A DNA stretch of 64,000 nucleotides. It comes from Nitrospira sp. (GTDB lineage: Bacteria; Nitrospirota; Nitrospiria; Nitrospirales; Nitrospiraceae). The notes beneath the pieces were generated by a model, which saw only the letters and a program-made list of their open reading frames with translations, ran no database searches and was not told where the DNA came from. Shown piece after piece: positions 1-64,000 of this stretch; positions within the stretch are counted from its first letter, which is position 1, and every line of letters begins with the position of its first letter. A program made the position numbers and the translations under genes. The stretch covers positions 1 through 64,000 of the forward strand of contig VGXB01000006.1 of NCBI GenBank assembly GCA_016873515.1, given 5' to 3'.

Positions 1-190
1 CACGATCTTGTTCGGTCCCGCATTGGCGATGGACAGCTCGTTCGGTTCGATGTTCACTTCGACGGAGACATCCAACGTCGCTTGCTTACCACGCTTTGTC
101 ACCGTAACGACAGTTTTGCTGCTGCCGCGATATCCTACTGCAGGCAAAAGAACTCGCCGAACGGGACGGTTATTAGCTACTGCACGCCAT
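1..190 (-). CDS. Partial hypothetical protein running off the left edge (reads ...GYRGSSKTVVTVTKRGKQATLDVSVEVNIEPNELSIANAGPNKIV)
   Basis: Own reverse translation is open to the left edge and beta-rich; start not resolved. Confidence 0.3.
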
Positions 191-197
191 CGTTGAT

Positions 198-425
198 TTG
201 CTCTGGCTCTATAAACCCAGCGCGAGGCGGGAGGACTACGACACCCTCGCCTGGATGATTACAGATCAGAATGGACACGCTACCGTTGAGGAGTTAGCCA
301 TCACCAAGTCGCTCTCACGGGCCCCACAGACTTACCGCCACAAGACCCTGTCGATGATTGCGGCGCAGGAACTTCTCGCGCGAGGCGTCTCGCTTCAAGC
401 GGAGACTCGATTCATTTCATCATGA
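198..425 (+). CDS. Small hypothetical protein, possibly the 3' part of a decayed gene
   Basis: ORF track; same frame is open upstream across a TAG. Confidence 0.3.
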   Translation: MLWLYKPSARREDYDTLAWMITDQNGHATVEELAITKSLSRAPQTYRHKTLSMIAAQELLARGVSLQAETRFISS

Positions 426-683
426 CGGACACCAAGGCAGCCTATCCTTCCGATCGTGTCCGGTCCGTCACCGGCCTTGACGGCACCTGGAGTTACGATC
501 ACGCGGCTTACGATGCGCTCTTGTGCAAAGCCGCGCTGGCGGTGCTGAGTCCCCTCGGCGTCACTTCAGCCGATTTGGACGTCGGCTCCGACCGCGTGTA
601 CCGCAAAGGCGCTTGATCAGCTTGTAAAGAAACCGGCGCACACACTTCCCTCTCGCTCTGACGCAGGCAGGAAAAGAACAGGA

Positions 684-1952
684 TCACGTCGCGTACAAAC
701 AGCGGACGATTTCGGTGATGTTAAACAGCAAGGCATTCAGGCGGGTGTAGGCGGCGTGGCCATAATAGTGCTGACGGACGTCGGTAAACCCAGTGCAGTC
801 TTTGTAATCAGCCAAGAGGCACCGGCCTTCACTGGGGAAACGCACGGCGCGACGGGCGCACTCCAGCCATCGCTCGAATCCGTCGTACGGCTCGACCATT
901 TCCCAGATGGCCTTGTTCGCGGCCTTGGCTGCGTCGGTCGATGGAAGAGCATCGCTCCCGGCCACGGCCAACTCCTGGACATAGTCGCCACCCCACGCTA
1001 TCGGCATTTCCATCGTAATGTGCGGCAACTCCATTTTGGACAGCCACGTTTTCCCATCGGTCCTGAGGTTTCTGTGATTCACCACATGCAGCAACTTGCC
1101 GAGACCAGAGGGGTCCCATCCGTACCGAACCGGCGTCCCGAACGTGACCATATCAAGCACGGTACCGTTTAGCCAGGCTGCAGATCCGAGCAACGGCTCG
1201 ATCCGTGAAATGGTCGCAGCCAAGTCAGCTTGTCCTGTTTGACCTGCGTAGGCCGCCAAGATGGCAAGCAACTTGGGCCGGCCGGTGATGGGACTCGGAC
1301 ACAACAGATTTGAAACGATCGCGAGCACCAACCCGGCCTGCCCATGGGCCTGCACCAAGATTCTGTCGCCACTACCGAATGTGCATCTCTCACAAAGCTG
1401 CCGCAATGCATCGAGCAGACGGACTGCGGCGACGAGGCGCCCCAAGTGATGATGCTCCGACGCCCAGAGCAGGCGGTTACAATTGATCGATCGAGCAACA
1501 TGCTTGTTGAGTGCGTGCTCAGCCAGCGTAACATATCGTGCTGTGAAATTGCCCGCATCGCCAAGCTGTTGATCGAGTAATATCCACGTGACCTGGTCAT
1601 TTTGAAACGGCAGAGTCAGTCCGTGAGGAGACGCGGGGATCCCGTTCTCACCATCTCGCATGAGCGACAGCAAGGCGTCGAGCCCAGATACTCCACGCGA
1701 ATAGCCACGTTTTAAACCACCGATGTCGTCCAGCCGCTGCATGCCGAAGACATCGGTTCCGTGGATCGCTCCATGGAGAAACACCATGGCCCGAACGCCA
1801 GCACTCGATAGTGTTGTTCCACATTGCGCCATCGCATCGAACCATGCTGGAGATTCCGGCTGTGTCCCAGGCGTCAGTTCAGCTGATGACAACCGATCTC
1901 CAGGATTCTTTCGCGACAGTTCGTCGTGCTGAAAATTATTCTCGGTGGGCAT
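684..1952 (-). CDS. Hypothetical protein with lipase/alpha-beta-hydrolase-like features (VFLHGAIHG, VTFGTPVRYG)
   Basis: Long ORF; start trimmed to MPTENNF. Confidence 0.5.
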   Translation of the reverse strand: MPTENNFQHDELSRKNPGDRLSSAELTPGTQPESPAWFDAMAQCGTTLSSAGVRAMVFLHGAIHGTDVFGMQRLDDIGGLKRGYSRGVSGLDALLSLMRDGENGIPASPHGLTLPFQNDQVTWILLDQQLGDAGNFTARYVTLAEHALNKHVARSINCNRLLWASEHHHLGRLVAAVRLLDALRQLCERCTFGSGDRILVQAHGQAGLVLAIVSNLLCPSPITGRPKLLAILAAYAGQTGQADLAATISRIEPLLGSAAWLNGTVLDMVTFGTPVRYGWDPSGLGKLLHVVNHRNLRTDGKTWLSKMELPHITMEMPIAWGGDYVQELAVAGSDALPSTDAAKAANKAIWEMVEPYDGFERWLECARRAVRFPSEGRCLLADYKDCTGFTDVRQHYYGHAAYTRLNALLFNITEIVRCLYAT

Positions 1953-2167
1953 GGAACACCTGGTTTTACCTGAAAGCGGGTGCGAGGCGCAATGAGGAAC
2001 GGCGCCAGATGTCAATCTTTCAATATAAATTAATGGTTTGCAGCCATGGATTAACCCAACCCCTATGCCCCTTGTTGTTAAGGACGTCTTACTCGCAGGA
2101 CACACTTCACCCCCGTACAGATATTGACAAGCGAGCACACCGCACCTTCCAAGTGAACAGCCATAAG

Positions 2168-2410
2168 TCAGTGCGGATTGCGCCCATACTGTTCCAATGC
2201 GTGCCGTTTGGTCGATTGAGTGGCAAGGCAAATCGCTTCATCTTTCGTATCGCGAGGACCCATACGATACTCTCCTTGCGCACTGATGGTTCTGACTTCC
2301 GCCTGAACCGGAGAGCCCATCAGGAGCATCGTCATAAGCACGAGGACCGCAACAATGATTCGTTGCATCATGCCCCTATTCAACCAGAGAAATCTCTTTG
2401 CGCAAAGCAC
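2168..2410 (-). CDS. Short secreted protein, possibly C-terminally truncated
   Basis: N-terminal signal peptide (IIVAVLVLMTMLLMGSPVQA); abrupt C-terminus. Confidence 0.4.
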   Translation of the reverse strand: MLCAKRFLWLNRGMMQRIIVAVLVLMTMLLMGSPVQAEVRTISAQGEYRMGPRDTKDEAICLATQSTKRHALEQYGRNPH

Positions 2411-2524
2411 CCAGCAGCTTTGCGCATTATTGTCCGGCTGATGGACATCATCTTGCCTTCAAGAAAATTCGCGTGCTAGGGTGTTAATTCGTCCTGATCC
2501 ATGACCATCGCGGATGAATGTTCT

Positions 2525-3544
2525 ATGACAAAGACCCTTGGCACTCCCTTCCCTCTCATTGTCGGTTTGTTGATGCTGTTGTTTGAAACTGCCGCCGGAA
2601 TCCCTGCGAGCGCTGCACCCGCACCGCTCGAAGCGGCCTTGCACGCTGGCCTGCCGGCTGAACACGTCATCCTCTTCGTCTTGGAAGGCCTCGACCAAGA
2701 GTCGCTCAAGGGTGGCGCGATGCCGACCCTTAGTAAACTGGTCAAGGGAGGGGCGGCAACCTGGTCCGCGAGCAGCGTTACCCCGGCGCTCAGACTTCCC
2801 ACCATGGCGTCAGTTGTGACCGGTATGCCGGTGGAGAAACACGGGATCACTTGGAACTTCTTTGAACTCAGCCGAGGTTATCCCCGCGCCCCCAGTCTGT
2901 TCGACTATCTGGACCTAAGTGGAGGCCGAGACAGCGCCATTTTCTATATGGATGAGTCGCTCTATCAACTGGCGAGGCCGGAGCCCTATACCGACTACCA
3001 ACTCTGCGGGGCCTTGCGGCCGGAGTGCAGTTCCGGGAAACTTGTGACCTATATCCAACAGTATTTCCAGAAAGCCGCGAGCGGCCATGGATATGGGCAT
3101 GCGATCCTCGCCCTGCCGCATCTGTTGGTCGTTCACCTGCCGGAGGCAGGCCGCGCCGGTGTCGCGCACGGATGGAATTCCAAAGCCTACCGCGATGGGC
3201 TGCGGACAGTCGATACAGCCATCCGGTCGGTGTTAGACCTATTCAAACAGTACAAGCTGTCCGATCGCACCACCGTGGTGGTCACCGCGCTGAGCGGAAA
3301 GGGCATCAATCCGGGAGCGGATACTCCGACCACCGATGCTCCCGTCGTTCCCTGGATTGCATCGGGTGTCGGGATCAAACCCGGACAGGTCATTCACCAG
3401 CCGGTATCCATTATCGACACCGGCGCAACGGTCATGCGTATCCTGGGTTTGGAAACCCATACTGAGTGGGACAGCAAGGTCGTGGAGGAAATCTTCCTGA
3501 CGACTGTGGCCACTTCGTCCGCTCATTCAACCACGAGGCCCTGA
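2525..3544 (+). CDS. Alkaline-phosphatase-superfamily (type I phosphodiesterase-like) secreted protein, probably a degenerate active site
   Basis: Signal peptide; VILFVLEGLDQES...SVTPALRLPTMASVVTGMPVEKHGITWN...VPWIASGVGIKPG architecture. Confidence 0.65.
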   Translation: MTKTLGTPFPLIVGLLMLLFETAAGIPASAAPAPLEAALHAGLPAEHVILFVLEGLDQESLKGGAMPTLSKLVKGGAATWSASSVTPALRLPTMASVVTGMPVEKHGITWNFFELSRGYPRAPSLFDYLDLSGGRDSAIFYMDESLYQLARPEPYTDYQLCGALRPECSSGKLVTYIQQYFQKAASGHGYGHAILALPHLLVVHLPEAGRAGVAHGWNSKAYRDGLRTVDTAIRSVLDLFKQYKLSDRTTVVVTALSGKGINPGADTPTTDAPVVPWIASGVGIKPGQVIHQPVSIIDTGATVMRILGLETHTEWDSKVVEEIFLTTVATSSAHSTTRP

Positions 3545-3550
3545 TCGAGC

Positions 3551-4012
3551 ATGCGGACAGCATCATTACTACGGCACTCCACCTTGATCTGCGGAGGATT
3601 GCCGGTGGTCTTAGCGGTCCTGCTCTGCGGAACAGGAACCGGGTGGTCCAGCAGCCAACCACCCGCCCATCTGAAGGAGCACGTGATTACAATCGATGCG
3701 ACTAAACTCGTACCTGCTTCCTGGTGGCAGGTGCCGGGGGTGACCCCGTCAATCTGGGCCTCCGACCCCGAATCGCTCGACGCACCGAAGACCTCAGAGC
3801 GGCGCGATCTCCAGCTGAAGCCGGGTCCCTACAAGTTCATCAGTTTCACCTTCGATTTTCCGTTTACCGTCACGCTCAATGGGACACTCGAATTCGCCAC
3901 ATCCCTCGATCAGTGTATTGACGGACGCGGGACGCACACGCTGGTCGTCCGGTGCAAACGAATGTACCCTCACGGGGGCGAGCGTGACAATTATTACAAC
4001 CAGCAACCGTGA
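3551..4012 (+). CDS. Hypothetical secreted protein
   Basis: ORF with N-terminal hydrophobic segment; 4-nt overlap with next gene. Confidence 0.55.
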   Translation: MRTASLLRHSTLICGGLPVVLAVLLCGTGTGWSSSQPPAHLKEHVITIDATKLVPASWWQVPGVTPSIWASDPESLDAPKTSERRDLQLKPGPYKFISFTFDFPFTVTLNGTLEFATSLDQCIDGRGTHTLVVRCKRMYPHGGERDNYYNQQP

Positions 4013-5370
4013 CCATGATACAAGCACTTGAAGATCTGTTGGACGCGCTGGAAGACGTAGACGACGCCACGCGCGAAGACGCCGCGAAAGCCCTCGCGGA
4101 GCGAGGCGATCCTTCGACGCTGGACGCACTGATCGTCGCCTGTGGTGACGACTTTTGGTCCGTGCGCGCCTATGCCGGCAGCGGCGCCGCCAAAATCGGA
4201 GGGGCAAAAGCCATCGAGGCGGTCATTGGCCTTTTCAACGACTCGATCATGGAAGTGCGCAACCAGGCGGTCGACGCGGCGATCCAGATGGGATCGGCGA
4301 TACTGGATCGGCTGATTGCCGCCCTGAAAGACGAACGCTGGCGCGTCCGCGAACATGCTGCCAAAGCGGCGGGCGGACTCAAGGATGGGAACGCCATCGA
4401 GGCCTTGATCGCCACCTGCCGCGACCGGGACGGCGCCGTCAAGAGCGCCGCAGCGGAAGCCCTCGGCAAGATCGGCAACGCAAAAGCTGTCCCCGCTCTC
4501 ATCAAACTCTTCCACGATTCCTCCAAGATCGTGCGTGAAACGGCGGGCACCGCACTGGTTTATATCGGCCAGCCGTCGGTCGATCCACTGATCGACAGTC
4601 TCAAAGACAAGGATTTTGTGGTGCGGTGTCACGCGGCCCGCGCACTGGGCGGAATGACGACTGACTATCAGATCGGACGGACCTGGGTGCGCGATGCGAA
4701 GGTAGTGGACGCCCTGATTGCCGCGTTGAAAGATCCGGACCGGGCCGTGCGCGAGGATGCGACGATCGCGTTGGGTATGATCGGCGATCCCCGCGCCATC
4801 GATGCGCTGACCGAGGCCATGAAGGACGGAGCAGTCAAGCGGCATGCCATCGCCTCGCTCGGGATGATCGGCGACGTGCGCGCCCTCCCCGCCGTGTTGG
4901 ACGCCTTAAAAGGTAAAGGCATTAAACAAGAAGGGTCGCCGACTCCCGGCTGTATCGTCAGCGAAGACGCCTTTATCAAGGAGGCCGCGGCCACGGCGCT
5001 CGGCCAGTTCCGCGACCCTCGCGTGATTCCCGACCTCATCATGCTCTTGAAAGACGGTGTGTTACGGGAGAAATCGGCGGCGGCCCTGGCGGTCATCGGC
5101 GACACGGCCATTGAACCGCTTATTACCTTCCTCTACGACCCCAAGGCCTCTGAGGTGGAAGTTGAACAAGAGCGGGTGCTCTCGTATGCTTCGGTCCGGC
5201 TGACCGCGAAGGACGCGCTGCGGTTGATTGTGTTGGAGACCTTGGAGAAGCTCGGCTGGGCACCTCCGGCAGAGGAACTTAATATCAGTTCCAGCCAGGC
5301 GGACAATCTCCGGGTAGACCGGCCATTGGGCGAGACAGGCCGCTTTGGGCCGTCAGGGGATACGGCCTAA
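4009..5370 (+). CDS. HEAT-repeat (PBS-lyase-type) protein
   Basis: Repeated units such as DALIAALKDPDRAVREDATIALGMIGDPRAIDAL. Confidence 0.9.
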   Translation: MTMIQALEDLLDALEDVDDATREDAAKALAERGDPSTLDALIVACGDDFWSVRAYAGSGAAKIGGAKAIEAVIGLFNDSIMEVRNQAVDAAIQMGSAILDRLIAALKDERWRVREHAAKAAGGLKDGNAIEALIATCRDRDGAVKSAAAEALGKIGNAKAVPALIKLFHDSSKIVRETAGTALVYIGQPSVDPLIDSLKDKDFVVRCHAARALGGMTTDYQIGRTWVRDAKVVDALIAALKDPDRAVREDATIALGMIGDPRAIDALTEAMKDGAVKRHAIASLGMIGDVRALPAVLDALKGKGIKQEGSPTPGCIVSEDAFIKEAAATALGQFRDPRVIPDLIMLLKDGVLREKSAAALAVIGDTAIEPLITFLYDPKASEVEVEQERVLSYASVRLTAKDALRLIVLETLEKLGWAPPAEELNISSSQADNLRVDRPLGETGRFGPSGDTA

Positions 5371-5383
5371 TCTGGAGAGATAG

Positions 5384-5818
5384 ATGAACGGCCAGTTCGA
5401 CCCGCAACAACACGAGTGGGCTGGGCATGAGCGAGTCATCGTCTTCGACGGGGCTTGTAACTGGTGCAATGCCTGGGTGAATTTTACGCTCGCTCGCGAT
5501 CCCCACGCGAAGTTTAAGTTCGGCACGCTGCAATCGGAACCAGCGCAACAAATCCTCAAAGCACTCCGTCTCCCCGCGGACGACTTTGAGACCTTCCTAC
5601 TTTTGGAACGCGGCCGAGTGTTCACCAAATCCACGGCGGCGCTCAGAATGGTCCGGCAATTGCCCGGTCTCTGGCCATTGCTATATGCTGGCATTGTGAT
5701 TCCCCGCCCACTTCGAGACGCTCTGTACGACTATGTCGCACGACGCCGCTACCACTGGATGGGCAAGTCCGACATCTGCCGCGTCCCCACCCCAGCGGAA
5801 CATGAACGGTTTGTATGA
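5384..5818 (+). CDS. DCC-family thiol-disulfide oxidoreductase (DUF393)
   Basis: VIVFDGACNWCN motif near the N-terminus and family length. Confidence 0.85.
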   Translation: MNGQFDPQQHEWAGHERVIVFDGACNWCNAWVNFTLARDPHAKFKFGTLQSEPAQQILKALRLPADDFETFLLLERGRVFTKSTAALRMVRQLPGLWPLLYAGIVIPRPLRDALYDYVARRRYHWMGKSDICRVPTPAEHERFV

Positions 5819-5854
5819 ATATGCAGCCGGCCCCTTGACTCAAAAGTCCGGCGA

Positions 5855-5905
5855 TGGTTAATAGCCCTCAGCAACCAGCGATGACTCACACTGAGAGCTG
5901 ATTGC
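5855..5905. repeat. Degenerate short-word intergenic element, inverted arms (TCAGCAACCAGCGATGACTCA / AGAGCTGATTGCTGATGACT)
   Basis: Read directly. Confidence 0.5.
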
Positions 5906-5918
5906 TGATGACTACGAG

Positions 5919-7169
5919 TTACTTCCTCACCGCTATTCCATGCGCGTCGGCGGTTTCTTTGCCCTCTTTCATGTTTGTGATGGCAACCTGGCCCTTGTAG
6001 TGGCCGACTCGTCCTTCTGCATCCACATGGATCACACCCACGCCAGGAATCGTCCCCTTGGCATTGTGGGCATCCTTGTCGTTGCCGGTGAGCGGGGTCT
6101 GTCCACGCAGAGTCACAAAGACATACTGGCCGTCCGGTGCCACATCCATCAGGTCCGGAGCCGGGTCCGCGTTGGCGCCCGTTGTTAGATCGATCGCTCC
6201 GACGCTCAAGTTACTTAGCGTATCGATGATCTCGACGTTGTTGCCGGCCCGATCCGCATTCCACACATACCGGCCGACGGCGACCATGCCGTGTGAGTCG
6301 GCGAACTGATCGTCACGCTGGGAAATGAGCTTGGCCGAAATTGATTTCGGCAAGTTCGTCATGTCAAGCGCATAGACAGCATAGGACAACGGCGCGATGG
6401 GCCAGCCGCCGCCGGAATTGATATACATCGTCCCACCGGACTCGATCCCACCGCAACCGGCTGGATGGACTTGGTTATTATCCAACGTCGCCACGACCTT
6501 CATGGGGGTCACAGTCACATCCACTACCAGCAGCCCGCCCCCCCGGAGTGTGATGAAGGCATACCGGCTCGTCGATTCGGTGATTGGGCAGATCGGCGAG
6601 GCATCCGGCCGCTCGCCGCCTTCGAATGACGCCAGATTAAGGACATCCTTTTCAGGATCGGAACTAAACTTATGCGCCGCATAGTCGGTCCAGATGCGGA
6701 TGAACTTCTTATCGGCGATGTTGGCGACGATGGCCATGTTCTGATTTGGCGTCGGCCAGGCTGCGTGTGCGTTCTTGCCCATCAACAGGCAGGCGTCCGG
6801 TTTCTTGGTGGCCGCATCCATGAACAGCACGTGGCCGCTCAAGAACGAGATGATGACGTGATCTTGCGCCGCATTGAAAAAGACCATGTGCGGACGACGG
6901 ACCGCTTTCTTTGTGGCGGTTTCACAGAATGTGCCGATCTCTCCGGCCAGATCGATCGTTTGAGCCGGTTTGGCAGAAGTGAGATTCGCCACGAGCGAAC
7001 TACCATCGAAAATGTGGAGATAGCCCCCGCTTTCCTTCCCAGTATCCGATTGATCGGCCACCCAGACCTCATAGGCCTGTGCCGCAGGCGCAGCCCCAAT
7101 CGATGCAATCAGCACGGCCACCAGGCAGATCAAACGGCCCGGTGCGATAGAATTCCTGAGGTGCGTCAT
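5919..7169 (-). CDS. Secreted beta-propeller-like (YncE-type) protein
   Basis: Signal peptide; repeated blade-like segments (ISFLSGHVLFMDAATKKP, VFVTLRGQTPLTGND). Confidence 0.55.
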   Translation of the reverse strand: MTHLRNSIAPGRLICLVAVLIASIGAAPAAQAYEVWVADQSDTGKESGGYLHIFDGSSLVANLTSAKPAQTIDLAGEIGTFCETATKKAVRRPHMVFFNAAQDHVIISFLSGHVLFMDAATKKPDACLLMGKNAHAAWPTPNQNMAIVANIADKKFIRIWTDYAAHKFSSDPEKDVLNLASFEGGERPDASPICPITESTSRYAFITLRGGGLLVVDVTVTPMKVVATLDNNQVHPAGCGGIESGGTMYINSGGGWPIAPLSYAVYALDMTNLPKSISAKLISQRDDQFADSHGMVAVGRYVWNADRAGNNVEIIDTLSNLSVGAIDLTTGANADPAPDLMDVAPDGQYVFVTLRGQTPLTGNDKDAHNAKGTIPGVGVIHVDAEGRVGHYKGQVAITNMKEGKETADAHGIAVRK

Positions 7170-7335
7170 AACGGCCTCCAAGATGGATGAACAATGCCGA
7201 GATTGTTGCTCATATTGAACTGTTTTACGTCCGGTTTCCAGAGGGGCTCTGAAGAATGGACCCTGCGTTGACGCTGTAAAAAACCCTGTGCTAGCTTATT
7301 TGGTTGATCGACTGCTTCTTGGGAAGAACACTGGA

Positions 7336-8421
7336 ATGACCGATCGGGTTGCTGAACAGATTGCCGCCCTGCGGGATGACGATTGGGCCATTCGGGAAGA
7401 AGCCGCGACCCTCCTGGGTGAGCTAAATGATCCGCGCGCGGTCGATCCGTTGGTGTCAGTCCTGCGCGACCAAGATCGCTCCGTGCGTGACGCGGCTATT
7501 GGCGCCTTGACATCCATCGGGGCTCCGTCCGTAATGGCTTTGGGCATATGCTTAACCGATCCGGAACTGTCGGTGCAAGAAGCAGCCTCGGCAGCCCTCG
7601 CATCGATCGCGGATGCCCGTGTATTGAACCATCTCCTGGACGCCTTGCGCAGCCAGGACTGGATCGTCCGGATGCATGCGGCCAAAGCCCTCGGACGCAT
7701 CAAGGACTCTAGATCAGTTCGCGCGTTGGTACCATTGCTTCAAGATAAGGTCAAAGCGGTTCGGGAAGCGGTGTCGTTGACGTTGGCAGCCATCGGCGAA
7801 TCCGCCATGCCCGCCCTACTAGAATCGTTGATCCATCCGGATTGGTTGGTGCGCCTGCATGCGGTGGAGGCCTTAGGGAAGACCCGGTCGCGTGAAGCGG
7901 TCGAGCCGCTCCTGAAAGTCTTGTTCAACGACGAAGACTCCGCTGTGCGCGAAGATACCCTACGTGCCTTGGGCTTAATCGGAGACCCGCGCGCCGTCGA
8001 ATATCTGTTCACCGCGATGAATGATCCGGCACATCGCGTGTTGGCCATCGAGGCTCTAGGACATATCGGGGATCGCCGGGCTGTACCCGTATTGATCCAG
8101 GTCGTCAAAGGGACCAATTCTCCGGTAAGATCGCGGACGGTTGCAAGCTGCGGGAGTGCCTGGAGTGAGGAAACCGTGGCCCAAGCTGCCGCGGTGCGAG
8201 CATTAGGTGTGATCAACGATACCACGGCACTCCCGACCTTAGTGGGTGCGCTCCAGTCGACGTTCACAAGGACCGAAGCAGCGGCCGCGCTGGTCACGTT
8301 CGGCTTGAAGATCGTCCCGTTGCTCATCCCGTTACTCGCTGAATCGACGGATGACAATGTCCGCTATCATGTGAGGGAAACTCTGACGGCTGTGGGATGG
8401 AGAGGCAAAAACTCGAAATAG
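7336..8421 (+). CDS. HEAT-repeat protein
   Basis: Repeats such as ALRDDDWAIREEAATLLGELNDPRAVDPLVSVL. Confidence 0.9.
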   Translation: MTDRVAEQIAALRDDDWAIREEAATLLGELNDPRAVDPLVSVLRDQDRSVRDAAIGALTSIGAPSVMALGICLTDPELSVQEAASAALASIADARVLNHLLDALRSQDWIVRMHAAKALGRIKDSRSVRALVPLLQDKVKAVREAVSLTLAAIGESAMPALLESLIHPDWLVRLHAVEALGKTRSREAVEPLLKVLFNDEDSAVREDTLRALGLIGDPRAVEYLFTAMNDPAHRVLAIEALGHIGDRRAVPVLIQVVKGTNSPVRSRTVASCGSAWSEETVAQAAAVRALGVINDTTALPTLVGALQSTFTRTEAAAALVTFGLKIVPLLIPLLAESTDDNVRYHVRETLTAVGWRGKNSK

Positions 8422-8465
8422 TGATAAGTGTTGAATTGTGAATTTTGGGTTGTGCGTTGTAAGTC
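8421..8465. repeat. Degenerate short-word intergenic element (AAGTGTTGAATTGTGAATTTTGGGTTGTGCGTTGT)
   Basis: Read directly. Confidence 0.45.
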
Positions 8466-8473
8466 GGGAAACC

Positions 8474-9574
8474 ATGCCGAAAGAATCGATTGAGACACTC
8501 GTTTCTGAACTGACGCATGAGGAAGATTGGCGCCGGATGCGAGCCACCGCCGCTTGTGTGGCAGGAGGGCCTCGTGCCGTGCAGGCGCTGATCGAAGCGA
8601 TCCGGTCTAGTACGGCAGACCTGAAGAAAGAAGCGGCGGCGATGCTGGCCCGGATCAAAGACCCGCAGGCAGGCGTGGCGCTGGTCGGTCTGCTCGAACA
8701 CGAGGAGGAGGCCGTCCGCAAAGCCGGCGCGATGGCGTTGGAACAGATGGCGGGCGTACTTGATACAGACACGGCCTCGGCACTGGTTGCCTTGCTTCCC
8801 GCAACCGAGGATGGCGAATCCAAACGGCTGTTGACGCATCTGCTCGGCGCCATTCCGACCGCCGTGATCCCCCTCTGCACGATGTTGAAACACCCAGACC
8901 CGGATAGGCAGGTCACGGCAGCGACGATGCTTGACCAGCTCCTAGATCCCCGTTCGATCGACGCGTTCATCGACGCGATGGGTCAGCCGGCGGTGCGGGA
9001 TATTGCCGTGGGAACCTTGAAAAAGCTCGGCGCCATTCGCGAACGGATCGACGAGACATTCGATGCACTACGCGCAGTCGAAGGAGCGGGGGAACGGGAA
9101 GAGGCCAGGATGGCGACCGTCATTCACCTCTTGGGCATCGGCAGGCCCAGCGTGGAAATCCTCATCGAATATCTGGAAGACGACGACTGGCTGGTGCGAG
9201 AGGCTGCGGCCGACTTGTTGGGGAAGATTGCGGACGTGCGCGCCGTGGAACCGTTGATGAAACGGCTCGTGCATGACAAGGACACCGGGGTCAAAGAACT
9301 GGCCATCAAGGCACTGGGATTGATCGGTGATGCCCGTCCCACCCAGTTGTATTTGGAATCGATTCCGATCCGCCCGTTGCGAGTCTATGCGATGGAGGCA
9401 CTGGCCAAGATCAAGGATGTGGAAGTCCTGCGGCCGCACAAGGACCTGTTCGACCGATTGAGAGGAGATCGGGACGGGTTGGTGGCTTACAACGCGGGGC
9501 TCATCGCTGATAAACTGGGCGCCCTGGCTAACACCGCCCTCCAGACCCAAGAAGGAATTGACCAGCATGAGTGA
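8474..9574 (+). CDS. HEAT-repeat protein
   Basis: HEAT units; start at MPKESIETL preferred to the ORF-track start inside the repeat element. Confidence 0.88.
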   Translation: MPKESIETLVSELTHEEDWRRMRATAACVAGGPRAVQALIEAIRSSTADLKKEAAAMLARIKDPQAGVALVGLLEHEEEAVRKAGAMALEQMAGVLDTDTASALVALLPATEDGESKRLLTHLLGAIPTAVIPLCTMLKHPDPDRQVTAATMLDQLLDPRSIDAFIDAMGQPAVRDIAVGTLKKLGAIRERIDETFDALRAVEGAGEREEARMATVIHLLGIGRPSVEILIEYLEDDDWLVREAAADLLGKIADVRAVEPLMKRLVHDKDTGVKELAIKALGLIGDARPTQLYLESIPIRPLRVYAMEALAKIKDVEVLRPHKDLFDRLRGDRDGLVAYNAGLIADKLGALANTALQTQEGIDQHE

Positions 9575-10331
9575 CGACACCACGTTCGATCGGATTGATC
9601 AATTGATTTCCGCCTTGCGAGATGAGAACGATGCCTTACGGGACCACGCAATTACCAGCCTGGGCCAGGCTGGGACGGATGCGATTCCCCGGCTGATCGG
9701 ACTGATGGCGGACGAAGACGCGGTAATTCGGGAAGCCGCAACCAGCGCCGTGGTGCAGATCGGACCGGCGGTGGCGGACGCCATGCTCGAAGCCCTGCGC
9801 GACGATGACTGGGCGGTCAGGGAACAAGCCGCCTCGGCCCTCGGAAAACTCAAAGATCCGCGCGCGGTCGAGCCACTGATCGCCGCGCTGACGGACAAGG
9901 ACGGAGCCGTGCGGACGGCGGTGGTCTGGGCGTTGGAGCGGATCGGCGACTCCCGCGCTGTCCCGGGATTGATCGACGCACTGGGAGACAGCACGGTGCG
10001 AGAAGACGTCGCGCGCGTGCTCAAGAAAGTCGGCGACGTGCGGGCGGTTGAAGCTCTGATCGACGGACTGCTGGGCCACAATTGGATGGTGCGCCGCCAC
10101 GCAGCGGACGCACTGGGACGCATTGGTGATCAACGCGGCGTCAGTCCCCTGATCGAATCGCTGAAAGACGAAGACTGGCTGGTTCGGCGCAATGCCGCCG
10201 AATCGCTCGCCCGACTCGGCGCCAAAGAAGCGATTCAACCCCTGCTGCCGCTGTTGGAAGACGAGAATACGATGGTCCAAGAAACCGTTGAGGCCGTGCT
10301 GACCAGCCTTGGTTGGACACCTGCGACATAA
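9567..10331 (+). CDS. HEAT-repeat protein
   Basis: Regular HEAT units; 8-nt overlap with the previous gene. Confidence 0.9.
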   Translation: MSDDTTFDRIDQLISALRDENDALRDHAITSLGQAGTDAIPRLIGLMADEDAVIREAATSAVVQIGPAVADAMLEALRDDDWAVREQAASALGKLKDPRAVEPLIAALTDKDGAVRTAVVWALERIGDSRAVPGLIDALGDSTVREDVARVLKKVGDVRAVEALIDGLLGHNWMVRRHAADALGRIGDQRGVSPLIESLKDEDWLVRRNAAESLARLGAKEAIQPLLPLLEDENTMVQETVEAVLTSLGWTPAT

Positions 10332-10364
10332 CGATTCACCTTGAACACAGAGAAGGATACGGTC

Positions 10365-11072
10365 ATGGCGGATGATACCACGGTCAAGTTGATACAAATC
10401 GGCCTCAAGGGAGGAGAGAAGAAGGACGGATTCAACCTCGTCACGGAACGGGTGATAGCGGTCAATCTCGAAACCAAACAGCTTGAGGTTGAGCTGTTGG
10501 CCTATGACGGTAAAACAACCATACTGGATGTCGCAGAAGAGGCGCTGGAAGACCTCAGGCAGCTTAAAGCCGGAGATGGTGCGACGATCCGTGTTGTGGA
10601 GGAGGGCGGGAAACGCGTCGCCAAGAGCTTTAGAATTCGCGCAAAAGATCCTCATGCGGCCAGAGCCGACGCGATGTTGTTGGACCTCAAGGATCCGCAC
10701 TGGTTGAACCGGAAATATGCGGCGGAAGTTTTGGGCGAGTTGAAGGACCCGCGGGCCGTCGATCCTCTGGTCCATGCCCTGACGGACGAGGTCGGCGATG
10801 TGCGGCAACGGGCCTACGATTCCCTGATCAAACTTGGTGGGGTATCCGTTCCCGCGCTGATTCCTTTATTGGTATCCGAGGAAGATGAGATCCGGCAATC
10901 CGCCGCGGAGATCATCAGAAAAGTCGGGAAGCCGGCCGTCGAACCGCTCGCGACCGCGCTCACCGATGCCGATGATCGGCTCAAAACCAGGATCCTAAAA
11001 GTCTTGGACCGGATGGGCTATAAACCGAAAACAAAGGACGACGCGGCAGCCGTGCTGCCGCGTCTGGCCTGA
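10365..11072 (+). CDS. Protein with novel N-terminal domain plus HEAT repeats
   Basis: About 95-aa beta-rich N-terminus, then LLDLKDPHWLNRKYAAEVLGELKDPRAVDPLV. Confidence 0.85.
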   Translation: MADDTTVKLIQIGLKGGEKKDGFNLVTERVIAVNLETKQLEVELLAYDGKTTILDVAEEALEDLRQLKAGDGATIRVVEEGGKRVAKSFRIRAKDPHAARADAMLLDLKDPHWLNRKYAAEVLGELKDPRAVDPLVHALTDEVGDVRQRAYDSLIKLGGVSVPALIPLLVSEEDEIRQSAAEIIRKVGKPAVEPLATALTDADDRLKTRILKVLDRMGYKPKTKDDAAAVLPRLA

Positions 11073-11076
11073 AAAA

Positions 11077-12402
11077 TTAGGACGCGGCGATGGGACCCTG
11101 CGTCTGGCGCCCAATTGAGATGTATTGGAAACCCGCCGCCGCAACTCGGGCCGGATCGTAGATGTTGCGCAAGTCCAGCAACACCGGGCTGCGCATGGCC
11201 GCTTTCAGCTTCTCGAACTCCAAATTCCGAAATAGGTTCCACTCGGTCATGATAATCAGGGCATCCGCGCCCTCCGCCGCATGGTAGGCATCGCGGCAGG
11301 CCTGTATGGCAGGCAAGACTCGGCATGCTTCTTCGAGAGCTTCCGGATCATAGGCCCTAATGGCCGCTCCTGCCGACAGGAGCTCTTGCCCGATCGCCAG
11401 CGCCGGAGCCTCTCGCAGGTCGTTCGTATTCGGTTTGAACGAGAGGCCCAAAAGCCCAACTGTTTTCCCGGTCAGCCCCCCGAGCGCTTCACAGATCTTG
11501 GTCACCATCCGTCTTCGCTGCTCGTCATTGACCTTCGCGGCAGCGGAGGCAATCTGCATTGGCTGACCATGGCGTTCGCCCATTTGAATAAGCGCAGTCA
11601 AGTCCTTGGGAAAACACGACCCGCCGAACCCAGGCCCTGCGTGGAGAAACTTGGAGCCGATACGATGGTCGAGACCCATGCCCTTGGCCACTATTTGGAC
11701 ATTGGCGCCGACCTTCTCACAGAGGTTGGCAATCTCATTGATGAACGAAATCTTCGTGGCGAGAAACGCGTTGGAAGCGTATTTGATCAGCTCCGCCGTC
11801 GGCACGTCGGTTACGACGATTGGCGTCTCAATAAGATAGAGCGGACGATACAAGTCCTTCAATATGGCGACGGCTTGGTCACTATCCGCGCCGATCACCA
11901 CACGATTCGGCCGCATAAAGTCTTCTATGGCCGACCCTTCTCGCAGAAACTCGGGGTTGGATACCACGTCAAACCGTACGGGTTTTTGCTGTGTCTGCTT
12001 GATGATTTCACGAAGCTTGTGGCCGGTTCCTACCGGCACAGTCGACTTGGTCACAATGACCTTGTAACCCGTCATATTGCGGCCGATGCCCCGGCCGACT
12101 TCTTCGACGTACGACAGATCCGCGAACCCGTCTCCACGGGGAGGAGTCCCGACAGCAATGATCAGCACGAGTGCCTGATCGACCGCTTTGGCGATATCGG
12201 TCGTGAAGGTCAGCCGATTCTCCCGCAACCCTTTGGTGACCAACTCTTTGATCCCCGGCTCATAGAAGGGCACTTCGCCTTTTTCCAAGGAGGCTACCCG
12301 CCGGGCGTCGCTGTCCATACAGGTGACGTTCACGCCGAACTCGGCAAAGCACGCCCCGGTGACAAGTCCAACATAGCCGGTTCCGATGACGCTGATATGC
12401 AT
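11077..12402 (-). CDS. ugd: UDP-glucose 6-dehydrogenase
   Basis: MHISVIGTGYVGLVTGACFAEFG; AGPGFGGSCFPKDL catalytic Cys motif. Confidence 0.95.
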   Translation of the reverse strand: MHISVIGTGYVGLVTGACFAEFGVNVTCMDSDARRVASLEKGEVPFYEPGIKELVTKGLRENRLTFTTDIAKAVDQALVLIIAVGTPPRGDGFADLSYVEEVGRGIGRNMTGYKVIVTKSTVPVGTGHKLREIIKQTQQKPVRFDVVSNPEFLREGSAIEDFMRPNRVVIGADSDQAVAILKDLYRPLYLIETPIVVTDVPTAELIKYASNAFLATKISFINEIANLCEKVGANVQIVAKGMGLDHRIGSKFLHAGPGFGGSCFPKDLTALIQMGERHGQPMQIASAAAKVNDEQRRRMVTKICEALGGLTGKTVGLLGLSFKPNTNDLREAPALAIGQELLSAGAAIRAYDPEALEEACRVLPAIQACRDAYHAAEGADALIIMTEWNLFRNLEFEKLKAAMRSPVLLDLRNIYDPARVAAAGFQYISIGRQTQGPIAAS

Positions 12403-12532
12403 GAACTAATCTCCGCCTAGGATTCCTCAGTGCGGTGAAGTATAGCAACGAGAATTGTCGCAGGCAATCGGCCGCGTCATTTGAGCCAGCACACTCAATG
12501 ACTGATCGATTCATTGACTCCAAGAAAAACTG

Positions 12533-14116
12533 TTGAGTAGAATGCGCGACCATTCTTTCCGGTCCATGACGCATAACCCGATACACATCCCCCGTTGGTT
12601 TCTCCTCTCCACCGCCTTCGTGACGGGAGCCATCGTCATGGCGTTGGAAATCTTGGGGAGCCGTCTGTTAGCACCCGTATTCGGCAATTCCCTGTACGTC
12701 TGGGGGGCGCTGATTGGAGTCATCTTGGCTGCGATGAGCAGCGGGTACGCCTTCGGCGGCTGGCTCTCGGACCGTTACTCAGGCGGAATGGTGCTAGCGG
12801 GCTTGCTGCTGTTTTCTGGCAGCTGGACCTTTCTCATTGCCTGGAGTAACCAGCCTATTCTGTTCGAAATCGAAAAATTCACGCAAGATCCTCGATGGGG
12901 GCCCTGCCTCGCCGCCACGGTGCTCCTAGCGCCACCGGCCTTTGGGTTGAGCGGCGCGCTGCCGGCCATGCTGCGGCTGGCTGTGGCGAATATGGAGCAC
13001 GTGGGATTCCACACCGGACGCATGATCGCCCTGTCGACCGTCGGCAGCCTCGTAGGAACATGGGGAACGGCGTTTTTTCTTCTTTCGTGGATGGGCAGCC
13101 AGTCGTTGGTCGCCTGGCTCGGCGGTCTGCAAATCGGGCTGGCCATCTTGTGGCTCGTGAAAGGCCCATCGACGCACCGGATGGTTCTTGGTGCAGGCAT
13201 CTTCTGCTCGGTTGGACTAGCCACTCTCGCGTCGCACCCGCTGCAGCGGCTGAACCAGCCCATCTATCAAGAAGATAGTCCCTATCAGCAAATCCGCATT
13301 CGTGACGATCAACTGTTCCGGTATCTCGTCTTGGACCGGACCTTTCATGCCACAATGTGGAAAGCCGATCCCGCCTACCTGTTTCTACCCTACAGCCAAA
13401 TGATGGTGTCGTCGCTCGCGCTGGTGACCGAACCAAAGCGTGGGCTCATTCTCGGCCATGGCGGCGGGTCGATCGCGAAGTGGCTGGCCCAGCATCGACC
13501 TGAGCTGGAGCTCGACATCGTGGAATTCGACCCAGCCGTCGTGCGCATGGCAGAACAGTTTTTCGACTATCACCCGCCAGCCACTCATCATGTTTCGGTC
13601 AAGGACGGGCGCGCCTTCCTCAATGCAACAGATCACACCTACGACGTGATGTGGATCGATGCGTTTGCGCGAGACATGATCCCGTTTCACTTGACGACGG
13701 TAGAGTTCTTCGGTCTGGTACGGGCACATTTGAATCCCGACGGAGTCGTGGCGATCAATCTGGCATCGTCGGGAAGGGAAGGCGATCGTGCCCGTGCCTC
13801 GGCAGTAGTGCACACCATGAAACGGACGTTTCCGGTGATTCACACCTTTCCCATTGAAAGTCCATGGAGAACTGACATGAGTCAGGCCAGAAATTTGATC
13901 TTCTTTGGCGGGCGCCCCATTGAAACTGCATCGGCAGATGATTTTGTTAGAAAAGTTACTGAGACAGCAATGAACCGGCAACTACCCATCGAAGCGATTG
14001 CGCTTCTACGTACGCGGAGAACAGAGCCCTGGCCTCCAGGCATGGAACTGACCGACGACTTTGCACCGTATGATCTGCTGATCGGACAAGAAGGTCATCG
14101 GGAACAAGCACACTGA
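12533..14116 (+). CDS. Spermidine-synthase-like protein with N-terminal membrane domain
   Basis: Hydrophobic N-half; LILGHGGGSIAKWLAQHRPELELDIVEFDPAVVRMAEQFF. Confidence 0.8.
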   Translation: MSRMRDHSFRSMTHNPIHIPRWFLLSTAFVTGAIVMALEILGSRLLAPVFGNSLYVWGALIGVILAAMSSGYAFGGWLSDRYSGGMVLAGLLLFSGSWTFLIAWSNQPILFEIEKFTQDPRWGPCLAATVLLAPPAFGLSGALPAMLRLAVANMEHVGFHTGRMIALSTVGSLVGTWGTAFFLLSWMGSQSLVAWLGGLQIGLAILWLVKGPSTHRMVLGAGIFCSVGLATLASHPLQRLNQPIYQEDSPYQQIRIRDDQLFRYLVLDRTFHATMWKADPAYLFLPYSQMMVSSLALVTEPKRGLILGHGGGSIAKWLAQHRPELELDIVEFDPAVVRMAEQFFDYHPPATHHVSVKDGRAFLNATDHTYDVMWIDAFARDMIPFHLTTVEFFGLVRAHLNPDGVVAINLASSGREGDRARASAVVHTMKRTFPVIHTFPIESPWRTDMSQARNLIFFGGRPIETASADDFVRKVTETAMNRQLPIEAIALLRTRRTEPWPPGMELTDDFAPYDLLIGQEGHREQAH

Positions 14117-14315
14117 CAGTGCGGTGAGCCGCCGGTATGCACGACGTGAGGAACCTAAGCCTACTTGCGGCAAAGTACCTATTCGCCGCAATTTGATCAA
14201 ACGCGGTAGCACACGCAAATCTGGATACGGAGTCGGAATACTGGAGAGGGGCTTATCCGCCCGCATTCATCACGATAACACGACAAAAAGCGGGTGGGTC
14301 GCATAAAGTCCGATT

Positions 14316-14665
14316 TGGTGGAGGCGAGGGGAGTTGAACCCCTGTCCGAAGATCGTCAGTGCACTGTGTCTACATGTGTAGCCGATAGTTTGAGTTTCGC
14401 AGCCGTCCACGCCCATCGGCAGGCTTAGAACAACCGCTAGCCCAGAAAGTTCTCATCCTGGCCGCTGAGCACCGGCCTGGGACCAGCCCGCTGCATCGCG
14501 CCGTTCCACCCCCGCGGGCCTCAGATGGAACGACGTCTCAGCCTAAATTAGGCTGCGAGTGCCAGTTCTTGATTGGCAGTTGCGTTTTCTCGGACTTTTA
14601 CGAGTTCCCGAGAGCTCGACATGCGACAGTGACCTCAGTATCCCCGTCGAAACCGGTCGCCCCCC
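14316..14665 (-). ncRNA. ssrA: tmRNA (transfer-messenger RNA)
   Basis: 3' end CTTCGGACAGGGGTTCAACTCCCCTCGCCTCCACCA; 5' GGGGGCGACCGGTTTCGACGGGG; internal tag reading frame ending ...ELALAA-stop. Confidence 0.95.
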
Positions 14666-14670
14666 TTTCG

Positions 14671-14752
14671 TGAATTGCGTGAAACGTAAGACGTAAAACG
14701 TAAGAGGTTTCAAGCCCTGTAAGGATTCGTCATATCCTTTTACGTTTTACGG
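14671..14752. repeat. Degenerate short-word element (GTGAAACGTAAGACGTAAAACGTAAG ... CTTTTACGTTTTACG), inverted arms
   Basis: Read directly; arms 14691-14706 and 14737-14751. Confidence 0.6.
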
Positions 14753-14804
14753 CCTCTATCATACCGCACAGGTCAAGGGGATGCCAGAAGGATTTACCGG
14801 ACTC

Positions 14805-16439
14805 TCACGCGCTCTTAAACCGAGAGACCTTGGCGAAGGCTATAGCCAGAAACGGGAGGATGAGACCCAATAAGAGCTGTACGATGAGTAATTCACCAAG
14901 TTGGCTATAGTCGGCGGGGCTCTGCATCGCACCAGTCGCGGCATCCTTCACTTCGCGCGTGATGACGAAGATCTCGTTCAGGTACTTCGTGCCGAGCTGG
15001 CTAAACGAGAGCGCCAGATTGGTGAACGACGCCATGACGGCAAAGAAGGTGGCTTTCAGATGAGCCGGCGCGGAATTAGCAATCCAGGCGAGCATCGGCA
15101 CCATCGAGATTTGTCCAAGCGGTGATTCCAGCGCCGTATCGATCAAGGCAATGAACCGCGCATCCACAAATCCACCGGTCATTTGCGCCGTCCATTCGTG
15201 TAGCCCATAAAACATGCTGACAACGGGAATGGTGAGGATCGTGCCGATGACGGTCAGAAATCCCACCACATAGGCAATTGACCGCTCAGCCATGAACCGG
15301 CGAAAGACGAACATGCTGACCAGCGTCAACGTACTGCCGGTCAACGACAGAATAGAAAGAAACTGCTGATCGAACTTGAGTTGATCGATCATCCACCAAG
15401 TTGTGCCGGGTCCGGTTCCTGGAATCGACCGGAACATGAACACGACGACGGCCGTCCCGACGAGTGTAAGCTGCTTATCCGGCTCCAATTCGCTGACCAA
15501 TCGCGCCATGAGGAACAGGACAATCCCCATGGACCCGGCAAACACAATCTCTTCTCGATAGGGAAATCCTCCCAAGCCGACCGTCAGGGTAAACAACACG
15601 AAGGCCAGGCTGCCGCCCAGAATCCACCAGTTGGGTTGTGTCTTGTCTGATGCTTGGTCGCGCAGATCGACCATCTGCATGGCCTGCTCCCGCGTGAATC
15701 CTTGTCGAATCAGTTCTTCCCGATGCCGCCGCCGAAGCCGCCACGCCAATCCTAGCCCCAACACAGAAACGAAGGGAATACTGAGCGCCACGAGATAAAT
15801 TCGTTGATAAATCTTCACGAGTTCCGGTTGCGGCAGCTCGTCGGTACCGGAAAACACGTAGACGTTGACCATCGCCACGAGGATGCCACCCCCGATGATC
15901 GCTACACGGCCGAGCGTCTGCATCGTCGTGTGCATGAGTCTTCGGGTCTGCTCATCAAACGGCTGACCCCGCGCATCGACACGGGGAACGGCCTCAACCG
16001 TCATGGCATCAGCCACCGCGTCTTGGATGACGTAGCCGATGGGCGCGAGCAGTGTGCTAAGTACGAACCACACCTCCGCGGGCAAGATTGTCGTCATGAC
16101 CTCACGGTTCCCGATCAGCGCCGCCATGATACCGAGGCTCACGGCCAACAAGGTCGCCCCCATCCCAACCAACCAGCCTTTCCAACGCCAGAGCAAATCG
16201 ACGGTGTGACCGATAGGCATCTTCAGCGCCCAGGGAATGCCCGCCCAGAATCCAAGCGCGGCAAGGAACGAGGCGGAGAGTCCAAGATAGTCTTTGACGA
16301 AGAAGGTACCGACGATCCCGGTCAGGCCGGAAATTCCATAGGCCACATAGACCATGAGCGGCGGCAGATACGAGAGCCGCATCTCACGGCCGAGCGAGAG
16401 AATATTACGGTCAATCCAGTTGAGGAATGGGTTGGTCAC
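14805..16439 (-). CDS. MFS / folate-biopterin-type multi-span transporter
   Basis: About 12 hydrophobic segments, transporter-like length. Confidence 0.65.
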   Translation of the reverse strand: MTNPFLNWIDRNILSLGREMRLSYLPPLMVYVAYGISGLTGIVGTFFVKDYLGLSASFLAALGFWAGIPWALKMPIGHTVDLLWRWKGWLVGMGATLLAVSLGIMAALIGNREVMTTILPAEVWFVLSTLLAPIGYVIQDAVADAMTVEAVPRVDARGQPFDEQTRRLMHTTMQTLGRVAIIGGGILVAMVNVYVFSGTDELPQPELVKIYQRIYLVALSIPFVSVLGLGLAWRLRRRHREELIRQGFTREQAMQMVDLRDQASDKTQPNWWILGGSLAFVLFTLTVGLGGFPYREEIVFAGSMGIVLFLMARLVSELEPDKQLTLVGTAVVVFMFRSIPGTGPGTTWWMIDQLKFDQQFLSILSLTGSTLTLVSMFVFRRFMAERSIAYVVGFLTVIGTILTIPVVSMFYGLHEWTAQMTGGFVDARFIALIDTALESPLGQISMVPMLAWIANSAPAHLKATFFAVMASFTNLALSFSQLGTKYLNEIFVITREVKDAATGAMQSPADYSQLGELLIVQLLLGLILPFLAIAFAKVSRFKSA

Positions 16440-16483
16440 GACAGGTCGTGTGCGTGTCGGGGATGTGCCCTGACGGATGAGGT

Positions 16484-17233
16484 TTACATCACAATGCCGC
16501 CGCCTGCATGAATATTCTGCCCGGTGAGCCAGCGGGCTTCGTCACTGACGATAAAGGCCACCACGTCGGCAATGTCTTTCGGCGTGCCTAGCCGTTTGAG
16601 AGGGGACTGTTGGATGCCGATTTGGCGATATTGATCTGTCATCATCCCCGTTTCCGTAAATCCCGGTGACACAGTATTCACCGTAATTTTGCGCGGCGCA
16701 AGTTCTTGGGCCAATCCCTTGGTATATTGTTCCAGCGCACCCTTGCTGCCGAGATGGGCGGTTGCTCCAGGAAAACTCAAGTGCGTCCCGTCGGTCGAGA
16801 TATTCACGATCCGCCCGCCGTCCTTCAGCACGAGCGCAGCTTCCTGCATGGCAAAGTACGGCCCCTTGGCATTCAGCGCCACGACCTGATCAAACTCCTC
16901 TTCCGTCGTCTCCGCCAGCAGTTTGGACATGAACCGGCCGGCATTGTTCACAAGAATATCGAGACGGCCGAACTGTTTGGCCGTCTCGCGCACAAGCCGC
17001 CGTGCCTCGGATACTTTACTCATATCCGCTTGGAAAGCCACCGCCTTGCCGCCCCTGGCTTGAATCCCGATCACGACCTGTTGCGCCTTCTCGGTACTCT
17101 TGGAATGGTTGATGACGACGATCGCGCCGTCTTCCGCAAATCGCTCTGCGATCGCCCGGCCGATTCCATTCGACGCTCCTGTCACAATCGCCACTTTCCC
17201 GCTCAGTGAAGCCATCTTCTGAGTTCCTCCCAA
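16484..17233 (-). CDS. SDR-family oxidoreductase
   Basis: AIVTGASNGIGRAIAERF; NNAG; catalytic-region SFPGATAHLGSKGAL. Confidence 0.85.
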   Translation of the reverse strand: MGGTQKMASLSGKVAIVTGASNGIGRAIAERFAEDGAIVVINHSKSTEKAQQVVIGIQARGGKAVAFQADMSKVSEARRLVRETAKQFGRLDILVNNAGRFMSKLLAETTEEEFDQVVALNAKGPYFAMQEAALVLKDGGRIVNISTDGTHLSFPGATAHLGSKGALEQYTKGLAQELAPRKITVNTVSPGFTETGMMTDQYRQIGIQQSPLKRLGTPKDIADVVAFIVSDEARWLTGQNIHAGGGIVM

Positions 17234-17437
17234 TGTACACGCCCATTGTCACTCGATCGGGCACTGGGAACCCCCAATGCCCGTGACTGCGGATTCCACC
17301 ACAGATGATCTCCCGTGAAAAGAAACTTTTCAATGTAGAGCAGCGCCATGCTGCCAGCACATCTCACGGATGATGCGAGCGGCATCGATAGAAACATGTC
17401 GCACACCTTGAAATGAAGCCGTTCTGTAAATGAGCCA

Positions 17438-18076
17438 TCAGAGCACTGTCACGCCTCCTTTTGCACGATCCGCGGCGCGCCAAAGGTACCATGAGGCGGC
17501 CGTTCGATATGGTTTCCACCGCTCGCCATATCGCAGCACCTGTTTCGGTGTCGGCATCGACCGAAGTCCATAGGCAATCCGGAATCCGTTGCGCACGCCA
17601 TAATCGTCGACAGGCAGCACGTCCGGCCGGCCCAACTGGAAAATGAGCAGCATTTCGACTGTCCAACGCCCGATACCGCGAACCTCAATCAGCCGCTCAA
17701 TGATCGCCTCATCATCAAGCTGTGCGATGACTCGGTTGGGAGGCACCGTGCCATCGAGGGTCTTCGACGCCAAATCGCGAAGCGCCAGGATCTTCGAACG
17801 TGAAAAGCCCACGGCTCGAATCGATCGTGAGCTTTTGGCCAGGACTTTGTCGGGAGTAGGAAATCGGCATTTTGGAAAGAGGGTGATGAATCGCCGCAAG
17901 ATACTCTCCGCTGCCTTCTCATGCAACTGCTGATACGCAATCGCACGAGTCAACGATTCGAACGGCGATCGGCGAACTCTTGGGCTCAGCGTCCAAGGCC
18001 CGACTTCACGGATCAATCGGCGCATAACCGGATCGACGCGTGTGAGATGCCGTGTGGCTGGTAGGCTTCCGCGCAT
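17438..18076 (-). CDS. HhH-GPD DNA glycosylase (AlkA-like 3-methyladenine glycosylase)
   Basis: EVRGIGRWTVEMLLIFQLGRPDVLPVDDYGVRNG. Confidence 0.85.
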   Translation of the reverse strand: MRGSLPATRHLTRVDPVMRRLIREVGPWTLSPRVRRSPFESLTRAIAYQQLHEKAAESILRRFITLFPKCRFPTPDKVLAKSSRSIRAVGFSRSKILALRDLASKTLDGTVPPNRVIAQLDDEAIIERLIEVRGIGRWTVEMLLIFQLGRPDVLPVDDYGVRNGFRIAYGLRSMPTPKQVLRYGERWKPYRTAASWYLWRAADRAKGGVTVL

Positions 18077-18080
18077 CAGT

Positions 18081-18683
18081 CTACGAAATGAAGGGAACCG
18101 ACTTCCCCCACTCTCCGACATACACGAAGGTGGAGGTGGCACGGCGCTCGCGCGAGGCCAACTCACGTTGACGCAGCGTATCTGGCAACATCCTCGGATC
18201 GCCTGGGTACCCGACGGCGATCATCGCCACCGGTTCATATCCGAAGGGAATATTGAGGTCGCCGCGCGCTTTTTCCACATCGAAACCGGCCATCTGCCGC
18301 GCCACTAACCCGAGCGCCGTCGCTTGCAACACGAGATTGCCCGTCGCCATACCCACATCGTGCAGGGCATGCCGATTCGGCTTGTCGCATTTCTCAAAGT
18401 TCAAGCGCGCGACAGACAAAATCAGCATCGGCGCACGGACGGCCCAGATGCGATTGCCTTCCTCCACACAGGCCAGCAGCCGATTCCACTGCGCCTCATC
18501 GTCCTTGCCGGCCACGATGAATCGCCAGGGCTGCTCATTGTTCGACGAAGGCGCCCAACGGGCAGCCTCAAACAAACTGTTCACCTTATCACCTTCAATC
18601 GGCCGCTCCGCAAAGGCCCGGGGACTCCAACGGAGGGCCAGTAGATCATGGATCGGAAAATCAGTCTGCGCCGGGTTGTGCAT
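18081..18683 (-). CDS. Nitroreductase family protein
   Basis: LLALRWSPRAFAERPI; EAARWAPSSNNEQPWRFIV; MIAVGYPGD. Confidence 0.88.
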   Translation of the reverse strand: MHNPAQTDFPIHDLLALRWSPRAFAERPIEGDKVNSLFEAARWAPSSNNEQPWRFIVAGKDDEAQWNRLLACVEEGNRIWAVRAPMLILSVARLNFEKCDKPNRHALHDVGMATGNLVLQATALGLVARQMAGFDVEKARGDLNIPFGYEPVAMIAVGYPGDPRMLPDTLRQRELASRERRATSTFVYVGEWGKSVPFIS

Positions 18684-20106
18684 ATGACTCCTGTTCTTTC
18701 TTCCTGTCGGCTGATACCGTCTCAGGCGACCAGCCGCCGCCCAACGCCTTGTACAGCTGGACGATCGACACAAGATGGACTCGACGGGTGTTGGTCGACC
18801 TTAATTCGGCCTCAAACAGATTTCGCCGGGCCGCGAGCACGTCGAGGTAATTTCCTAATCCACCTTTATAGCGCAATTCCGACAATTTCAGTGCTGATTG
18901 CAGCGCCGCCACCTGCTGCTGCTGTGCCTCGCTTTGGGTGCGTGCCGTGTGAACCGCGACAAGCGCATCTTCGACTTCCCGAAAAGCCATGAGCACCGAT
19001 TGCTGGTACTGGGCCAGAGCCTGTCGGCTTTGAGCCTCCACCGCCTCCTGCTGGAATCCCAGCACTTGGGCGTTTAACAGAGGAGTCGTCAGCCCGGCGC
19101 CGGCAACGCCGAATGTGGATACATCGGTAAAGATCAACGACAATTCCGGATGGGCCATTCCGACCAGGCCGGTCAACGTGATTTTTGGGAATCGCTCGGC
19201 TTTGGCGGCGCCGATACGCGCCGTGGCTGCTGCCAACTGTTGCTCGGCTTGGAGGAGATCCGGCCGGCGCAGCAGCAATTCAGAAGGCAACCCGGGCGGT
19301 ACCTCCGGCGGCACGGCCTGTTCGTCTAATGAGCGGCCCCGCATGATGGTCGCAGGCTTATGGCCGATCAAGACACTCACGTGATTCTCGGCCTGCACCA
19401 TCTGCCGTTCGAGCTCGGCGGTCCGCGCCGCGGCACTAGCCCGCTCCGCCTCGAACTGATCCGTATCCAGTTTTGAACTGAGTCCTTGTTTCAGACGGGC
19501 CTGTGAGATGCGAACCGACTCTTCCCAGGATTGCAGCGTCCGCTTGGCAATATCCAATTGCGTGTCAAACTGAAGCAGATTAAAATACGCTTCACCGACG
19601 GCACTCACCAGTTGAATCGTCACCGCACGGCGGTTTTCTTCCTTCGACAGCAATTCGGCACGGGCCGCTTCGTTCAGGCGCTTGACCCGACCCCACAGAT
19701 CCATTTCCCAAGCCAGATTGCCGACCAAATAATAGTTGAACGGACTGGCAAATCCAGGAAACAGAAAGTTGGCCTTGCGCCCTGCCGGCGCACTCGCCGC
19801 CACGGTGACCCCTGGAAAATAATCCGAACGAGCGATCAGCGCGCGGGCACGAAACTCCTCGACCGTCGCGACCGCCTGCTGAAGATTCTTGTTTTCCGCC
19901 AGTGCCGTTCGAATGAGTTGCTGCAACTGCTCATCCCGCAATAAGTCCCACCAGGCTAGATTCGCGAGCGACGGCAATTCCTCTGAGGCTCTGGCCATGC
20001 GAAAACGATCTTCCATCTCGGTCGTCGGCCGTTGATAATCAGGGCCCACCGAGCAGGAAAGCAGCCCCAACGAGAACCCGACGACCAGTAACAGTCGCAC
20101 GATCAC
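18661..20106 (-). CDS. RND efflux outer-membrane lipoprotein (NodT/OprM type)
   Basis: Lipobox LGLLSC; VGPDYQRP N-terminus. Confidence 0.9.
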   Translation of the reverse strand: MIVRLLLVVGFSLGLLSCSVGPDYQRPTTEMEDRFRMARASEELPSLANLAWWDLLRDEQLQQLIRTALAENKNLQQAVATVEEFRARALIARSDYFPGVTVAASAPAGRKANFLFPGFASPFNYYLVGNLAWEMDLWGRVKRLNEAARAELLSKEENRRAVTIQLVSAVGEAYFNLLQFDTQLDIAKRTLQSWEESVRISQARLKQGLSSKLDTDQFEAERASAAARTAELERQMVQAENHVSVLIGHKPATIMRGRSLDEQAVPPEVPPGLPSELLLRRPDLLQAEQQLAAATARIGAAKAERFPKITLTGLVGMAHPELSLIFTDVSTFGVAGAGLTTPLLNAQVLGFQQEAVEAQSRQALAQYQQSVLMAFREVEDALVAVHTARTQSEAQQQQVAALQSALKLSELRYKGGLGNYLDVLAARRNLFEAELRSTNTRRVHLVSIVQLYKALGGGWSPETVSADRKKEQESYAQPGAD

Positions 20107-23100
20107 AGTTTAGCCTCTATTGAATCGCCTGATTCGCCCGGCATGTGTCCTACCCCACCCGATTGGACTCCGCGCTTCCTCCATTTTCTCAGCAGCACGA
20201 AAAACAGCGGCACGAAGAAAATCGCCAGAAATGTCGCCGCCAGCATGCCCCCCAGCACACCGGTTCCAATCGACTGGCGGCTCACCGCGCCGGCACCCGA
20301 TGCGATGACCAGCGGAACCATGCCGAAGATAAAGGCCATCGATGTCATGATGATCGGGCGGAACCGCAACCGTGCCGCTTCGACTGCCGCTTCGAGCAAA
20401 GGACGGCCCGCCTCAAATCTGGCATTGGCGAATTCGACGATCAAAATCGCATTCTTGGCTGACAAGCCGATCAAGGTCACGAGGCCGATCTGGAAGTAGA
20501 TTTCATTCTCAAAGCCACGAAGCCAAACCGCCGAGACCGCGCCAAAGATCGCAAACGGTACTGCCAAGATCACAGCGAACGGCACGACCCAGCTCTCGAA
20601 TTGCGCCGCCAAGACGAGAAACACCATCAAGAGACCGAGCAACAGCACCTGGTTGGACTTGCCACCGGCTCGCCGCTCCTGGAAGGAGATATTGCTCCAA
20701 TCGATTCCATAGCCTTGCGGAACCAACACCTCGTTGGCCACACGCTCTAGCGCTTCCAGTGCCTGCCCAGAGCTGAACCCTGGTGCCGCCGCCCCCAGCA
20801 CGAGGGCCGTATTATACCCGTTGAAATGCTGCACCGGATCAGGCCCGCTTTGATACTCCGCCGTCACAACCGTATCAAGCGGTATCATGCTGGTGCCCTG
20901 CGCATTCTGCGCCCGCAGGTAGATCTTCGACAAGTCCTGCGGCGTCGACCGGTAGGCCGCTTCGGCTTCGGTCTGCACGTGATACACACGACCGAACTTC
21001 ACGAAGTCGTTGATGTAGAAATTCCCGAAATAGGCCTGCACCGTGTCGAAGATCTCCGAGATGGGTACACCCAACGCCTTCGCCCGTTCGCGGTTCACAT
21101 GGGCATATAGCCGTGGCGAAGACACACGGAAATTCGTTCCTACCCGTCCGATCGCCGGCTCCTGCTGCGCCCGTTGGACAAATTGCTGTGCCACGGAGGC
21201 AAACCGCTTGAAATCTTCGCCCGTGGGATCTTGCAACTGAGCGGAAAACCCTCCGGCCGCCCCAACGCCTTCGATCGCCGGCGCATTGAACGCCAGTAGC
21301 AGCGCTTCGGGAATCTTTTCGAACTCGGCATAGGCTGCGCCGACCAGCGCCTGCACGTGGTTCTGCGGACCCGGACGTTCATCCCATAGCTGTAACGGCA
21401 CGAACATCGTCGCCCCGTTGGGTCCTCTGGTACCGAACACAAAGTTCATACCCGACAAGGCATCCGTAGAATTCACGGCAGAGTTACTCTGGAAAAATCG
21501 CTCGATCCGCTCCAGTACCGCATCGGTCCGCTGCTTCGACGCGCCATCCGGCAATTGAGCCACGACAATGAAATATCCTTGATCCTCTTCAGGCAAAAAA
21601 CTCTTCGGCAATGATTGAAACAACCACAATGACCCGGCGAGAAGAAGCACAAATACGGTCATCACCCGTATGGGCCTGGTCAGGATCGCGGCAACCGCTG
21701 CCGTATAGCCACGTTGCGTCCCTCCAAACAATCGATCGAACCACACCCAAAACCCGTCCCGCCCACCCTGGTGTGGCGTCAAGACCACACCGCAGAGCGC
21801 GGGGCTGAGCGAGAGCGCGACAAACCCGGACACGGTTACCGAAATGGCGATAGTCGCGGCAAACTGTTTGTAGAGCGCTCCCGTGATCCCGCCGACAAAT
21901 CCGACGGGTGCGAAGACCGAGACCAGCACCAAGACGATCGCAATAATGGGTGCCGTCACTTCGTTCATCGCTCGTTTGGCCGCGTCTTTGGCCGAAAGCC
22001 GGTCTTCCCGCATGTGCCGTTCGACGTTCTCGACAACGACGATAGCGTCGTCGACCACGATTCCAATTGCCAACACCATCCCGAACAGCGTAATCGTGTT
22101 GATGGAGAACCCCAGCGCATAGAGGCCGACAAACGTCCCGATCAGCGACACCGGCACCGCCACGGTTGGAATAATCGTGGCCCGCCAAGTCTGCAAGAAC
22201 AGATAAACGACCAGCACCACGAGCACCATCGCTTCCACCAGCGTCTTCACGACTTCCTTGATGGAGATTTCGATGAAGCGTGTCGTGTCGTACGGGACAT
22301 CGTAAGTCACGCCCGGGGGAAAGTGCTTGGACAGTTCGTCCATCTTGGCCCGCGTGCCGCGCACCATCTCCAGAGCATTGGCTCCGGGCGCCAAGAACGT
22401 GAGAATAAAGGTGGTGGGCTTGCTGTTCCATCGCGCTTCCAGCGCATAAGACTGCGCCCCTAGTTCAATGCGCGCCACATCTTTCAGTCGAACCGTGGAG
22501 CCGTCCGGCAGTGCACGCACGATCAACTCCTCGAAGTCCTTCACATCGGTCAGCCGGCCCTTCGTAATGATGGGAATCGTCAGCTCGGTCCCTTTAGTCG
22601 TAGGTTCCCGTCCGATTGTCCCGGACGGATAGTCACGATTCTGTTCTCGGATGACGGCCGTAATATCGCTCGGCACAAGCCCTAGTTTCGCCATGTGCAC
22701 GGGATCGAGAATGATCCGCATGCTGTAATTGGATTGTCCGAAGACCCAGGCGTCGCCGACACCTCGGACACGTTTGAGTTCGTCGACGACCCGGAGGGTC
22801 GCATAGTTGGAGAGAAAGATGGCATCGTGTTGGGGATCGTTCGACTTCAGCACGAAGACCGCAAGCAGGTTGCGGGTCACTTTCTTCACCGCTACCCCCT
22901 GCCGGATGACTTCCGTCGGCAACTGCGGTTCCGCGAGTTTGACGCGATTCTGGGTTTGGACCTGAGCAATGTCAGGGTTCGTGCCGATCTCGAACGTAAG
23001 TGTGATGCTGATGTGCCCGTCGTTGCTACTGGTGGATTCAAAATAGAGCAAATTATCGATGCCGGGCAGCATGACCTCGATCGGACGGGCGACCGCTTCA

Positions 23101-23276
23101 GCCGCCACTTCGGCGCTGGCGCCTGGATAATCCGCTTCCACCTGCACGACTGGCGGATTGATGTCCGGAAATTGCGCGAGCGGCAAAAACTGTAGCGCGA
23201 GCAGCCCCATTACCACGATGACGATGGAGACTACCGAGGCCAGGATCGGCCGGTCGATGAAGACGTGGGAGATCAC
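20103..23276 (-). CDS. RND efflux permease, HAE1 family (AcrB/MexB-like)
   Basis: MISHVFIDRPILASVVSIVIVVMG; VDDAIVVVENVERHM; 1057 aa. Confidence 0.95.
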   Translation of the reverse strand: MISHVFIDRPILASVVSIVIVVMGLLALQFLPLAQFPDINPPVVQVEADYPGASAEVAAEAVARPIEVMLPGIDNLLYFESTSSNDGHISITLTFEIGTNPDIAQVQTQNRVKLAEPQLPTEVIRQGVAVKKVTRNLLAVFVLKSNDPQHDAIFLSNYATLRVVDELKRVRGVGDAWVFGQSNYSMRIILDPVHMAKLGLVPSDITAVIREQNRDYPSGTIGREPTTKGTELTIPIITKGRLTDVKDFEELIVRALPDGSTVRLKDVARIELGAQSYALEARWNSKPTTFILTFLAPGANALEMVRGTRAKMDELSKHFPPGVTYDVPYDTTRFIEISIKEVVKTLVEAMVLVVLVVYLFLQTWRATIIPTVAVPVSLIGTFVGLYALGFSINTITLFGMVLAIGIVVDDAIVVVENVERHMREDRLSAKDAAKRAMNEVTAPIIAIVLVLVSVFAPVGFVGGITGALYKQFAATIAISVTVSGFVALSLSPALCGVVLTPHQGGRDGFWVWFDRLFGGTQRGYTAAVAAILTRPIRVMTVFVLLLAGSLWLFQSLPKSFLPEEDQGYFIVVAQLPDGASKQRTDAVLERIERFFQSNSAVNSTDALSGMNFVFGTRGPNGATMFVPLQLWDERPGPQNHVQALVGAAYAEFEKIPEALLLAFNAPAIEGVGAAGGFSAQLQDPTGEDFKRFASVAQQFVQRAQQEPAIGRVGTNFRVSSPRLYAHVNRERAKALGVPISEIFDTVQAYFGNFYINDFVKFGRVYHVQTEAEAAYRSTPQDLSKIYLRAQNAQGTSMIPLDTVVTAEYQSGPDPVQHFNGYNTALVLGAAAPGFSSGQALEALERVANEVLVPQGYGIDWSNISFQERRAGGKSNQVLLLGLLMVFLVLAAQFESWVVPFAVILAVPFAIFGAVSAVWLRGFENEIYFQIGLVTLIGLSAKNAILIVEFANARFEAGRPLLEAAVEAARLRFRPIIMTSMAFIFGMVPLVIASGAGAVSRQSIGTGVLGGMLAATFLAIFFVPLFFVLLRKWRKRGVQSGGVGHMPGESGDSIEAKL

Positions 23277-23279
23277 GTG

Positions 23280-24458
23280 TTAGCCTTGCTGGGGTGCGAG
23301 GGGAGAGGGAGACGTATCAACCGGCGGTGTCATTGGAACAGCCTTGACCGGCGCGCCGGGACCGATCTTCATTAACCCATTGACCACGACACGGTCGCCG
23401 GATTTCAATCCTTCGTCGATGAGCCACTGGGTCCCTTTCCAATCCGAGGCCACGACGCTCCGCATTTCAATTCGCTCTTCACCGTTGACGATGAACACAA
23501 ACGGACCTGTGGGATCTTGCAAGACAGCCCGTTGCGGCACCAGCACCGCTTTAGCTTTCACGTCGCCCTTGAAGCGAACTTTGACGAACTGGCCTGGCAA
23601 CAGGATGCGTTTGGCATTGGGAAAGGTGATTCGGATCTGGCGCGCGCCCGTTTCCATCCGCAGGCCCGGCTCCAACACATCCAGCACCCCTTCGCCTGGA
23701 TAGACTGTGCCATCCATCAACGTCAGGGCGCCGCGAAGCTTATAGACACCAGGGTGTTGAATGCGCTTGGATTCGATGTCGCGGCGGCGTTTCAGGATGA
23801 ACGTCTCCGGTACGCTGACGACCACGTACATCGGATCAACCTGATGGATCACAGTCAAGAGATCCGTCTGGGCCGAGACCAGCCGGCCTTCGTAGTATCG
23901 ACTCCTTTCGACCAGCCCATTGATCGGCGCCGTCACCAGGGTATTGTCGAGATCAAACTGCGCCTTGATCAACTCAGCCTGAGCCGCCTGGAGCAGCGCC
24001 CGAGCGGCAAGATCCTGGGCAACCGCGTCATCGACGTCTTTCTGGCTGACCGCCTGTTCCGCCAGCAGCGGCTTGACTCGGGCCAAGTCCTGTTGGGCTT
24101 GGACCAGTTTCGCTTCTGCCTGCGCAATTTTGGCTTTCACTTCTGCCACCGCTGCCTGAAACGGAACCGGATCGATCTGATAGAGTTGATCACCCTTCTT
24201 GACGTCGCGGCCTTCCCGATACAGCACCCCCTTCAAGATGCCCGTTACCTGTGCGCGAATTTCGACTGGCCGAGACGCTTCCGCCTGGCCGATGAACTCC
24301 GGTTCATCCGGGACCGGCTGGGTTTCGATAGTGACCACCTCCACTTGCGGCACCGGCTGCGCCGGCATGGATCCGGCTTCCTGCTTGCAACCGACCGATC
24401 CTATGGCACCCAATGCAAGCAATGCCGCGGCACTTCCCTTCAGCCAATGATGAGTCAC
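23280..24458 (-). CDS. RND efflux periplasmic adaptor (AcrA/MexA-like)
   Basis: RPVEIRAQVTGILKGVLYREGRDVKKGDQLYQIDP. Confidence 0.93.
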   Translation of the reverse strand: MTHHWLKGSAAALLALGAIGSVGCKQEAGSMPAQPVPQVEVVTIETQPVPDEPEFIGQAEASRPVEIRAQVTGILKGVLYREGRDVKKGDQLYQIDPVPFQAAVAEVKAKIAQAEAKLVQAQQDLARVKPLLAEQAVSQKDVDDAVAQDLAARALLQAAQAELIKAQFDLDNTLVTAPINGLVERSRYYEGRLVSAQTDLLTVIHQVDPMYVVVSVPETFILKRRRDIESKRIQHPGVYKLRGALTLMDGTVYPGEGVLDVLEPGLRMETGARQIRITFPNAKRILLPGQFVKVRFKGDVKAKAVLVPQRAVLQDPTGPFVFIVNGEERIEMRSVVASDWKGTQWLIDEGLKSGDRVVVNGLMKIGPGAPVKAVPMTPPVDTSPSPLAPQQG

Positions 24459-24649
24459 TCTGCCACCTATCCTACTTTTTCGCTTTCATCGATCGTTCCG
24501 CTACAAGACAAACGTGGCAGTATACTCTGCGAGGTAAGACGGGGGCAAATCAACGGTAGTCAATACTTCTCTGGGCTGTGGCAATGACCGGCCATCCGTC
24601 ACGACTCATCTTCGACCAGCCTTCATGGCGGGCCCAGCACAACTCTTCA

Positions 24650-24940
24650 TTACTGATTTGGGTCTACCCTCACCGATGATCTCTTCAATCACAGACCTAG
24701 TCAAACAACCAGACGCCCGCAGTCCACCCCTTACTGCGAGAGCTGCGCTAACAGCACCTTACCCTCGGCATCAATGAAGGTCACCCCGGTCAAATCAATC
24801 ATCGTGCACGGCTGTTGGTTCTCGGACATCTCACGTCGATACGCGGTGAGTGTCTTGACCCAAGGACCTGCGAACCGACCTTCGAGTATGAGTATGAAAG
24901 AATCCGACCCAGTGCGTTGTTGCCCGGTGATCTTCAACAT
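24650..24940 (-). pseudogene. Decayed STAS-domain protein
   Basis: ...IDLTGVTFIDAEGKVLLAQLSQ then TAA; another frame continues ASGCLTRSVIEEIIGEGRPK. Confidence 0.6.
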
Positions 24941-25365
24941 GACTTGTTCCCTTCAGGCGATGCTCCAGCCGATACCATGCTAAACTCACGAGTTAACCGA
25001 CCAAGAGGAAGGGATGCGAGAAGAGAGATAACGGTTAACGTGGTGACGAATAGAAGCAAGACGATATCAACTATGAAGACCAACGAAGCAAGCCCGAGGA
25101 AGTACCCTGCCGCGATGACCAAGTTGCCACCGGTCAGGACATAGACGAAGATAAAGAATGGCCAGACGATCGCCTTTCGAGGGATGCCGAACTCTTCCCG
25201 AATTTCCTCCGCCGTCGCCATCCTCACTCCCAACAGTAGGTACAGTCCGCACACTCCATTGAGCACACGTCAGGTCAGCACCTGATCCTCGGTCATGATC
25301 AGAAACACCCCAGCGATCAGTCAGAGAAAGAGAGCTCCCAGCGTGGCATATAAGTGATGGAACAT
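24934..25365 (-). pseudogene. Decayed small membrane protein with two in-frame TGA codons
   Basis: Readthrough MFHHLYATLGALFL*LIAGVFLIMTEDQVLT*RVLNGVCGLYLLLGVRMATAEEIREEFG; TGA at 25321-25323 and 25270-25272 in one frame. Confidence 0.6.
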
Positions 25366-25393
25366 TGCCGAGGCTTCGTGAATACTCAGTTGA

Positions 25394-25510
25394 CCTTCGG
25401 CGCGAAGGCGCGAGGGAACAGCGGTGCGGGAACATGGGGCAGGGATTCGTGAGATAGCCGCACAACTTCAGATTAGGTGCGGGACCGCCTATAAAGCATT
25501 AGGACGCACT
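25394..25510 (+). pseudogene. C-terminal tail of a serine recombinase/resolvase-like HTH
   Basis: EHGAGIREIAAQLQIRCGTAYKALG. Confidence 0.4.
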
Positions 25511-25574
25511 GCGTGGTTTACTGTATACTTGCTGCTGTCTCGTTCGGTCGGCCTCTCTTCTCGGAGATTCCCCC

Positions 25575-26174
25575 ATGAATCTTCGATATCTGTTTCTCGT
25601 CATTCCTCTATTCGCTACGTGTGCCTTTCCAAGTATCTCCTGGGCAGAAGAGTCTCCTGAACTCAAAGAACTCAGAACACTATGCGACCAAGGCAATACG
25701 ATAGTGTGTGGTGCGCTTGGTGTGCTGTATAAAAACAGCACAGGCGTTACACAAGACCTGTTTCAGGCGGCAGCGTTCTTTCGTAAAGCGTGTGACGGAG
25801 GATCGGCGAAAGGGTGTAACAATTTGGGTCTGATGTATGAAGATGGCAGAGGCCTCCGACAAGATTTTGTTGAGGCGGTAGCGTTGTTTCGTAAAGCGTG
25901 TGACGGGGGCGAGGCGACAGGGTGTACCAGTCTGGGTCTGATGTATGAAAAAGGAGAGGGCATCAGACAAGACTTGCTTGAGGCAGTACAGTTGTTTCGC
26001 AAAGCGTGTGACCTGAGATCGGCGTCAACGTGTTGGTATCTTGGTAATATATATGAATACGGAAAAGGTGTCAGACAAAGCAACACTGACGCACTGAACT
26101 ATTTCGGTAAAGCTTGTGACATGAAAGAAGAGTTAGGGTGCGTGAACTATGCACGAATGAAGAGCAATAAGTGA
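25575..26174 (+). CDS. Sel1-repeat protein (secreted)
   Basis: Signal peptide; 36-aa units AVALFRKACDGG-A-GC--LGLMYE-G-G-RQD. Confidence 0.9.
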   Translation: MNLRYLFLVIPLFATCAFPSISWAEESPELKELRTLCDQGNTIVCGALGVLYKNSTGVTQDLFQAAAFFRKACDGGSAKGCNNLGLMYEDGRGLRQDFVEAVALFRKACDGGEATGCTSLGLMYEKGEGIRQDLLEAVQLFRKACDLRSASTCWYLGNIYEYGKGVRQSNTDALNYFGKACDMKEELGCVNYARMKSNK

Positions 26175-26222
26175 TTGCTTCATTCAGTTTAGAATCAAAC
26201 AATTCATGTGCGGTGAATCCGT

Positions 26223-26741
26223 GTGTCAATGAAACGCTCTTGTAGTTTAGCCATACTGCTCTCACTAGGAATAGTTGCTTGTACAGCGCCACCTCCGCGT
26301 CCTTTGTCCCTTCTCATCACACCAGATTCCACCTTTAGAACAACTGTGGTGAGCGTCCACGATGGAGATACTCTCACAGTCGTGGCCAATGGATCCTTAC
26401 AAAAGATTCGTCTCAATGGCATTGATTGTCCTGAAACGCATCAACCCTGGGGACCGCAAGCGACTGAGTTCACCCGAGAACTCGCAGATAAGAAAGAAGT
26501 CACGGTGACGGATTTGGGGCGTGACAAGTACCATCGCATCGTCGGGCAGATTACTCTTGCTGATGGACGCAATCTCAATCAGGAGTTAGTTCGGGAGGGG
26601 TTCTGTTGGTGGTACCAGAAGTATGCGCGGAACAGCACGGTTTTGGAACAGTTGGAACAGGAAGCGAAAGACGCCAAACGCGGGCTATGGAGTGATAACC
26701 ACCCAATCTCTCCGTGGAAGTGGCGGCATCAGAATCAGTAA
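26223..26741 (+). CDS. Thermonuclease / SNase-like lipoprotein
   Basis: Lipobox LGIVAC; VVSVHDGDTLTVVANGSLQKIRLNGIDCPET. Confidence 0.93.
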   Translation: MSMKRSCSLAILLSLGIVACTAPPPRPLSLLITPDSTFRTTVVSVHDGDTLTVVANGSLQKIRLNGIDCPETHQPWGPQATEFTRELADKKEVTVTDLGRDKYHRIVGQITLADGRNLNQELVREGFCWWYQKYARNSTVLEQLEQEAKDAKRGLWSDNHPISPWKWRHQNQ

Positions 26742-26868
26742 CACCATCATTTCCTGCTGCGATCCAATCAGTTCTAGAAATCAAAATTTTAGAATGTCGC
26801 AAGTAGCTGTTATATATAACTAAAACGCTTTTTAGCATGAAAATTTTCCAATCACACATTGGAATCTC

Positions 26869-26922
26869 TTCACCATTCCTTCACATTCCATTCACACCGA
26901 TTCGAGGAAGATGGCATATAAT
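26869..26922 (+). promoter_or_regulatory. Candidate OmpR-type operator (three TTCAC half-sites, 11-bp phase) plus -10 TATAAT
   Basis: TTCAC at 26869, 26880, 26891; TATAAT 26917-26922, upstream of the two-component operon. Confidence 0.6.
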
Positions 26923-26942
26923 GGGGCCCGCCCTTGTGAGGA

Positions 26943-27632
26943 ATGCTCATGCGGATTCTGCTGGTCGAAGACGATCTGAATCTTGCGCAGTTCATTCGCA
27001 AAGGACTCAAGGAGGAGCATTACGCGGTGGACTTCGCCGCCGATGGTAAAACGGGATTAGAGTTGGCCCTGAATAACCCGTACGACCTTCTGATCCTGGA
27101 CGTCATGCTGCCCAAGCTGGACGGTCTGACCCTGTGCAGCCGCATTCGCGCCAAAGGCGACACCGCTCCCGTCCTTCTGCTGACCACGCGCAACACGCTG
27201 GAGGCCAAAGTGTCTGGTTTCGACATCGGCGCAGACCAATTTCTGCCGAAGCCCTTCGCCTTCGTAGAGCTATTGGCTCGGATCAGAGTTCTACTGCGCC
27301 GAGGCAACCACCAGTCGGCGATGAACCTTCAAGCCGTGGACCTGACGCTTGATCCGGCAACCCGCCAGGTCTGGCGGGCCGGGCACGAGATTTTGTTGAC
27401 GAACAAGGAATACGCTTTGCTTGAATTCCTCTTGCGAAATAAGAATCGGGTCCTGACACGAATGATAATCATCGAACATGTATGGAATATCAGCTATGAC
27501 CCCATGACCAATATTGTGGATGCCCACATCCGAGCCTTGCGAGCAAAAATCGACCGGGAATTTTCCCCGCCGTTGATTGCCACCGTACGCGGCGCAGGGT
27601 ACATGCTGGAAGAACCCAACGCCGCAACATGA
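26943..27632 (+). CDS. OmpR/PhoB-family response regulator
   Basis: MRILLVEDDLNLAQFIRKGL; LLILDVMLPKLDG; winged-helix C-terminus. Confidence 0.95.
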   Translation: MLMRILLVEDDLNLAQFIRKGLKEEHYAVDFAADGKTGLELALNNPYDLLILDVMLPKLDGLTLCSRIRAKGDTAPVLLLTTRNTLEAKVSGFDIGADQFLPKPFAFVELLARIRVLLRRGNHQSAMNLQAVDLTLDPATRQVWRAGHEILLTNKEYALLEFLLRNKNRVLTRMIIIEHVWNISYDPMTNIVDAHIRALRAKIDREFSPPLIATVRGAGYMLEEPNAAT

Positions 27633-29086
27633 ATTCGCTACGCAGTCTCATCAGTCGGTCGGCGCTCATCCTGATGGGTGGCCTTCTCTTCTTTTCTGTA
27701 CTCGTGTACCTCGCGAGCGAGGCCTTGCTGCACCGCTTCGTCGACGGGCGGCTGCTGGCACTGGCGGAGACGCTAGCCGAGCTTGTCGAGCACCACCCCG
27801 ACATCCTCAGCCAGAGCGGGAAGGATCTCGCGCGTACCAGTAAAGTGAGTCCGAACGAAAACGCACAGCGCGAACTGCCTGGGGTGCTGCACGCCTTGCG
27901 AGTTTTCTCGTCTGACGGCCAGCTTATCTGGAAGAGCCCCAATGCCCTGATACAGTCGTCTATTCCCTCACATCTCCTCCAACGAGTTCTGATCCAACGG
28001 ACCGTGTATGAAACCATTGATTCGCCGGACGGCATGCCGGCCCGGCATCTCTTCATCGCCAGCGCCCGAGAGGGGCAAGTGCAATATATCCTGCAGGCGG
28101 AAACATCGCTGCTCCACCACCAGACCGCGTTGAGCGATCTGATACTGCTGTTGAGCCTCGGATCTGGCACCACTCTGCTGGTGACCTGGTTCGGCAGTCT
28201 GTGGCTAACCCAAAAAGTCCTGGCCCCAATTGAAGCCCTGTGTACGGGCGCTGGAACGATGTCGGAAGCCGATCTGGGAAAACGGCTGGCGTTGGATTCG
28301 CCTTATCAGGAATTTCGGCGGCTGACCCAAGCGGTCAACGCCGTATTGGATCAATTCCAACGGCGCAGCGAGGTCCAGCGGAATTTTTGTGAGATCGCCG
28401 CACACGAAATGAAAACTCCGTTAACCACTCTGCGTGGGAACCTAGAAGTGGCACTGCTGAAGGCCAGGACCACTGAGGAATACCATGAAGTGCTCCTCAA
28501 TAACCTAGAGCAAGTGGAGCGGCTGATCGCCTTGATTCGCCCCTTGTTGACGCTCGCAAAATTCACCAGCAACAAATCGCCTGTCCGGCTTACGCAGCTC
28601 GACGTCGAACCGCTGATCCAAGAGCTCGTGGACCAGCTAACGCTGCTGGCCGACGACCGGCACATCGCCCTGCTATTCGAATCCACACCAGTCCCTTCGG
28701 TACTCGGTGACGCCCAGTGGCTCAAACAGGCACTGATCAATCTGCTCGACAATGCCCTGCGCTATACCCCTTCCGGTGGGACAGTCACCATCCGATTACA
28801 GTCTGCCAACCAGGAGGTCTCGATCGCGGTTGAAGACACCGGCCACGGTATCGAGCCGGAGCATATTCCGCACCTGTTTGAACGGTTCTATCGAACCGAT
28901 TGGGCTCGATTGAAAGATGCTGCCGGCACCGGGCTGGGATTGCCCATTGTGAAAGAAATCATGGAAGCGCACGGAGGCGCCATTTCGGTCACAAGCCAAG
29001 CCGGCGAAGGCTCCGTCTTTACACTGCGGTTGCCGATCCCGTCCCATCAGGCACGAACAGTTCCTGCTTCGACGGTTTCTCAATAG
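27629..29086 (+). CDS. Sensor histidine kinase
   Basis: CEIAAHEMKTPLTTLRGNLEVAL H-box; N/G boxes DNALRYTPSGG, GTGLGLPIVKEI. Confidence 0.95.
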   Translation: MNSLRSLISRSALILMGGLLFFSVLVYLASEALLHRFVDGRLLALAETLAELVEHHPDILSQSGKDLARTSKVSPNENAQRELPGVLHALRVFSSDGQLIWKSPNALIQSSIPSHLLQRVLIQRTVYETIDSPDGMPARHLFIASAREGQVQYILQAETSLLHHQTALSDLILLLSLGSGTTLLVTWFGSLWLTQKVLAPIEALCTGAGTMSEADLGKRLALDSPYQEFRRLTQAVNAVLDQFQRRSEVQRNFCEIAAHEMKTPLTTLRGNLEVALLKARTTEEYHEVLLNNLEQVERLIALIRPLLTLAKFTSNKSPVRLTQLDVEPLIQELVDQLTLLADDRHIALLFESTPVPSVLGDAQWLKQALINLLDNALRYTPSGGTVTIRLQSANQEVSIAVEDTGHGIEPEHIPHLFERFYRTDWARLKDAAGTGLGLPIVKEIMEAHGGAISVTSQAGEGSVFTLRLPIPSHQARTVPASTVSQ

Positions 29087-29360
29087 TCCAAGCAGCAACG
29101 CTCGCCCGATTGTTCATGAGAGGTTGGGACCATGAAGAATTCTTCATGATCCGATCATGGCCATGGTGGCCACCTCAGAAACAGATTTCCAGTGAAACCG
29201 TGGATTACTCAGCCTCGCCCTAGAACTATTCATAAGGGATCGCTCTTTTCGGCGCTGCAGTTCAGACAAGCTAGGAGTCGGCAAGACGCACGGATACCGC
29301 CGTGCGTGCTTTCTACACGATGATCGGACGGGAGTTCACAATCGAGATGGATACCACGGC

Positions 29361-30179
29361 TCAGAAAATAGCTTTGGCTAGTTCCAGAATGCTGCGCTGC
29401 ATATCTGGGTCGTCGGTGATGGGCCGGGCGATCGTCACATCACAAGCCCGTTCAGCCGGGACGCCTTGCCGGATCAACGTCCCGGCATAGATCAAAAGCC
29501 TGGTGCTGACCCCTTCGTCCAATCCATGATTCTTGAGGTTTCGCACTTTGCCACCGAGCTTCACCAAACTGCCTGCAATCGCGTGGCTGACGCCCGCTTC
29601 GCGTTCGACCACCGTCGTTTCGATATCTGGAGAAGGATAATCGAATTCGATCGCCATGAACCGCTGTTTGGTGCTCTGCTTCAAGTCCTTGAGTACGCTC
29701 TGGTAGCCGGGATTGTAGGAGATCACGAGCATGAACTCATCGGCAGCCTCCAGAATCTGGCCTTTTTTCTCGATCGGCAGGACCCGGCGATCGTCGCTGA
29801 GCGGATGAATGATGACGGTCGTATCCTTTCGCGCCTCCACCACTTCATCGAGATAGACAATCGCACCATGCTTGACACCGAGTGTCAGAGGTCCATCCAT
29901 CCACACCGTCTCCTGGCCTTTGAGTAAATAGCGGCCGACAAGGTCGGAGGCCGTGAGATCCTCATGGCACGCTACGGTGATCAGCGGGCGTCCCAGTTGG
30001 TAGGCCATGTGCTGCACAAACCGAGATTTCCCGCAGCCGGTCGGCCCCTTGAGCATCACAGGCATCTTGTTGCGCGCGGCAATCGAAAACAGCCCTATCT
30101 CTCCGCGCACTTCGGCATAGAACGGCTGCTGCTCAATTCGATACTGCCCAATATCACGTTCACGTCCAGGATGCGTCAT
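29361..30179 (-). CDS. CbbQ/NirQ/NorQ-type AAA+ ATPase
   Basis: [46 protein letters not shown]. Confidence 0.9.
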
Positions 30180-30325
30180 GGAACCTCTTTGCGCCTTTTC
30201 CTCAAGAGTCTCGCTCGGGCACTCGGGACCCGAGTGCCTGCCAGCCACAATAAACACAACGGTGCCCAAGATCAAGCGATCAGAGTGGGGGAACAGGCTG
30301 CGTCACGTCTACACAATCGCTGAGC

Positions 30326-30790
30326 CATCCAATACTTCGCCTACTTTTTGCATCAACACACCCATCTCCCATTTCAAGCTTTTGTCGATGGCTTGAACAA
30401 TCTTGAGTACCGCCTCGTCAAGCGCCGCCGCTTTGGCCAGCACTCATATCACGGCATATTGCGAAGCCAAGCGCTGTTCGGTTCTGCGGCGATCGGTGAT
30501 GTCACGGATAAAGGTGCTAAACATGTATCCTTCGCCGATATGAGCCGGCTCCCGTCCTGAGATACTCCCGAATCTCTTGCAGATGCGTCTCCCGATCACG
30601 ATCGAAAACGATCGCCTCGCAATAAGCAGCTTGCCCATCACTTCCTCGTGAGCCCATCCGAAGAGGACCGTGGTTTGACTGTCCCAGTCGGTCACGATGC
30701 CAGACGCATCGATGGTAATGACACCATCAAGCGCCATCTCGACGATCGCCCGGTTGCGCTCCTGACTCTGCAGTACGACCCCCTCAGTTG
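30326..30790 (-). pseudogene. Decayed PAS-domain sensor gene fragment
   Basis: MALDGVITIDASGIVTDWDSQTTVLFGWAHEEVMGKLL, frameshift to EAIVFDRDRETHLQEIREYLRTG, then FSTFIRDITDRRRTEQRL and LDEAVLKIVQAIDKSLKWEMGVL. Confidence 0.75.
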
Positions 30791-30809
30791 CCCAAGCCCA
30801 GGCACTTTC

Positions 30810-31052
30810 TTAGAGAGCTTGACGATACTCCACGCGCAAACGAATCGCCGACCAGACGAGCAAGATCAATAGTGAGAGCCACAGAGTCGAGGCAATGCTG
30901 CGGCCGACCAGGTCGAACAGGAAGAATCCGATACCCAGAACCACCACCGTAGTCACGATGAGCAAAAACGGCAGCCACCCGTATCGACGAGGAGCTGGTG
31001 GTGACGATGTGGTCCTTGGAACGGTCATGGTTGTATCCCCGTCACGATCCAA
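30810..31052 (-). CDS. Small membrane protein
   Basis: 80-aa ORF with two hydrophobic segments. Confidence 0.5.
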   Translation of the reverse strand: MDRDGDTTMTVPRTTSSPPAPRRYGWLPFLLIVTTVVVLGIGFFLFDLVGRSIASTLWLSLLILLVWSAIRLRVEYRQAL

Positions 31053-32518
31053 TTCTCGATCAGCGTTGTTGGGTGGTAGGCCCGCTTGGCTTGACGCAGG
31101 CCTGGAAGTCCAGCATCATCCATCGCATTGATAATAGTTGCGCCAGAATTCACGGCGGTGCGGCAGGTATCGCGGAACAGCCACTGGGCCAATCCGGAAA
31201 CAGATCGATCCGCAATCTCCAGCAGGACACACCAAACACGGGGCGTCAACCAATAGCCGAACGTATACGCGACGATTCGGTTCTCCATGAGGATCACTGT
31301 CCCTGACAGGCCGATCCGCTCAGGCTCAACCAAGGCAAGACGATGTGCCCCCTCGGCATCCTCAAGGAGCATGCGCCCCAGTGAGTCATACCCTTGGTAC
31401 TCCTGGCTCCGTTTCTGCGACGACCACAGATTGTACAGAGCAAGGCAGCCGCTCCGATGATGCGCACGATATGGCTCGACCGTCATCGTCCGTTCGCGCT
31501 CCACTCGGTTGCACAGCGCCCGCTGGGACTTATAGCGGTCACCAGCCAACTGCGCCAACGCCTCAGCATGATAGAGATAGTCGTTCCCCTTGGACCGGAA
31601 CTCCCCGCTGCCTCGTTCCAATACCCGTTTCTGCAGCCCCATCACATTTTCGATCCGGTTGACCGGCGACTGCCCGTTCCATTCTTGCATCAGCCGGAAC
31701 GCTTCCCGCACGGCACCATCCAATGGTCTCGCCCCCAACGGAATGAGGGGCATGAACCAGCCGTCTAGGGAACGGGCAAACAAGAAGATCATCTGATCGA
31801 GCTCTATCCACCAGTACGGTAACGCCGCAGTCCAGATGAAATGGTACGGGAAGGCATAGGCAGCCAGGGCATCATCGGCAAGCAACTGCGCCCGGTCCAC
31901 CGCTTGGGCAAAGCGTGACGCATCTTGCGGAGTTAGGGGACGCAGTCGAGAATCAGGCAGTACCGGCACCAAACAAGCCGTGAGCTGAGGAAGAGACTGC
32001 ACGATGACGACATCGTCTTGAAATCGACCAATTAACCAAGGGTTGGCAGCCAGCCGCTTGAGTGAATCATCAGCCAGCAGCTCATCGGCAACCTGTTTCG
32101 CATGCGTGGCAATCGTCTCGGGTACGGTCTCCGTCAGAAAGGGGCACTTCGTATCCCACCCCAGCACCACCTCTGTGTGTGCCGCATTCCACATTAGAAC
32201 CAAGGGGTATAGCCGGCAGTCCAATGGACGCGCCTCATAAATTCCACAGTGACTGGTCGTGATGTCGAAGGCAGGGCAGATGTACCCCTCCCCCGATGGA
32301 TTAGGCTTGAGATCGATCTGCGAGCCCGACCGGTCAGGAAAGGATGTTGGTGGCAACCCATGAGTCACCGCCGCCACAATTTCACGCCGTGTAAAATAGG
32401 GGCGCAGAAAGCTGTCGGCCTCCGGGAAACGGCAACAGACATCGCAGCGGAAACAGACAGAGCTTGGCACCAATTGAGGTAGTGATGTTGGCGCAGCCAC
32501 GGATGGTTCGGACTCCAC
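31025..32518 (-). CDS. YkgJ-type cysteine-cluster protein fused to a DUF2156/aminoacyltransferase-like C-terminal domain
   Basis: CFRCDVCCRFPEAD...CPAFDITTSHCGIYEARPLDCRLYP; C-terminal LYNLWSSQKRSQEYQGYDSLGRMLLEDAEG. Confidence 0.7.
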   Translation of the reverse strand: MESEPSVAAPTSLPQLVPSSVCFRCDVCCRFPEADSFLRPYFTRREIVAAVTHGLPPTSFPDRSGSQIDLKPNPSGEGYICPAFDITTSHCGIYEARPLDCRLYPLVLMWNAAHTEVVLGWDTKCPFLTETVPETIATHAKQVADELLADDSLKRLAANPWLIGRFQDDVVIVQSLPQLTACLVPVLPDSRLRPLTPQDASRFAQAVDRAQLLADDALAAYAFPYHFIWTAALPYWWIELDQMIFLFARSLDGWFMPLIPLGARPLDGAVREAFRLMQEWNGQSPVNRIENVMGLQKRVLERGSGEFRSKGNDYLYHAEALAQLAGDRYKSQRALCNRVERERTMTVEPYRAHHRSGCLALYNLWSSQKRSQEYQGYDSLGRMLLEDAEGAHRLALVEPERIGLSGTVILMENRIVAYTFGYWLTPRVWCVLLEIADRSVSGLAQWLFRDTCRTAVNSGATIINAMDDAGLPGLRQAKRAYHPTTLIENWIVTGIQP

Positions 32519-32714
32519 TTATAAGGAGGCCAATCGGTCACATCATACGACGTAGGCCACATGCTAGCAAGCGTGGCTCGCATTCATTCTTGCCGTACCC
32601 TACCCCACGGGCACCCCAGGCAAAGTCCATGCCCCTTGTGGCGCCATACCATGCGTGTTAGCATTCAGTGCACACACTGCGTGAAAATCTGCGGGTTTCT
32701 CGAACCAAGCAGGG

Positions 32715-34232
32715 ATGGCCTCATTGTCACCGACTGGACCGTTCTGTCCGCCACCTCAGATCGAACCGGCACTCAATCGCTGCACGACTGTTCGTGCAGG
32801 ATTATCCGAGGCAGGCCTATTTGCCTCCGCTAGGCATAGGGTCATCGAGGACATTGTCTCCAGTGCGCACGCTGCGACGTTCTGGCGAATCAGTCCAAGC
32901 CCACTGATGCTTTCTCAGGAGCAGCTCACATTCTTCGTCCAGCTGGGACCGCAACTTTTGTCGTTTTACCGGGCGCTGAACCGCCTCTATCATGAAAGTG
33001 TCAAAGGTGCTCAACCGACCTGGGTGGCAAGTTGGTTGGATCAGGGCAAGCCCGATGCGCTGGTGAACTACAGCCGAATGAAACGGTTCCGCGACTCGGT
33101 GCCCCATGTCATTCGGCCGGACGTGATTCCGACACAAGACGGAATGGTGATTACCGAACTGGATTCGGTACCCGGCGGTATTGGATTGACTGCTGCCATG
33201 AGCCGAATTTACGCCGATCTTGTATCCGAGTTCTCAGCCCTCAGCCCTCAGTCCTGTTACGACCTTGTTGGTGGCCGGGACGGCATGGTACGCGGCTTTG
33301 GTGCCATGCTCCGGTCAGCGCAGAAGGACCAGACCGGGTGCGTCGCCATCGTGGTGTCCGAGGAAGCGAAGGATTATCTGCCGGAAATGACCTGGCTGGC
33401 CGCGCAACTTCGCGAGCAGGGATTGCTGGTTTGGTGCGTCGAGCCCCGCGCAATCCGCTTCACTGAAGACGGACTTCGCCTCTCTGTGAATAACAGCGAA
33501 CAGGCCATCGGCCTGATCTACCGATTCTACGAACTATTCGACCTGCTGAATATTCCCAAGGCCGAATTGGTTCAATATGCCGTAAAGAAAGAACGGGTGA
33601 CCGTCACACCGCCATACAAACCAGCGTTGGAGGAAAAATCCGCCTTTGCCTTGCTACATCATCCCGTCTTGTCCCCCTTCTGGAGCAAGGAACTCGGCCC
33701 AGACGACTTCCTGCAGCTGACCACGATCATGCCAAAAACCTGGCTGCTTGACCCCTCACCGATTCCTCCAATGGCCACGATCCCCGGCCTCTACGTCGGG
33801 GAACGTGCGGTTGCGAGTTGGAGCGGTCTAGAGACCGCTACACAAAAGGAACGGCACTTCGTGATCAAACCCTCTGGCTTTTCCGAACTGGCATGGGGCA
33901 GCCGAGGCGTCTCGATTGGGCATGACCTGCCGCAGGCTGAATGGGTCGATACGCTCCGGAATGCACTGGCCTCATTCCCGACAACGCCCTATCTCTTGCA
34001 GGAATTTCACAAAGGCCGGCTGTTCGAGATGGATTACTTGGACGAGGGGACAAACAGGTTGACCCATATGGCCGGTCGAGCACGGCTTTCACCATATTAT
34101 TTCGTCACTGGCGAAAAGGTGGAGTTGGCTGGTATCCTGGCCACCATCTGTCCGGCCGACAAGAAGATTCTTCACGGCATGAAAGACGCGATCATGGTAC
34201 CGTGTGCCGTCTTAACGGACAATGTTCAATGA
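32715..34232 (+). CDS. Hypothetical ATP-grasp-like protein
   Basis: VITELDSVPGGIGLT; HFVIKPSGFSELAWGSRGVSIG; YLLQEFHKGRLFEMDYLDE. Confidence 0.55.
   Translation: MASLSPTGPFCPPPQIEPALNRCTTVRAGLSEAGLFASARHRVIEDIVSSAHAATFWRISPSPLMLSQEQLTFFVQLGPQLLSFYRALNRLYHESVKGAQPTWVASWLDQGKPDALVNYSRMKRFRDSVPHVIRPDVIPTQDGMVITELDSVPGGIGLTAAMSRIYADLVSEFSALSPQSCYDLVGGRDGMVRGFGAMLRSAQKDQTGCVAIVVSEEAKDYLPEMTWLAAQLREQGLLVWCVEPRAIRFTEDGLRLSVNNSEQAIGLIYRFYELFDLLNIPKAELVQYAVKKERVTVTPPYKPALEEKSAFALLHHPVLSPFWSKELGPDDFLQLTTIMPKTWLLDPSPIPPMATIPGLYVGERAVASWSGLETATQKERHFVIKPSGFSELAWGSRGVSIGHDLPQAEWVDTLRNALASFPTTPYLLQEFHKGRLFEMDYLDEGTNRLTHMAGRARLSPYYFVTGEKVELAGILATICPADKKILHGMKDAIMVPCAVLTDNVQ
33231..33255. repeat. Degenerate short-word element inside the ATP-grasp-like ORF (TTCTCAGCCCTCAGCCCTCAGTCCTG)
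   Basis: Read directly. Confidence 0.55.
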
Positions 34233-34325
34233 TAAATGGTGACTGGTCAATTGCAGGTGACGGACACTGGATGCCCAAACTCTTCATTCAACATTCATAA
34301 TTCAACATTTAAGATTACGCATCGA
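34228..34325. repeat. Degenerate short-word intergenic element (TTCATTCAACATTCATAATTCAACATTTAAG)
   Basis: Read directly. Confidence 0.5.
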
Positions 34326-34333
34326 TCATTGTT

Positions 34334-34666
34334 ATGTCCATCACACTCTTTCATGTCAATTGGTGTCCTGACTGTGTCGTGGTCCGACGTAAACTGGACG
34401 AGTTGGGACTCGCCTATGACGGCATCATCGCTCCTGATATCAGATCGATGCGCAAGCAAGTTCATGCGGTATCCGGACAATATTATGTGCCCGTCCTGCA
34501 AGACGGTGACCTCATCCTGACCGAAACTGAGGATATTCTAGCCTATCTGGATTCACGTGCTGGCTCCGGCAGCGCTGAGAGTACGACTCAGTTCCGCTCT
34601 CAGGCTCGCACGTCACCCGAATCACCGAGCGAAGACGACAACCATCCCTCGTGCTGCATCAACTGA
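34334..34666 (+). CDS. Glutaredoxin/GST-N-like protein
   Basis: ITLFHVNWCPDCVVVRRKLDELGL CxxC; VPVLQDGDLILTETEDILAYLD. Confidence 0.85.
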   Translation: MSITLFHVNWCPDCVVVRRKLDELGLAYDGIIAPDIRSMRKQVHAVSGQYYVPVLQDGDLILTETEDILAYLDSRAGSGSAESTTQFRSQARTSPESPSEDDNHPSCCIN

Positions 34667-34677
34667 GAGGTAATCGC

Positions 34678-35871
34678 ATGGAAGATTGGAAACAGATTCT
34701 CGCCAAGAGTATCATCAAGCCGAAGGAGCTCGCCGAACGGTTTGACGTGGACGAAGAGGAAATTCGCGCCATCGTCGGCCCCTACCCCATGCGGATCACC
34801 CCGACTGTGTTAAGTACGATCAAAGAAAAGGGCGATGCGATCTGGAAGCAGGTTGTCCCTGAAGTAGCCGAATTGGCTGACCTCGACGCAGCAGACGACC
34901 CACTGGAAGAAGATCTCATGAGTCCCGTACCGCACTTGGTCCACCGGTATCCGGACCGGGTGCTGCTCATGGTGACGAATCAATGCCCTATCTACTGCCG
35001 ATTTTGCACAAGAAAACGGCTCGTCGGTAAACCAGGCTTCCTCAAGAAAGGCGAGCTGGACCAGGCCATCGCGTACCTTCGCGAGCACACCGAAGTGCGC
35101 GACGTGATTCTCTCCGGCGGCGACCCCTTGCTCCTGCCAGACTATCTGCTCGAACGGGTACTTAAAGCCCTTCGGACCATTCCACATTTGGAGTTGATCC
35201 GTATCGGCTCGCGAGTGCCAGGCACATTGCCGCAGCGCATCACTCCCAAACTCTGTGAGATCGTGAAGAAGTACCACCCGATCTATATGAACTTGCACTT
35301 CAACCACCCCGATGAGTTCACCCCGGAAGTGAAAGCCGCCTGCGGTATGCTGGCTGATGCCGGCGTTCCGCTGGGTGCGCAGACGGTTCTGCTCAAAGGC
35401 GTCAACGACGATCCGAACATCATGAAGCGGCTCGTGCATCAGCTGCTACTTGCCCGGGTGAAGCCCTACTATCTTTATCAAGCTGATTTAACCAAAGGCA
35501 CGAATCATTTTCGCACCACGATCGAAACTGGCTTGACCATTATCAAGGCGCTTCAAGGCCACACCAGCGGCATGGCGGTGCCCCATTTCGTGATCGATGC
35601 GCCGGGCGGCGGCGGCAAAATTCCTCTCCTTCCGGACAACTACCTGGTGCATCTGGACAAAGAGGGTGCCGTGCTCCGGAACTACGAGAACAAGACCTTC
35701 CATTACCCACAATCCACTTCTGATAACCGGCGTGAACTCCCCATGGTTGGCATCCGATCATCGCATGATAGCGCATCGGAAGAATTAGTCGCTTGCGGTG
35801 ACAGCTATCCAGACCGTAACGGTTATGCCGCCTGGGGCAATAGCTGCAGCGGAGACACGGACGACCTGTGA
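34678..35871 (+). CDS. kamA: KamA-family radical SAM aminomutase (lysine 2,3-aminomutase-like)
   Basis: CPIYCRFCTRKR CX3CX2C; PGGGGK PLP motif. Confidence 0.9.
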   Translation: MEDWKQILAKSIIKPKELAERFDVDEEEIRAIVGPYPMRITPTVLSTIKEKGDAIWKQVVPEVAELADLDAADDPLEEDLMSPVPHLVHRYPDRVLLMVTNQCPIYCRFCTRKRLVGKPGFLKKGELDQAIAYLREHTEVRDVILSGGDPLLLPDYLLERVLKALRTIPHLELIRIGSRVPGTLPQRITPKLCEIVKKYHPIYMNLHFNHPDEFTPEVKAACGMLADAGVPLGAQTVLLKGVNDDPNIMKRLVHQLLLARVKPYYLYQADLTKGTNHFRTTIETGLTIIKALQGHTSGMAVPHFVIDAPGGGGKIPLLPDNYLVHLDKEGAVLRNYENKTFHYPQSTSDNRRELPMVGIRSSHDSASEELVACGDSYPDRNGYAAWGNSCSGDTDDL

Positions 35872-37025
35872 AGGCTGCATCGCCCCATACCGGCATCCTC
35901 CCGTATCAGGACATCAAACGGCTGATCGCCAATCGGATCATTACCAGCTCCTCGGCAATAGAAGACCGGCAAATCCAGCCGGCCAGCTTCGATCTCCGGC
36001 TCGGGCGCAAAGCCTATCGGTTGATCAGTAGCTTCTTACCAGAACTGTCGGCGATCTCCTCCCGTCTCAACGTGCTCGATTTTTACCAATCCGACCTCGT
36101 GATGTACGAGATGGACTTGACCGAGGGGGCCATTTTGGAAAAGGGCCACGTCTATCTCGTGCCCTTGCTAGAGACGTTGAAACTGCCAAAGACAATCCGC
36201 GCGCGGGCCAATCCAAAGAGCACCACGGGCCGATTGGACGTCTTTACTCGAATCGTGACGGATCTCAACGCCGGGTTCGATGAAATCCGCGCTGGCTACC
36301 ATGGCGCGTTGTTCCTGGAAGTTGTCCCCCGTTCCTTCGCCATCAAAGTGCGTACCGGACAATCGCTCAACCAAATCCGGTTCGTCCGCGGCGAAGCCAC
36401 TGTCACGGATACGATGCTGCGAACGCTGCACCAATGCACGCCGTTGCTCTACCATAATGATCCGTCCAGAAAACCCGTCGGCAACCGGGACTTTCGCGCC
36501 GAGCACGGGCTGTTCCTCCGGATCGATCTCAAGGGGGACGACAGGGCCGATTCCCGCATCATCGGGTATCGTGCTAAAAAGAATAGTCACGTGATCGACC
36601 TGTCCAAAGTCGGCTATTACACCGTTGGGGATTTTTGGGAGCCACTCCACCGGCATCAGCACGACAGCCTACTGTTGGAACCTGAAGAATTCTACATCCT
36701 CGCGTCAAAAGAGCGGATCCGTGTGCCGGCCGGCTATGCCGCTGAAATGGTCGCCTATGAAGCAGCCTGCGGGGAACTGCGGACTCACTACGCTGGTTTC
36801 TTCGATCCAGGGTTCGGCTATGGTGCGAATGGGGAAATCAAGGGAACTCAGGTTGTTCTGGAAGTGAGGCCTCACGACGTGCCCTTCTTGATTCACGACG
36901 GACAGACGTTCTTCAAAGTCGTCTATGACTGCATGCAAGACGCACCGGAACACTTATACGGAGTTGGCCTCGGCTCATCCTATCAACAACAAGCATTGAC
37001 GCTCAGCAAACACTTCAGGGTATAA
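35868..37025 (+). CDS. dcd: 2'-deoxycytidine 5'-triphosphate deaminase
   Basis: IQPASFDLRLG; RARANPKSTTGRLDVFTRIVTD; GTGA overlap with kamA. Confidence 0.88.
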   Translation: MKAASPHTGILPYQDIKRLIANRIITSSSAIEDRQIQPASFDLRLGRKAYRLISSFLPELSAISSRLNVLDFYQSDLVMYEMDLTEGAILEKGHVYLVPLLETLKLPKTIRARANPKSTTGRLDVFTRIVTDLNAGFDEIRAGYHGALFLEVVPRSFAIKVRTGQSLNQIRFVRGEATVTDTMLRTLHQCTPLLYHNDPSRKPVGNRDFRAEHGLFLRIDLKGDDRADSRIIGYRAKKNSHVIDLSKVGYYTVGDFWEPLHRHQHDSLLLEPEEFYILASKERIRVPAGYAAEMVAYEAACGELRTHYAGFFDPGFGYGANGEIKGTQVVLEVRPHDVPFLIHDGQTFFKVVYDCMQDAPEHLYGVGLGSSYQQQALTLSKHFRV

Positions 37026-37028
37026 ATT

Positions 37029-37448
37029 ATGACGTCGCCCGACGCTCCCACTCCACAAGATCAGACGCGCCCACCGGTGCACCATCCGTCTCCACTGGAC
37101 CGAGAGGACAGCGGCAGCGACCATCATATGCGCGTGCTGGGGAAGATGGTCGGCACAGCTTTCATGTTCCTGGGTTTCTTGCAGATCTTCCTGTCGATCA
37201 GCGGTGGATTCGAATTGAGCGGCGTCGTAGCCATACTGTTGTATTTCGGCGGGCTGGCCATTTGGGCCAACGCCGTTATGGAGCACCCACTGTTCCGGTG
37301 GGGGGTTACGATTGGAGCCATCGCGATTGCCTTAGGGTTTCTCCAGTTCGGCGAGATTCTGTTCTGGCACAAACAGGTCATTTTCTGGGCCACCGTGATC
37401 ATCGTCATGTATTTCATGTTCAACGAGCCCAAGAAGCCCGCCACCTGA
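37029..37448 (+). CDS. Small membrane protein
   Basis: Four hydrophobic segments, operon spacing. Confidence 0.7.
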   Translation: MTSPDAPTPQDQTRPPVHHPSPLDREDSGSDHHMRVLGKMVGTAFMFLGFLQIFLSISGGFELSGVVAILLYFGGLAIWANAVMEHPLFRWGVTIGAIAIALGFLQFGEILFWHKQVIFWATVIIVMYFMFNEPKKPAT

Positions 37449-37455
37449 TGTTGCG

Positions 37456-38148
37456 ATGACGATCTCCGTCATCATCCCGACGTTGAATGAACACCGCGTT
37501 CTCGCGAAAACTCTGACGCATACCGCATCACAGGGTGTTGACGAGATCATCGTCGTCGATGGCGGCAGTACGGATCTCACGGTTCCCACGGCCCAAGCCT
37601 TTTGCACGACAACGCCCGGCACGCATCTCATCACCACGCTGCGAGGACGGGCACGCCAGATGAACGAAGGAGCCAAAGCTAGCCGGGGCGATGTACTGCT
37701 GTTCCTGCATGCCGACACTCAGTTACCGGAAGATATCGAAGGACTCATTGAAGCAACCTTCGCCGACCCCACAATCGTTGGGGGACGGTTCGATGTGCGA
37801 TTCGACAGCTCGTCTCTGTGGAGTCAGATCATCAGTTCATTCATGAATTGCCGATCACGCTTGACTGGGATTGCCACCGGTGACCAAGCTCTCTTCGTCC
37901 GCCGTCAGATATTCGAGCAACTCGGCGGCTTTGCGGAGATTCCGCTGATGGAAGATATCCACTTCAGCAAGCGCCTGAAACGCGCTGGCCGGATCGCGTC
38001 ACTCAGAAACACCGTCATCACGTCATTCCGGCGATGGGAAACTCAGGGCCCGCTCAGAACCATTCTCTTGATGTGGACCCTTCGATTCCTGTACTGGATA
38101 GGAGTCAGTCCCCATCGGCTCAATCGAGCTTATCGAGTGGTGCGGTAG
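37456..38148 (+). CDS. Family-2 glycosyltransferase (TIGR04283-like)
   Basis: ISVIIPTLNE; EIIVVDGGSTDLT; RARQMNEGAKASRGDVLLFLHADT. Confidence 0.9.
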   Translation: MTISVIIPTLNEHRVLAKTLTHTASQGVDEIIVVDGGSTDLTVPTAQAFCTTTPGTHLITTLRGRARQMNEGAKASRGDVLLFLHADTQLPEDIEGLIEATFADPTIVGGRFDVRFDSSSLWSQIISSFMNCRSRLTGIATGDQALFVRRQIFEQLGGFAEIPLMEDIHFSKRLKRAGRIASLRNTVITSFRRWETQGPLRTILLMWTLRFLYWIGVSPHRLNRAYRVVR

Positions 38149-38151
38149 TGC

Positions 38152-38904
38152 ATGCCGGCTTTTAACCCCAGTCCCCAGTCCTCAGTCCTGGGTACTGCTT
38201 TGGTAATTTTCGCCAAAGCGCCAATTCCCGGCCAGGTCAAAACACGCCTCTGCCCTCCGCTGACACCTGACGAGGCCGCGACACTCCACGGCAGCTTCGT
38301 CCTGGACACGTTGGAACGGACCAAGGCTGCGGTCACCACATTCAAATTGCCACTCGATCGTTACCTTGCCTGCTCGCCGGCTTCCACTCACGTCTTTTTC
38401 AGAATCATGGAAGAGCGGCAGGACATGAGATTGTTGGATCAAGTGGGCAAGGATCTCGGGGCGAGGATGAATCAGACCTTCGAGACTCTGTTCGCGCGGG
38501 GCTACACGCGTGGAGTGATTGTCGGAACCGATACCCCATCGCTGCCGCTTGAACGGTATCGGCAAGCTCTTGCCGCATTGGAATCGCATGATTTGGTACT
38601 GGGGCCAGCCCTTGATGGCGGTTATTATCTGATCGGCCTCAATCGGCCGATTCCCGATCTCTTCACAGCGATCCCCTGGTCCACCAACCAGGTGATTGCC
38701 TTAACACAAGAGAAGGCCAGAGCGCTTGGACTCACGATAGCCCTCCTTGAGTCATGGCGCGACGTCGATACCATCAGTGATCTGGACGAGCTCATTGAGG
38801 CCAGCGTGCTCGATGCCAAGAAGCCAAAGCGCGATCAGTCGTTTTCGAACCGCACGGCAGGAGCACTCCAACTTCTCGCCAAACGTCTGCGTTCTAGAGC
38901 ATAA
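38152..38904 (+). CDS. TIGR04282/DUF2064-family glycosyltransferase-like protein
   Basis: LVIFAKAPIPGQVKTRL; VIVGTDTPSLP; LGPALDGGYYLIGL. Confidence 0.9.
   Translation: MPAFNPSPQSSVLGTALVIFAKAPIPGQVKTRLCPPLTPDEAATLHGSFVLDTLERTKAAVTTFKLPLDRYLACSPASTHVFFRIMEERQDMRLLDQVGKDLGARMNQTFETLFARGYTRGVIVGTDTPSLPLERYRQALAALESHDLVLGPALDGGYYLIGLNRPIPDLFTAIPWSTNQVIALTQEKARALGLTIALLESWRDVDTISDLDELIEASVLDAKKPKRDQSFSNRTAGALQLLAKRLRSRA
38166..38195. repeat. Degenerate short-word element at the start of the TIGR04282-like ORF (CCCAGTCCCCAGTCCTCAGTCCTGGG)
   Basis: Read directly. Confidence 0.55.
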
Positions 38905-38934
38905 TACACCCCTACATCCAACAGAGGACCCACC

Positions 38935-39669
38935 ATGCTCCAACAAGTCGCGCTGATTACGGGCGGAGCCAAAGGCATCGGACGGGGCATCGCCCTCGAC
39001 CTTGCTGCTCACCAGTGGAAGATTGCATTTTGCTATAGGACCAGCGAAGCCGACGCACAGAGTACCGCCACGGCCATTAGGAACCAGGGGGGAGAGGCGT
39101 GGCCGATTCTGTGCGACGTATCGGACCCTGATGCAGCAAAATCCGTGGTGGTGCAGGTCGAACAGAAGTGGGGAAGGATCGATGCCCTCATTAATGGCGC
39201 CGGCCCGTACCACCGTATCAACCTGCTCGAAGAGACCGTCGATGGCTGGATCGAGATGTTCGATGGCAATCTGCATCCCATTTTTTATCTCGCACAGGCC
39301 GTGGCTCCTGGCATGAAGACACGCAAGGCCGGCCGCATCATCAATTTTAGCATGGCCAACGCGGACCAGATGATTTCCCAGCCGGACGTCACGGCCCACT
39401 ACATCGCCAAAGCCGGCGTGCTCATCTTGACGCGCACCTTGGCCAAACTCTTGGCACCCTACGGCGTCACGGTGAATGCGATCTCACCGGGCTTTATTGA
39501 TTCGGGCAGCGCGCCGCCTGGCGAACTGGCCTCCATGACCAAGCGCATTCCCGCCGGCTATATCGGCACCGTTGACGATACCGTTGCTGCTGTCCGGTAT
39601 CTGCTCAGCGATGATGCCAGGTACGTGAACGGGGCAAATATTCAGATTAGCGGGGCATGGGGGATATAA
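38935..39669 (+). CDS. SDR-family oxidoreductase
   Basis: ALITGGAKGIGRGIALDLA; NGAGP; HYIAKAGV. Confidence 0.88.
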   Translation: MLQQVALITGGAKGIGRGIALDLAAHQWKIAFCYRTSEADAQSTATAIRNQGGEAWPILCDVSDPDAAKSVVVQVEQKWGRIDALINGAGPYHRINLLEETVDGWIEMFDGNLHPIFYLAQAVAPGMKTRKAGRIINFSMANADQMISQPDVTAHYIAKAGVLILTRTLAKLLAPYGVTVNAISPGFIDSGSAPPGELASMTKRIPAGYIGTVDDTVAAVRYLLSDDARYVNGANIQISGAWGI

Positions 39670-39875
39670 GAGGCGAGTGGTATTCAGATTAGTTCTTTGC
39701 TCAGCTGGTGGAGCCTTTCCCATCGCAAGACAAAGGTGCCGTTGTATTCAGGTCTGTGAGACGACAGCACACCAGTGAGAGGCACAGACTCCTTACGAGG
39801 AACACAGATCACAATCTAACGTTACACGTGTAGCGGGACATCGGAACGCGGGCAAGAGAAAGCCTTGCTCAGTGG

Positions 39876-41780
39876 TCAGAAAAATGCCTGGATCGAACAC
39901 GCGACATCGTCATCACGGTCACGATGATGGTAATCGAGCCGGACTGCCAAGTTCTGCGCAAGTGTAAAGCGGGAGCCGGTGTACCAGCGGATCTCATCAG
40001 ACTTGTCACCGAGCGGATACCGGCGATACGTACCTGACACCATCAGCTTCCACCGATCAGTTATATCTGCCAATAGGCCGACCGTGGCCCCGCCGCCGAT
40101 CAGGTGCCGTTCGTCATAAGCCTTGCTGTAGTTCGCTTCGGCTTCCGCGAACGCGAATATCACCTCCCGTGTAAGCAGGTGGAATTCCTTCGCCGCGCCG
40201 ATTCCCCCGTCGGCCACGACGTTGTTGCAGAGCTGGCAACCTCGCCTGCGGATCGTCTGCATCCCCACATTCGCCTTCCAGGAGAGGGCCCTGAACAAAT
40301 CGTCGATCGGCGCAAGCGACACAATATCGATCAATGTCGCTCGCTCGATTTTGGTCTGTTCCGCACGATTGTAGTGCCGTACTGTCACAGCAAGCGCTTC
40401 AATCTGCGCATCCGGTGTGTATCCCGGTTCCGGGTCGAGGAGGTTGTGATAGACCGACCGGAACGAGGCCTCCTGAAACGTATCGTGGTTGCGCCAGCCG
40501 CCTCCCAGCGTGACTCGGGAGGTCCGATGACCGACGTCCGGTTGTTTCGTAAAGGGACGGATCTCGATGTCTTCCGAGGGAATCGGCAACTTGCTCCGCT
40601 CGGTTAGCACCATTCTGTTGCGCTCCTTGTAGACCGTCATCTCCAGATCGTCGGTTTCACCTTTGTAACGAAGATAGTCCGAGGCAACATCGAGAACGAA
40701 GGCCTGTCGGTTGACAGGTATTGCGGTAAAACCCGCCTCTCCGATCGTATCCGGATTGTTCATCACGCGGTTCGACAGGGCCTGTTCTTCGCCTGTCATC
40801 AGAACCCGTTTCCGCTTGATAATGGTGCTGCGGGAGGGTCGGTAGACAGGGGTTCCCGCCAACCCTGGAGAATCCACGATAGCTCTGACCGTATCGGCCG
40901 GAATGGTCCAGAGAGAGAACCGGTCTCGTAAATGGAGGGCAGGGTTGGCGTATTCTAAAAGAGACAGAATATGATAGGAACAATTTTCCTTGAAAAAGAA
41001 ATAGTCGAAATAGGCGTTGTCCATTTCCCATGTGTGCATAAGCAGCCGGTCGATCTGATCAACTGTCAGATTGAGCGGATATTCCCACATATCGCGATTC
41101 TCGATGTCACGATAATTTTGGACTTTCAGATAATACGGAGGTGTGGAAAAGAATCCCTTGTAGCCCCCCAATAGACCTCTGAACGTGAACTCCATCCCCG
41201 CGTCAGATGGCACATCCGCGGCATAATCAATCGTGTACGCGAGTATTCGTGTCTGTTCCGTTTGTCCCTTCTGGTCGATCCGTAAAAAGGTATGGCCGAA
41301 CATGGAGGCGGGATTGTTCAGAAAGGCCGCGGGAAAGATCAGACTGATTCCCTGCGGATTCATTTCAGCCCGCCACCGATCGAACCGTTCACAGGGAAGC
41401 GGCGCCAACTGTTCACGATCAAAATGCAGGCGCTCCTTCAACCAGTGATACCGGGCAATAAAGGCGCATTGTGCCGGCTGCTTTGAACGTCCCACCGGAT
41501 CAACTGAGAAGAACTGTGTGATCGTCGCATCGAGCTCAGCCTGGGGATTATGCTTGCCCTGTGGTGACAGAAAGAACTCAGAGGCGTCTGCTTCACTCGT
41601 CACCCCTCCCCAAAGACTGTTTTGGTAGTGGAGCAAGAGGTGCCATTCTCGCTCATCAGCCAATCGGGCTTGCCGAGCCTGTCCGATTAGTTCGTGCTGA
41701 TACGAGTGCGAAATAGTTCCGGCCAGACTCAGACTTGGAATACTGAGGAAGGCAATGATGGTGAACAGAATGTGGATCAC
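39876..41780 (-). CDS. DUF4105 (Lnb-type periplasmic) protein
   Basis: GISLIFPAAFLNNPASMFGHTFLRID; NCSYHILSLLEYANP. Confidence 0.85.
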   Translation of the reverse strand: MIHILFTIIAFLSIPSLSLAGTISHSYQHELIGQARQARLADEREWHLLLHYQNSLWGGVTSEADASEFFLSPQGKHNPQAELDATITQFFSVDPVGRSKQPAQCAFIARYHWLKERLHFDREQLAPLPCERFDRWRAEMNPQGISLIFPAAFLNNPASMFGHTFLRIDQKGQTEQTRILAYTIDYAADVPSDAGMEFTFRGLLGGYKGFFSTPPYYLKVQNYRDIENRDMWEYPLNLTVDQIDRLLMHTWEMDNAYFDYFFFKENCSYHILSLLEYANPALHLRDRFSLWTIPADTVRAIVDSPGLAGTPVYRPSRSTIIKRKRVLMTGEEQALSNRVMNNPDTIGEAGFTAIPVNRQAFVLDVASDYLRYKGETDDLEMTVYKERNRMVLTERSKLPIPSEDIEIRPFTKQPDVGHRTSRVTLGGGWRNHDTFQEASFRSVYHNLLDPEPGYTPDAQIEALAVTVRHYNRAEQTKIERATLIDIVSLAPIDDLFRALSWKANVGMQTIRRRGCQLCNNVVADGGIGAAKEFHLLTREVIFAFAEAEANYSKAYDERHLIGGGATVGLLADITDRWKLMVSGTYRRYPLGDKSDEIRWYTGSRFTLAQNLAVRLDYHHRDRDDDVACSIQAFF

Positions 41781-41845
41781 TGCAGTAGGTCGAGAGAGAA
41801 CGGGACCCCCACCAAGCGATGGAGGCCCCTGAAAGGGGAAATCGA

Positions 41846-42352
41846 CTAGTTCAATGCACCCTTCGCCAAGGCAGAATCGGCGGCAATCCCGTCGTTCAAC
41901 GCCTTGACCATCGCACCGGCGGACAGGTTACCCGCCTGAGCAAGCGACGTATACTGTGATTGTGCCATCCCAAAGAAAGCGGCGTGGTGTTGCGGAGGCA
42001 CGCCTAAGAGCGTGGCTATGGAGGCCAGATGCTCCCCGTGTCCCTGCGCCATCTCCTGAGCCAATGCATCGGAGTTTAGTTCCGCGAACATGGTTGTCTT
42101 CTGTTCGGCCCATATTCGTCCATCGTCCGTACAACCTGATGTTCCGGTGCTAATAGCAAACGTTTGCCCCCCTATTCCATTCAGTGTCGCCATTACGACT
42201 TGAGCACCCTTCGTCTTCGAATTGAGGTGATTCTGAAATACCAGCTTGCCTAAACCACAGCCAGGCCCCGTATCCGGCGTGCCGGCCGCCAGTACGAGCC
42301 CCCCCTGCATCGCGAACGCCGCTGCCACTGCCAGCATTATCAGCTTATTCAT
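41846..42352 (-). CDS. DUF3015-family secreted protein
   Basis: Signal peptide; GPGCGLGKLVF; start trimmed to MNKLIMLAV. Confidence 0.8.
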   Translation of the reverse strand: MNKLIMLAVAAAFAMQGGLVLAAGTPDTGPGCGLGKLVFQNHLNSKTKGAQVVMATLNGIGGQTFAISTGTSGCTDDGRIWAEQKTTMFAELNSDALAQEMAQGHGEHLASIATLLGVPPQHHAAFFGMAQSQYTSLAQAGNLSAGAMVKALNDGIAADSALAKGALN

Positions 42353-42491
42353 GCCGCTTTCTCCTTTATGATGGATGAACAAATGTACCATAACGTTAAA
42401 CCAGGAAGCATGATTATAGACAAATCCCAGCAGAGCGCTAGAATTTTTTTCCGCTACATGAATCATGTGTGGATAGGGACCGCCCTGTTGC

Positions 42492-43631
42492 TTATGGTAC
42501 CGGAGCAGGTTGAACTCCCAGTGACTCTCGAACCTTAGCCCATTCGAATGTAAAAGGTACGGGCGCTAGCTTCGGCATCGCCACCAGTTCCGCCTTCAAT
42601 CGTTCGGCCCGCCCCTGGCTCATCGGATGGGTGGAGAACCACTCCATCCGCCCCTCATCTTTTTCCGAGAGTCGTTGAAAGAAACTGATCATCCCGGACG
42701 GATCGATCTTCGCCCGATAGAGCAATTGTAAACCCGTCAGATCTGCTTCTGTTTCTTGTGCACGGCTAAACTTCAGTGTCAGCAATTCGACTCCGAGTTG
42801 GCGTGCCAGACTCACCAACCCCTGTTGGTCGCCCAGAATGATAGAGACAACAGCCACGAGACCGAGCTGCTTGACGATCCGTTCAAGCCCATGCCGTTGC
42901 AAGACATGATTCAGCTCATGGCTCATGACGCCCGCCACTTCTTCGCCATTGCCTGCCTTTTTCATCAATCCGGTAAATACGACGATATAGCCGCCCGGCA
43001 GCGCAAACGCGTTCACCACGTCACTCTTGACCACGGTCACTTCGAACTTATAGGGGTTATCGGGGATCTGCGCCGTAAGACGGTGGGTCATTTCATCGAC
43101 CGCCGACACCGTCAGGCCTTCCTTCATAATCTCCTGTTGCGCAAGAAAGTCCTTGTAGGCCGACTGACCCAGCTTCTGTTCCCACTCCACCGGAATCCGA
43201 GCGACAGCCAGCTCCACCAAGAGGTCGGCCCCAAACCACAACCCCAGCATGAACGCCAGTGCCACACCACCAACGGCACTCCACACCATGCGACGCCTGT
43301 GCCGCACCTGCCGGACCCGCTCTACCGCCCGCTCAAGCGGATCGGCCATATGGTCGGGCGCCGCTTGGCGAAATGCCCGAATCATATCGGGGTTTTTGAG
43401 ATAGATCGTCCGTTCTCCTTGGGCCCCCGTCCACTTCAACACCAGTTGGTCATGATCCTGCCCACCGGCTAAAACCGTCAGATCGGAGAACGAGGCCACC
43501 TCCGACCGGCGCCCAGACGTATCGGACACAAACGTGACGGTCAGCCCATGGGCTTCGACATAGACCAGGCTGGGTGCCCCGCTAGCGGGGAACTCCTGGC
43601 CAAAACAGAGGGCGTTGGGCTCCGTACTCAT
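42492..43631 (-). CDS. M48-family metallopeptidase
   Basis: GVMSHELNHVLQRHG; start trimmed to MSTEPNAL to clear the neighbouring ORF. Confidence 0.9.
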   Translation of the reverse strand: MSTEPNALCFGQEFPASGAPSLVYVEAHGLTVTFVSDTSGRRSEVASFSDLTVLAGGQDHDQLVLKWTGAQGERTIYLKNPDMIRAFRQAAPDHMADPLERAVERVRQVRHRRRMVWSAVGGVALAFMLGLWFGADLLVELAVARIPVEWEQKLGQSAYKDFLAQQEIMKEGLTVSAVDEMTHRLTAQIPDNPYKFEVTVVKSDVVNAFALPGGYIVVFTGLMKKAGNGEEVAGVMSHELNHVLQRHGLERIVKQLGLVAVVSIILGDQQGLVSLARQLGVELLTLKFSRAQETEADLTGLQLLYRAKIDPSGMISFFQRLSEKDEGRMEWFSTHPMSQGRAERLKAELVAMPKLAPVPFTFEWAKVRESLGVQPAPVP

Positions 43632-43719
43632 CGTAAGCAGACGTGAATCGTCATGCGTCAACCACGAAGCATGACCCGTCGTATCGCCAGGGCACACGAT
43701 TGACGTTTGACGTGCATCA

Positions 43720-44403
43720 TCATTCTGAAACTGGGATGAACTGCCGAATCCAGTTGCCGAAACTGCCAGGATTGCGGCTTTGAATATAGACCACGCCTGG
43801 TCCGCGGAATCGGCAGACAAATCCTTCGCCGGACGTGAAACTCGCCACCCAGCCGGATGCGGCTTTCTCAATATTGTAGGACGTGGTCGCCGACCAAGCC
43901 ACCAGATGGCTGTTATCGACGATATATTCCTGGTCCGGTTTCAACTCGATCTTATGAATCGCACCGAAGCTATTCAGGATCAACATGCCCTTACCGCTGA
44001 TCCGCAAAATAAAGAAGCCTTCTCCTCCCATGAGACCACGGCTAAGGCTCTGCATTTTGCTTTCAATGCTAACCGACTCGGCTCCGGCCAAGAAGCCGTC
44101 CTTCTGCACCAGATATTCGTTGACGCCGTCAAGCTCCATGATTACAATTTCTCCAGGAACTGTCGGTGCCAACAAAACTTCGCCTGGCCCACGGCTCGCT
44201 CGCAAAGTCTGAAAGAAAAATTTCTCCCCCGTGAGCAGCTTGCGGGACAGCGCGCCGAGAAACCCGCCCTCCATCTTGCTTTCGATATCGATGGTCGGCG
44301 ACGAGGCGACCATCGCGCCGGATTCCGCCTTGATATGCTCCCCCGCCGCGAGTTCGATCCGCACCATCGGAAACGCCCCTGGATATAGAATCTCGCCTTT
44401 CAT
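43720..44403 (-). CDS. TIGR00266/AIM24-family protein
   Basis: GAFPMVRIELAAGEHIKAESGAMVASSPTIDIESK. Confidence 0.9.
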   Translation of the reverse strand: MKGEILYPGAFPMVRIELAAGEHIKAESGAMVASSPTIDIESKMEGGFLGALSRKLLTGEKFFFQTLRASRGPGEVLLAPTVPGEIVIMELDGVNEYLVQKDGFLAGAESVSIESKMQSLSRGLMGGEGFFILRISGKGMLILNSFGAIHKIELKPDQEYIVDNSHLVAWSATTSYNIEKAASGWVASFTSGEGFVCRFRGPGVVYIQSRNPGSFGNWIRQFIPVSE

Positions 44404-44695
44404 TCCATTTCGTCCTTTCTTTTCTACCTTCTGCACTCGATGTGGGTGGTGCTACGGGGAACCTCATCAACCCACAGCAGGGTCTCTACGTCTGGTGGGG
44501 TGTGCGGACGGATGAAGTTCCGCTCAGTGACAGGCCCCGCACCCCTCATCCCGCTAGCCATCCATACCCCCGATGACTCAGCTTCGGCCCTTCTTCCAGA
44601 TAGCTCATTCTCAATCAGCCGAGGATATCCTGCTGACTTGCCCCTTTTAAACCGGTCCAGGGCCTATGTTAACCCTGAGCGTCAAGGAGGGCAAG

Positions 44696-44930
44696 ATGCC
44701 ACGCGTCAAATACACCGTCGAACAAATCATTACGCAGTTGCGTGAGGCCGAGGTGGCCCTGAGCAAGGGGCAGACGGTCGTCCGGGTCTGCTGGCAGCTC
44801 GGCATCACCGAACAGACATACTAGCGCTGGCGGAACGAGTACGGCGGGCTGAAGCTCGATCAGGCCAAGCGGCTCAAGGAGCGCGAACGCGAGAATGCCC
44901 GACTGAAACGGGCCGTGGCGGATTTATCGT
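44696..44930 (+). pseudogene. IS3-family transposase OrfA remnant with in-frame TAG
   Basis: [76 protein letters not shown]. Confidence 0.88.
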
Positions 44931-45796
44931 CTCAGCGCTTTCTTGACAGCGTTACCGATTTCGGCCGGGTTCTTGACGACGGTGACACCGGCTGATTCAA
45001 GTGCCTTCATTTTTTCAGTTGCCGTGCCTTTGCCGCCTGAAATGATTGCACCGGCGTGGCCCATACGGCGCCCGGGAGGCGCTGTGATCCCGGCGATGAA
45101 ACTCACGACCGGCTTCTTGACGTGTTTCTTGATGAACTCAGCGGCTTTTTCTTCCGCATCCCCACCAATTTCGCCGATCATCACAATCGCCTGCGTTTCC
45201 GAGTCCTTCTCGAAGAGCGGCAGCACATCGACAAATCCGGTCCCATTCACCGGATCGCCACCGATCCCGACGCAGGTCGTCTCACCAAGACCGAGTGTAG
45301 ATAGTTGATGGACGGCCTCATAGGTGAGCGTCCCACTGCGGGAAACTACGCCGACGACACCTTTTTTATGAATGAAACCTGGCATGATACCGATCTTGGC
45401 TTCATCGACTGTGATCACGCCCGGGCAGTTCGGACCGATCAATCGCACCTCACGCCCGCGCAAGGCCCGCTTTACTCTCACCATGTCGTTGACTGGAATA
45501 CCTTCGGTAATGCAGATCACGAGCCTGATTCTGGCGTCGGCGGCTTCCAAAATCGCATCGGCACAGAACGGCGGCGGTACGAAGATGAGCGAGGTATCAG
45601 CCTCGGTCTTCTTCACGGCATCGGCCACCGTGTTGAACACGGGAATGCCTTCGACTTCTTGACCCACCTTCCCCGGCGTGACCCCGGCGACAACCTTCGT
45701 TCCGTATGCCTTGCATTGAGTCGCATGGAACGAGCCTTCCTTGCCCGTGATCCCCTGCACCACTACCCGCGTATTCTTATTGACCAGAATGCTCAC
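44924..45796 (-). CDS. sucD: Succinyl-CoA synthetase alpha subunit
   Basis: [38 protein letters not shown]. Confidence 0.97.
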
Positions 45797-45984
45797 AATG
45801 TCCTCTTTTCTTCCTCGCTCTCCCATCTTCTGGAAAAGCTATTCACTGTTCAGGGGAGGCATGGGGCCTTGGATTGCCTCTCTTCACCTCCCTCTCTCCC
45901 ACAACGGGCGAGGGTAAGATTTGGCAAGTGGCGCCGAGCGGGAGTGCGCGCATGATTAGGCTGCTCGGCGACAGAACCCGCCTC

Positions 45985-47163
45985 CTATGCGGCCCCCCCT
46001 GTTAGCTTTACAATCTTCTGCGCCGCTTCCCACAAATCGTTGGCCACTTCGAGCTTCAAACCCGATTCGGCCAACAGCTTGCGACCCTCTTCCGCATTCG
46101 TCCCTTGTAATCGCACCACCAGCGGCACATTGATCTTCACTTCCTTGGCCGCCTCGATCACCCCATGGGCAATGCGCTCACAGCGGACGATCCCGCCGAA
46201 AATATTAATGAAAATCCCCTTCACGTTCGGGTCTTTCAGCAAAATCCGAAATCCGGCTGCCACCGTCTCTTTCGTCGCACCGCCGCCGACGTCCAAAAAG
46301 TTCGCCGGCTCGCTGCCGGCCAGTTTGATGACGTCCATCGTGGCCATCGCAAGGCCCGCGCCGTTAACCATGCAGCCGATGTTGCCGTCCAACTTCACGT
46401 AGTTCAGGTTATTCGCCGTAGCTTCGATTTCCAACGGCTCCTCTTCATTCAAATCCCGCATTTTCTGCACATCTTCGTGCTTGAAGAGGCCGTTGTCGTC
46501 GAACGACACTTTGCCGTCCAATGCGATCAACGTCTTTTCCTTCGTGATGATCAGCGGATTGATCTCGACCAGCGCCGCGTGCTTCTCCATGAAGAGACGG
46601 TAGAGATTGTCGAGCATCTTCACAAAGGGATTGATGACCGCCGGCTCGATATTCTGGAGACCCAAGGCAAAGGCCACGTTGCGGCCATTGTGCCCTTGAA
46701 ATCCGACAGCTGGATCGATGGCTTCCTTAATGATCTTCTCCGGTGTGTGGGCCGCGACCTCTTCGATTTCCATCCCACCTTCGGTACTGGCGATAACTGT
46801 GGGCCACCCTGTGTCGCGATCGACGAGGAGCGAGAGATACAGCTCCTTGGCGATGTTTGCGCCTTCTTCTATCAGGAGACGATGAACTCGCCGACCATTT
46901 GGACCGGTCTGATGCGTCACGAGCGTCTTTCCGATCAGCTCCTTGGCAAACCCAGCTACCGCGTTCTTATCTTTGGTGATTTTGACGCCGCCAGCCTTGC
47001 CACGGCCGCCCGCGTGGATCTGCGCCTTGACGACAAACACGGGTGTGTTCAATTCATTCGCCCACGCGGTTGCCGCTTCCGGCGACGTAATTTCCTTCCC
47101 GCGCGGCACCGGCACCCCGAATTGGGCAAACAACGACTTGGCTTGAAACTCGTGAACATTCAT
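45985..47163 (-). CDS. sucC: Succinyl-CoA synthetase beta subunit
   Basis: MNVHEFQAKSLFAQFGVPVP; VKAQIHAGGRGKAGGVK. Confidence 0.97.
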   Translation of the reverse strand: MNVHEFQAKSLFAQFGVPVPRGKEITSPEAATAWANELNTPVFVVKAQIHAGGRGKAGGVKITKDKNAVAGFAKELIGKTLVTHQTGPNGRRVHRLLIEEGANIAKELYLSLLVDRDTGWPTVIASTEGGMEIEEVAAHTPEKIIKEAIDPAVGFQGHNGRNVAFALGLQNIEPAVINPFVKMLDNLYRLFMEKHAALVEINPLIITKEKTLIALDGKVSFDDNGLFKHEDVQKMRDLNEEEPLEIEATANNLNYVKLDGNIGCMVNGAGLAMATMDVIKLAGSEPANFLDVGGGATKETVAAGFRILLKDPNVKGIFINIFGGIVRCERIAHGVIEAAKEVKINVPLVVRLQGTNAEEGRKLLAESGLKLEVANDLWEAAQKIVKLTGGAA

Positions 47164-47303
47164 TCTCTACCTCTTCATTCTTGAAGACGGTGGCGGGGGC
47201 GCTTCTCACTGCGCGCATCCACCGAGCACCGCCTGATATCTGGCAAATTAAATTGATCTTGTGTGCGCGGTGGGCGAGCACGAGAAAGACCCTGCCGCCA
47301 TCC

Positions 47304-48887
47304 CTATCCCGCTTTTCTGGTATACGCCGGCAGGATCATGGGCGAGATGACACCGCTGACATTCCCGTGCTTCTTGGCTTCCGTTCTGAATCGTTCAAGA
47401 TGTTGCAAGGTCAGCTTACCTTGCGTGATCGACCCGGTCCGAGATGCGGCAGTCAAGCCTGACCGCTTGCCGAACACCATCAAATCAAGCAGCGAGTTGC
47501 CCATCAATCGATTCCGCCCATGCAACCCGCCCGAGGCTTCGCCGGCCACAAATAGATTTCTCACGTTCGTTTCTGAATTTGTATCGATCTTCACGCCGCC
47601 GTTTTGATAATGGAGCGTCGGATAGATGAGTACCGGATCTTTGCTGATATCGATCCCGAATCGCTCAAACTGGAGCATCATGGCAGGGAAATGCCTCTCG
47701 ACCGTGCCAGGCCCGTGTTCAGCATCCAACAGCGGCGTGTCCAGCCAGACCCCGACACGACCTGACATCGTCCGGATGCCTCGCCCCTCTTCGCACTCAC
47801 GGATGATCGAGGATGAAACCACGTCGCGCGTATCGAGTTCGTTCACAAACCGTTCCCCCTTGGCGTTGACCAGTTGCCCGCCCTCGGACCGAATGCCTTC
47901 CGTCACCAAGGCCCCGATCAATTGTTCGGGATAGACCGCACCGGACGGGTGATATTGGAACGTGTCAATGTGGTCGAGCTTCGCGCCCATCCGATACGAA
48001 AGACACAAACCGTCGCCCGTTGCCCCATAATGGTTGCTGGTGGGAAATCCTTGAATGTGCAGCCGCCCGATGCCACCAGTGGCCAGAATGACTGATTTGG
48101 CTGCGACGATGACATGCTGCTGATTGTCCAGATCCTTGAGCACGGCACCGGTGCACCGCCCATCCTCGTCACTGAGTAGTTCGACCGCCGCGCAGAACTC
48201 CAGGAGCTGGATCTTCTGGTTGATGACCTCGTCCTTAAGTACCCGCATAATTTCCAGGCCGGTATAGTCGGAGCAGGTCAGCAGACGGGGCTTAGAGCTG
48301 CCACCGCCTTTCTTGACGTGCAAATTGCCGTCGGCCTGCCGATCGAACAACACGCCGAGTTCGATCAGCCATTTGGCAATCGACGGACCTTCCTCGACCA
48401 TCACCTTGAGCAGATCATGGTCGTTGTGCATGTGGCCACCCTTGAGCGTATCGATGAAATGAGTGACCGGCGAGTCCTCCGGCGCCACGGACACCTGCAT
48501 CCCACCCTGGGCCATCACGCTGTTCGAATCACCCAAACGTAGCTTTGTCGCAAGAATCGTCTTGGCGCCAGCTCCGTGTGCATGTAGCGCGGCTGCGCAG
48601 CCGGCACCACCACCACCGATCACGAGTACATCCGTTGTATGGTGGGGAGTCAGATCAGCAGAGTCATCGAGGGAGCTATCGCCCTCAAGCAAGGTCGCCA
48701 ACTCGACGACGGTCTTGTCGCCTTCGTTTGGTCCGAATCGGATCGGCCGATAGGCACTGGCTCGCCAGTCCGGGTGATACTTGCGAATCAGTTGATCGCG
48801 GTCAGCAGGAGAAAACTTGGCGATCGTTTGCTTGCGGCGCGCGTCCCTGGTCTGATGCACGATTTGTTGAAGCGCGTGGATATCCAT
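47304..48887 (-). CDS. frdA: Fumarate reductase/succinate dehydrogenase-type flavoprotein
   Basis: VLVIGGGGAGCAAALHA; HPSGAVYPEQLIGALVTEGIRSEGG; EASGGLHGRNRLMGNSLLD. Confidence 0.9.
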   Translation of the reverse strand: MDIHALQQIVHQTRDARRKQTIAKFSPADRDQLIRKYHPDWRASAYRPIRFGPNEGDKTVVELATLLEGDSSLDDSADLTPHHTTDVLVIGGGGAGCAAALHAHGAGAKTILATKLRLGDSNSVMAQGGMQVSVAPEDSPVTHFIDTLKGGHMHNDHDLLKVMVEEGPSIAKWLIELGVLFDRQADGNLHVKKGGGSSKPRLLTCSDYTGLEIMRVLKDEVINQKIQLLEFCAAVELLSDEDGRCTGAVLKDLDNQQHVIVAAKSVILATGGIGRLHIQGFPTSNHYGATGDGLCLSYRMGAKLDHIDTFQYHPSGAVYPEQLIGALVTEGIRSEGGQLVNAKGERFVNELDTRDVVSSSIIRECEEGRGIRTMSGRVGVWLDTPLLDAEHGPGTVERHFPAMMLQFERFGIDISKDPVLIYPTLHYQNGGVKIDTNSETNVRNLFVAGEASGGLHGRNRLMGNSLLDLMVFGKRSGLTAASRTGSITQGKLTLQHLERFRTEAKKHGNVSGVISPMILPAYTRKAG

Positions 48888-48900
48888 AGAGATACGATCA

Positions 48901-49010
48901 ATGGGTAACGGTTGATGGTTGATGGTTCATGAACAAGAAATTCCTGCAGTAAACCCTACCGGCCTGGGTTTTTCCCCATTGACCATTTGCCATTGTCCGT
49001 TAACTATAGG
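48901..49010. repeat. Degenerate short-word element with inverted arms (GGTTGATGGTTGATGGTT ... CATTGACCATTTGCCATTGTCC)
   Basis: Read directly. Confidence 0.6.
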
Positions 49011-49721
49011 CTACTTCACGGTTGCACAATACTCCGCCAGTTCCTTCTCGTTCATCGCCAGAATCTTCCTCCACTCATCGTTGAAGCGGCCGTCCGTGAT
49101 CTCCTTGATGCGCGTGTCGAGTCGAGCGGGCTTCGCTGTGAAATGCACCCCTTGCGCTCGGCTGACATAGAGCGCCACCAAATTGGGGGCAATATCGGCG
49201 ATACAGACCGGCGTGCACAGGCCGCACATGACGCAATCCATGAACATTTCCGAGACACTCTGGAAGTCGCCGAAGACTGCCTTCCACACCCCTTCACGCA
49301 CGTCGATCTTCTGCGGACAGGCTTCGGTGCACGCGTTGCAATTCCGGCAAAGTGGAGCTTCGGGATACAGATTGAAGAGATCTTGCTTGGGGTCTTGCAG
49401 CTTCTGAATATCGTACAGCGCCTTGCGCGCCGGGAATGGCGGCATCATGGTAAACGACATCCCATCCTGAACCGCCGTCTGACAAGCCAAGCACGTTCTG
49501 ACCTTCGGATCATCCTTGGTCCGATAGTAGGTTGCGCAGGCCCCGCAAAACCCACCGAGGCAACCCACGCCGCGTACAACTTCCTGACCGGCATACCACA
49601 TGGCCTTGATGACGGTGACCCCTTCCGGCACCTCGTACTTCTTGCCGGAAATGTCGATCGTCACCATCCGAGGTTTGAGCACCTCAGGCTGATCGATTAC
49701 GTTGATATCTTCTTGGTTCAT
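49011..49721 (-). CDS. frdB: Fumarate reductase/succinate dehydrogenase-type iron-sulfur protein
   Basis: GCLGGFCGACATYYR...C, then CRNCNACTEACP and CVMCGLCTPVC. Confidence 0.9.
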   Translation of the reverse strand: MNQEDINVIDQPEVLKPRMVTIDISGKKYEVPEGVTVIKAMWYAGQEVVRGVGCLGGFCGACATYYRTKDDPKVRTCLACQTAVQDGMSFTMMPPFPARKALYDIQKLQDPKQDLFNLYPEAPLCRNCNACTEACPQKIDVREGVWKAVFGDFQSVSEMFMDCVMCGLCTPVCIADIAPNLVALYVSRAQGVHFTAKPARLDTRIKEITDGRFNDEWRKILAMNEKELAEYCATVK

Positions 49722-49736
49722 TGTTCCTTCATGAAG

Positions 49737-49803
49737 CGTGAAGCGTTAGGCGTGAGGAGTGAAATGAAATCTCCCTCACACCTGACACCTACTCCTTAAC
49801 GCC
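49737..49803. repeat. Degenerate short-word element with inverted arms (GAAGCGTTAGGCGTGAGGAGTGA / TCACACCTGACACCTACTCCTTAACGCC)
   Basis: Read directly. Confidence 0.6.
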
Positions 49804-49806
49804 ATT

Positions 49807-54310
<4,504 letters not shown>

Positions 54311-54330
54311 CACTCTCTCCTTACAAGCGA

Positions 54331-54400
54331 GCCAGGATTCTGATGCCAGAAGCCAGAGAGGCACTCTCTCAAGCCACACATCAGTCACCAGTCTCTGGTT
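54331..54400. repeat. Degenerate short-word element with inverted arms (CTGATGCCAGAAGCCAGAGAG / ACATCAGTCACCAGTCTCTGG)
   Basis: Read directly. Confidence 0.5.
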
Positions 54401-54430
54401 AGAGCGGCCCTTCCCACCACTCAGCGAGCG

Positions 54431-54507
54431 GCAGGACCTCCCGCAGTTATTTCAACGGGGCACTTCCCGCGACTATTTTAACGGCGGGACCTCCCGCCGT
54501 TTGGGCG
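54431..54507. repeat. Degenerate 26-28-bp tandem repeat, about three copies, spanning the aclA 3' end
   Basis: gcaggacctcccgcagttatttcaacgg / ggcacttcccgcgactattttaacgg / cgggacctcccgccgtttgggcg. Confidence 0.7.
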
Positions 54508-56293
54508 CGGCGTAATTCACCAAGTAATCGAACAGCCGGATCAAGCGGCTATCCTGGCGCTTTTGATCGACCCAGTGACCAATCAATCCGATCGTGCGCG
54601 ACAAGATAAAGAAGCCATTCAAACTGTCGATCGGGAACCCCAGGTCGACCAGTACGGCTGCCATTGTGCCATCCACATTCAAAATCAAATTATCTTTCTT
54701 CGCCGCCGTAACCTGCTCAACTTGCAAGGCAAAATCGAGACACGGCGTCTTGATGCTCAGGTTCTTCACATAGCCCACGAGCTCTTTCACACGCTTGTCC
54801 GGATTGCGCAGACTCTTCACGCGGTGACCGATGCCGGGGACAGGGCCCACATTCTTCTTCATGTACGCCAAGAACTCGTCTACGTTCATCTTGTTGTCCA
54901 CCGCATACTTGAACCAGCGGCCGGCGTCCGTTACAGCGCCGCCGAATCGGGGCCCGATCATAATGAGACCAGCCGCCACCGCTTGGGAGAGACCGATCCC
55001 GGCGCAAGCTGCTAAAATCGTCGCATACGCGCCACTCACACAGGGACCGTGATCCGCCGAGAGCATCATGATGCGCTTGATGATTTCGGCTTCCTGCTCG
55101 GAGATGAGCCGCTTATCCCACAACAGACCGATGACATGCGGAATTTCATAGCCCTTATTGATGAGTTCGGAGGCCGGATAGCCGTCATAGCAGGGTTCGT
55201 CGCCACGGTCGTCGCTGATGGTAGTACGGATCAGCGGTGCGACAATGACTTCGTCCGCCTTCATCGCCTCTTCGACCGTCTTGGGCAATTTCGGCAGGGT
55301 TACTGGCTCAACGATCTCCTTGACCTGCCCAGACTTCAGCAGTTCCTGGTAGGTCTCCTTGATCGCCGGGCCCAAGGCCCCGAATGTTGCAGGGACGATG
55401 GCGCCGGCTTTCTTGAGTGCGTCCGACTTGGAGCGGGCTGACCCTTCACCCTTCATGCCTTCCTTTGCACCGGCATGGCCGAACTTCATACCCTTCGGCA
55501 AGCTTTCTTGGCAGAATCCGGAAACGACACCGATCAACTTGACCCGGCGCTTCTTGGCTCCATACCATTCGGCCGCCCGCTCTTCGAGATCCCCCCCCAT
55601 CTCGCCGACGATCACGACTGCTTTGGTCTGCAGATCGTTCTCGAACATTTCCAGATAATTGACATAGTCGGTGCCGGGATAAGCATCGCCCCCGATCCCG
55701 ATCGCCGTCGTAATGCCATCCGCGAATTGTGAGCAGATCCAGATGATTTCGTTGGAAAGCCCGCCAGACTTGGTGATGACGCCAAATGACCCTTCGCGGT
55801 AGAGCTTGGAGAGCACCAGATTGTCGAATGCCCCGCCGATCACACCCAGACGGCAGGAGCCTGCAGAGATGATTCCAATCGAAGAGGGCCCATTAAACAC
55901 CTTGCCCAATTTACGCGCATGAAAACCGAGGATCTTCGCGTCCTTTTCAGGCACACCCTCGGTGATCATCGACACGACCTTGATATGGGAATCGTCGAGC
56001 GCTTCCATGCCACCCTTCATTGCGCGATCCGCGCCGATGTAGACCAAGCTGGTGTTGATCGTCGAATGGTGCTTCGTTGCTTCGGCGATCGTCTTATAGA
56101 TCGGGATCGCCAGCAACCCACTGCCGTAGGGAATTTCGTTGGCCTTGCCGGCATCGGGAGGATAGACGAACGCTTCGACATTGAGTGGGCGCTTGATCAA
56201 GTAGCAGAACTCCGCCATCCGGCGGGCTGCATTGACCCCTGCTTGGCCGCCCTGAATCACCACCCGGGTGTCTTTGTTAGCCAAAATACTCAT
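54473..56293 (-). CDS. aclA: ATP-citrate lyase, large (alpha) subunit
   Basis: 606 aa; SucD-like N-half plus citrate-synthase-like C-half (GPCVSGAYATILAACAGIGLSQAVAAGL). Confidence 0.95.
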   Translation of the reverse strand: MSILANKDTRVVIQGGQAGVNAARRMAEFCYLIKRPLNVEAFVYPPDAGKANEIPYGSGLLAIPIYKTIAEATKHHSTINTSLVYIGADRAMKGGMEALDDSHIKVVSMITEGVPEKDAKILGFHARKLGKVFNGPSSIGIISAGSCRLGVIGGAFDNLVLSKLYREGSFGVITKSGGLSNEIIWICSQFADGITTAIGIGGDAYPGTDYVNYLEMFENDLQTKAVVIVGEMGGDLEERAAEWYGAKKRRVKLIGVVSGFCQESLPKGMKFGHAGAKEGMKGEGSARSKSDALKKAGAIVPATFGALGPAIKETYQELLKSGQVKEIVEPVTLPKLPKTVEEAMKADEVIVAPLIRTTISDDRGDEPCYDGYPASELINKGYEIPHVIGLLWDKRLISEQEAEIIKRIMMLSADHGPCVSGAYATILAACAGIGLSQAVAAGLIMIGPRFGGAVTDAGRWFKYAVDNKMNVDEFLAYMKKNVGPVPGIGHRVKSLRNPDKRVKELVGYVKNLSIKTPCLDFALQVEQVTAAKKDNLILNVDGTMAAVLVDLGFPIDSLNGFFILSRTIGLIGHWVDQKRQDSRLIRLFDYLVNYAAPKRREVPPLK

Positions 56294-56310
56294 CGAAATC
56301 TCCTCTTTCG

Positions 56311-56390
56311 TTCAGGACTAAGTGTTGAGGACTGAGGGCCAAGTGAACGCCCTCCAAATCAGCTCAGTCCACAGTCCTGAGTCCTCGTGA
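56311..56390. repeat. Degenerate short-word element with inverted arms (GGACTAAGTGTTGAGGACTGAG / CTCAGTCCACAGTCCTGAGTCC)
   Basis: Read directly. Confidence 0.65.
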
Positions 56391-57587
56391 CTATTTCTGC
56401 AGTGCTTTATCGACGATGTCCGTCAGCGGAGTGTAGCGATCGAAGACGTTGATATCGAAACCTTCGTCTTTTAGCGCGCGCATGGCGTCGAGCCCTTCTT
56501 TCTCTCGCGGCCCGCCGCGGCGTACCCAAATCTTGACGTCCCTCAATTTGCCGTCGCTCTTCGCCTTGCGGAATCCGTTGATGATGCCACCAAACGTCTT
56601 TTTGACGTCGGTGAAATTGGCAATGGCGCCGCCGACGATGATATTTTTGATGCCGGGCAAAGAACAAATTTTCTCCGTCAGCACTTCGACGGCCCAATCG
56701 GGAGGATCACCCGAATACTCGGCATAATTCGCCAACTTACCGCCGCGCGCGACTACGGCATCGGAATAATATACGCTCGCGCCACCACCGGCCGGAAGCA
56801 TCGCCGTATCACCGCCGGGAATTTCGATGAACTTAACCGAACCCTTGATCTTGCTGTCCACTGCCATCACTTCCAGCTCTTCCTTGCTGTAGGCACGACC
56901 AAACTCGGCGGCAAAGGCAAAGTTCCAATCGAGGTGGCGGAACTTGGCGTCGCCGTCAAGCAACGTGACTGCATCGAGCGCCACGAATGCTCCATCGCTC
57001 TCGCGAGTGACGACGGGATTCACTTCGAGGTACTGCGCATCTTCACTGTCAAAGCAGGCAAACATCTTCCCGGCAAAGTCGGCCATCTTCTTGACGAGCA
57101 GCCCGGTAAAACCCGCGTCCTTCGCCAGCTGCTCCAGCGGCTCTTGAGAAGGAGTCTGTCCGACTTCGAGACAGAGGCGCTTCACACGATCCCAATTGGA
57201 TTCAACTTCGATCCCGCCGCAATTGGCGACGAGAATTTCCGTGCCTTCGCGGGTGGATTTCACCGCACAATAATATTCTTCCTTGTGGGCAATCATTTCG
57301 GACACGATGACTTGCGAGACTGTGATGCTGCCGACATGACGACCGATCATCTCTTTCGTGGCGGCGACAGCACCGCTGAGATCGAGACCGACCTTCACGA
57401 GCCCTAGCTTAAACCTCGAGCCGAGCGCTTCGTGGGCTTTTGCCACAAGCTTCGACGCCTTCATCCAATCATTGGCTTGTCCCAACTTTGCAAGTTCGTC
57501 TGCAGAAGTGACTACCACATAATTGGGAACGTGGATACCCCACTTTTTCATCAGCCCCATCCCGGGGCCCTCTAACACCTTGGCCAT
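56391..57587 (-). CDS. aclB: ATP-citrate lyase, small (beta) subunit
   Basis: 398-aa SucC-like ATP-grasp protein adjacent to aclA. Confidence 0.95.
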   Translation of the reverse strand: MAKVLEGPGMGLMKKWGIHVPNYVVVTSADELAKLGQANDWMKASKLVAKAHEALGSRFKLGLVKVGLDLSGAVAATKEMIGRHVGSITVSQVIVSEMIAHKEEYYCAVKSTREGTEILVANCGGIEVESNWDRVKRLCLEVGQTPSQEPLEQLAKDAGFTGLLVKKMADFAGKMFACFDSEDAQYLEVNPVVTRESDGAFVALDAVTLLDGDAKFRHLDWNFAFAAEFGRAYSKEELEVMAVDSKIKGSVKFIEIPGGDTAMLPAGGGASVYYSDAVVARGGKLANYAEYSGDPPDWAVEVLTEKICSLPGIKNIIVGGAIANFTDVKKTFGGIINGFRKAKSDGKLRDVKIWVRRGGPREKEGLDAMRALKDEGFDINVFDRYTPLTDIVDKALQK

Positions 57588-57787
57588 GACTCACTCCTTC
57601 AATTGTGTAATACGCCGCTGCAAGGGGAGAAGTATTTTAACGAAATCGCCTTGATGGCTCAAGATACCAAAAGGACTATTTGTGGTGAGGTTCAAAAGGC
57701 CCAGTGACACATCTGGAAAGCTTGATCCAACACCAAAGAATTGCAACCTATTGCCTTGAGACGGTTTTTTCACTTTCGCGTGAGAAT

Positions 57788-58627
57788 TCACCGCCACCTT
57801 CGAGGATTCTGACATTGGGGGCAAAAGAATGCACTGCGTTCGCTTTGGAGGCGGCGAATCATTCGCCCACAGCGGTTGGGACATGGCTGATCTTCTTTTC
57901 CATACACGAGATGATGTTGCTTGAACTGCCCCTCGGTTCCATCAGGCGCGAAGAAATCTTTCACACTCGATCCTCCGCAGGCGATGGCGCTGCGCAACAC
58001 CTCTTGCGTCACATGATAGAGCTGTTCAACTCGTGTGGAGGAAAGACGGCTCGCCATCACATTGGGATGCAGTCCGGCTCGAAAGAGAATCTCATTTGCA
58101 TAGATATTGCCAATACCGGCCAGCGATTGCTGGTGCATCAACAAGGGCTTCAGCCTGCCTCTGTGGCTCGTGATGAGCCGAAGAAAGTCGTCGCATAATA
58201 CGGTCAACGGATCGCACCCAAAACGGCGGGCGCAATATTGATCCAGCTCTGATTGATCAAAAAACGAGAATCGGCCAAATCGGCGCGGATTCCAATAGCG
58301 CACTTCCGGTTCCCGACCACCGGTGAACGCCATCCGAACATGCACGTGCTGCGGATGCTTGGTCTGTGCTGATCGGAATAGGAGCAACCCCGTCATGCCC
58401 AATTCAGCTACGGCATACCGCACGTCCCGTTGTTTGACGAACCGAAGGGCCACGCTCTTGCCATACCGATCGACTTGCTGCAACACAGATCCCGCGTACC
58501 AAGGAAGCGAGGAAAGCCCTTCTCGAACGATATCCTTCCGGCCCACCCAGCAGTCGGTGACCTCCGCTCCAACCAGCGCGACTCGCAGTTGGCACGCCAC
58601 GACTTCAGCCTCGGGCAATTCCGGCAT
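57788..58627 (-). CDS. mutM: Formamidopyrimidine-DNA glycosylase (Fpg/MutM family)
   Basis: MPELPEAEVV N-terminus; C-terminal zinc finger CPNRC...CPQC. Confidence 0.93.
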   Translation of the reverse strand: MPELPEAEVVACQLRVALVGAEVTDCWVGRKDIVREGLSSLPWYAGSVLQQVDRYGKSVALRFVKQRDVRYAVAELGMTGLLLFRSAQTKHPQHVHVRMAFTGGREPEVRYWNPRRFGRFSFFDQSELDQYCARRFGCDPLTVLCDDFLRLITSHRGRLKPLLMHQQSLAGIGNIYANEILFRAGLHPNVMASRLSSTRVEQLYHVTQEVLRSAIACGGSSVKDFFAPDGTEGQFKQHHLVYGKEDQPCPNRCGRMIRRLQSERSAFFCPQCQNPRRWR

Positions 58628-58711
58628 GTCGGCAGTTCCTCAGCAAACCATAATTAGGCCACAGGTGTGCGGATAAAGACAATGTACGAAAGAGTGAGCG
58701 CAAGAAGCCGA

Positions 58712-59122
58712 CTACGCGGCTTTGTGAAGTGCGAGAACACGTTTGATCGTGGATTCGAGGTTCGGGAGCAGCATGACACCGAGACGGCGGGTCATGACCA
58801 GCCTCAGTACATCGGCATAGGCCATGTTTTCTACGCAATACAAATAGGCCATCACCACTGAAACGGATCGGCGCATTCCGGTACGGCAACAGACCAAGAC
58901 TGGATTTTGCACGATATGCCACTCCACCCACCGAACAGCCTCGGCCAATCGCCTTGGATTCGCCTTACCGAAATCCTTGAATGGAATCTTGCCGTAAGCG
59001 AGTCAAGTCATCGCCTCGACCGTGTATTCTTCGGTCACCAACAACAGCGCACCGCTTTGGACAGGCAGTTGCATGAGATCGTTGATGTTCCCAACAAACA
59101 ATTGGTCTGTAACGAGATTCAT
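58712..59122 (-). pseudogene. Dual-specificity protein phosphatase with one in-frame TGA
   Basis: Readthrough MNLVTDQLFVGNINDL...VEAMT*LAYGKIPFKDFGKANPRRLAEAVRWVEWHIVQNPVLVCCRTGMRRSVSVVMAYLYCVE. Confidence 0.75.
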
Positions 59123-59250
59123 TGTCTGCTCAGTGAAGCACTCTGCTTGAAAGATCAAGCATCAATCAGATCCACACAGTTGCAGTCTGTTTCCAGAGAC
59201 CGCTATACTGAACCCTATTACACACAGGGAAAATCGGCAGGGCATCCTCG

Positions 59251-59610
59251 ATGGTTACACTAACCCAGCAGGAAGTGGAGCGGCGCCTCAGTACCGTGCC
59301 CTGCGCTATCTGTAAACAGTCCAACTTTGCCATCGACGAACGATTCATGGGGACCGACGGGGACTGGCGGGGTCTCTGCAAGAAGTGCTTTTATACCTTT
59401 CCGGTCTATACCGACGCAGAGTTTTACTTGCGCACGCAACCGGATGTGCCGTATCGGCTGAAAGAGGTGTCCTGCACTGCCTGCAACCATCAGGGAGTCA
59501 GTCTGGACTTCCGGGCCACGATGTCCGTACGCGACGCCTATTATTTTGTGACCTGCCAAACCTGCAAGCGGCAGTTTACGGAGAAATCATCGCTGGAAGC
59601 ATACGAATAA
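59251..59610 (+). CDS. Hypothetical protein with multiple CxxC motifs (zinc-ribbon-like)
   Basis: CAICKQ, CKKC, CTACNH, CQTCKR. Confidence 0.75.
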   Translation: MVTLTQQEVERRLSTVPCAICKQSNFAIDERFMGTDGDWRGLCKKCFYTFPVYTDAEFYLRTQPDVPYRLKEVSCTACNHQGVSLDFRATMSVRDAYYFVTCQTCKRQFTEKSSLEAYE

Positions 59611-59648
59611 CTCAGCACGCCCCAGCGATACTAGGGTATAGTGGCCAT

Positions 59649-59831
59649 ATGACTGACACACCTAAACAGACCGAACCCACTACTCCGGAAACCACGCCCA
59701 AGATGAGAAAAGAGCTTCCGCTCATCTCCGTCCCGGACGACCGCGACATGATCGCTGAAGAAATGGCCGAGCTGTTTGAGGAAGACAAAGTCTCCCACCA
59801 ACATGGCAGCTCAGAGCCGGAAGCGGATTAA
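59649..59831 (+). CDS. Small acidic hypothetical protein
   Basis: ATG at 59649, 60 aa. Confidence 0.55.
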   Translation: MTDTPKQTEPTTPETTPKMRKELPLISVPDDRDMIAEEMAELFEEDKVSHQHGSSEPEAD

Positions 59832-59834
59832 GCC

Positions 59835-59870
59835 TCGTCAAACGTCATCTGTCAACCGTCAATCGTAAAA
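59835..59870. repeat. Degenerate short-word intergenic element (CGTCAAACGTCATCTGTCAACCGTCAATCG)
   Basis: Read directly. Confidence 0.5.
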
Positions 59871-59937
59871 TTCCGGCACCTTCCACATCACTCACAGCGC
59901 TGAGCACTCTTACTCTGTTCAACGCGTTGGCTCGACT

Positions 59938-60417
59938 GTGCTACGTCTCAGGCTGCTTGGCGTCGCAACCTTGCTGAGGTCACACTATGCTCAGCCTGAA
60001 CCTCGAACACGCGCCGCCATTGATCACGATCAGGGGCGCTTCGTAGCTGTACCTTTTCCGGTTATTGATTCTGCCGCTTATAAAAATTTGTCACATCCAG
60101 CAAGGTCTCTTTTAATTGAAATCGATTGACAGTACTGTTTTGATAACAACGGAAGATTGCTGGCATCGTATGCATTCTTGCGTAAACGTAGATGGACAAG
60201 TGCAGACACCATCACAAGAGCAAAACGTGAGTTACTAGCGGCTGGTTTCATTTACAAGACTGTTAAAGGTTGCCGTCCCAACAAGATAAGTTGGTATGCA
60301 GTCACTTGGCGTCCCATTGATCGCTTGCAAGGGTATGACGAAGGTGCAGTTCAATCATTTGTCAGAAGTGCTTACGCAAGAAATGCAGAACTTAAACCGG
60401 CTACCTGTCAATGTTGA
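59938..60417 (+). pseudogene. Plasmid/ICE-type DNA-binding or replication-associated protein remnant with in-frame TGA
   Basis: RFVAVPFPVIDSAAYKNLSHPARSLLIEID*QYCFDNNGRLLASYAFLRKRRWTSADTITRAKRELLAAGFIYKTVKGCRPNKISWYAVTW. Confidence 0.6.
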
Positions 60418-60747
60418 TCATCAATAATGCCGCCTCGCGGTCTAAGAACCACAGTTGCTAGACTTGCTGCCGATCTTATAAGTGATCTATTTGACGGAAC
60501 GGCTAGACTGTTACACGGAAACCATTTAGAAAAGTCATCTGTTGCCAGGCAGTGGAAATTAAATAAAGAGTCTTAGGTTTTACAGGGGCGAGCAACGTGA
60601 GGTTCTCTTGATGGCGCTGATGGTTCTTTGTGTGCCGATTAGGGCTATTTCACGCCATTTAAACCAATTCGAGTGGGTCGCCGCTACCGTCTCAGACTCA
60701 ACTTGACGATCCGCGCCGAACACGCACACCGTTCATCCAGACCTTCG

Positions 60748-61926
60748 TTAGACCGGACGAATAATCTTCACACCAGAACTTTGTTCAATCCGTCCTAACG
60801 CCGACACCTTACCATGTCGCTCTTTATGAACAATCCGTTCAATTTGTACAATCGCCCCGCGATGCCACTGACTAAATGCTTCGTTTTGCGGTGATGCGAG
60901 CCGATCTTGGCGACCCACCTCAGGCCTGCCTGTCTCATTGCATAACCAGGCCCGTTTCTCCCCCTTCATCTCCCGCAGCTCGCTCACCACTCGGTACACA
61001 TCCGGCCGCCGTTCGACAATCGTCTTGCCGTCTTTCCTCAGTAGCAAATAGGAGAATTTCAGCGCGTCTTTGATGAAGCCGACTTCCTTGTCCATCCGTT
61101 GAATCGATTCCGGTGTTTTCCATGTGCGTTCTTCATGGCACCAGTCGTGTGGATTGATCAACGCCGGGCAGCTGTTCTCATGAAAGCAGGGACTAAAGAC
61201 TGTGCAGATCCTTTCTTGAAGCAGCCGGTCACGCACCTGAAGCATCGCGCGCGACGTGTCCCGCAAGGCCGGCTCGACAATCATCATGGTGCCATGCGTA
61301 GCCAGCAGCATGAATGCCTCGGCCACCAGACGAGTCCGTGTCTCAATCGGATCCTTCGAGCCCACATACAGTTCGTTCAGACAATTAGCGAGAATGATGA
61401 GATCGAACGGAGCCTTTCCCCTTATTTGCGCTAACCATGTTCTTCGTTCGAGGTCTCCTTCGTACGTATATAGTCTCGCCTGGGTGATCCTTGTTGCTCG
61501 GCAGTACCCATTCCATAGCTGATTCGCTTGACGAATTGTCTCAGGCACATTATCCAGCGCCACGACGGAGAGTGCGGACGAGAAGCGACGGCGATACCAC
61601 CAGTCGAGTACGGCTAGCGCTCCCGTTCCAGGCCCAGAGCCGAGATCCAACACAGAGAATCGACGGCTGTCTTCAGGGACAGGCATCTCATCAAGTAAGA
61701 TCTGGATCTTCGATAGGTTAACTGGAAGAAAGTACCTCAGATACGCGGCTGCTAGGATAGGATCATCCAAATAGGCCCGGCTGATCGCGTCCCGTTCCCT
61801 GGTAAAGAGCCGCGAGAGTCCAGCTACGGCCTGCACGAATCGAGCATCTGACATCGCCTTCACAGAAAGAATCTCCTCGATGACTTGGAGTAATAGCGAG
61901 GAGACTGTGGCGTTGTGGCGTTGCAT
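60748..61926 (-). CDS. Rsm22-family (mitoribosome small-subunit-type) methyltransferase-like protein
   Basis: YLRYFLPVNLSKIQILLDEMP; VLDLGSGPGTGALAVLDWW; HENSCPALINPHDWCHEERTW. Confidence 0.8.
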   Translation of the reverse strand: MQRHNATVSSLLLQVIEEILSVKAMSDARFVQAVAGLSRLFTRERDAISRAYLDDPILAAAYLRYFLPVNLSKIQILLDEMPVPEDSRRFSVLDLGSGPGTGALAVLDWWYRRRFSSALSVVALDNVPETIRQANQLWNGYCRATRITQARLYTYEGDLERRTWLAQIRGKAPFDLIILANCLNELYVGSKDPIETRTRLVAEAFMLLATHGTMMIVEPALRDTSRAMLQVRDRLLQERICTVFSPCFHENSCPALINPHDWCHEERTWKTPESIQRMDKEVGFIKDALKFSYLLLRKDGKTIVERRPDVYRVVSELREMKGEKRAWLCNETGRPEVGRQDRLASPQNEAFSQWHRGAIVQIERIVHKERHGKVSALGRIEQSSGVKIIRPV

Positions 61927-61937
61927 AAGCCTAGTGT

Positions 61938-62213
61938 ATGCTCACCGCATCAGGGAGGACAACTATGACAGACGACATTATGAAGGCCTACAAAGACGTC
62001 GAATCAGCGGTGGAGCGCTATATCAGGCTTCTCCACGATCACGTGTCCATGTTGCAGAACATCGAACCACCTGGATCCGACAAGGTCATACGGCTGACGG
62101 CGGGATCAAAGGCCATGACGGACAGTGCGTCGATCTATCTCTCCTATGCCAAATACGTGGCCTACGGCATGCCGATGAGCGAAGAAATGGTGGAGGATGA
62201 GATACAGAGCTAG
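61938..62213 (+). CDS. Small hypothetical protein
   Basis: 91-aa ORF, divergent from the Rsm22-like gene. Confidence 0.6.
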   Translation: MLTASGRTTMTDDIMKAYKDVESAVERYIRLLHDHVSMLQNIEPPGSDKVIRLTAGSKAMTDSASIYLSYAKYVAYGMPMSEEMVEDEIQS

Positions 62214-62214
62214 T

Positions 62215-62256
62215 GATGGGCCATTAGCTTTCAGCTGATAGCTGTTGGCTGAAGGC
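62215..62256. repeat. Degenerate short-word intergenic element (TTAGCTTTCAGCTGATAGCTGTTGGCTGA)
   Basis: Read directly. Confidence 0.5.
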
Positions 62257-62266
62257 GGAGAAAGAC

Positions 62267-62301
62267 GAAAGCCCGTCAGGTACAGTGCCTGACGGGCTTT
62301 C
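62267..62301. terminator. Bidirectional intrinsic-terminator-like hairpin (GAAAGCCCGTCAGG-7nt-CCTGACGGGCTTTC)
   Basis: Perfect 14-bp stem between convergent genes. Confidence 0.9.
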
Positions 62302-62322
62302 ATCTTTCTCTCTCGTGCGATT

Positions 62323-63657
62323 CTAAATACTGCGCATAAAATGGGCGACTTCGTCAGGATTAACAGTCCCCCCCATGATTTGTGACATGGCAACGTTTGT
62401 GGACTTCTTGCCGGTCAAACCGGACTCGACTTCGTCCACGATCAATTCCACCGGCATCGATTGACCGCCGTAGACACGCGGACCGCCGATGATCTTGGCT
62501 TTCGAAAAGCCGTAGATCGCCGTGGCAACTTCCTTGGCCAACCAGCCGACGTAGTTGAATTCCGGCACCACGATCAGCTTGGCCTTGCCGCAAAGCTGAC
62601 GCAATTCCTGGGTCGGGAACGGACGGAGCGAACGAACCTTGATCAAGCCAACGTTCAGGCCTTTCTCTTTGCAGAGGCGCACGGCTTCCCGAGATTGTGC
62701 CGCTGCACTTCCGGAGGCGATGATGATCGCTTCGGCACCTTCGATGTTCTCTGCTGTGAGCAATCCGCCCATGTACTTATGGATGTACCTGCGTGACCGC
62801 TCCACAGCTGCCCACACTTCCTGTTGCCACACAGCGTGAATGTTGTACGCCATGAAGTTGGACTTTTGGACCGGGGCATCGCGAGACAAGCGAGCGGGAG
62901 GATTCTCCGCGTCAAGTACTGGCACTGCGCCACGCCAGGCTTCTCGCGGCGGCAACTTAATTCCACGGTCTTGCATGCGCACATAGCCGCGCGCGTGTGT
63001 CACGAAGAACCCGTCACAACAGACGCCGACTGGCAACGTCACATCGTTCTTTTCACTGATCGTGAATCCCGCCATGGTAAAGTCGAACATGTCTTGCTGG
63101 TTTTCGGCGTGAAATACGATCATGCCGCAGTTCAATAAATACGAGACTTCGATGTTATCCGGCTGAATAGCGAGCGGCGCGTTGACCACACGGCAGGTGA
63201 ACATCGCGACAACTGGAAGACGGTGGCCTGGCCAGGAAGCGATCCCTTCCAACCCACGCAACGTGCCGGGACCCGCAGTCGCCGTATAACAACGAACACC
63301 AGAGCGGGACCCACCGGCGATGGCTGCCATGACGCCGACTTCTTCTTCGCCCCGATAATATTCTTTCACATAACCTTCGCCATAGAGCACACCCACAAGC
63401 TGCATGGTTTCCGATTGCGGAGTGATCGGATAGGCGATGGCCAAATCCACGTTCGAACGGCGGATGGCCTCTTTCGCCGCTTCGCTGCCGGTGATGAATT
63501 CCTTGGTCCGCGGTGCTTCGTGGAACATGTACTCCGGCGTCACCACTTTTTGCCGTTTGGCCTCGGCGTGCGGATCTTTCTTGGCCGCGCTGGGTGGAGC
63601 CGCTACACTGGTGATCGGATCACCTTGAGGATTTGTTTTGACTTCAGTTTCGCTCAT
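62323..63657 (-). CDS. 2-oxoacid:ferredoxin oxidoreductase alpha subunit (pyruvate/2-oxoglutarate type)
   Basis: FITGSEAAKEAIRRSNVDLAIAYPITPQSE; YYRGEEEVGVMAAIAGGSRSG. Confidence 0.9.
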   Translation of the reverse strand: MSETEVKTNPQGDPITSVAAPPSAAKKDPHAEAKRQKVVTPEYMFHEAPRTKEFITGSEAAKEAIRRSNVDLAIAYPITPQSETMQLVGVLYGEGYVKEYYRGEEEVGVMAAIAGGSRSGVRCYTATAGPGTLRGLEGIASWPGHRLPVVAMFTCRVVNAPLAIQPDNIEVSYLLNCGMIVFHAENQQDMFDFTMAGFTISEKNDVTLPVGVCCDGFFVTHARGYVRMQDRGIKLPPREAWRGAVPVLDAENPPARLSRDAPVQKSNFMAYNIHAVWQQEVWAAVERSRRYIHKYMGGLLTAENIEGAEAIIIASGSAAAQSREAVRLCKEKGLNVGLIKVRSLRPFPTQELRQLCGKAKLIVVPEFNYVGWLAKEVATAIYGFSKAKIIGGPRVYGGQSMPVELIVDEVESGLTGKKSTNVAMSQIMGGTVNPDEVAHFMRSI

Positions 63658-63697
63658 AGTTGCACCTCTTGGCTAAATCGAGCGTTTCAGCCCGATC

Positions 63698-64000
63698 TTA
63701 TCCTTCCCGCTTCATTTGTTCGGCAGTATGGCCGAACATGGCCGCGCTGCCGCTCTCCCCAGGTGTTGGCGCGAATTCCAGAGGATTTGCATGGGTCTTA
63801 CCACCGTGGACCTTCGATTGCGTACCGGTAAAGCGCACGTTCTCCCCATTTGCTGGAAGCTTGATACCCATTTCTTCGCGCACCCTTTTAAAGATCTGCG
63901 CAACACGTTTGATCTTAAGGGTACCGGCGTCCCGAATCGTGAGCATGGCATCTTCGTGGCCCTGTTCGGCGCAAATAGCCATCGTGCAGCAATTCGTTCC
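63698..64000 (-). CDS. Partial protein upstream of the oxidoreductase alpha gene, possibly an accessory subunit
   Basis: Open to the right edge (...GTNCCTMAICAEQGHEDAMLTIRDAGTLKIKRVAQIFKRVREEMG). Confidence 0.5.
   Translation of the reverse strand, partial: GTNCCTMAICAEQGHEDAMLTIRDAGTLKIKRVAQIFKRVREEMGIKLPANGENVRFTGTQSKVHGGKTHANPLEFAPTPGESGSAAMFGHTAEQMKREG

What the first reader, a model, noticed from the sequence alone, without database searches (positions are those of the whole stretch)
5855..62256. Dispersed family of locus-specific degenerate short-word elements
At least 12 sites (5855, 8421, 14671, 33231, 34228, 38166, 48901, 49737, 54331, 56311, 59835, 62215) hold a degenerate tandem of a 6-9 nt word. 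The word differs by locus: GTCCTCA, GTGAAGC, ATGGTTG, AGCTGAT, CATTCAA, ACGTAAA, GTCAACC. The common feature is architecture, not sequence, so similarity-based repeat finders may miss the family. Four lie in consecutive rTCA-cluster gaps (frdA/frdB, frdB/icd, acn/aclA, aclA/aclB). They look like neither CRISPRs, REPs nor IS ends. Mechanism and function are unknown.
Basis: partly seen in the sequence, partly recalled or inferred. Interest (0 to 1): 0.75.

Follow-up and report, generated by a model that had tools for sequence, protein, structure and literature searches.

The report
Locus-specific seven-base repeat hairpins
Many gaps between genes in this Nitrospira-like genome hold a small hairpin built from a sloppy tandem repeat of exactly seven bases; related species keep a hairpin at the same place but spell it with a different seven-base word, so the shape seems to matter more than the sequence, although what it does is still unproven.

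Summary
All 12 sites have period exactly 7 as their best period: 10 clearly beyond chance, 5855 weak, 54331 not significant. In 831 kb of the genome there are 54 such arrays against 2 in simulation; 44 are intergenic, with fewest in divergent gaps. The arrays usually have an inverted partner made of the same locus-specific word, giving stem-loops that often abut stop codons. At the same rTCA gaps, congeneric species carry different words, or no element, around the same hairpin design, and one site shows strong arm covariation. Two listed sites lie inside coding sequence. The genome has no detectable Y1 transposase or reverse transcriptase, so REPIN/RAYT mobility is excluded by that criterion. 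The closest known things are heptanucleotide repeats: cyanobacterial STRR, Beggiatoaceae TAACTGA and Xanthomonas GGGAATC inverted pairs. Best reading: slippage-renewed intercistronic hairpins acting like REP-type mRNA decay barriers; neutral slippage products are a serious rival. A new variant of a known kind.

The parts
5891..5909 (.). weak heptad array (CTGAGAGCTGATTGCTGAT) in a convergent gap after the + gene 5384-5818
   Evidence: period-7 score 8, local p=0.018; borderline
8420..8460 (.). degenerate heptad array directly after the stop codon of 7288-8421; no inverted partner found
   Evidence: score 14; inverted-partner rank 0.70
14678..14708 (.). heptad arm ACGTAAG/ACGTAAA, just upstream of the tmRNA gene (14316-14664, -)
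   Evidence: score 14; inverted partner beats about 95% of swapped flanks; tmRNA by Rfam
14736..14752 (.). inverted partner arm (CCTTTTACGTTTTACGG) of 14678-14708
   Evidence: sequence; 15/16 inverted identity
33233..33255 (+). heptads CTCAGCC inside a coding sequence: in-frame stretch SALSPQS of a 505-aa protein
   Evidence: score 14; 8-residue gap in most congeneric orthologues
34220..34247 (.). left arm (CAATGTTCAATGATAAATGG...) overlapping the stop of 32907-34232
   Evidence: score 11; inverted partner beats all swapped flanks
34285..34316 (.). right arm (CATTCAACATTCATAATTCAACATT)
   Evidence: score 13; inverted partner score 31
38166..38197 (+). heptads CCCCAGT encoding the variable N-terminus (NPSPQSSVLG) of a TIGR04282-family protein
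   Evidence: score 17; N-terminus variable among orthologues; family
48900..48931 (.). frdA/frdB gap, arm 1 (GGTTGAT words)
   Evidence: score 15; gap is empty or holds other words in relatives
48976..49001 (.). frdA/frdB gap, arm 2 (CCATTGACCATTTGCCATTGTCC)
   Evidence: score 9; inverted to arm 1
49732..49762 (.). frdB/icd gap, arm 1 (TGAAGCG words)
   Evidence: score 18 for 49710-49762; TRF 49732-49763
49776..49802 (.). frdB/icd gap, arm 2 (TCACACCTGACACCTACTCCTTAACGC)
   Evidence: 20/27 inverted identity; RNA fold z -3.8 for the gap
56314..56336 (.). aclA/aclB gap, arm 1 (AGGACTAAGTGTTGAGGACTGAG)
   Evidence: inverted arms; covariation across 10 species at this gap
56363..56385 (.). aclA/aclB gap, arm 2 (CTCAGTCCACAGTCCTGAGTCCT)
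   Evidence: score 10 for 56365-56385
59836..59869 (.). heptad array CGTCAAC 4 nt after the stop of the + gene ending at 59831; no inverted partner
   Evidence: score 13; partner rank 1.00
62226..62259 (.). heptad array AGCTGAT 12 nt after a stop codon, upstream of a separate intrinsic terminator (62267-62301)
   Evidence: score 11; terminator scan; a GTGAAGC-word hairpin sits at the same gap in G005

Best explanation
These are heptad hairpins: non-coding elements of about 60-100 bp with two inverted arms, each made of a few degenerate copies of one seven-base word, a word that differs from locus to locus but usually carries a TGA core. Shown: period 7, excess over chance, intergenic enrichment, inverted locus-matched arms, and replacement of the word at orthologous gaps while a hairpin stays. 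Inferred: (1) arrays grow, shrink and homogenise by slippage in 7-nt steps on both arms, with no dedicated transposase; (2) between co-directional genes the hairpin is transcribed and acts as a stem-loop next to the stop codon of the upstream cistron, in the manner of REP elements, as a barrier to 3'-5' mRNA decay that tunes expression of neighbouring cistrons; (3) because only stem and placement matter, the word is free to change.
For: Only period 7 is in excess. 54 arrays in 831 kb against 2 simulated; 44/54 intergenic where intergenic DNA is 15% (p about 7e-27); density per kb 0.42 in tandem, 0.37 in convergent, 0.16 in divergent gaps (divergent depletion p=0.027). The inverted partner in an array's own flank scores 23.2 against 15.7 in flanks of other loci, with no excess for direct partners (14.2 against 16.2). 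RNA folding of the frdB/icd gap is below dinucleotide shuffles in all 18 species tested (mean z -4.6, range -2.7 to -6.5), whatever the word. aclA/aclB in 10 species: 96.6% of cells paired, 15 double-sided changes against 6.0 in shuffles (0/500), all slid controls far lower. G031 against G018 at that gap: one 7-nt unit is missing from each arm. Words at one gap differ between species whose flanking proteins are about 82-97% identical. Elements lie between stop codon and ribosome binding site. Published precedent: E. coli intra-operon stem-loops without U tracts, as in malE-malF, protect the upstream gene (PMC5927463); Xanthomonas heptad repeats, often as inverted pairs, cluster by stop codons (PMC4692102).
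Against: No expression, mRNA-decay or binding data. Within hairpins, permuting the order of heptads gives almost the same inverted score (14.8 against 13.9; 16.3 against 16.1 in G190), so arm complementarity mostly follows from sharing a word, not from a fixed stem; the covariation could partly reflect whole-element replacement and relatedness. Some gaps are empty in relatives (7 of 20 for frdA/frdB, 3 of 20 for aclA/aclB), so no element is essential. Some arrays have no partner (8420, 59836). Two sit in coding sequence. A member of the same family (G192) does without heptads.
Confidence: 0.42

Rival explanations
1. Neutral or selfish slippage products: in lineages with a permissive replication/repair background, 7-nt slippage and template switching throw up heptad arrays and hairpins, which persist where they do least harm (between stop codon and next ribosome binding site) and have no function.
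For: Lineage on/off pattern: G190 has 48 arrays in 200 kb, G192 1 (1 expected), G022 0, and whole families of the phylum score near zero in the pattern census. Insertions inside coding sequence. Arm pairing is not register-specific. Presence/absence differs between congeners. Genomes with an SbcD of >=100 bits have fewer heptad hits (median 1 against 9, p=0.017; within-family p=0.029), but this threshold was chosen after seeing the data and the curated cut-off gives p=0.08 and 0.12.
Against: The TGA core and the strict limit to 7 nt are not expected from simple slippage. The frdB/icd gap folds strongly in all 18 species tested despite word change. Covariation at aclA/aclB.
Confidence: 0.36
2. 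REPIN/RAYT-like mobile elements copied by a Y1 (HUH) tyrosine transposase.
For: Short intergenic inverted doublets with presence/absence polymorphism resemble REPINs (PMC3116915).
Against: The window's genome (99.84% complete) has no Y1 transposase match, nor do the heptad-containing G118, G134, G163, G199 and G234. No reverse transcriptase in the window's genome either, and no association with one in the phylum. Elements at different loci are hardly more alike than word-permuted controls (18.3 against 16.8; 3 of 45 exceed).
Confidence: 0.03
3. Intrinsic transcription terminators or attenuators.
For: Stem-loops after stop codons; denser in tandem and convergent gaps.
Against: The terminator scan of 46000-63000 finds no U-tract terminator at a heptad element; at 62226 a separate canonical terminator follows at 62267, and relatives also have a heptad hairpin plus what looks like a separate terminator there. 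Three lie between genes of one rTCA cluster.
Confidence: 0.05
4. Binding sites for a translational or nucleoid protein that reads the heptads, as proposed for TAACTGA repeats in Beggiatoaceae.
For: The TGA core shared by words; [quoted passage not shown]
Against: Orientation of the TGA arm relative to the gene is mixed; words change wholesale at one gap; departures from TGA show no preference for stop codons (TCA 12, TTA 8, TAA 6); the core is not significant in arrays from other phyla (42 against null maximum 45).
Confidence: 0.1

Closest known systems
Heptameric GGGAATC repeats of Xanthomonas and GGGGA(C/T)T of Nostoc (PMC4692102)
   Same: Period 7, degenerate, mostly 4 or so units, about 90% intergenic, near stop codons, few between divergent genes, many as inverted pairs, prominent repeats not at the same genes in related species.
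   Different: There one G-rich word dominates and G-quadruplexes are proposed; here many words coexist, with a TGA core, and the word is specific to the locus.
TAACTGA direct repeats of Beggiatoaceae, Cyanobacteria and Bacteroidetes (PMC4679880)
   Same: Heptamers, intergenic, several phyla, 7-nt indels between strains, no known transfer mechanism.
   Different: There near-perfect copies of a single word, related words rarely repeat, mostly upstream of starts in one orientation; here degenerate, many words, inverted arms.
STRR (short tandemly repeated repetitive sequences) of heterocystous cyanobacteria, and long simple sequence repeats with heptamer excess (LSSR)
   Same: Heptanucleotide tandem repeats; the word CCCCAGT at 38166 is, from memory, an STRR word; heptamers were reported as the most abundant unit category in most genomes of the LSSR survey.
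   Different: From memory, described as perfect or near-perfect repeats in few fixed words; hairpin pairing and word turnover at fixed gaps not described in the texts read.
REP/BIME/REPIN elements
   Same: Short palindromic elements after stop codons and between operon genes; stem-loops that can stabilise upstream mRNA.
   Different: REPs are families of near-identical copies tied to RAYT transposases; neither holds here.

Membership tests
Heptanucleotide tandem repeats (LSSR/STRR-type) | tandem unit of exactly 7 nt in excess of chance | tested here: met
   only period 7 in strong excess in window and own genome
Heptanucleotide tandem repeats (LSSR/STRR-type) | predominantly intergenic | tested here: met
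   44 of 54 arrays in the 15% intergenic DNA
Heptanucleotide tandem repeats (LSSR/STRR-type) | one or a few fixed, near-perfect words per genome | tested here: not met
   many words, about 0.7-0.9 identity between successive units; so filed as a variant
Xanthomonas/Nostoc G-rich heptads | inverted pairs close to stop codons | tested here: met
   description
Xanthomonas/Nostoc G-rich heptads | GGGANTN-type unit able to form a G-quadruplex | tested here: not met
   core is N-T-G-A-N-G-R
REP/REPIN with RAYT | Y1 tyrosine transposase in the genome | tested here: not met
   no PF01797 match in G000 and several other genomes with heptads
REP/REPIN with RAYT | near-identical dispersed copies | tested here: not met
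   cross-locus similarity near word-permuted control
REP-like mRNA decay barrier (works like) | stem-loop between cistrons that protects the upstream mRNA | not testable with these tools
   structure supported; decay not measured
Intrinsic terminators | GC-rich stem followed by U tract | tested here: not met
   no terminator-like site at heptad elements in 46000-63000; separate terminator at 62267
Rfam-described structured RNAs | match above gathering score | tested here: not met
   only tmRNA found
Beggiatoaceae TAACTGA repeats | repeated TAACTGA word just upstream of start codons in one orientation | tested here: not met
   other words, both orientations

The most novel reading that the evidence does not exclude
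A class of hairpin elements under selection for structure and place only, whose seven-base word is continually regenerated and replaced by an unidentified, transposase-free process that is switched on in some lineages and off in close relatives, perhaps depending on the hairpin-repair background.
Probability: 0.17. Interest if true: 0.78.

Novelty: new variant of a known kind. Interest (0 to 1): 0.5.

Why it matters
Heptamer repeats have been reported in several phyla without an explanation. Here there is a comparative system that makes the question testable: orthologous operon gaps that are empty, or hold hairpins spelled with different words, in one genus, and a heptad-dense genome (G190) and a heptad-free one (G192) in one family. 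If the stems set cistron stoichiometry in the rTCA carbon-fixation operon, they are fast-evolving regulators invisible to sequence alignment. If not, they are a clean record of a 7-nt mutational process.

Tried and rejected
All-frame stop-codon idea (TGA every 7 nt gives stops in three frames): rejected, since departures from TGA favour TCA and TTA as much as TAA. Universal TGA core across phyla: not supported once seeded arrays are excluded. RAYT mobilisation: rejected. Reverse transcriptase involvement: no association, and several heptad-rich genomes lack it. SbcCD loss as permissive factor: suggestive only with a post hoc threshold, with a strong counter-example (G226). Precise palindromic duplication of one arm: mostly not supported, since heptad-order permutation scores alike; one exception at C7:41328-41398, 30/32. 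Copy-paste between loci: little sign. Intrinsic terminators: rejected where scanned. Literature searches found no description in Nitrospira in the library held; subscription papers are mostly missing from it.
Full report
WHAT WAS CHECKED. I scored self-matching at lags 5-10 around each site: the best period is 7 at all 12. Ten are clearly beyond 500 local shuffles, 5855 is weak (p=0.018) and 54331 is not significant (p=0.054). Across the window, period 7 gives 13, 10 and 8 segments at scores of at least 9, 11 and 13 against 2.3, 0.3 and 0 in first-order Markov simulations; no neighbouring period does this. In 831 kb of the same genome there are 54 arrays at a score of at least 11 against 2 simulated.

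WHERE THEY ARE. With gene models built for this purpose, 44 of 54 arrays are intergenic although intergenic DNA is 15% (p about 7e-27), and they are about 2.5 times rarer per kb in divergent (promoter) gaps than in tandem or convergent gaps (p=0.027 for divergent depletion). Many begin a few bases after a stop codon, and in operon gaps they fill the space between stop codon and the next ribosome binding site. The rTCA genes are confirmed by family searches: sucD, sucC, frdA-like, an Fe-S protein in the frdB position, monomeric icd, acn, aclA, aclB.

ARCHITECTURE. Most arrays have an inverted partner within 90 nt, made of the same word: own-flank inverted score 23.2 against 15.7 for flanks of other loci; direct partners show no excess. 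The gap RNAs fold better than dinucleotide shuffles, most clearly frdB/icd (mean z -4.6 over 18 species). Some arrays have no partner (8420, 59836). Pairing is largely word-level: permuting heptad order within an array changes the inverted score little, so I do not claim a fixed stem sequence.

SHARED CORE. An unsupervised fit of a 7-column profile to the 34 arrays first found gives N-T-G-A-N-G-R with log-likelihood 3.15 per array against a maximum of 2.36 in 20 column-permuted controls. In the larger set 42 of 54 arrays carry TGA at a constant phase against a maximum of 24 in controls. So the statement that only architecture is shared is wrong for this genus. In arrays from other phyla, away from the search seeds, TGA is not significant.

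TURNOVER AT ORTHOLOGOUS SITES. In 20 relatives the aclA/aclB gap holds hairpins with at least four word classes (GGACTGA, GTGCTGA, GCTGATA, GTGACGA) or is empty; frdB/icd holds GGCGTGA, GGACTGA or GGGGTGA words, occasionally another hairpin; frdA/frdB holds GGTTGAT/GGTCAAT, AAGTTGA, GCTGATG or GGGGTGA words or is empty in several species (classes assigned by inspection). The short icd/acn gap and the long gap between aclB (56391-57587) and gene 57788-58627 never carry one. Among ten species with related words at aclA/aclB, arms covary: 96.6% of cells paired, 15 double-sided changes against 6.0 in shuffles, slid controls far lower. G018 lacks one 7-nt unit in each arm relative to G031. Relatedness and whole-element replacement may contribute to these counts.

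CODING INSERTIONS. Site 33231 lies inside a 505-aa protein of unknown family: the heptads encode SALSPQS, within a stretch of about 8 residues that most congeneric orthologues lack. Site 38166 encodes the variable N-terminus of a TIGR04282-family protein.

DISTRIBUTION. A TGA-heptad pattern census of 198 Nitrospirota genomes shows strong lineage differences; the census pattern and its reversed control both catch heptads, so the counts are crude. Direct scans: G190 has 48 arrays in 200 kb (3 simulated), G192 1 (1 simulated), G022 0 (2 simulated). The pattern TGA(N4)x5 occurs in loci from Chloroflexi, Bacteroidota, Acidobacteria, Cyanobacteria, Planctomycetes, Verrucomicrobia and Proteobacteria.

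MECHANISM TESTS. The window's genome has no Y1 transposase and no reverse transcriptase; elements at different loci are not copies of each other. An SbcD link is only suggestive and was partly post hoc. No intrinsic terminator coincides with the elements where scanned, and at 62226 a separate one follows.

READING. The best reading is a locus-specific, slippage-renewed version of heptanucleotide repeats, arranged as hairpins and tolerated or used between genes like REP elements. E. coli stem-loops without U tracts that protect the upstream cistron are the precedent for function (PMC5927463); Xanthomonas heptad pairs near stop codons are the closest structural precedent (PMC4692102). Shown: period, excess, placement, inverted arms, core, turnover, absence of a transposase. 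Inferred: slippage as origin, mRNA decay barrier as function. Neutral persistence of slippage products is nearly as likely.

Noticed in passing
54429-54501 and the acn/aclA gap in relatives (L037, L041, L042): A different repeat, unit about 26 nt (CGGCGGGACCTCCCGC..TATTTCAA), at the 3' end of aclA, with differing copy number in relatives.
   Followed up: partly
47164-47303 (sucC/frdA gap) and relatives' sucD/sucC gaps: A second intercistronic hairpin element (CTGCGCGCATCCACCGAGCACC...GTGTGCGCGGTGGGCGAGCAC), with perhaps a few dispersed copies in the genome; in some relatives a heptad hairpin takes its place in the same gap.
   Followed up: partly
14316-14664 (-): tmRNA gene, with a heptad hairpin just upstream of its 5' end.
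   Followed up: partly
25751-26012: 108-bp tandem repeat, 2.4 copies, that looks like Sel1-type repeats of a protein-coding gene.
   Followed up: no
whole genome G000: 1.98 Mb at 99.84% completeness while near-complete congeners have 3-5 Mb: a strikingly small genome for the genus.
   Followed up: no
G190 (L306-L315): Extremely heptad-dense relative (48 arrays in 200 kb) with further words lacking TGA (GGCGAGA, CCCGCGC); the best genome for a follow-up.
   Followed up: partly
G000:C7:41328-41398: A hairpin whose arms match 30 of 32 although its heptads are degenerate: perhaps a recent inverted duplication.
   Followed up: no
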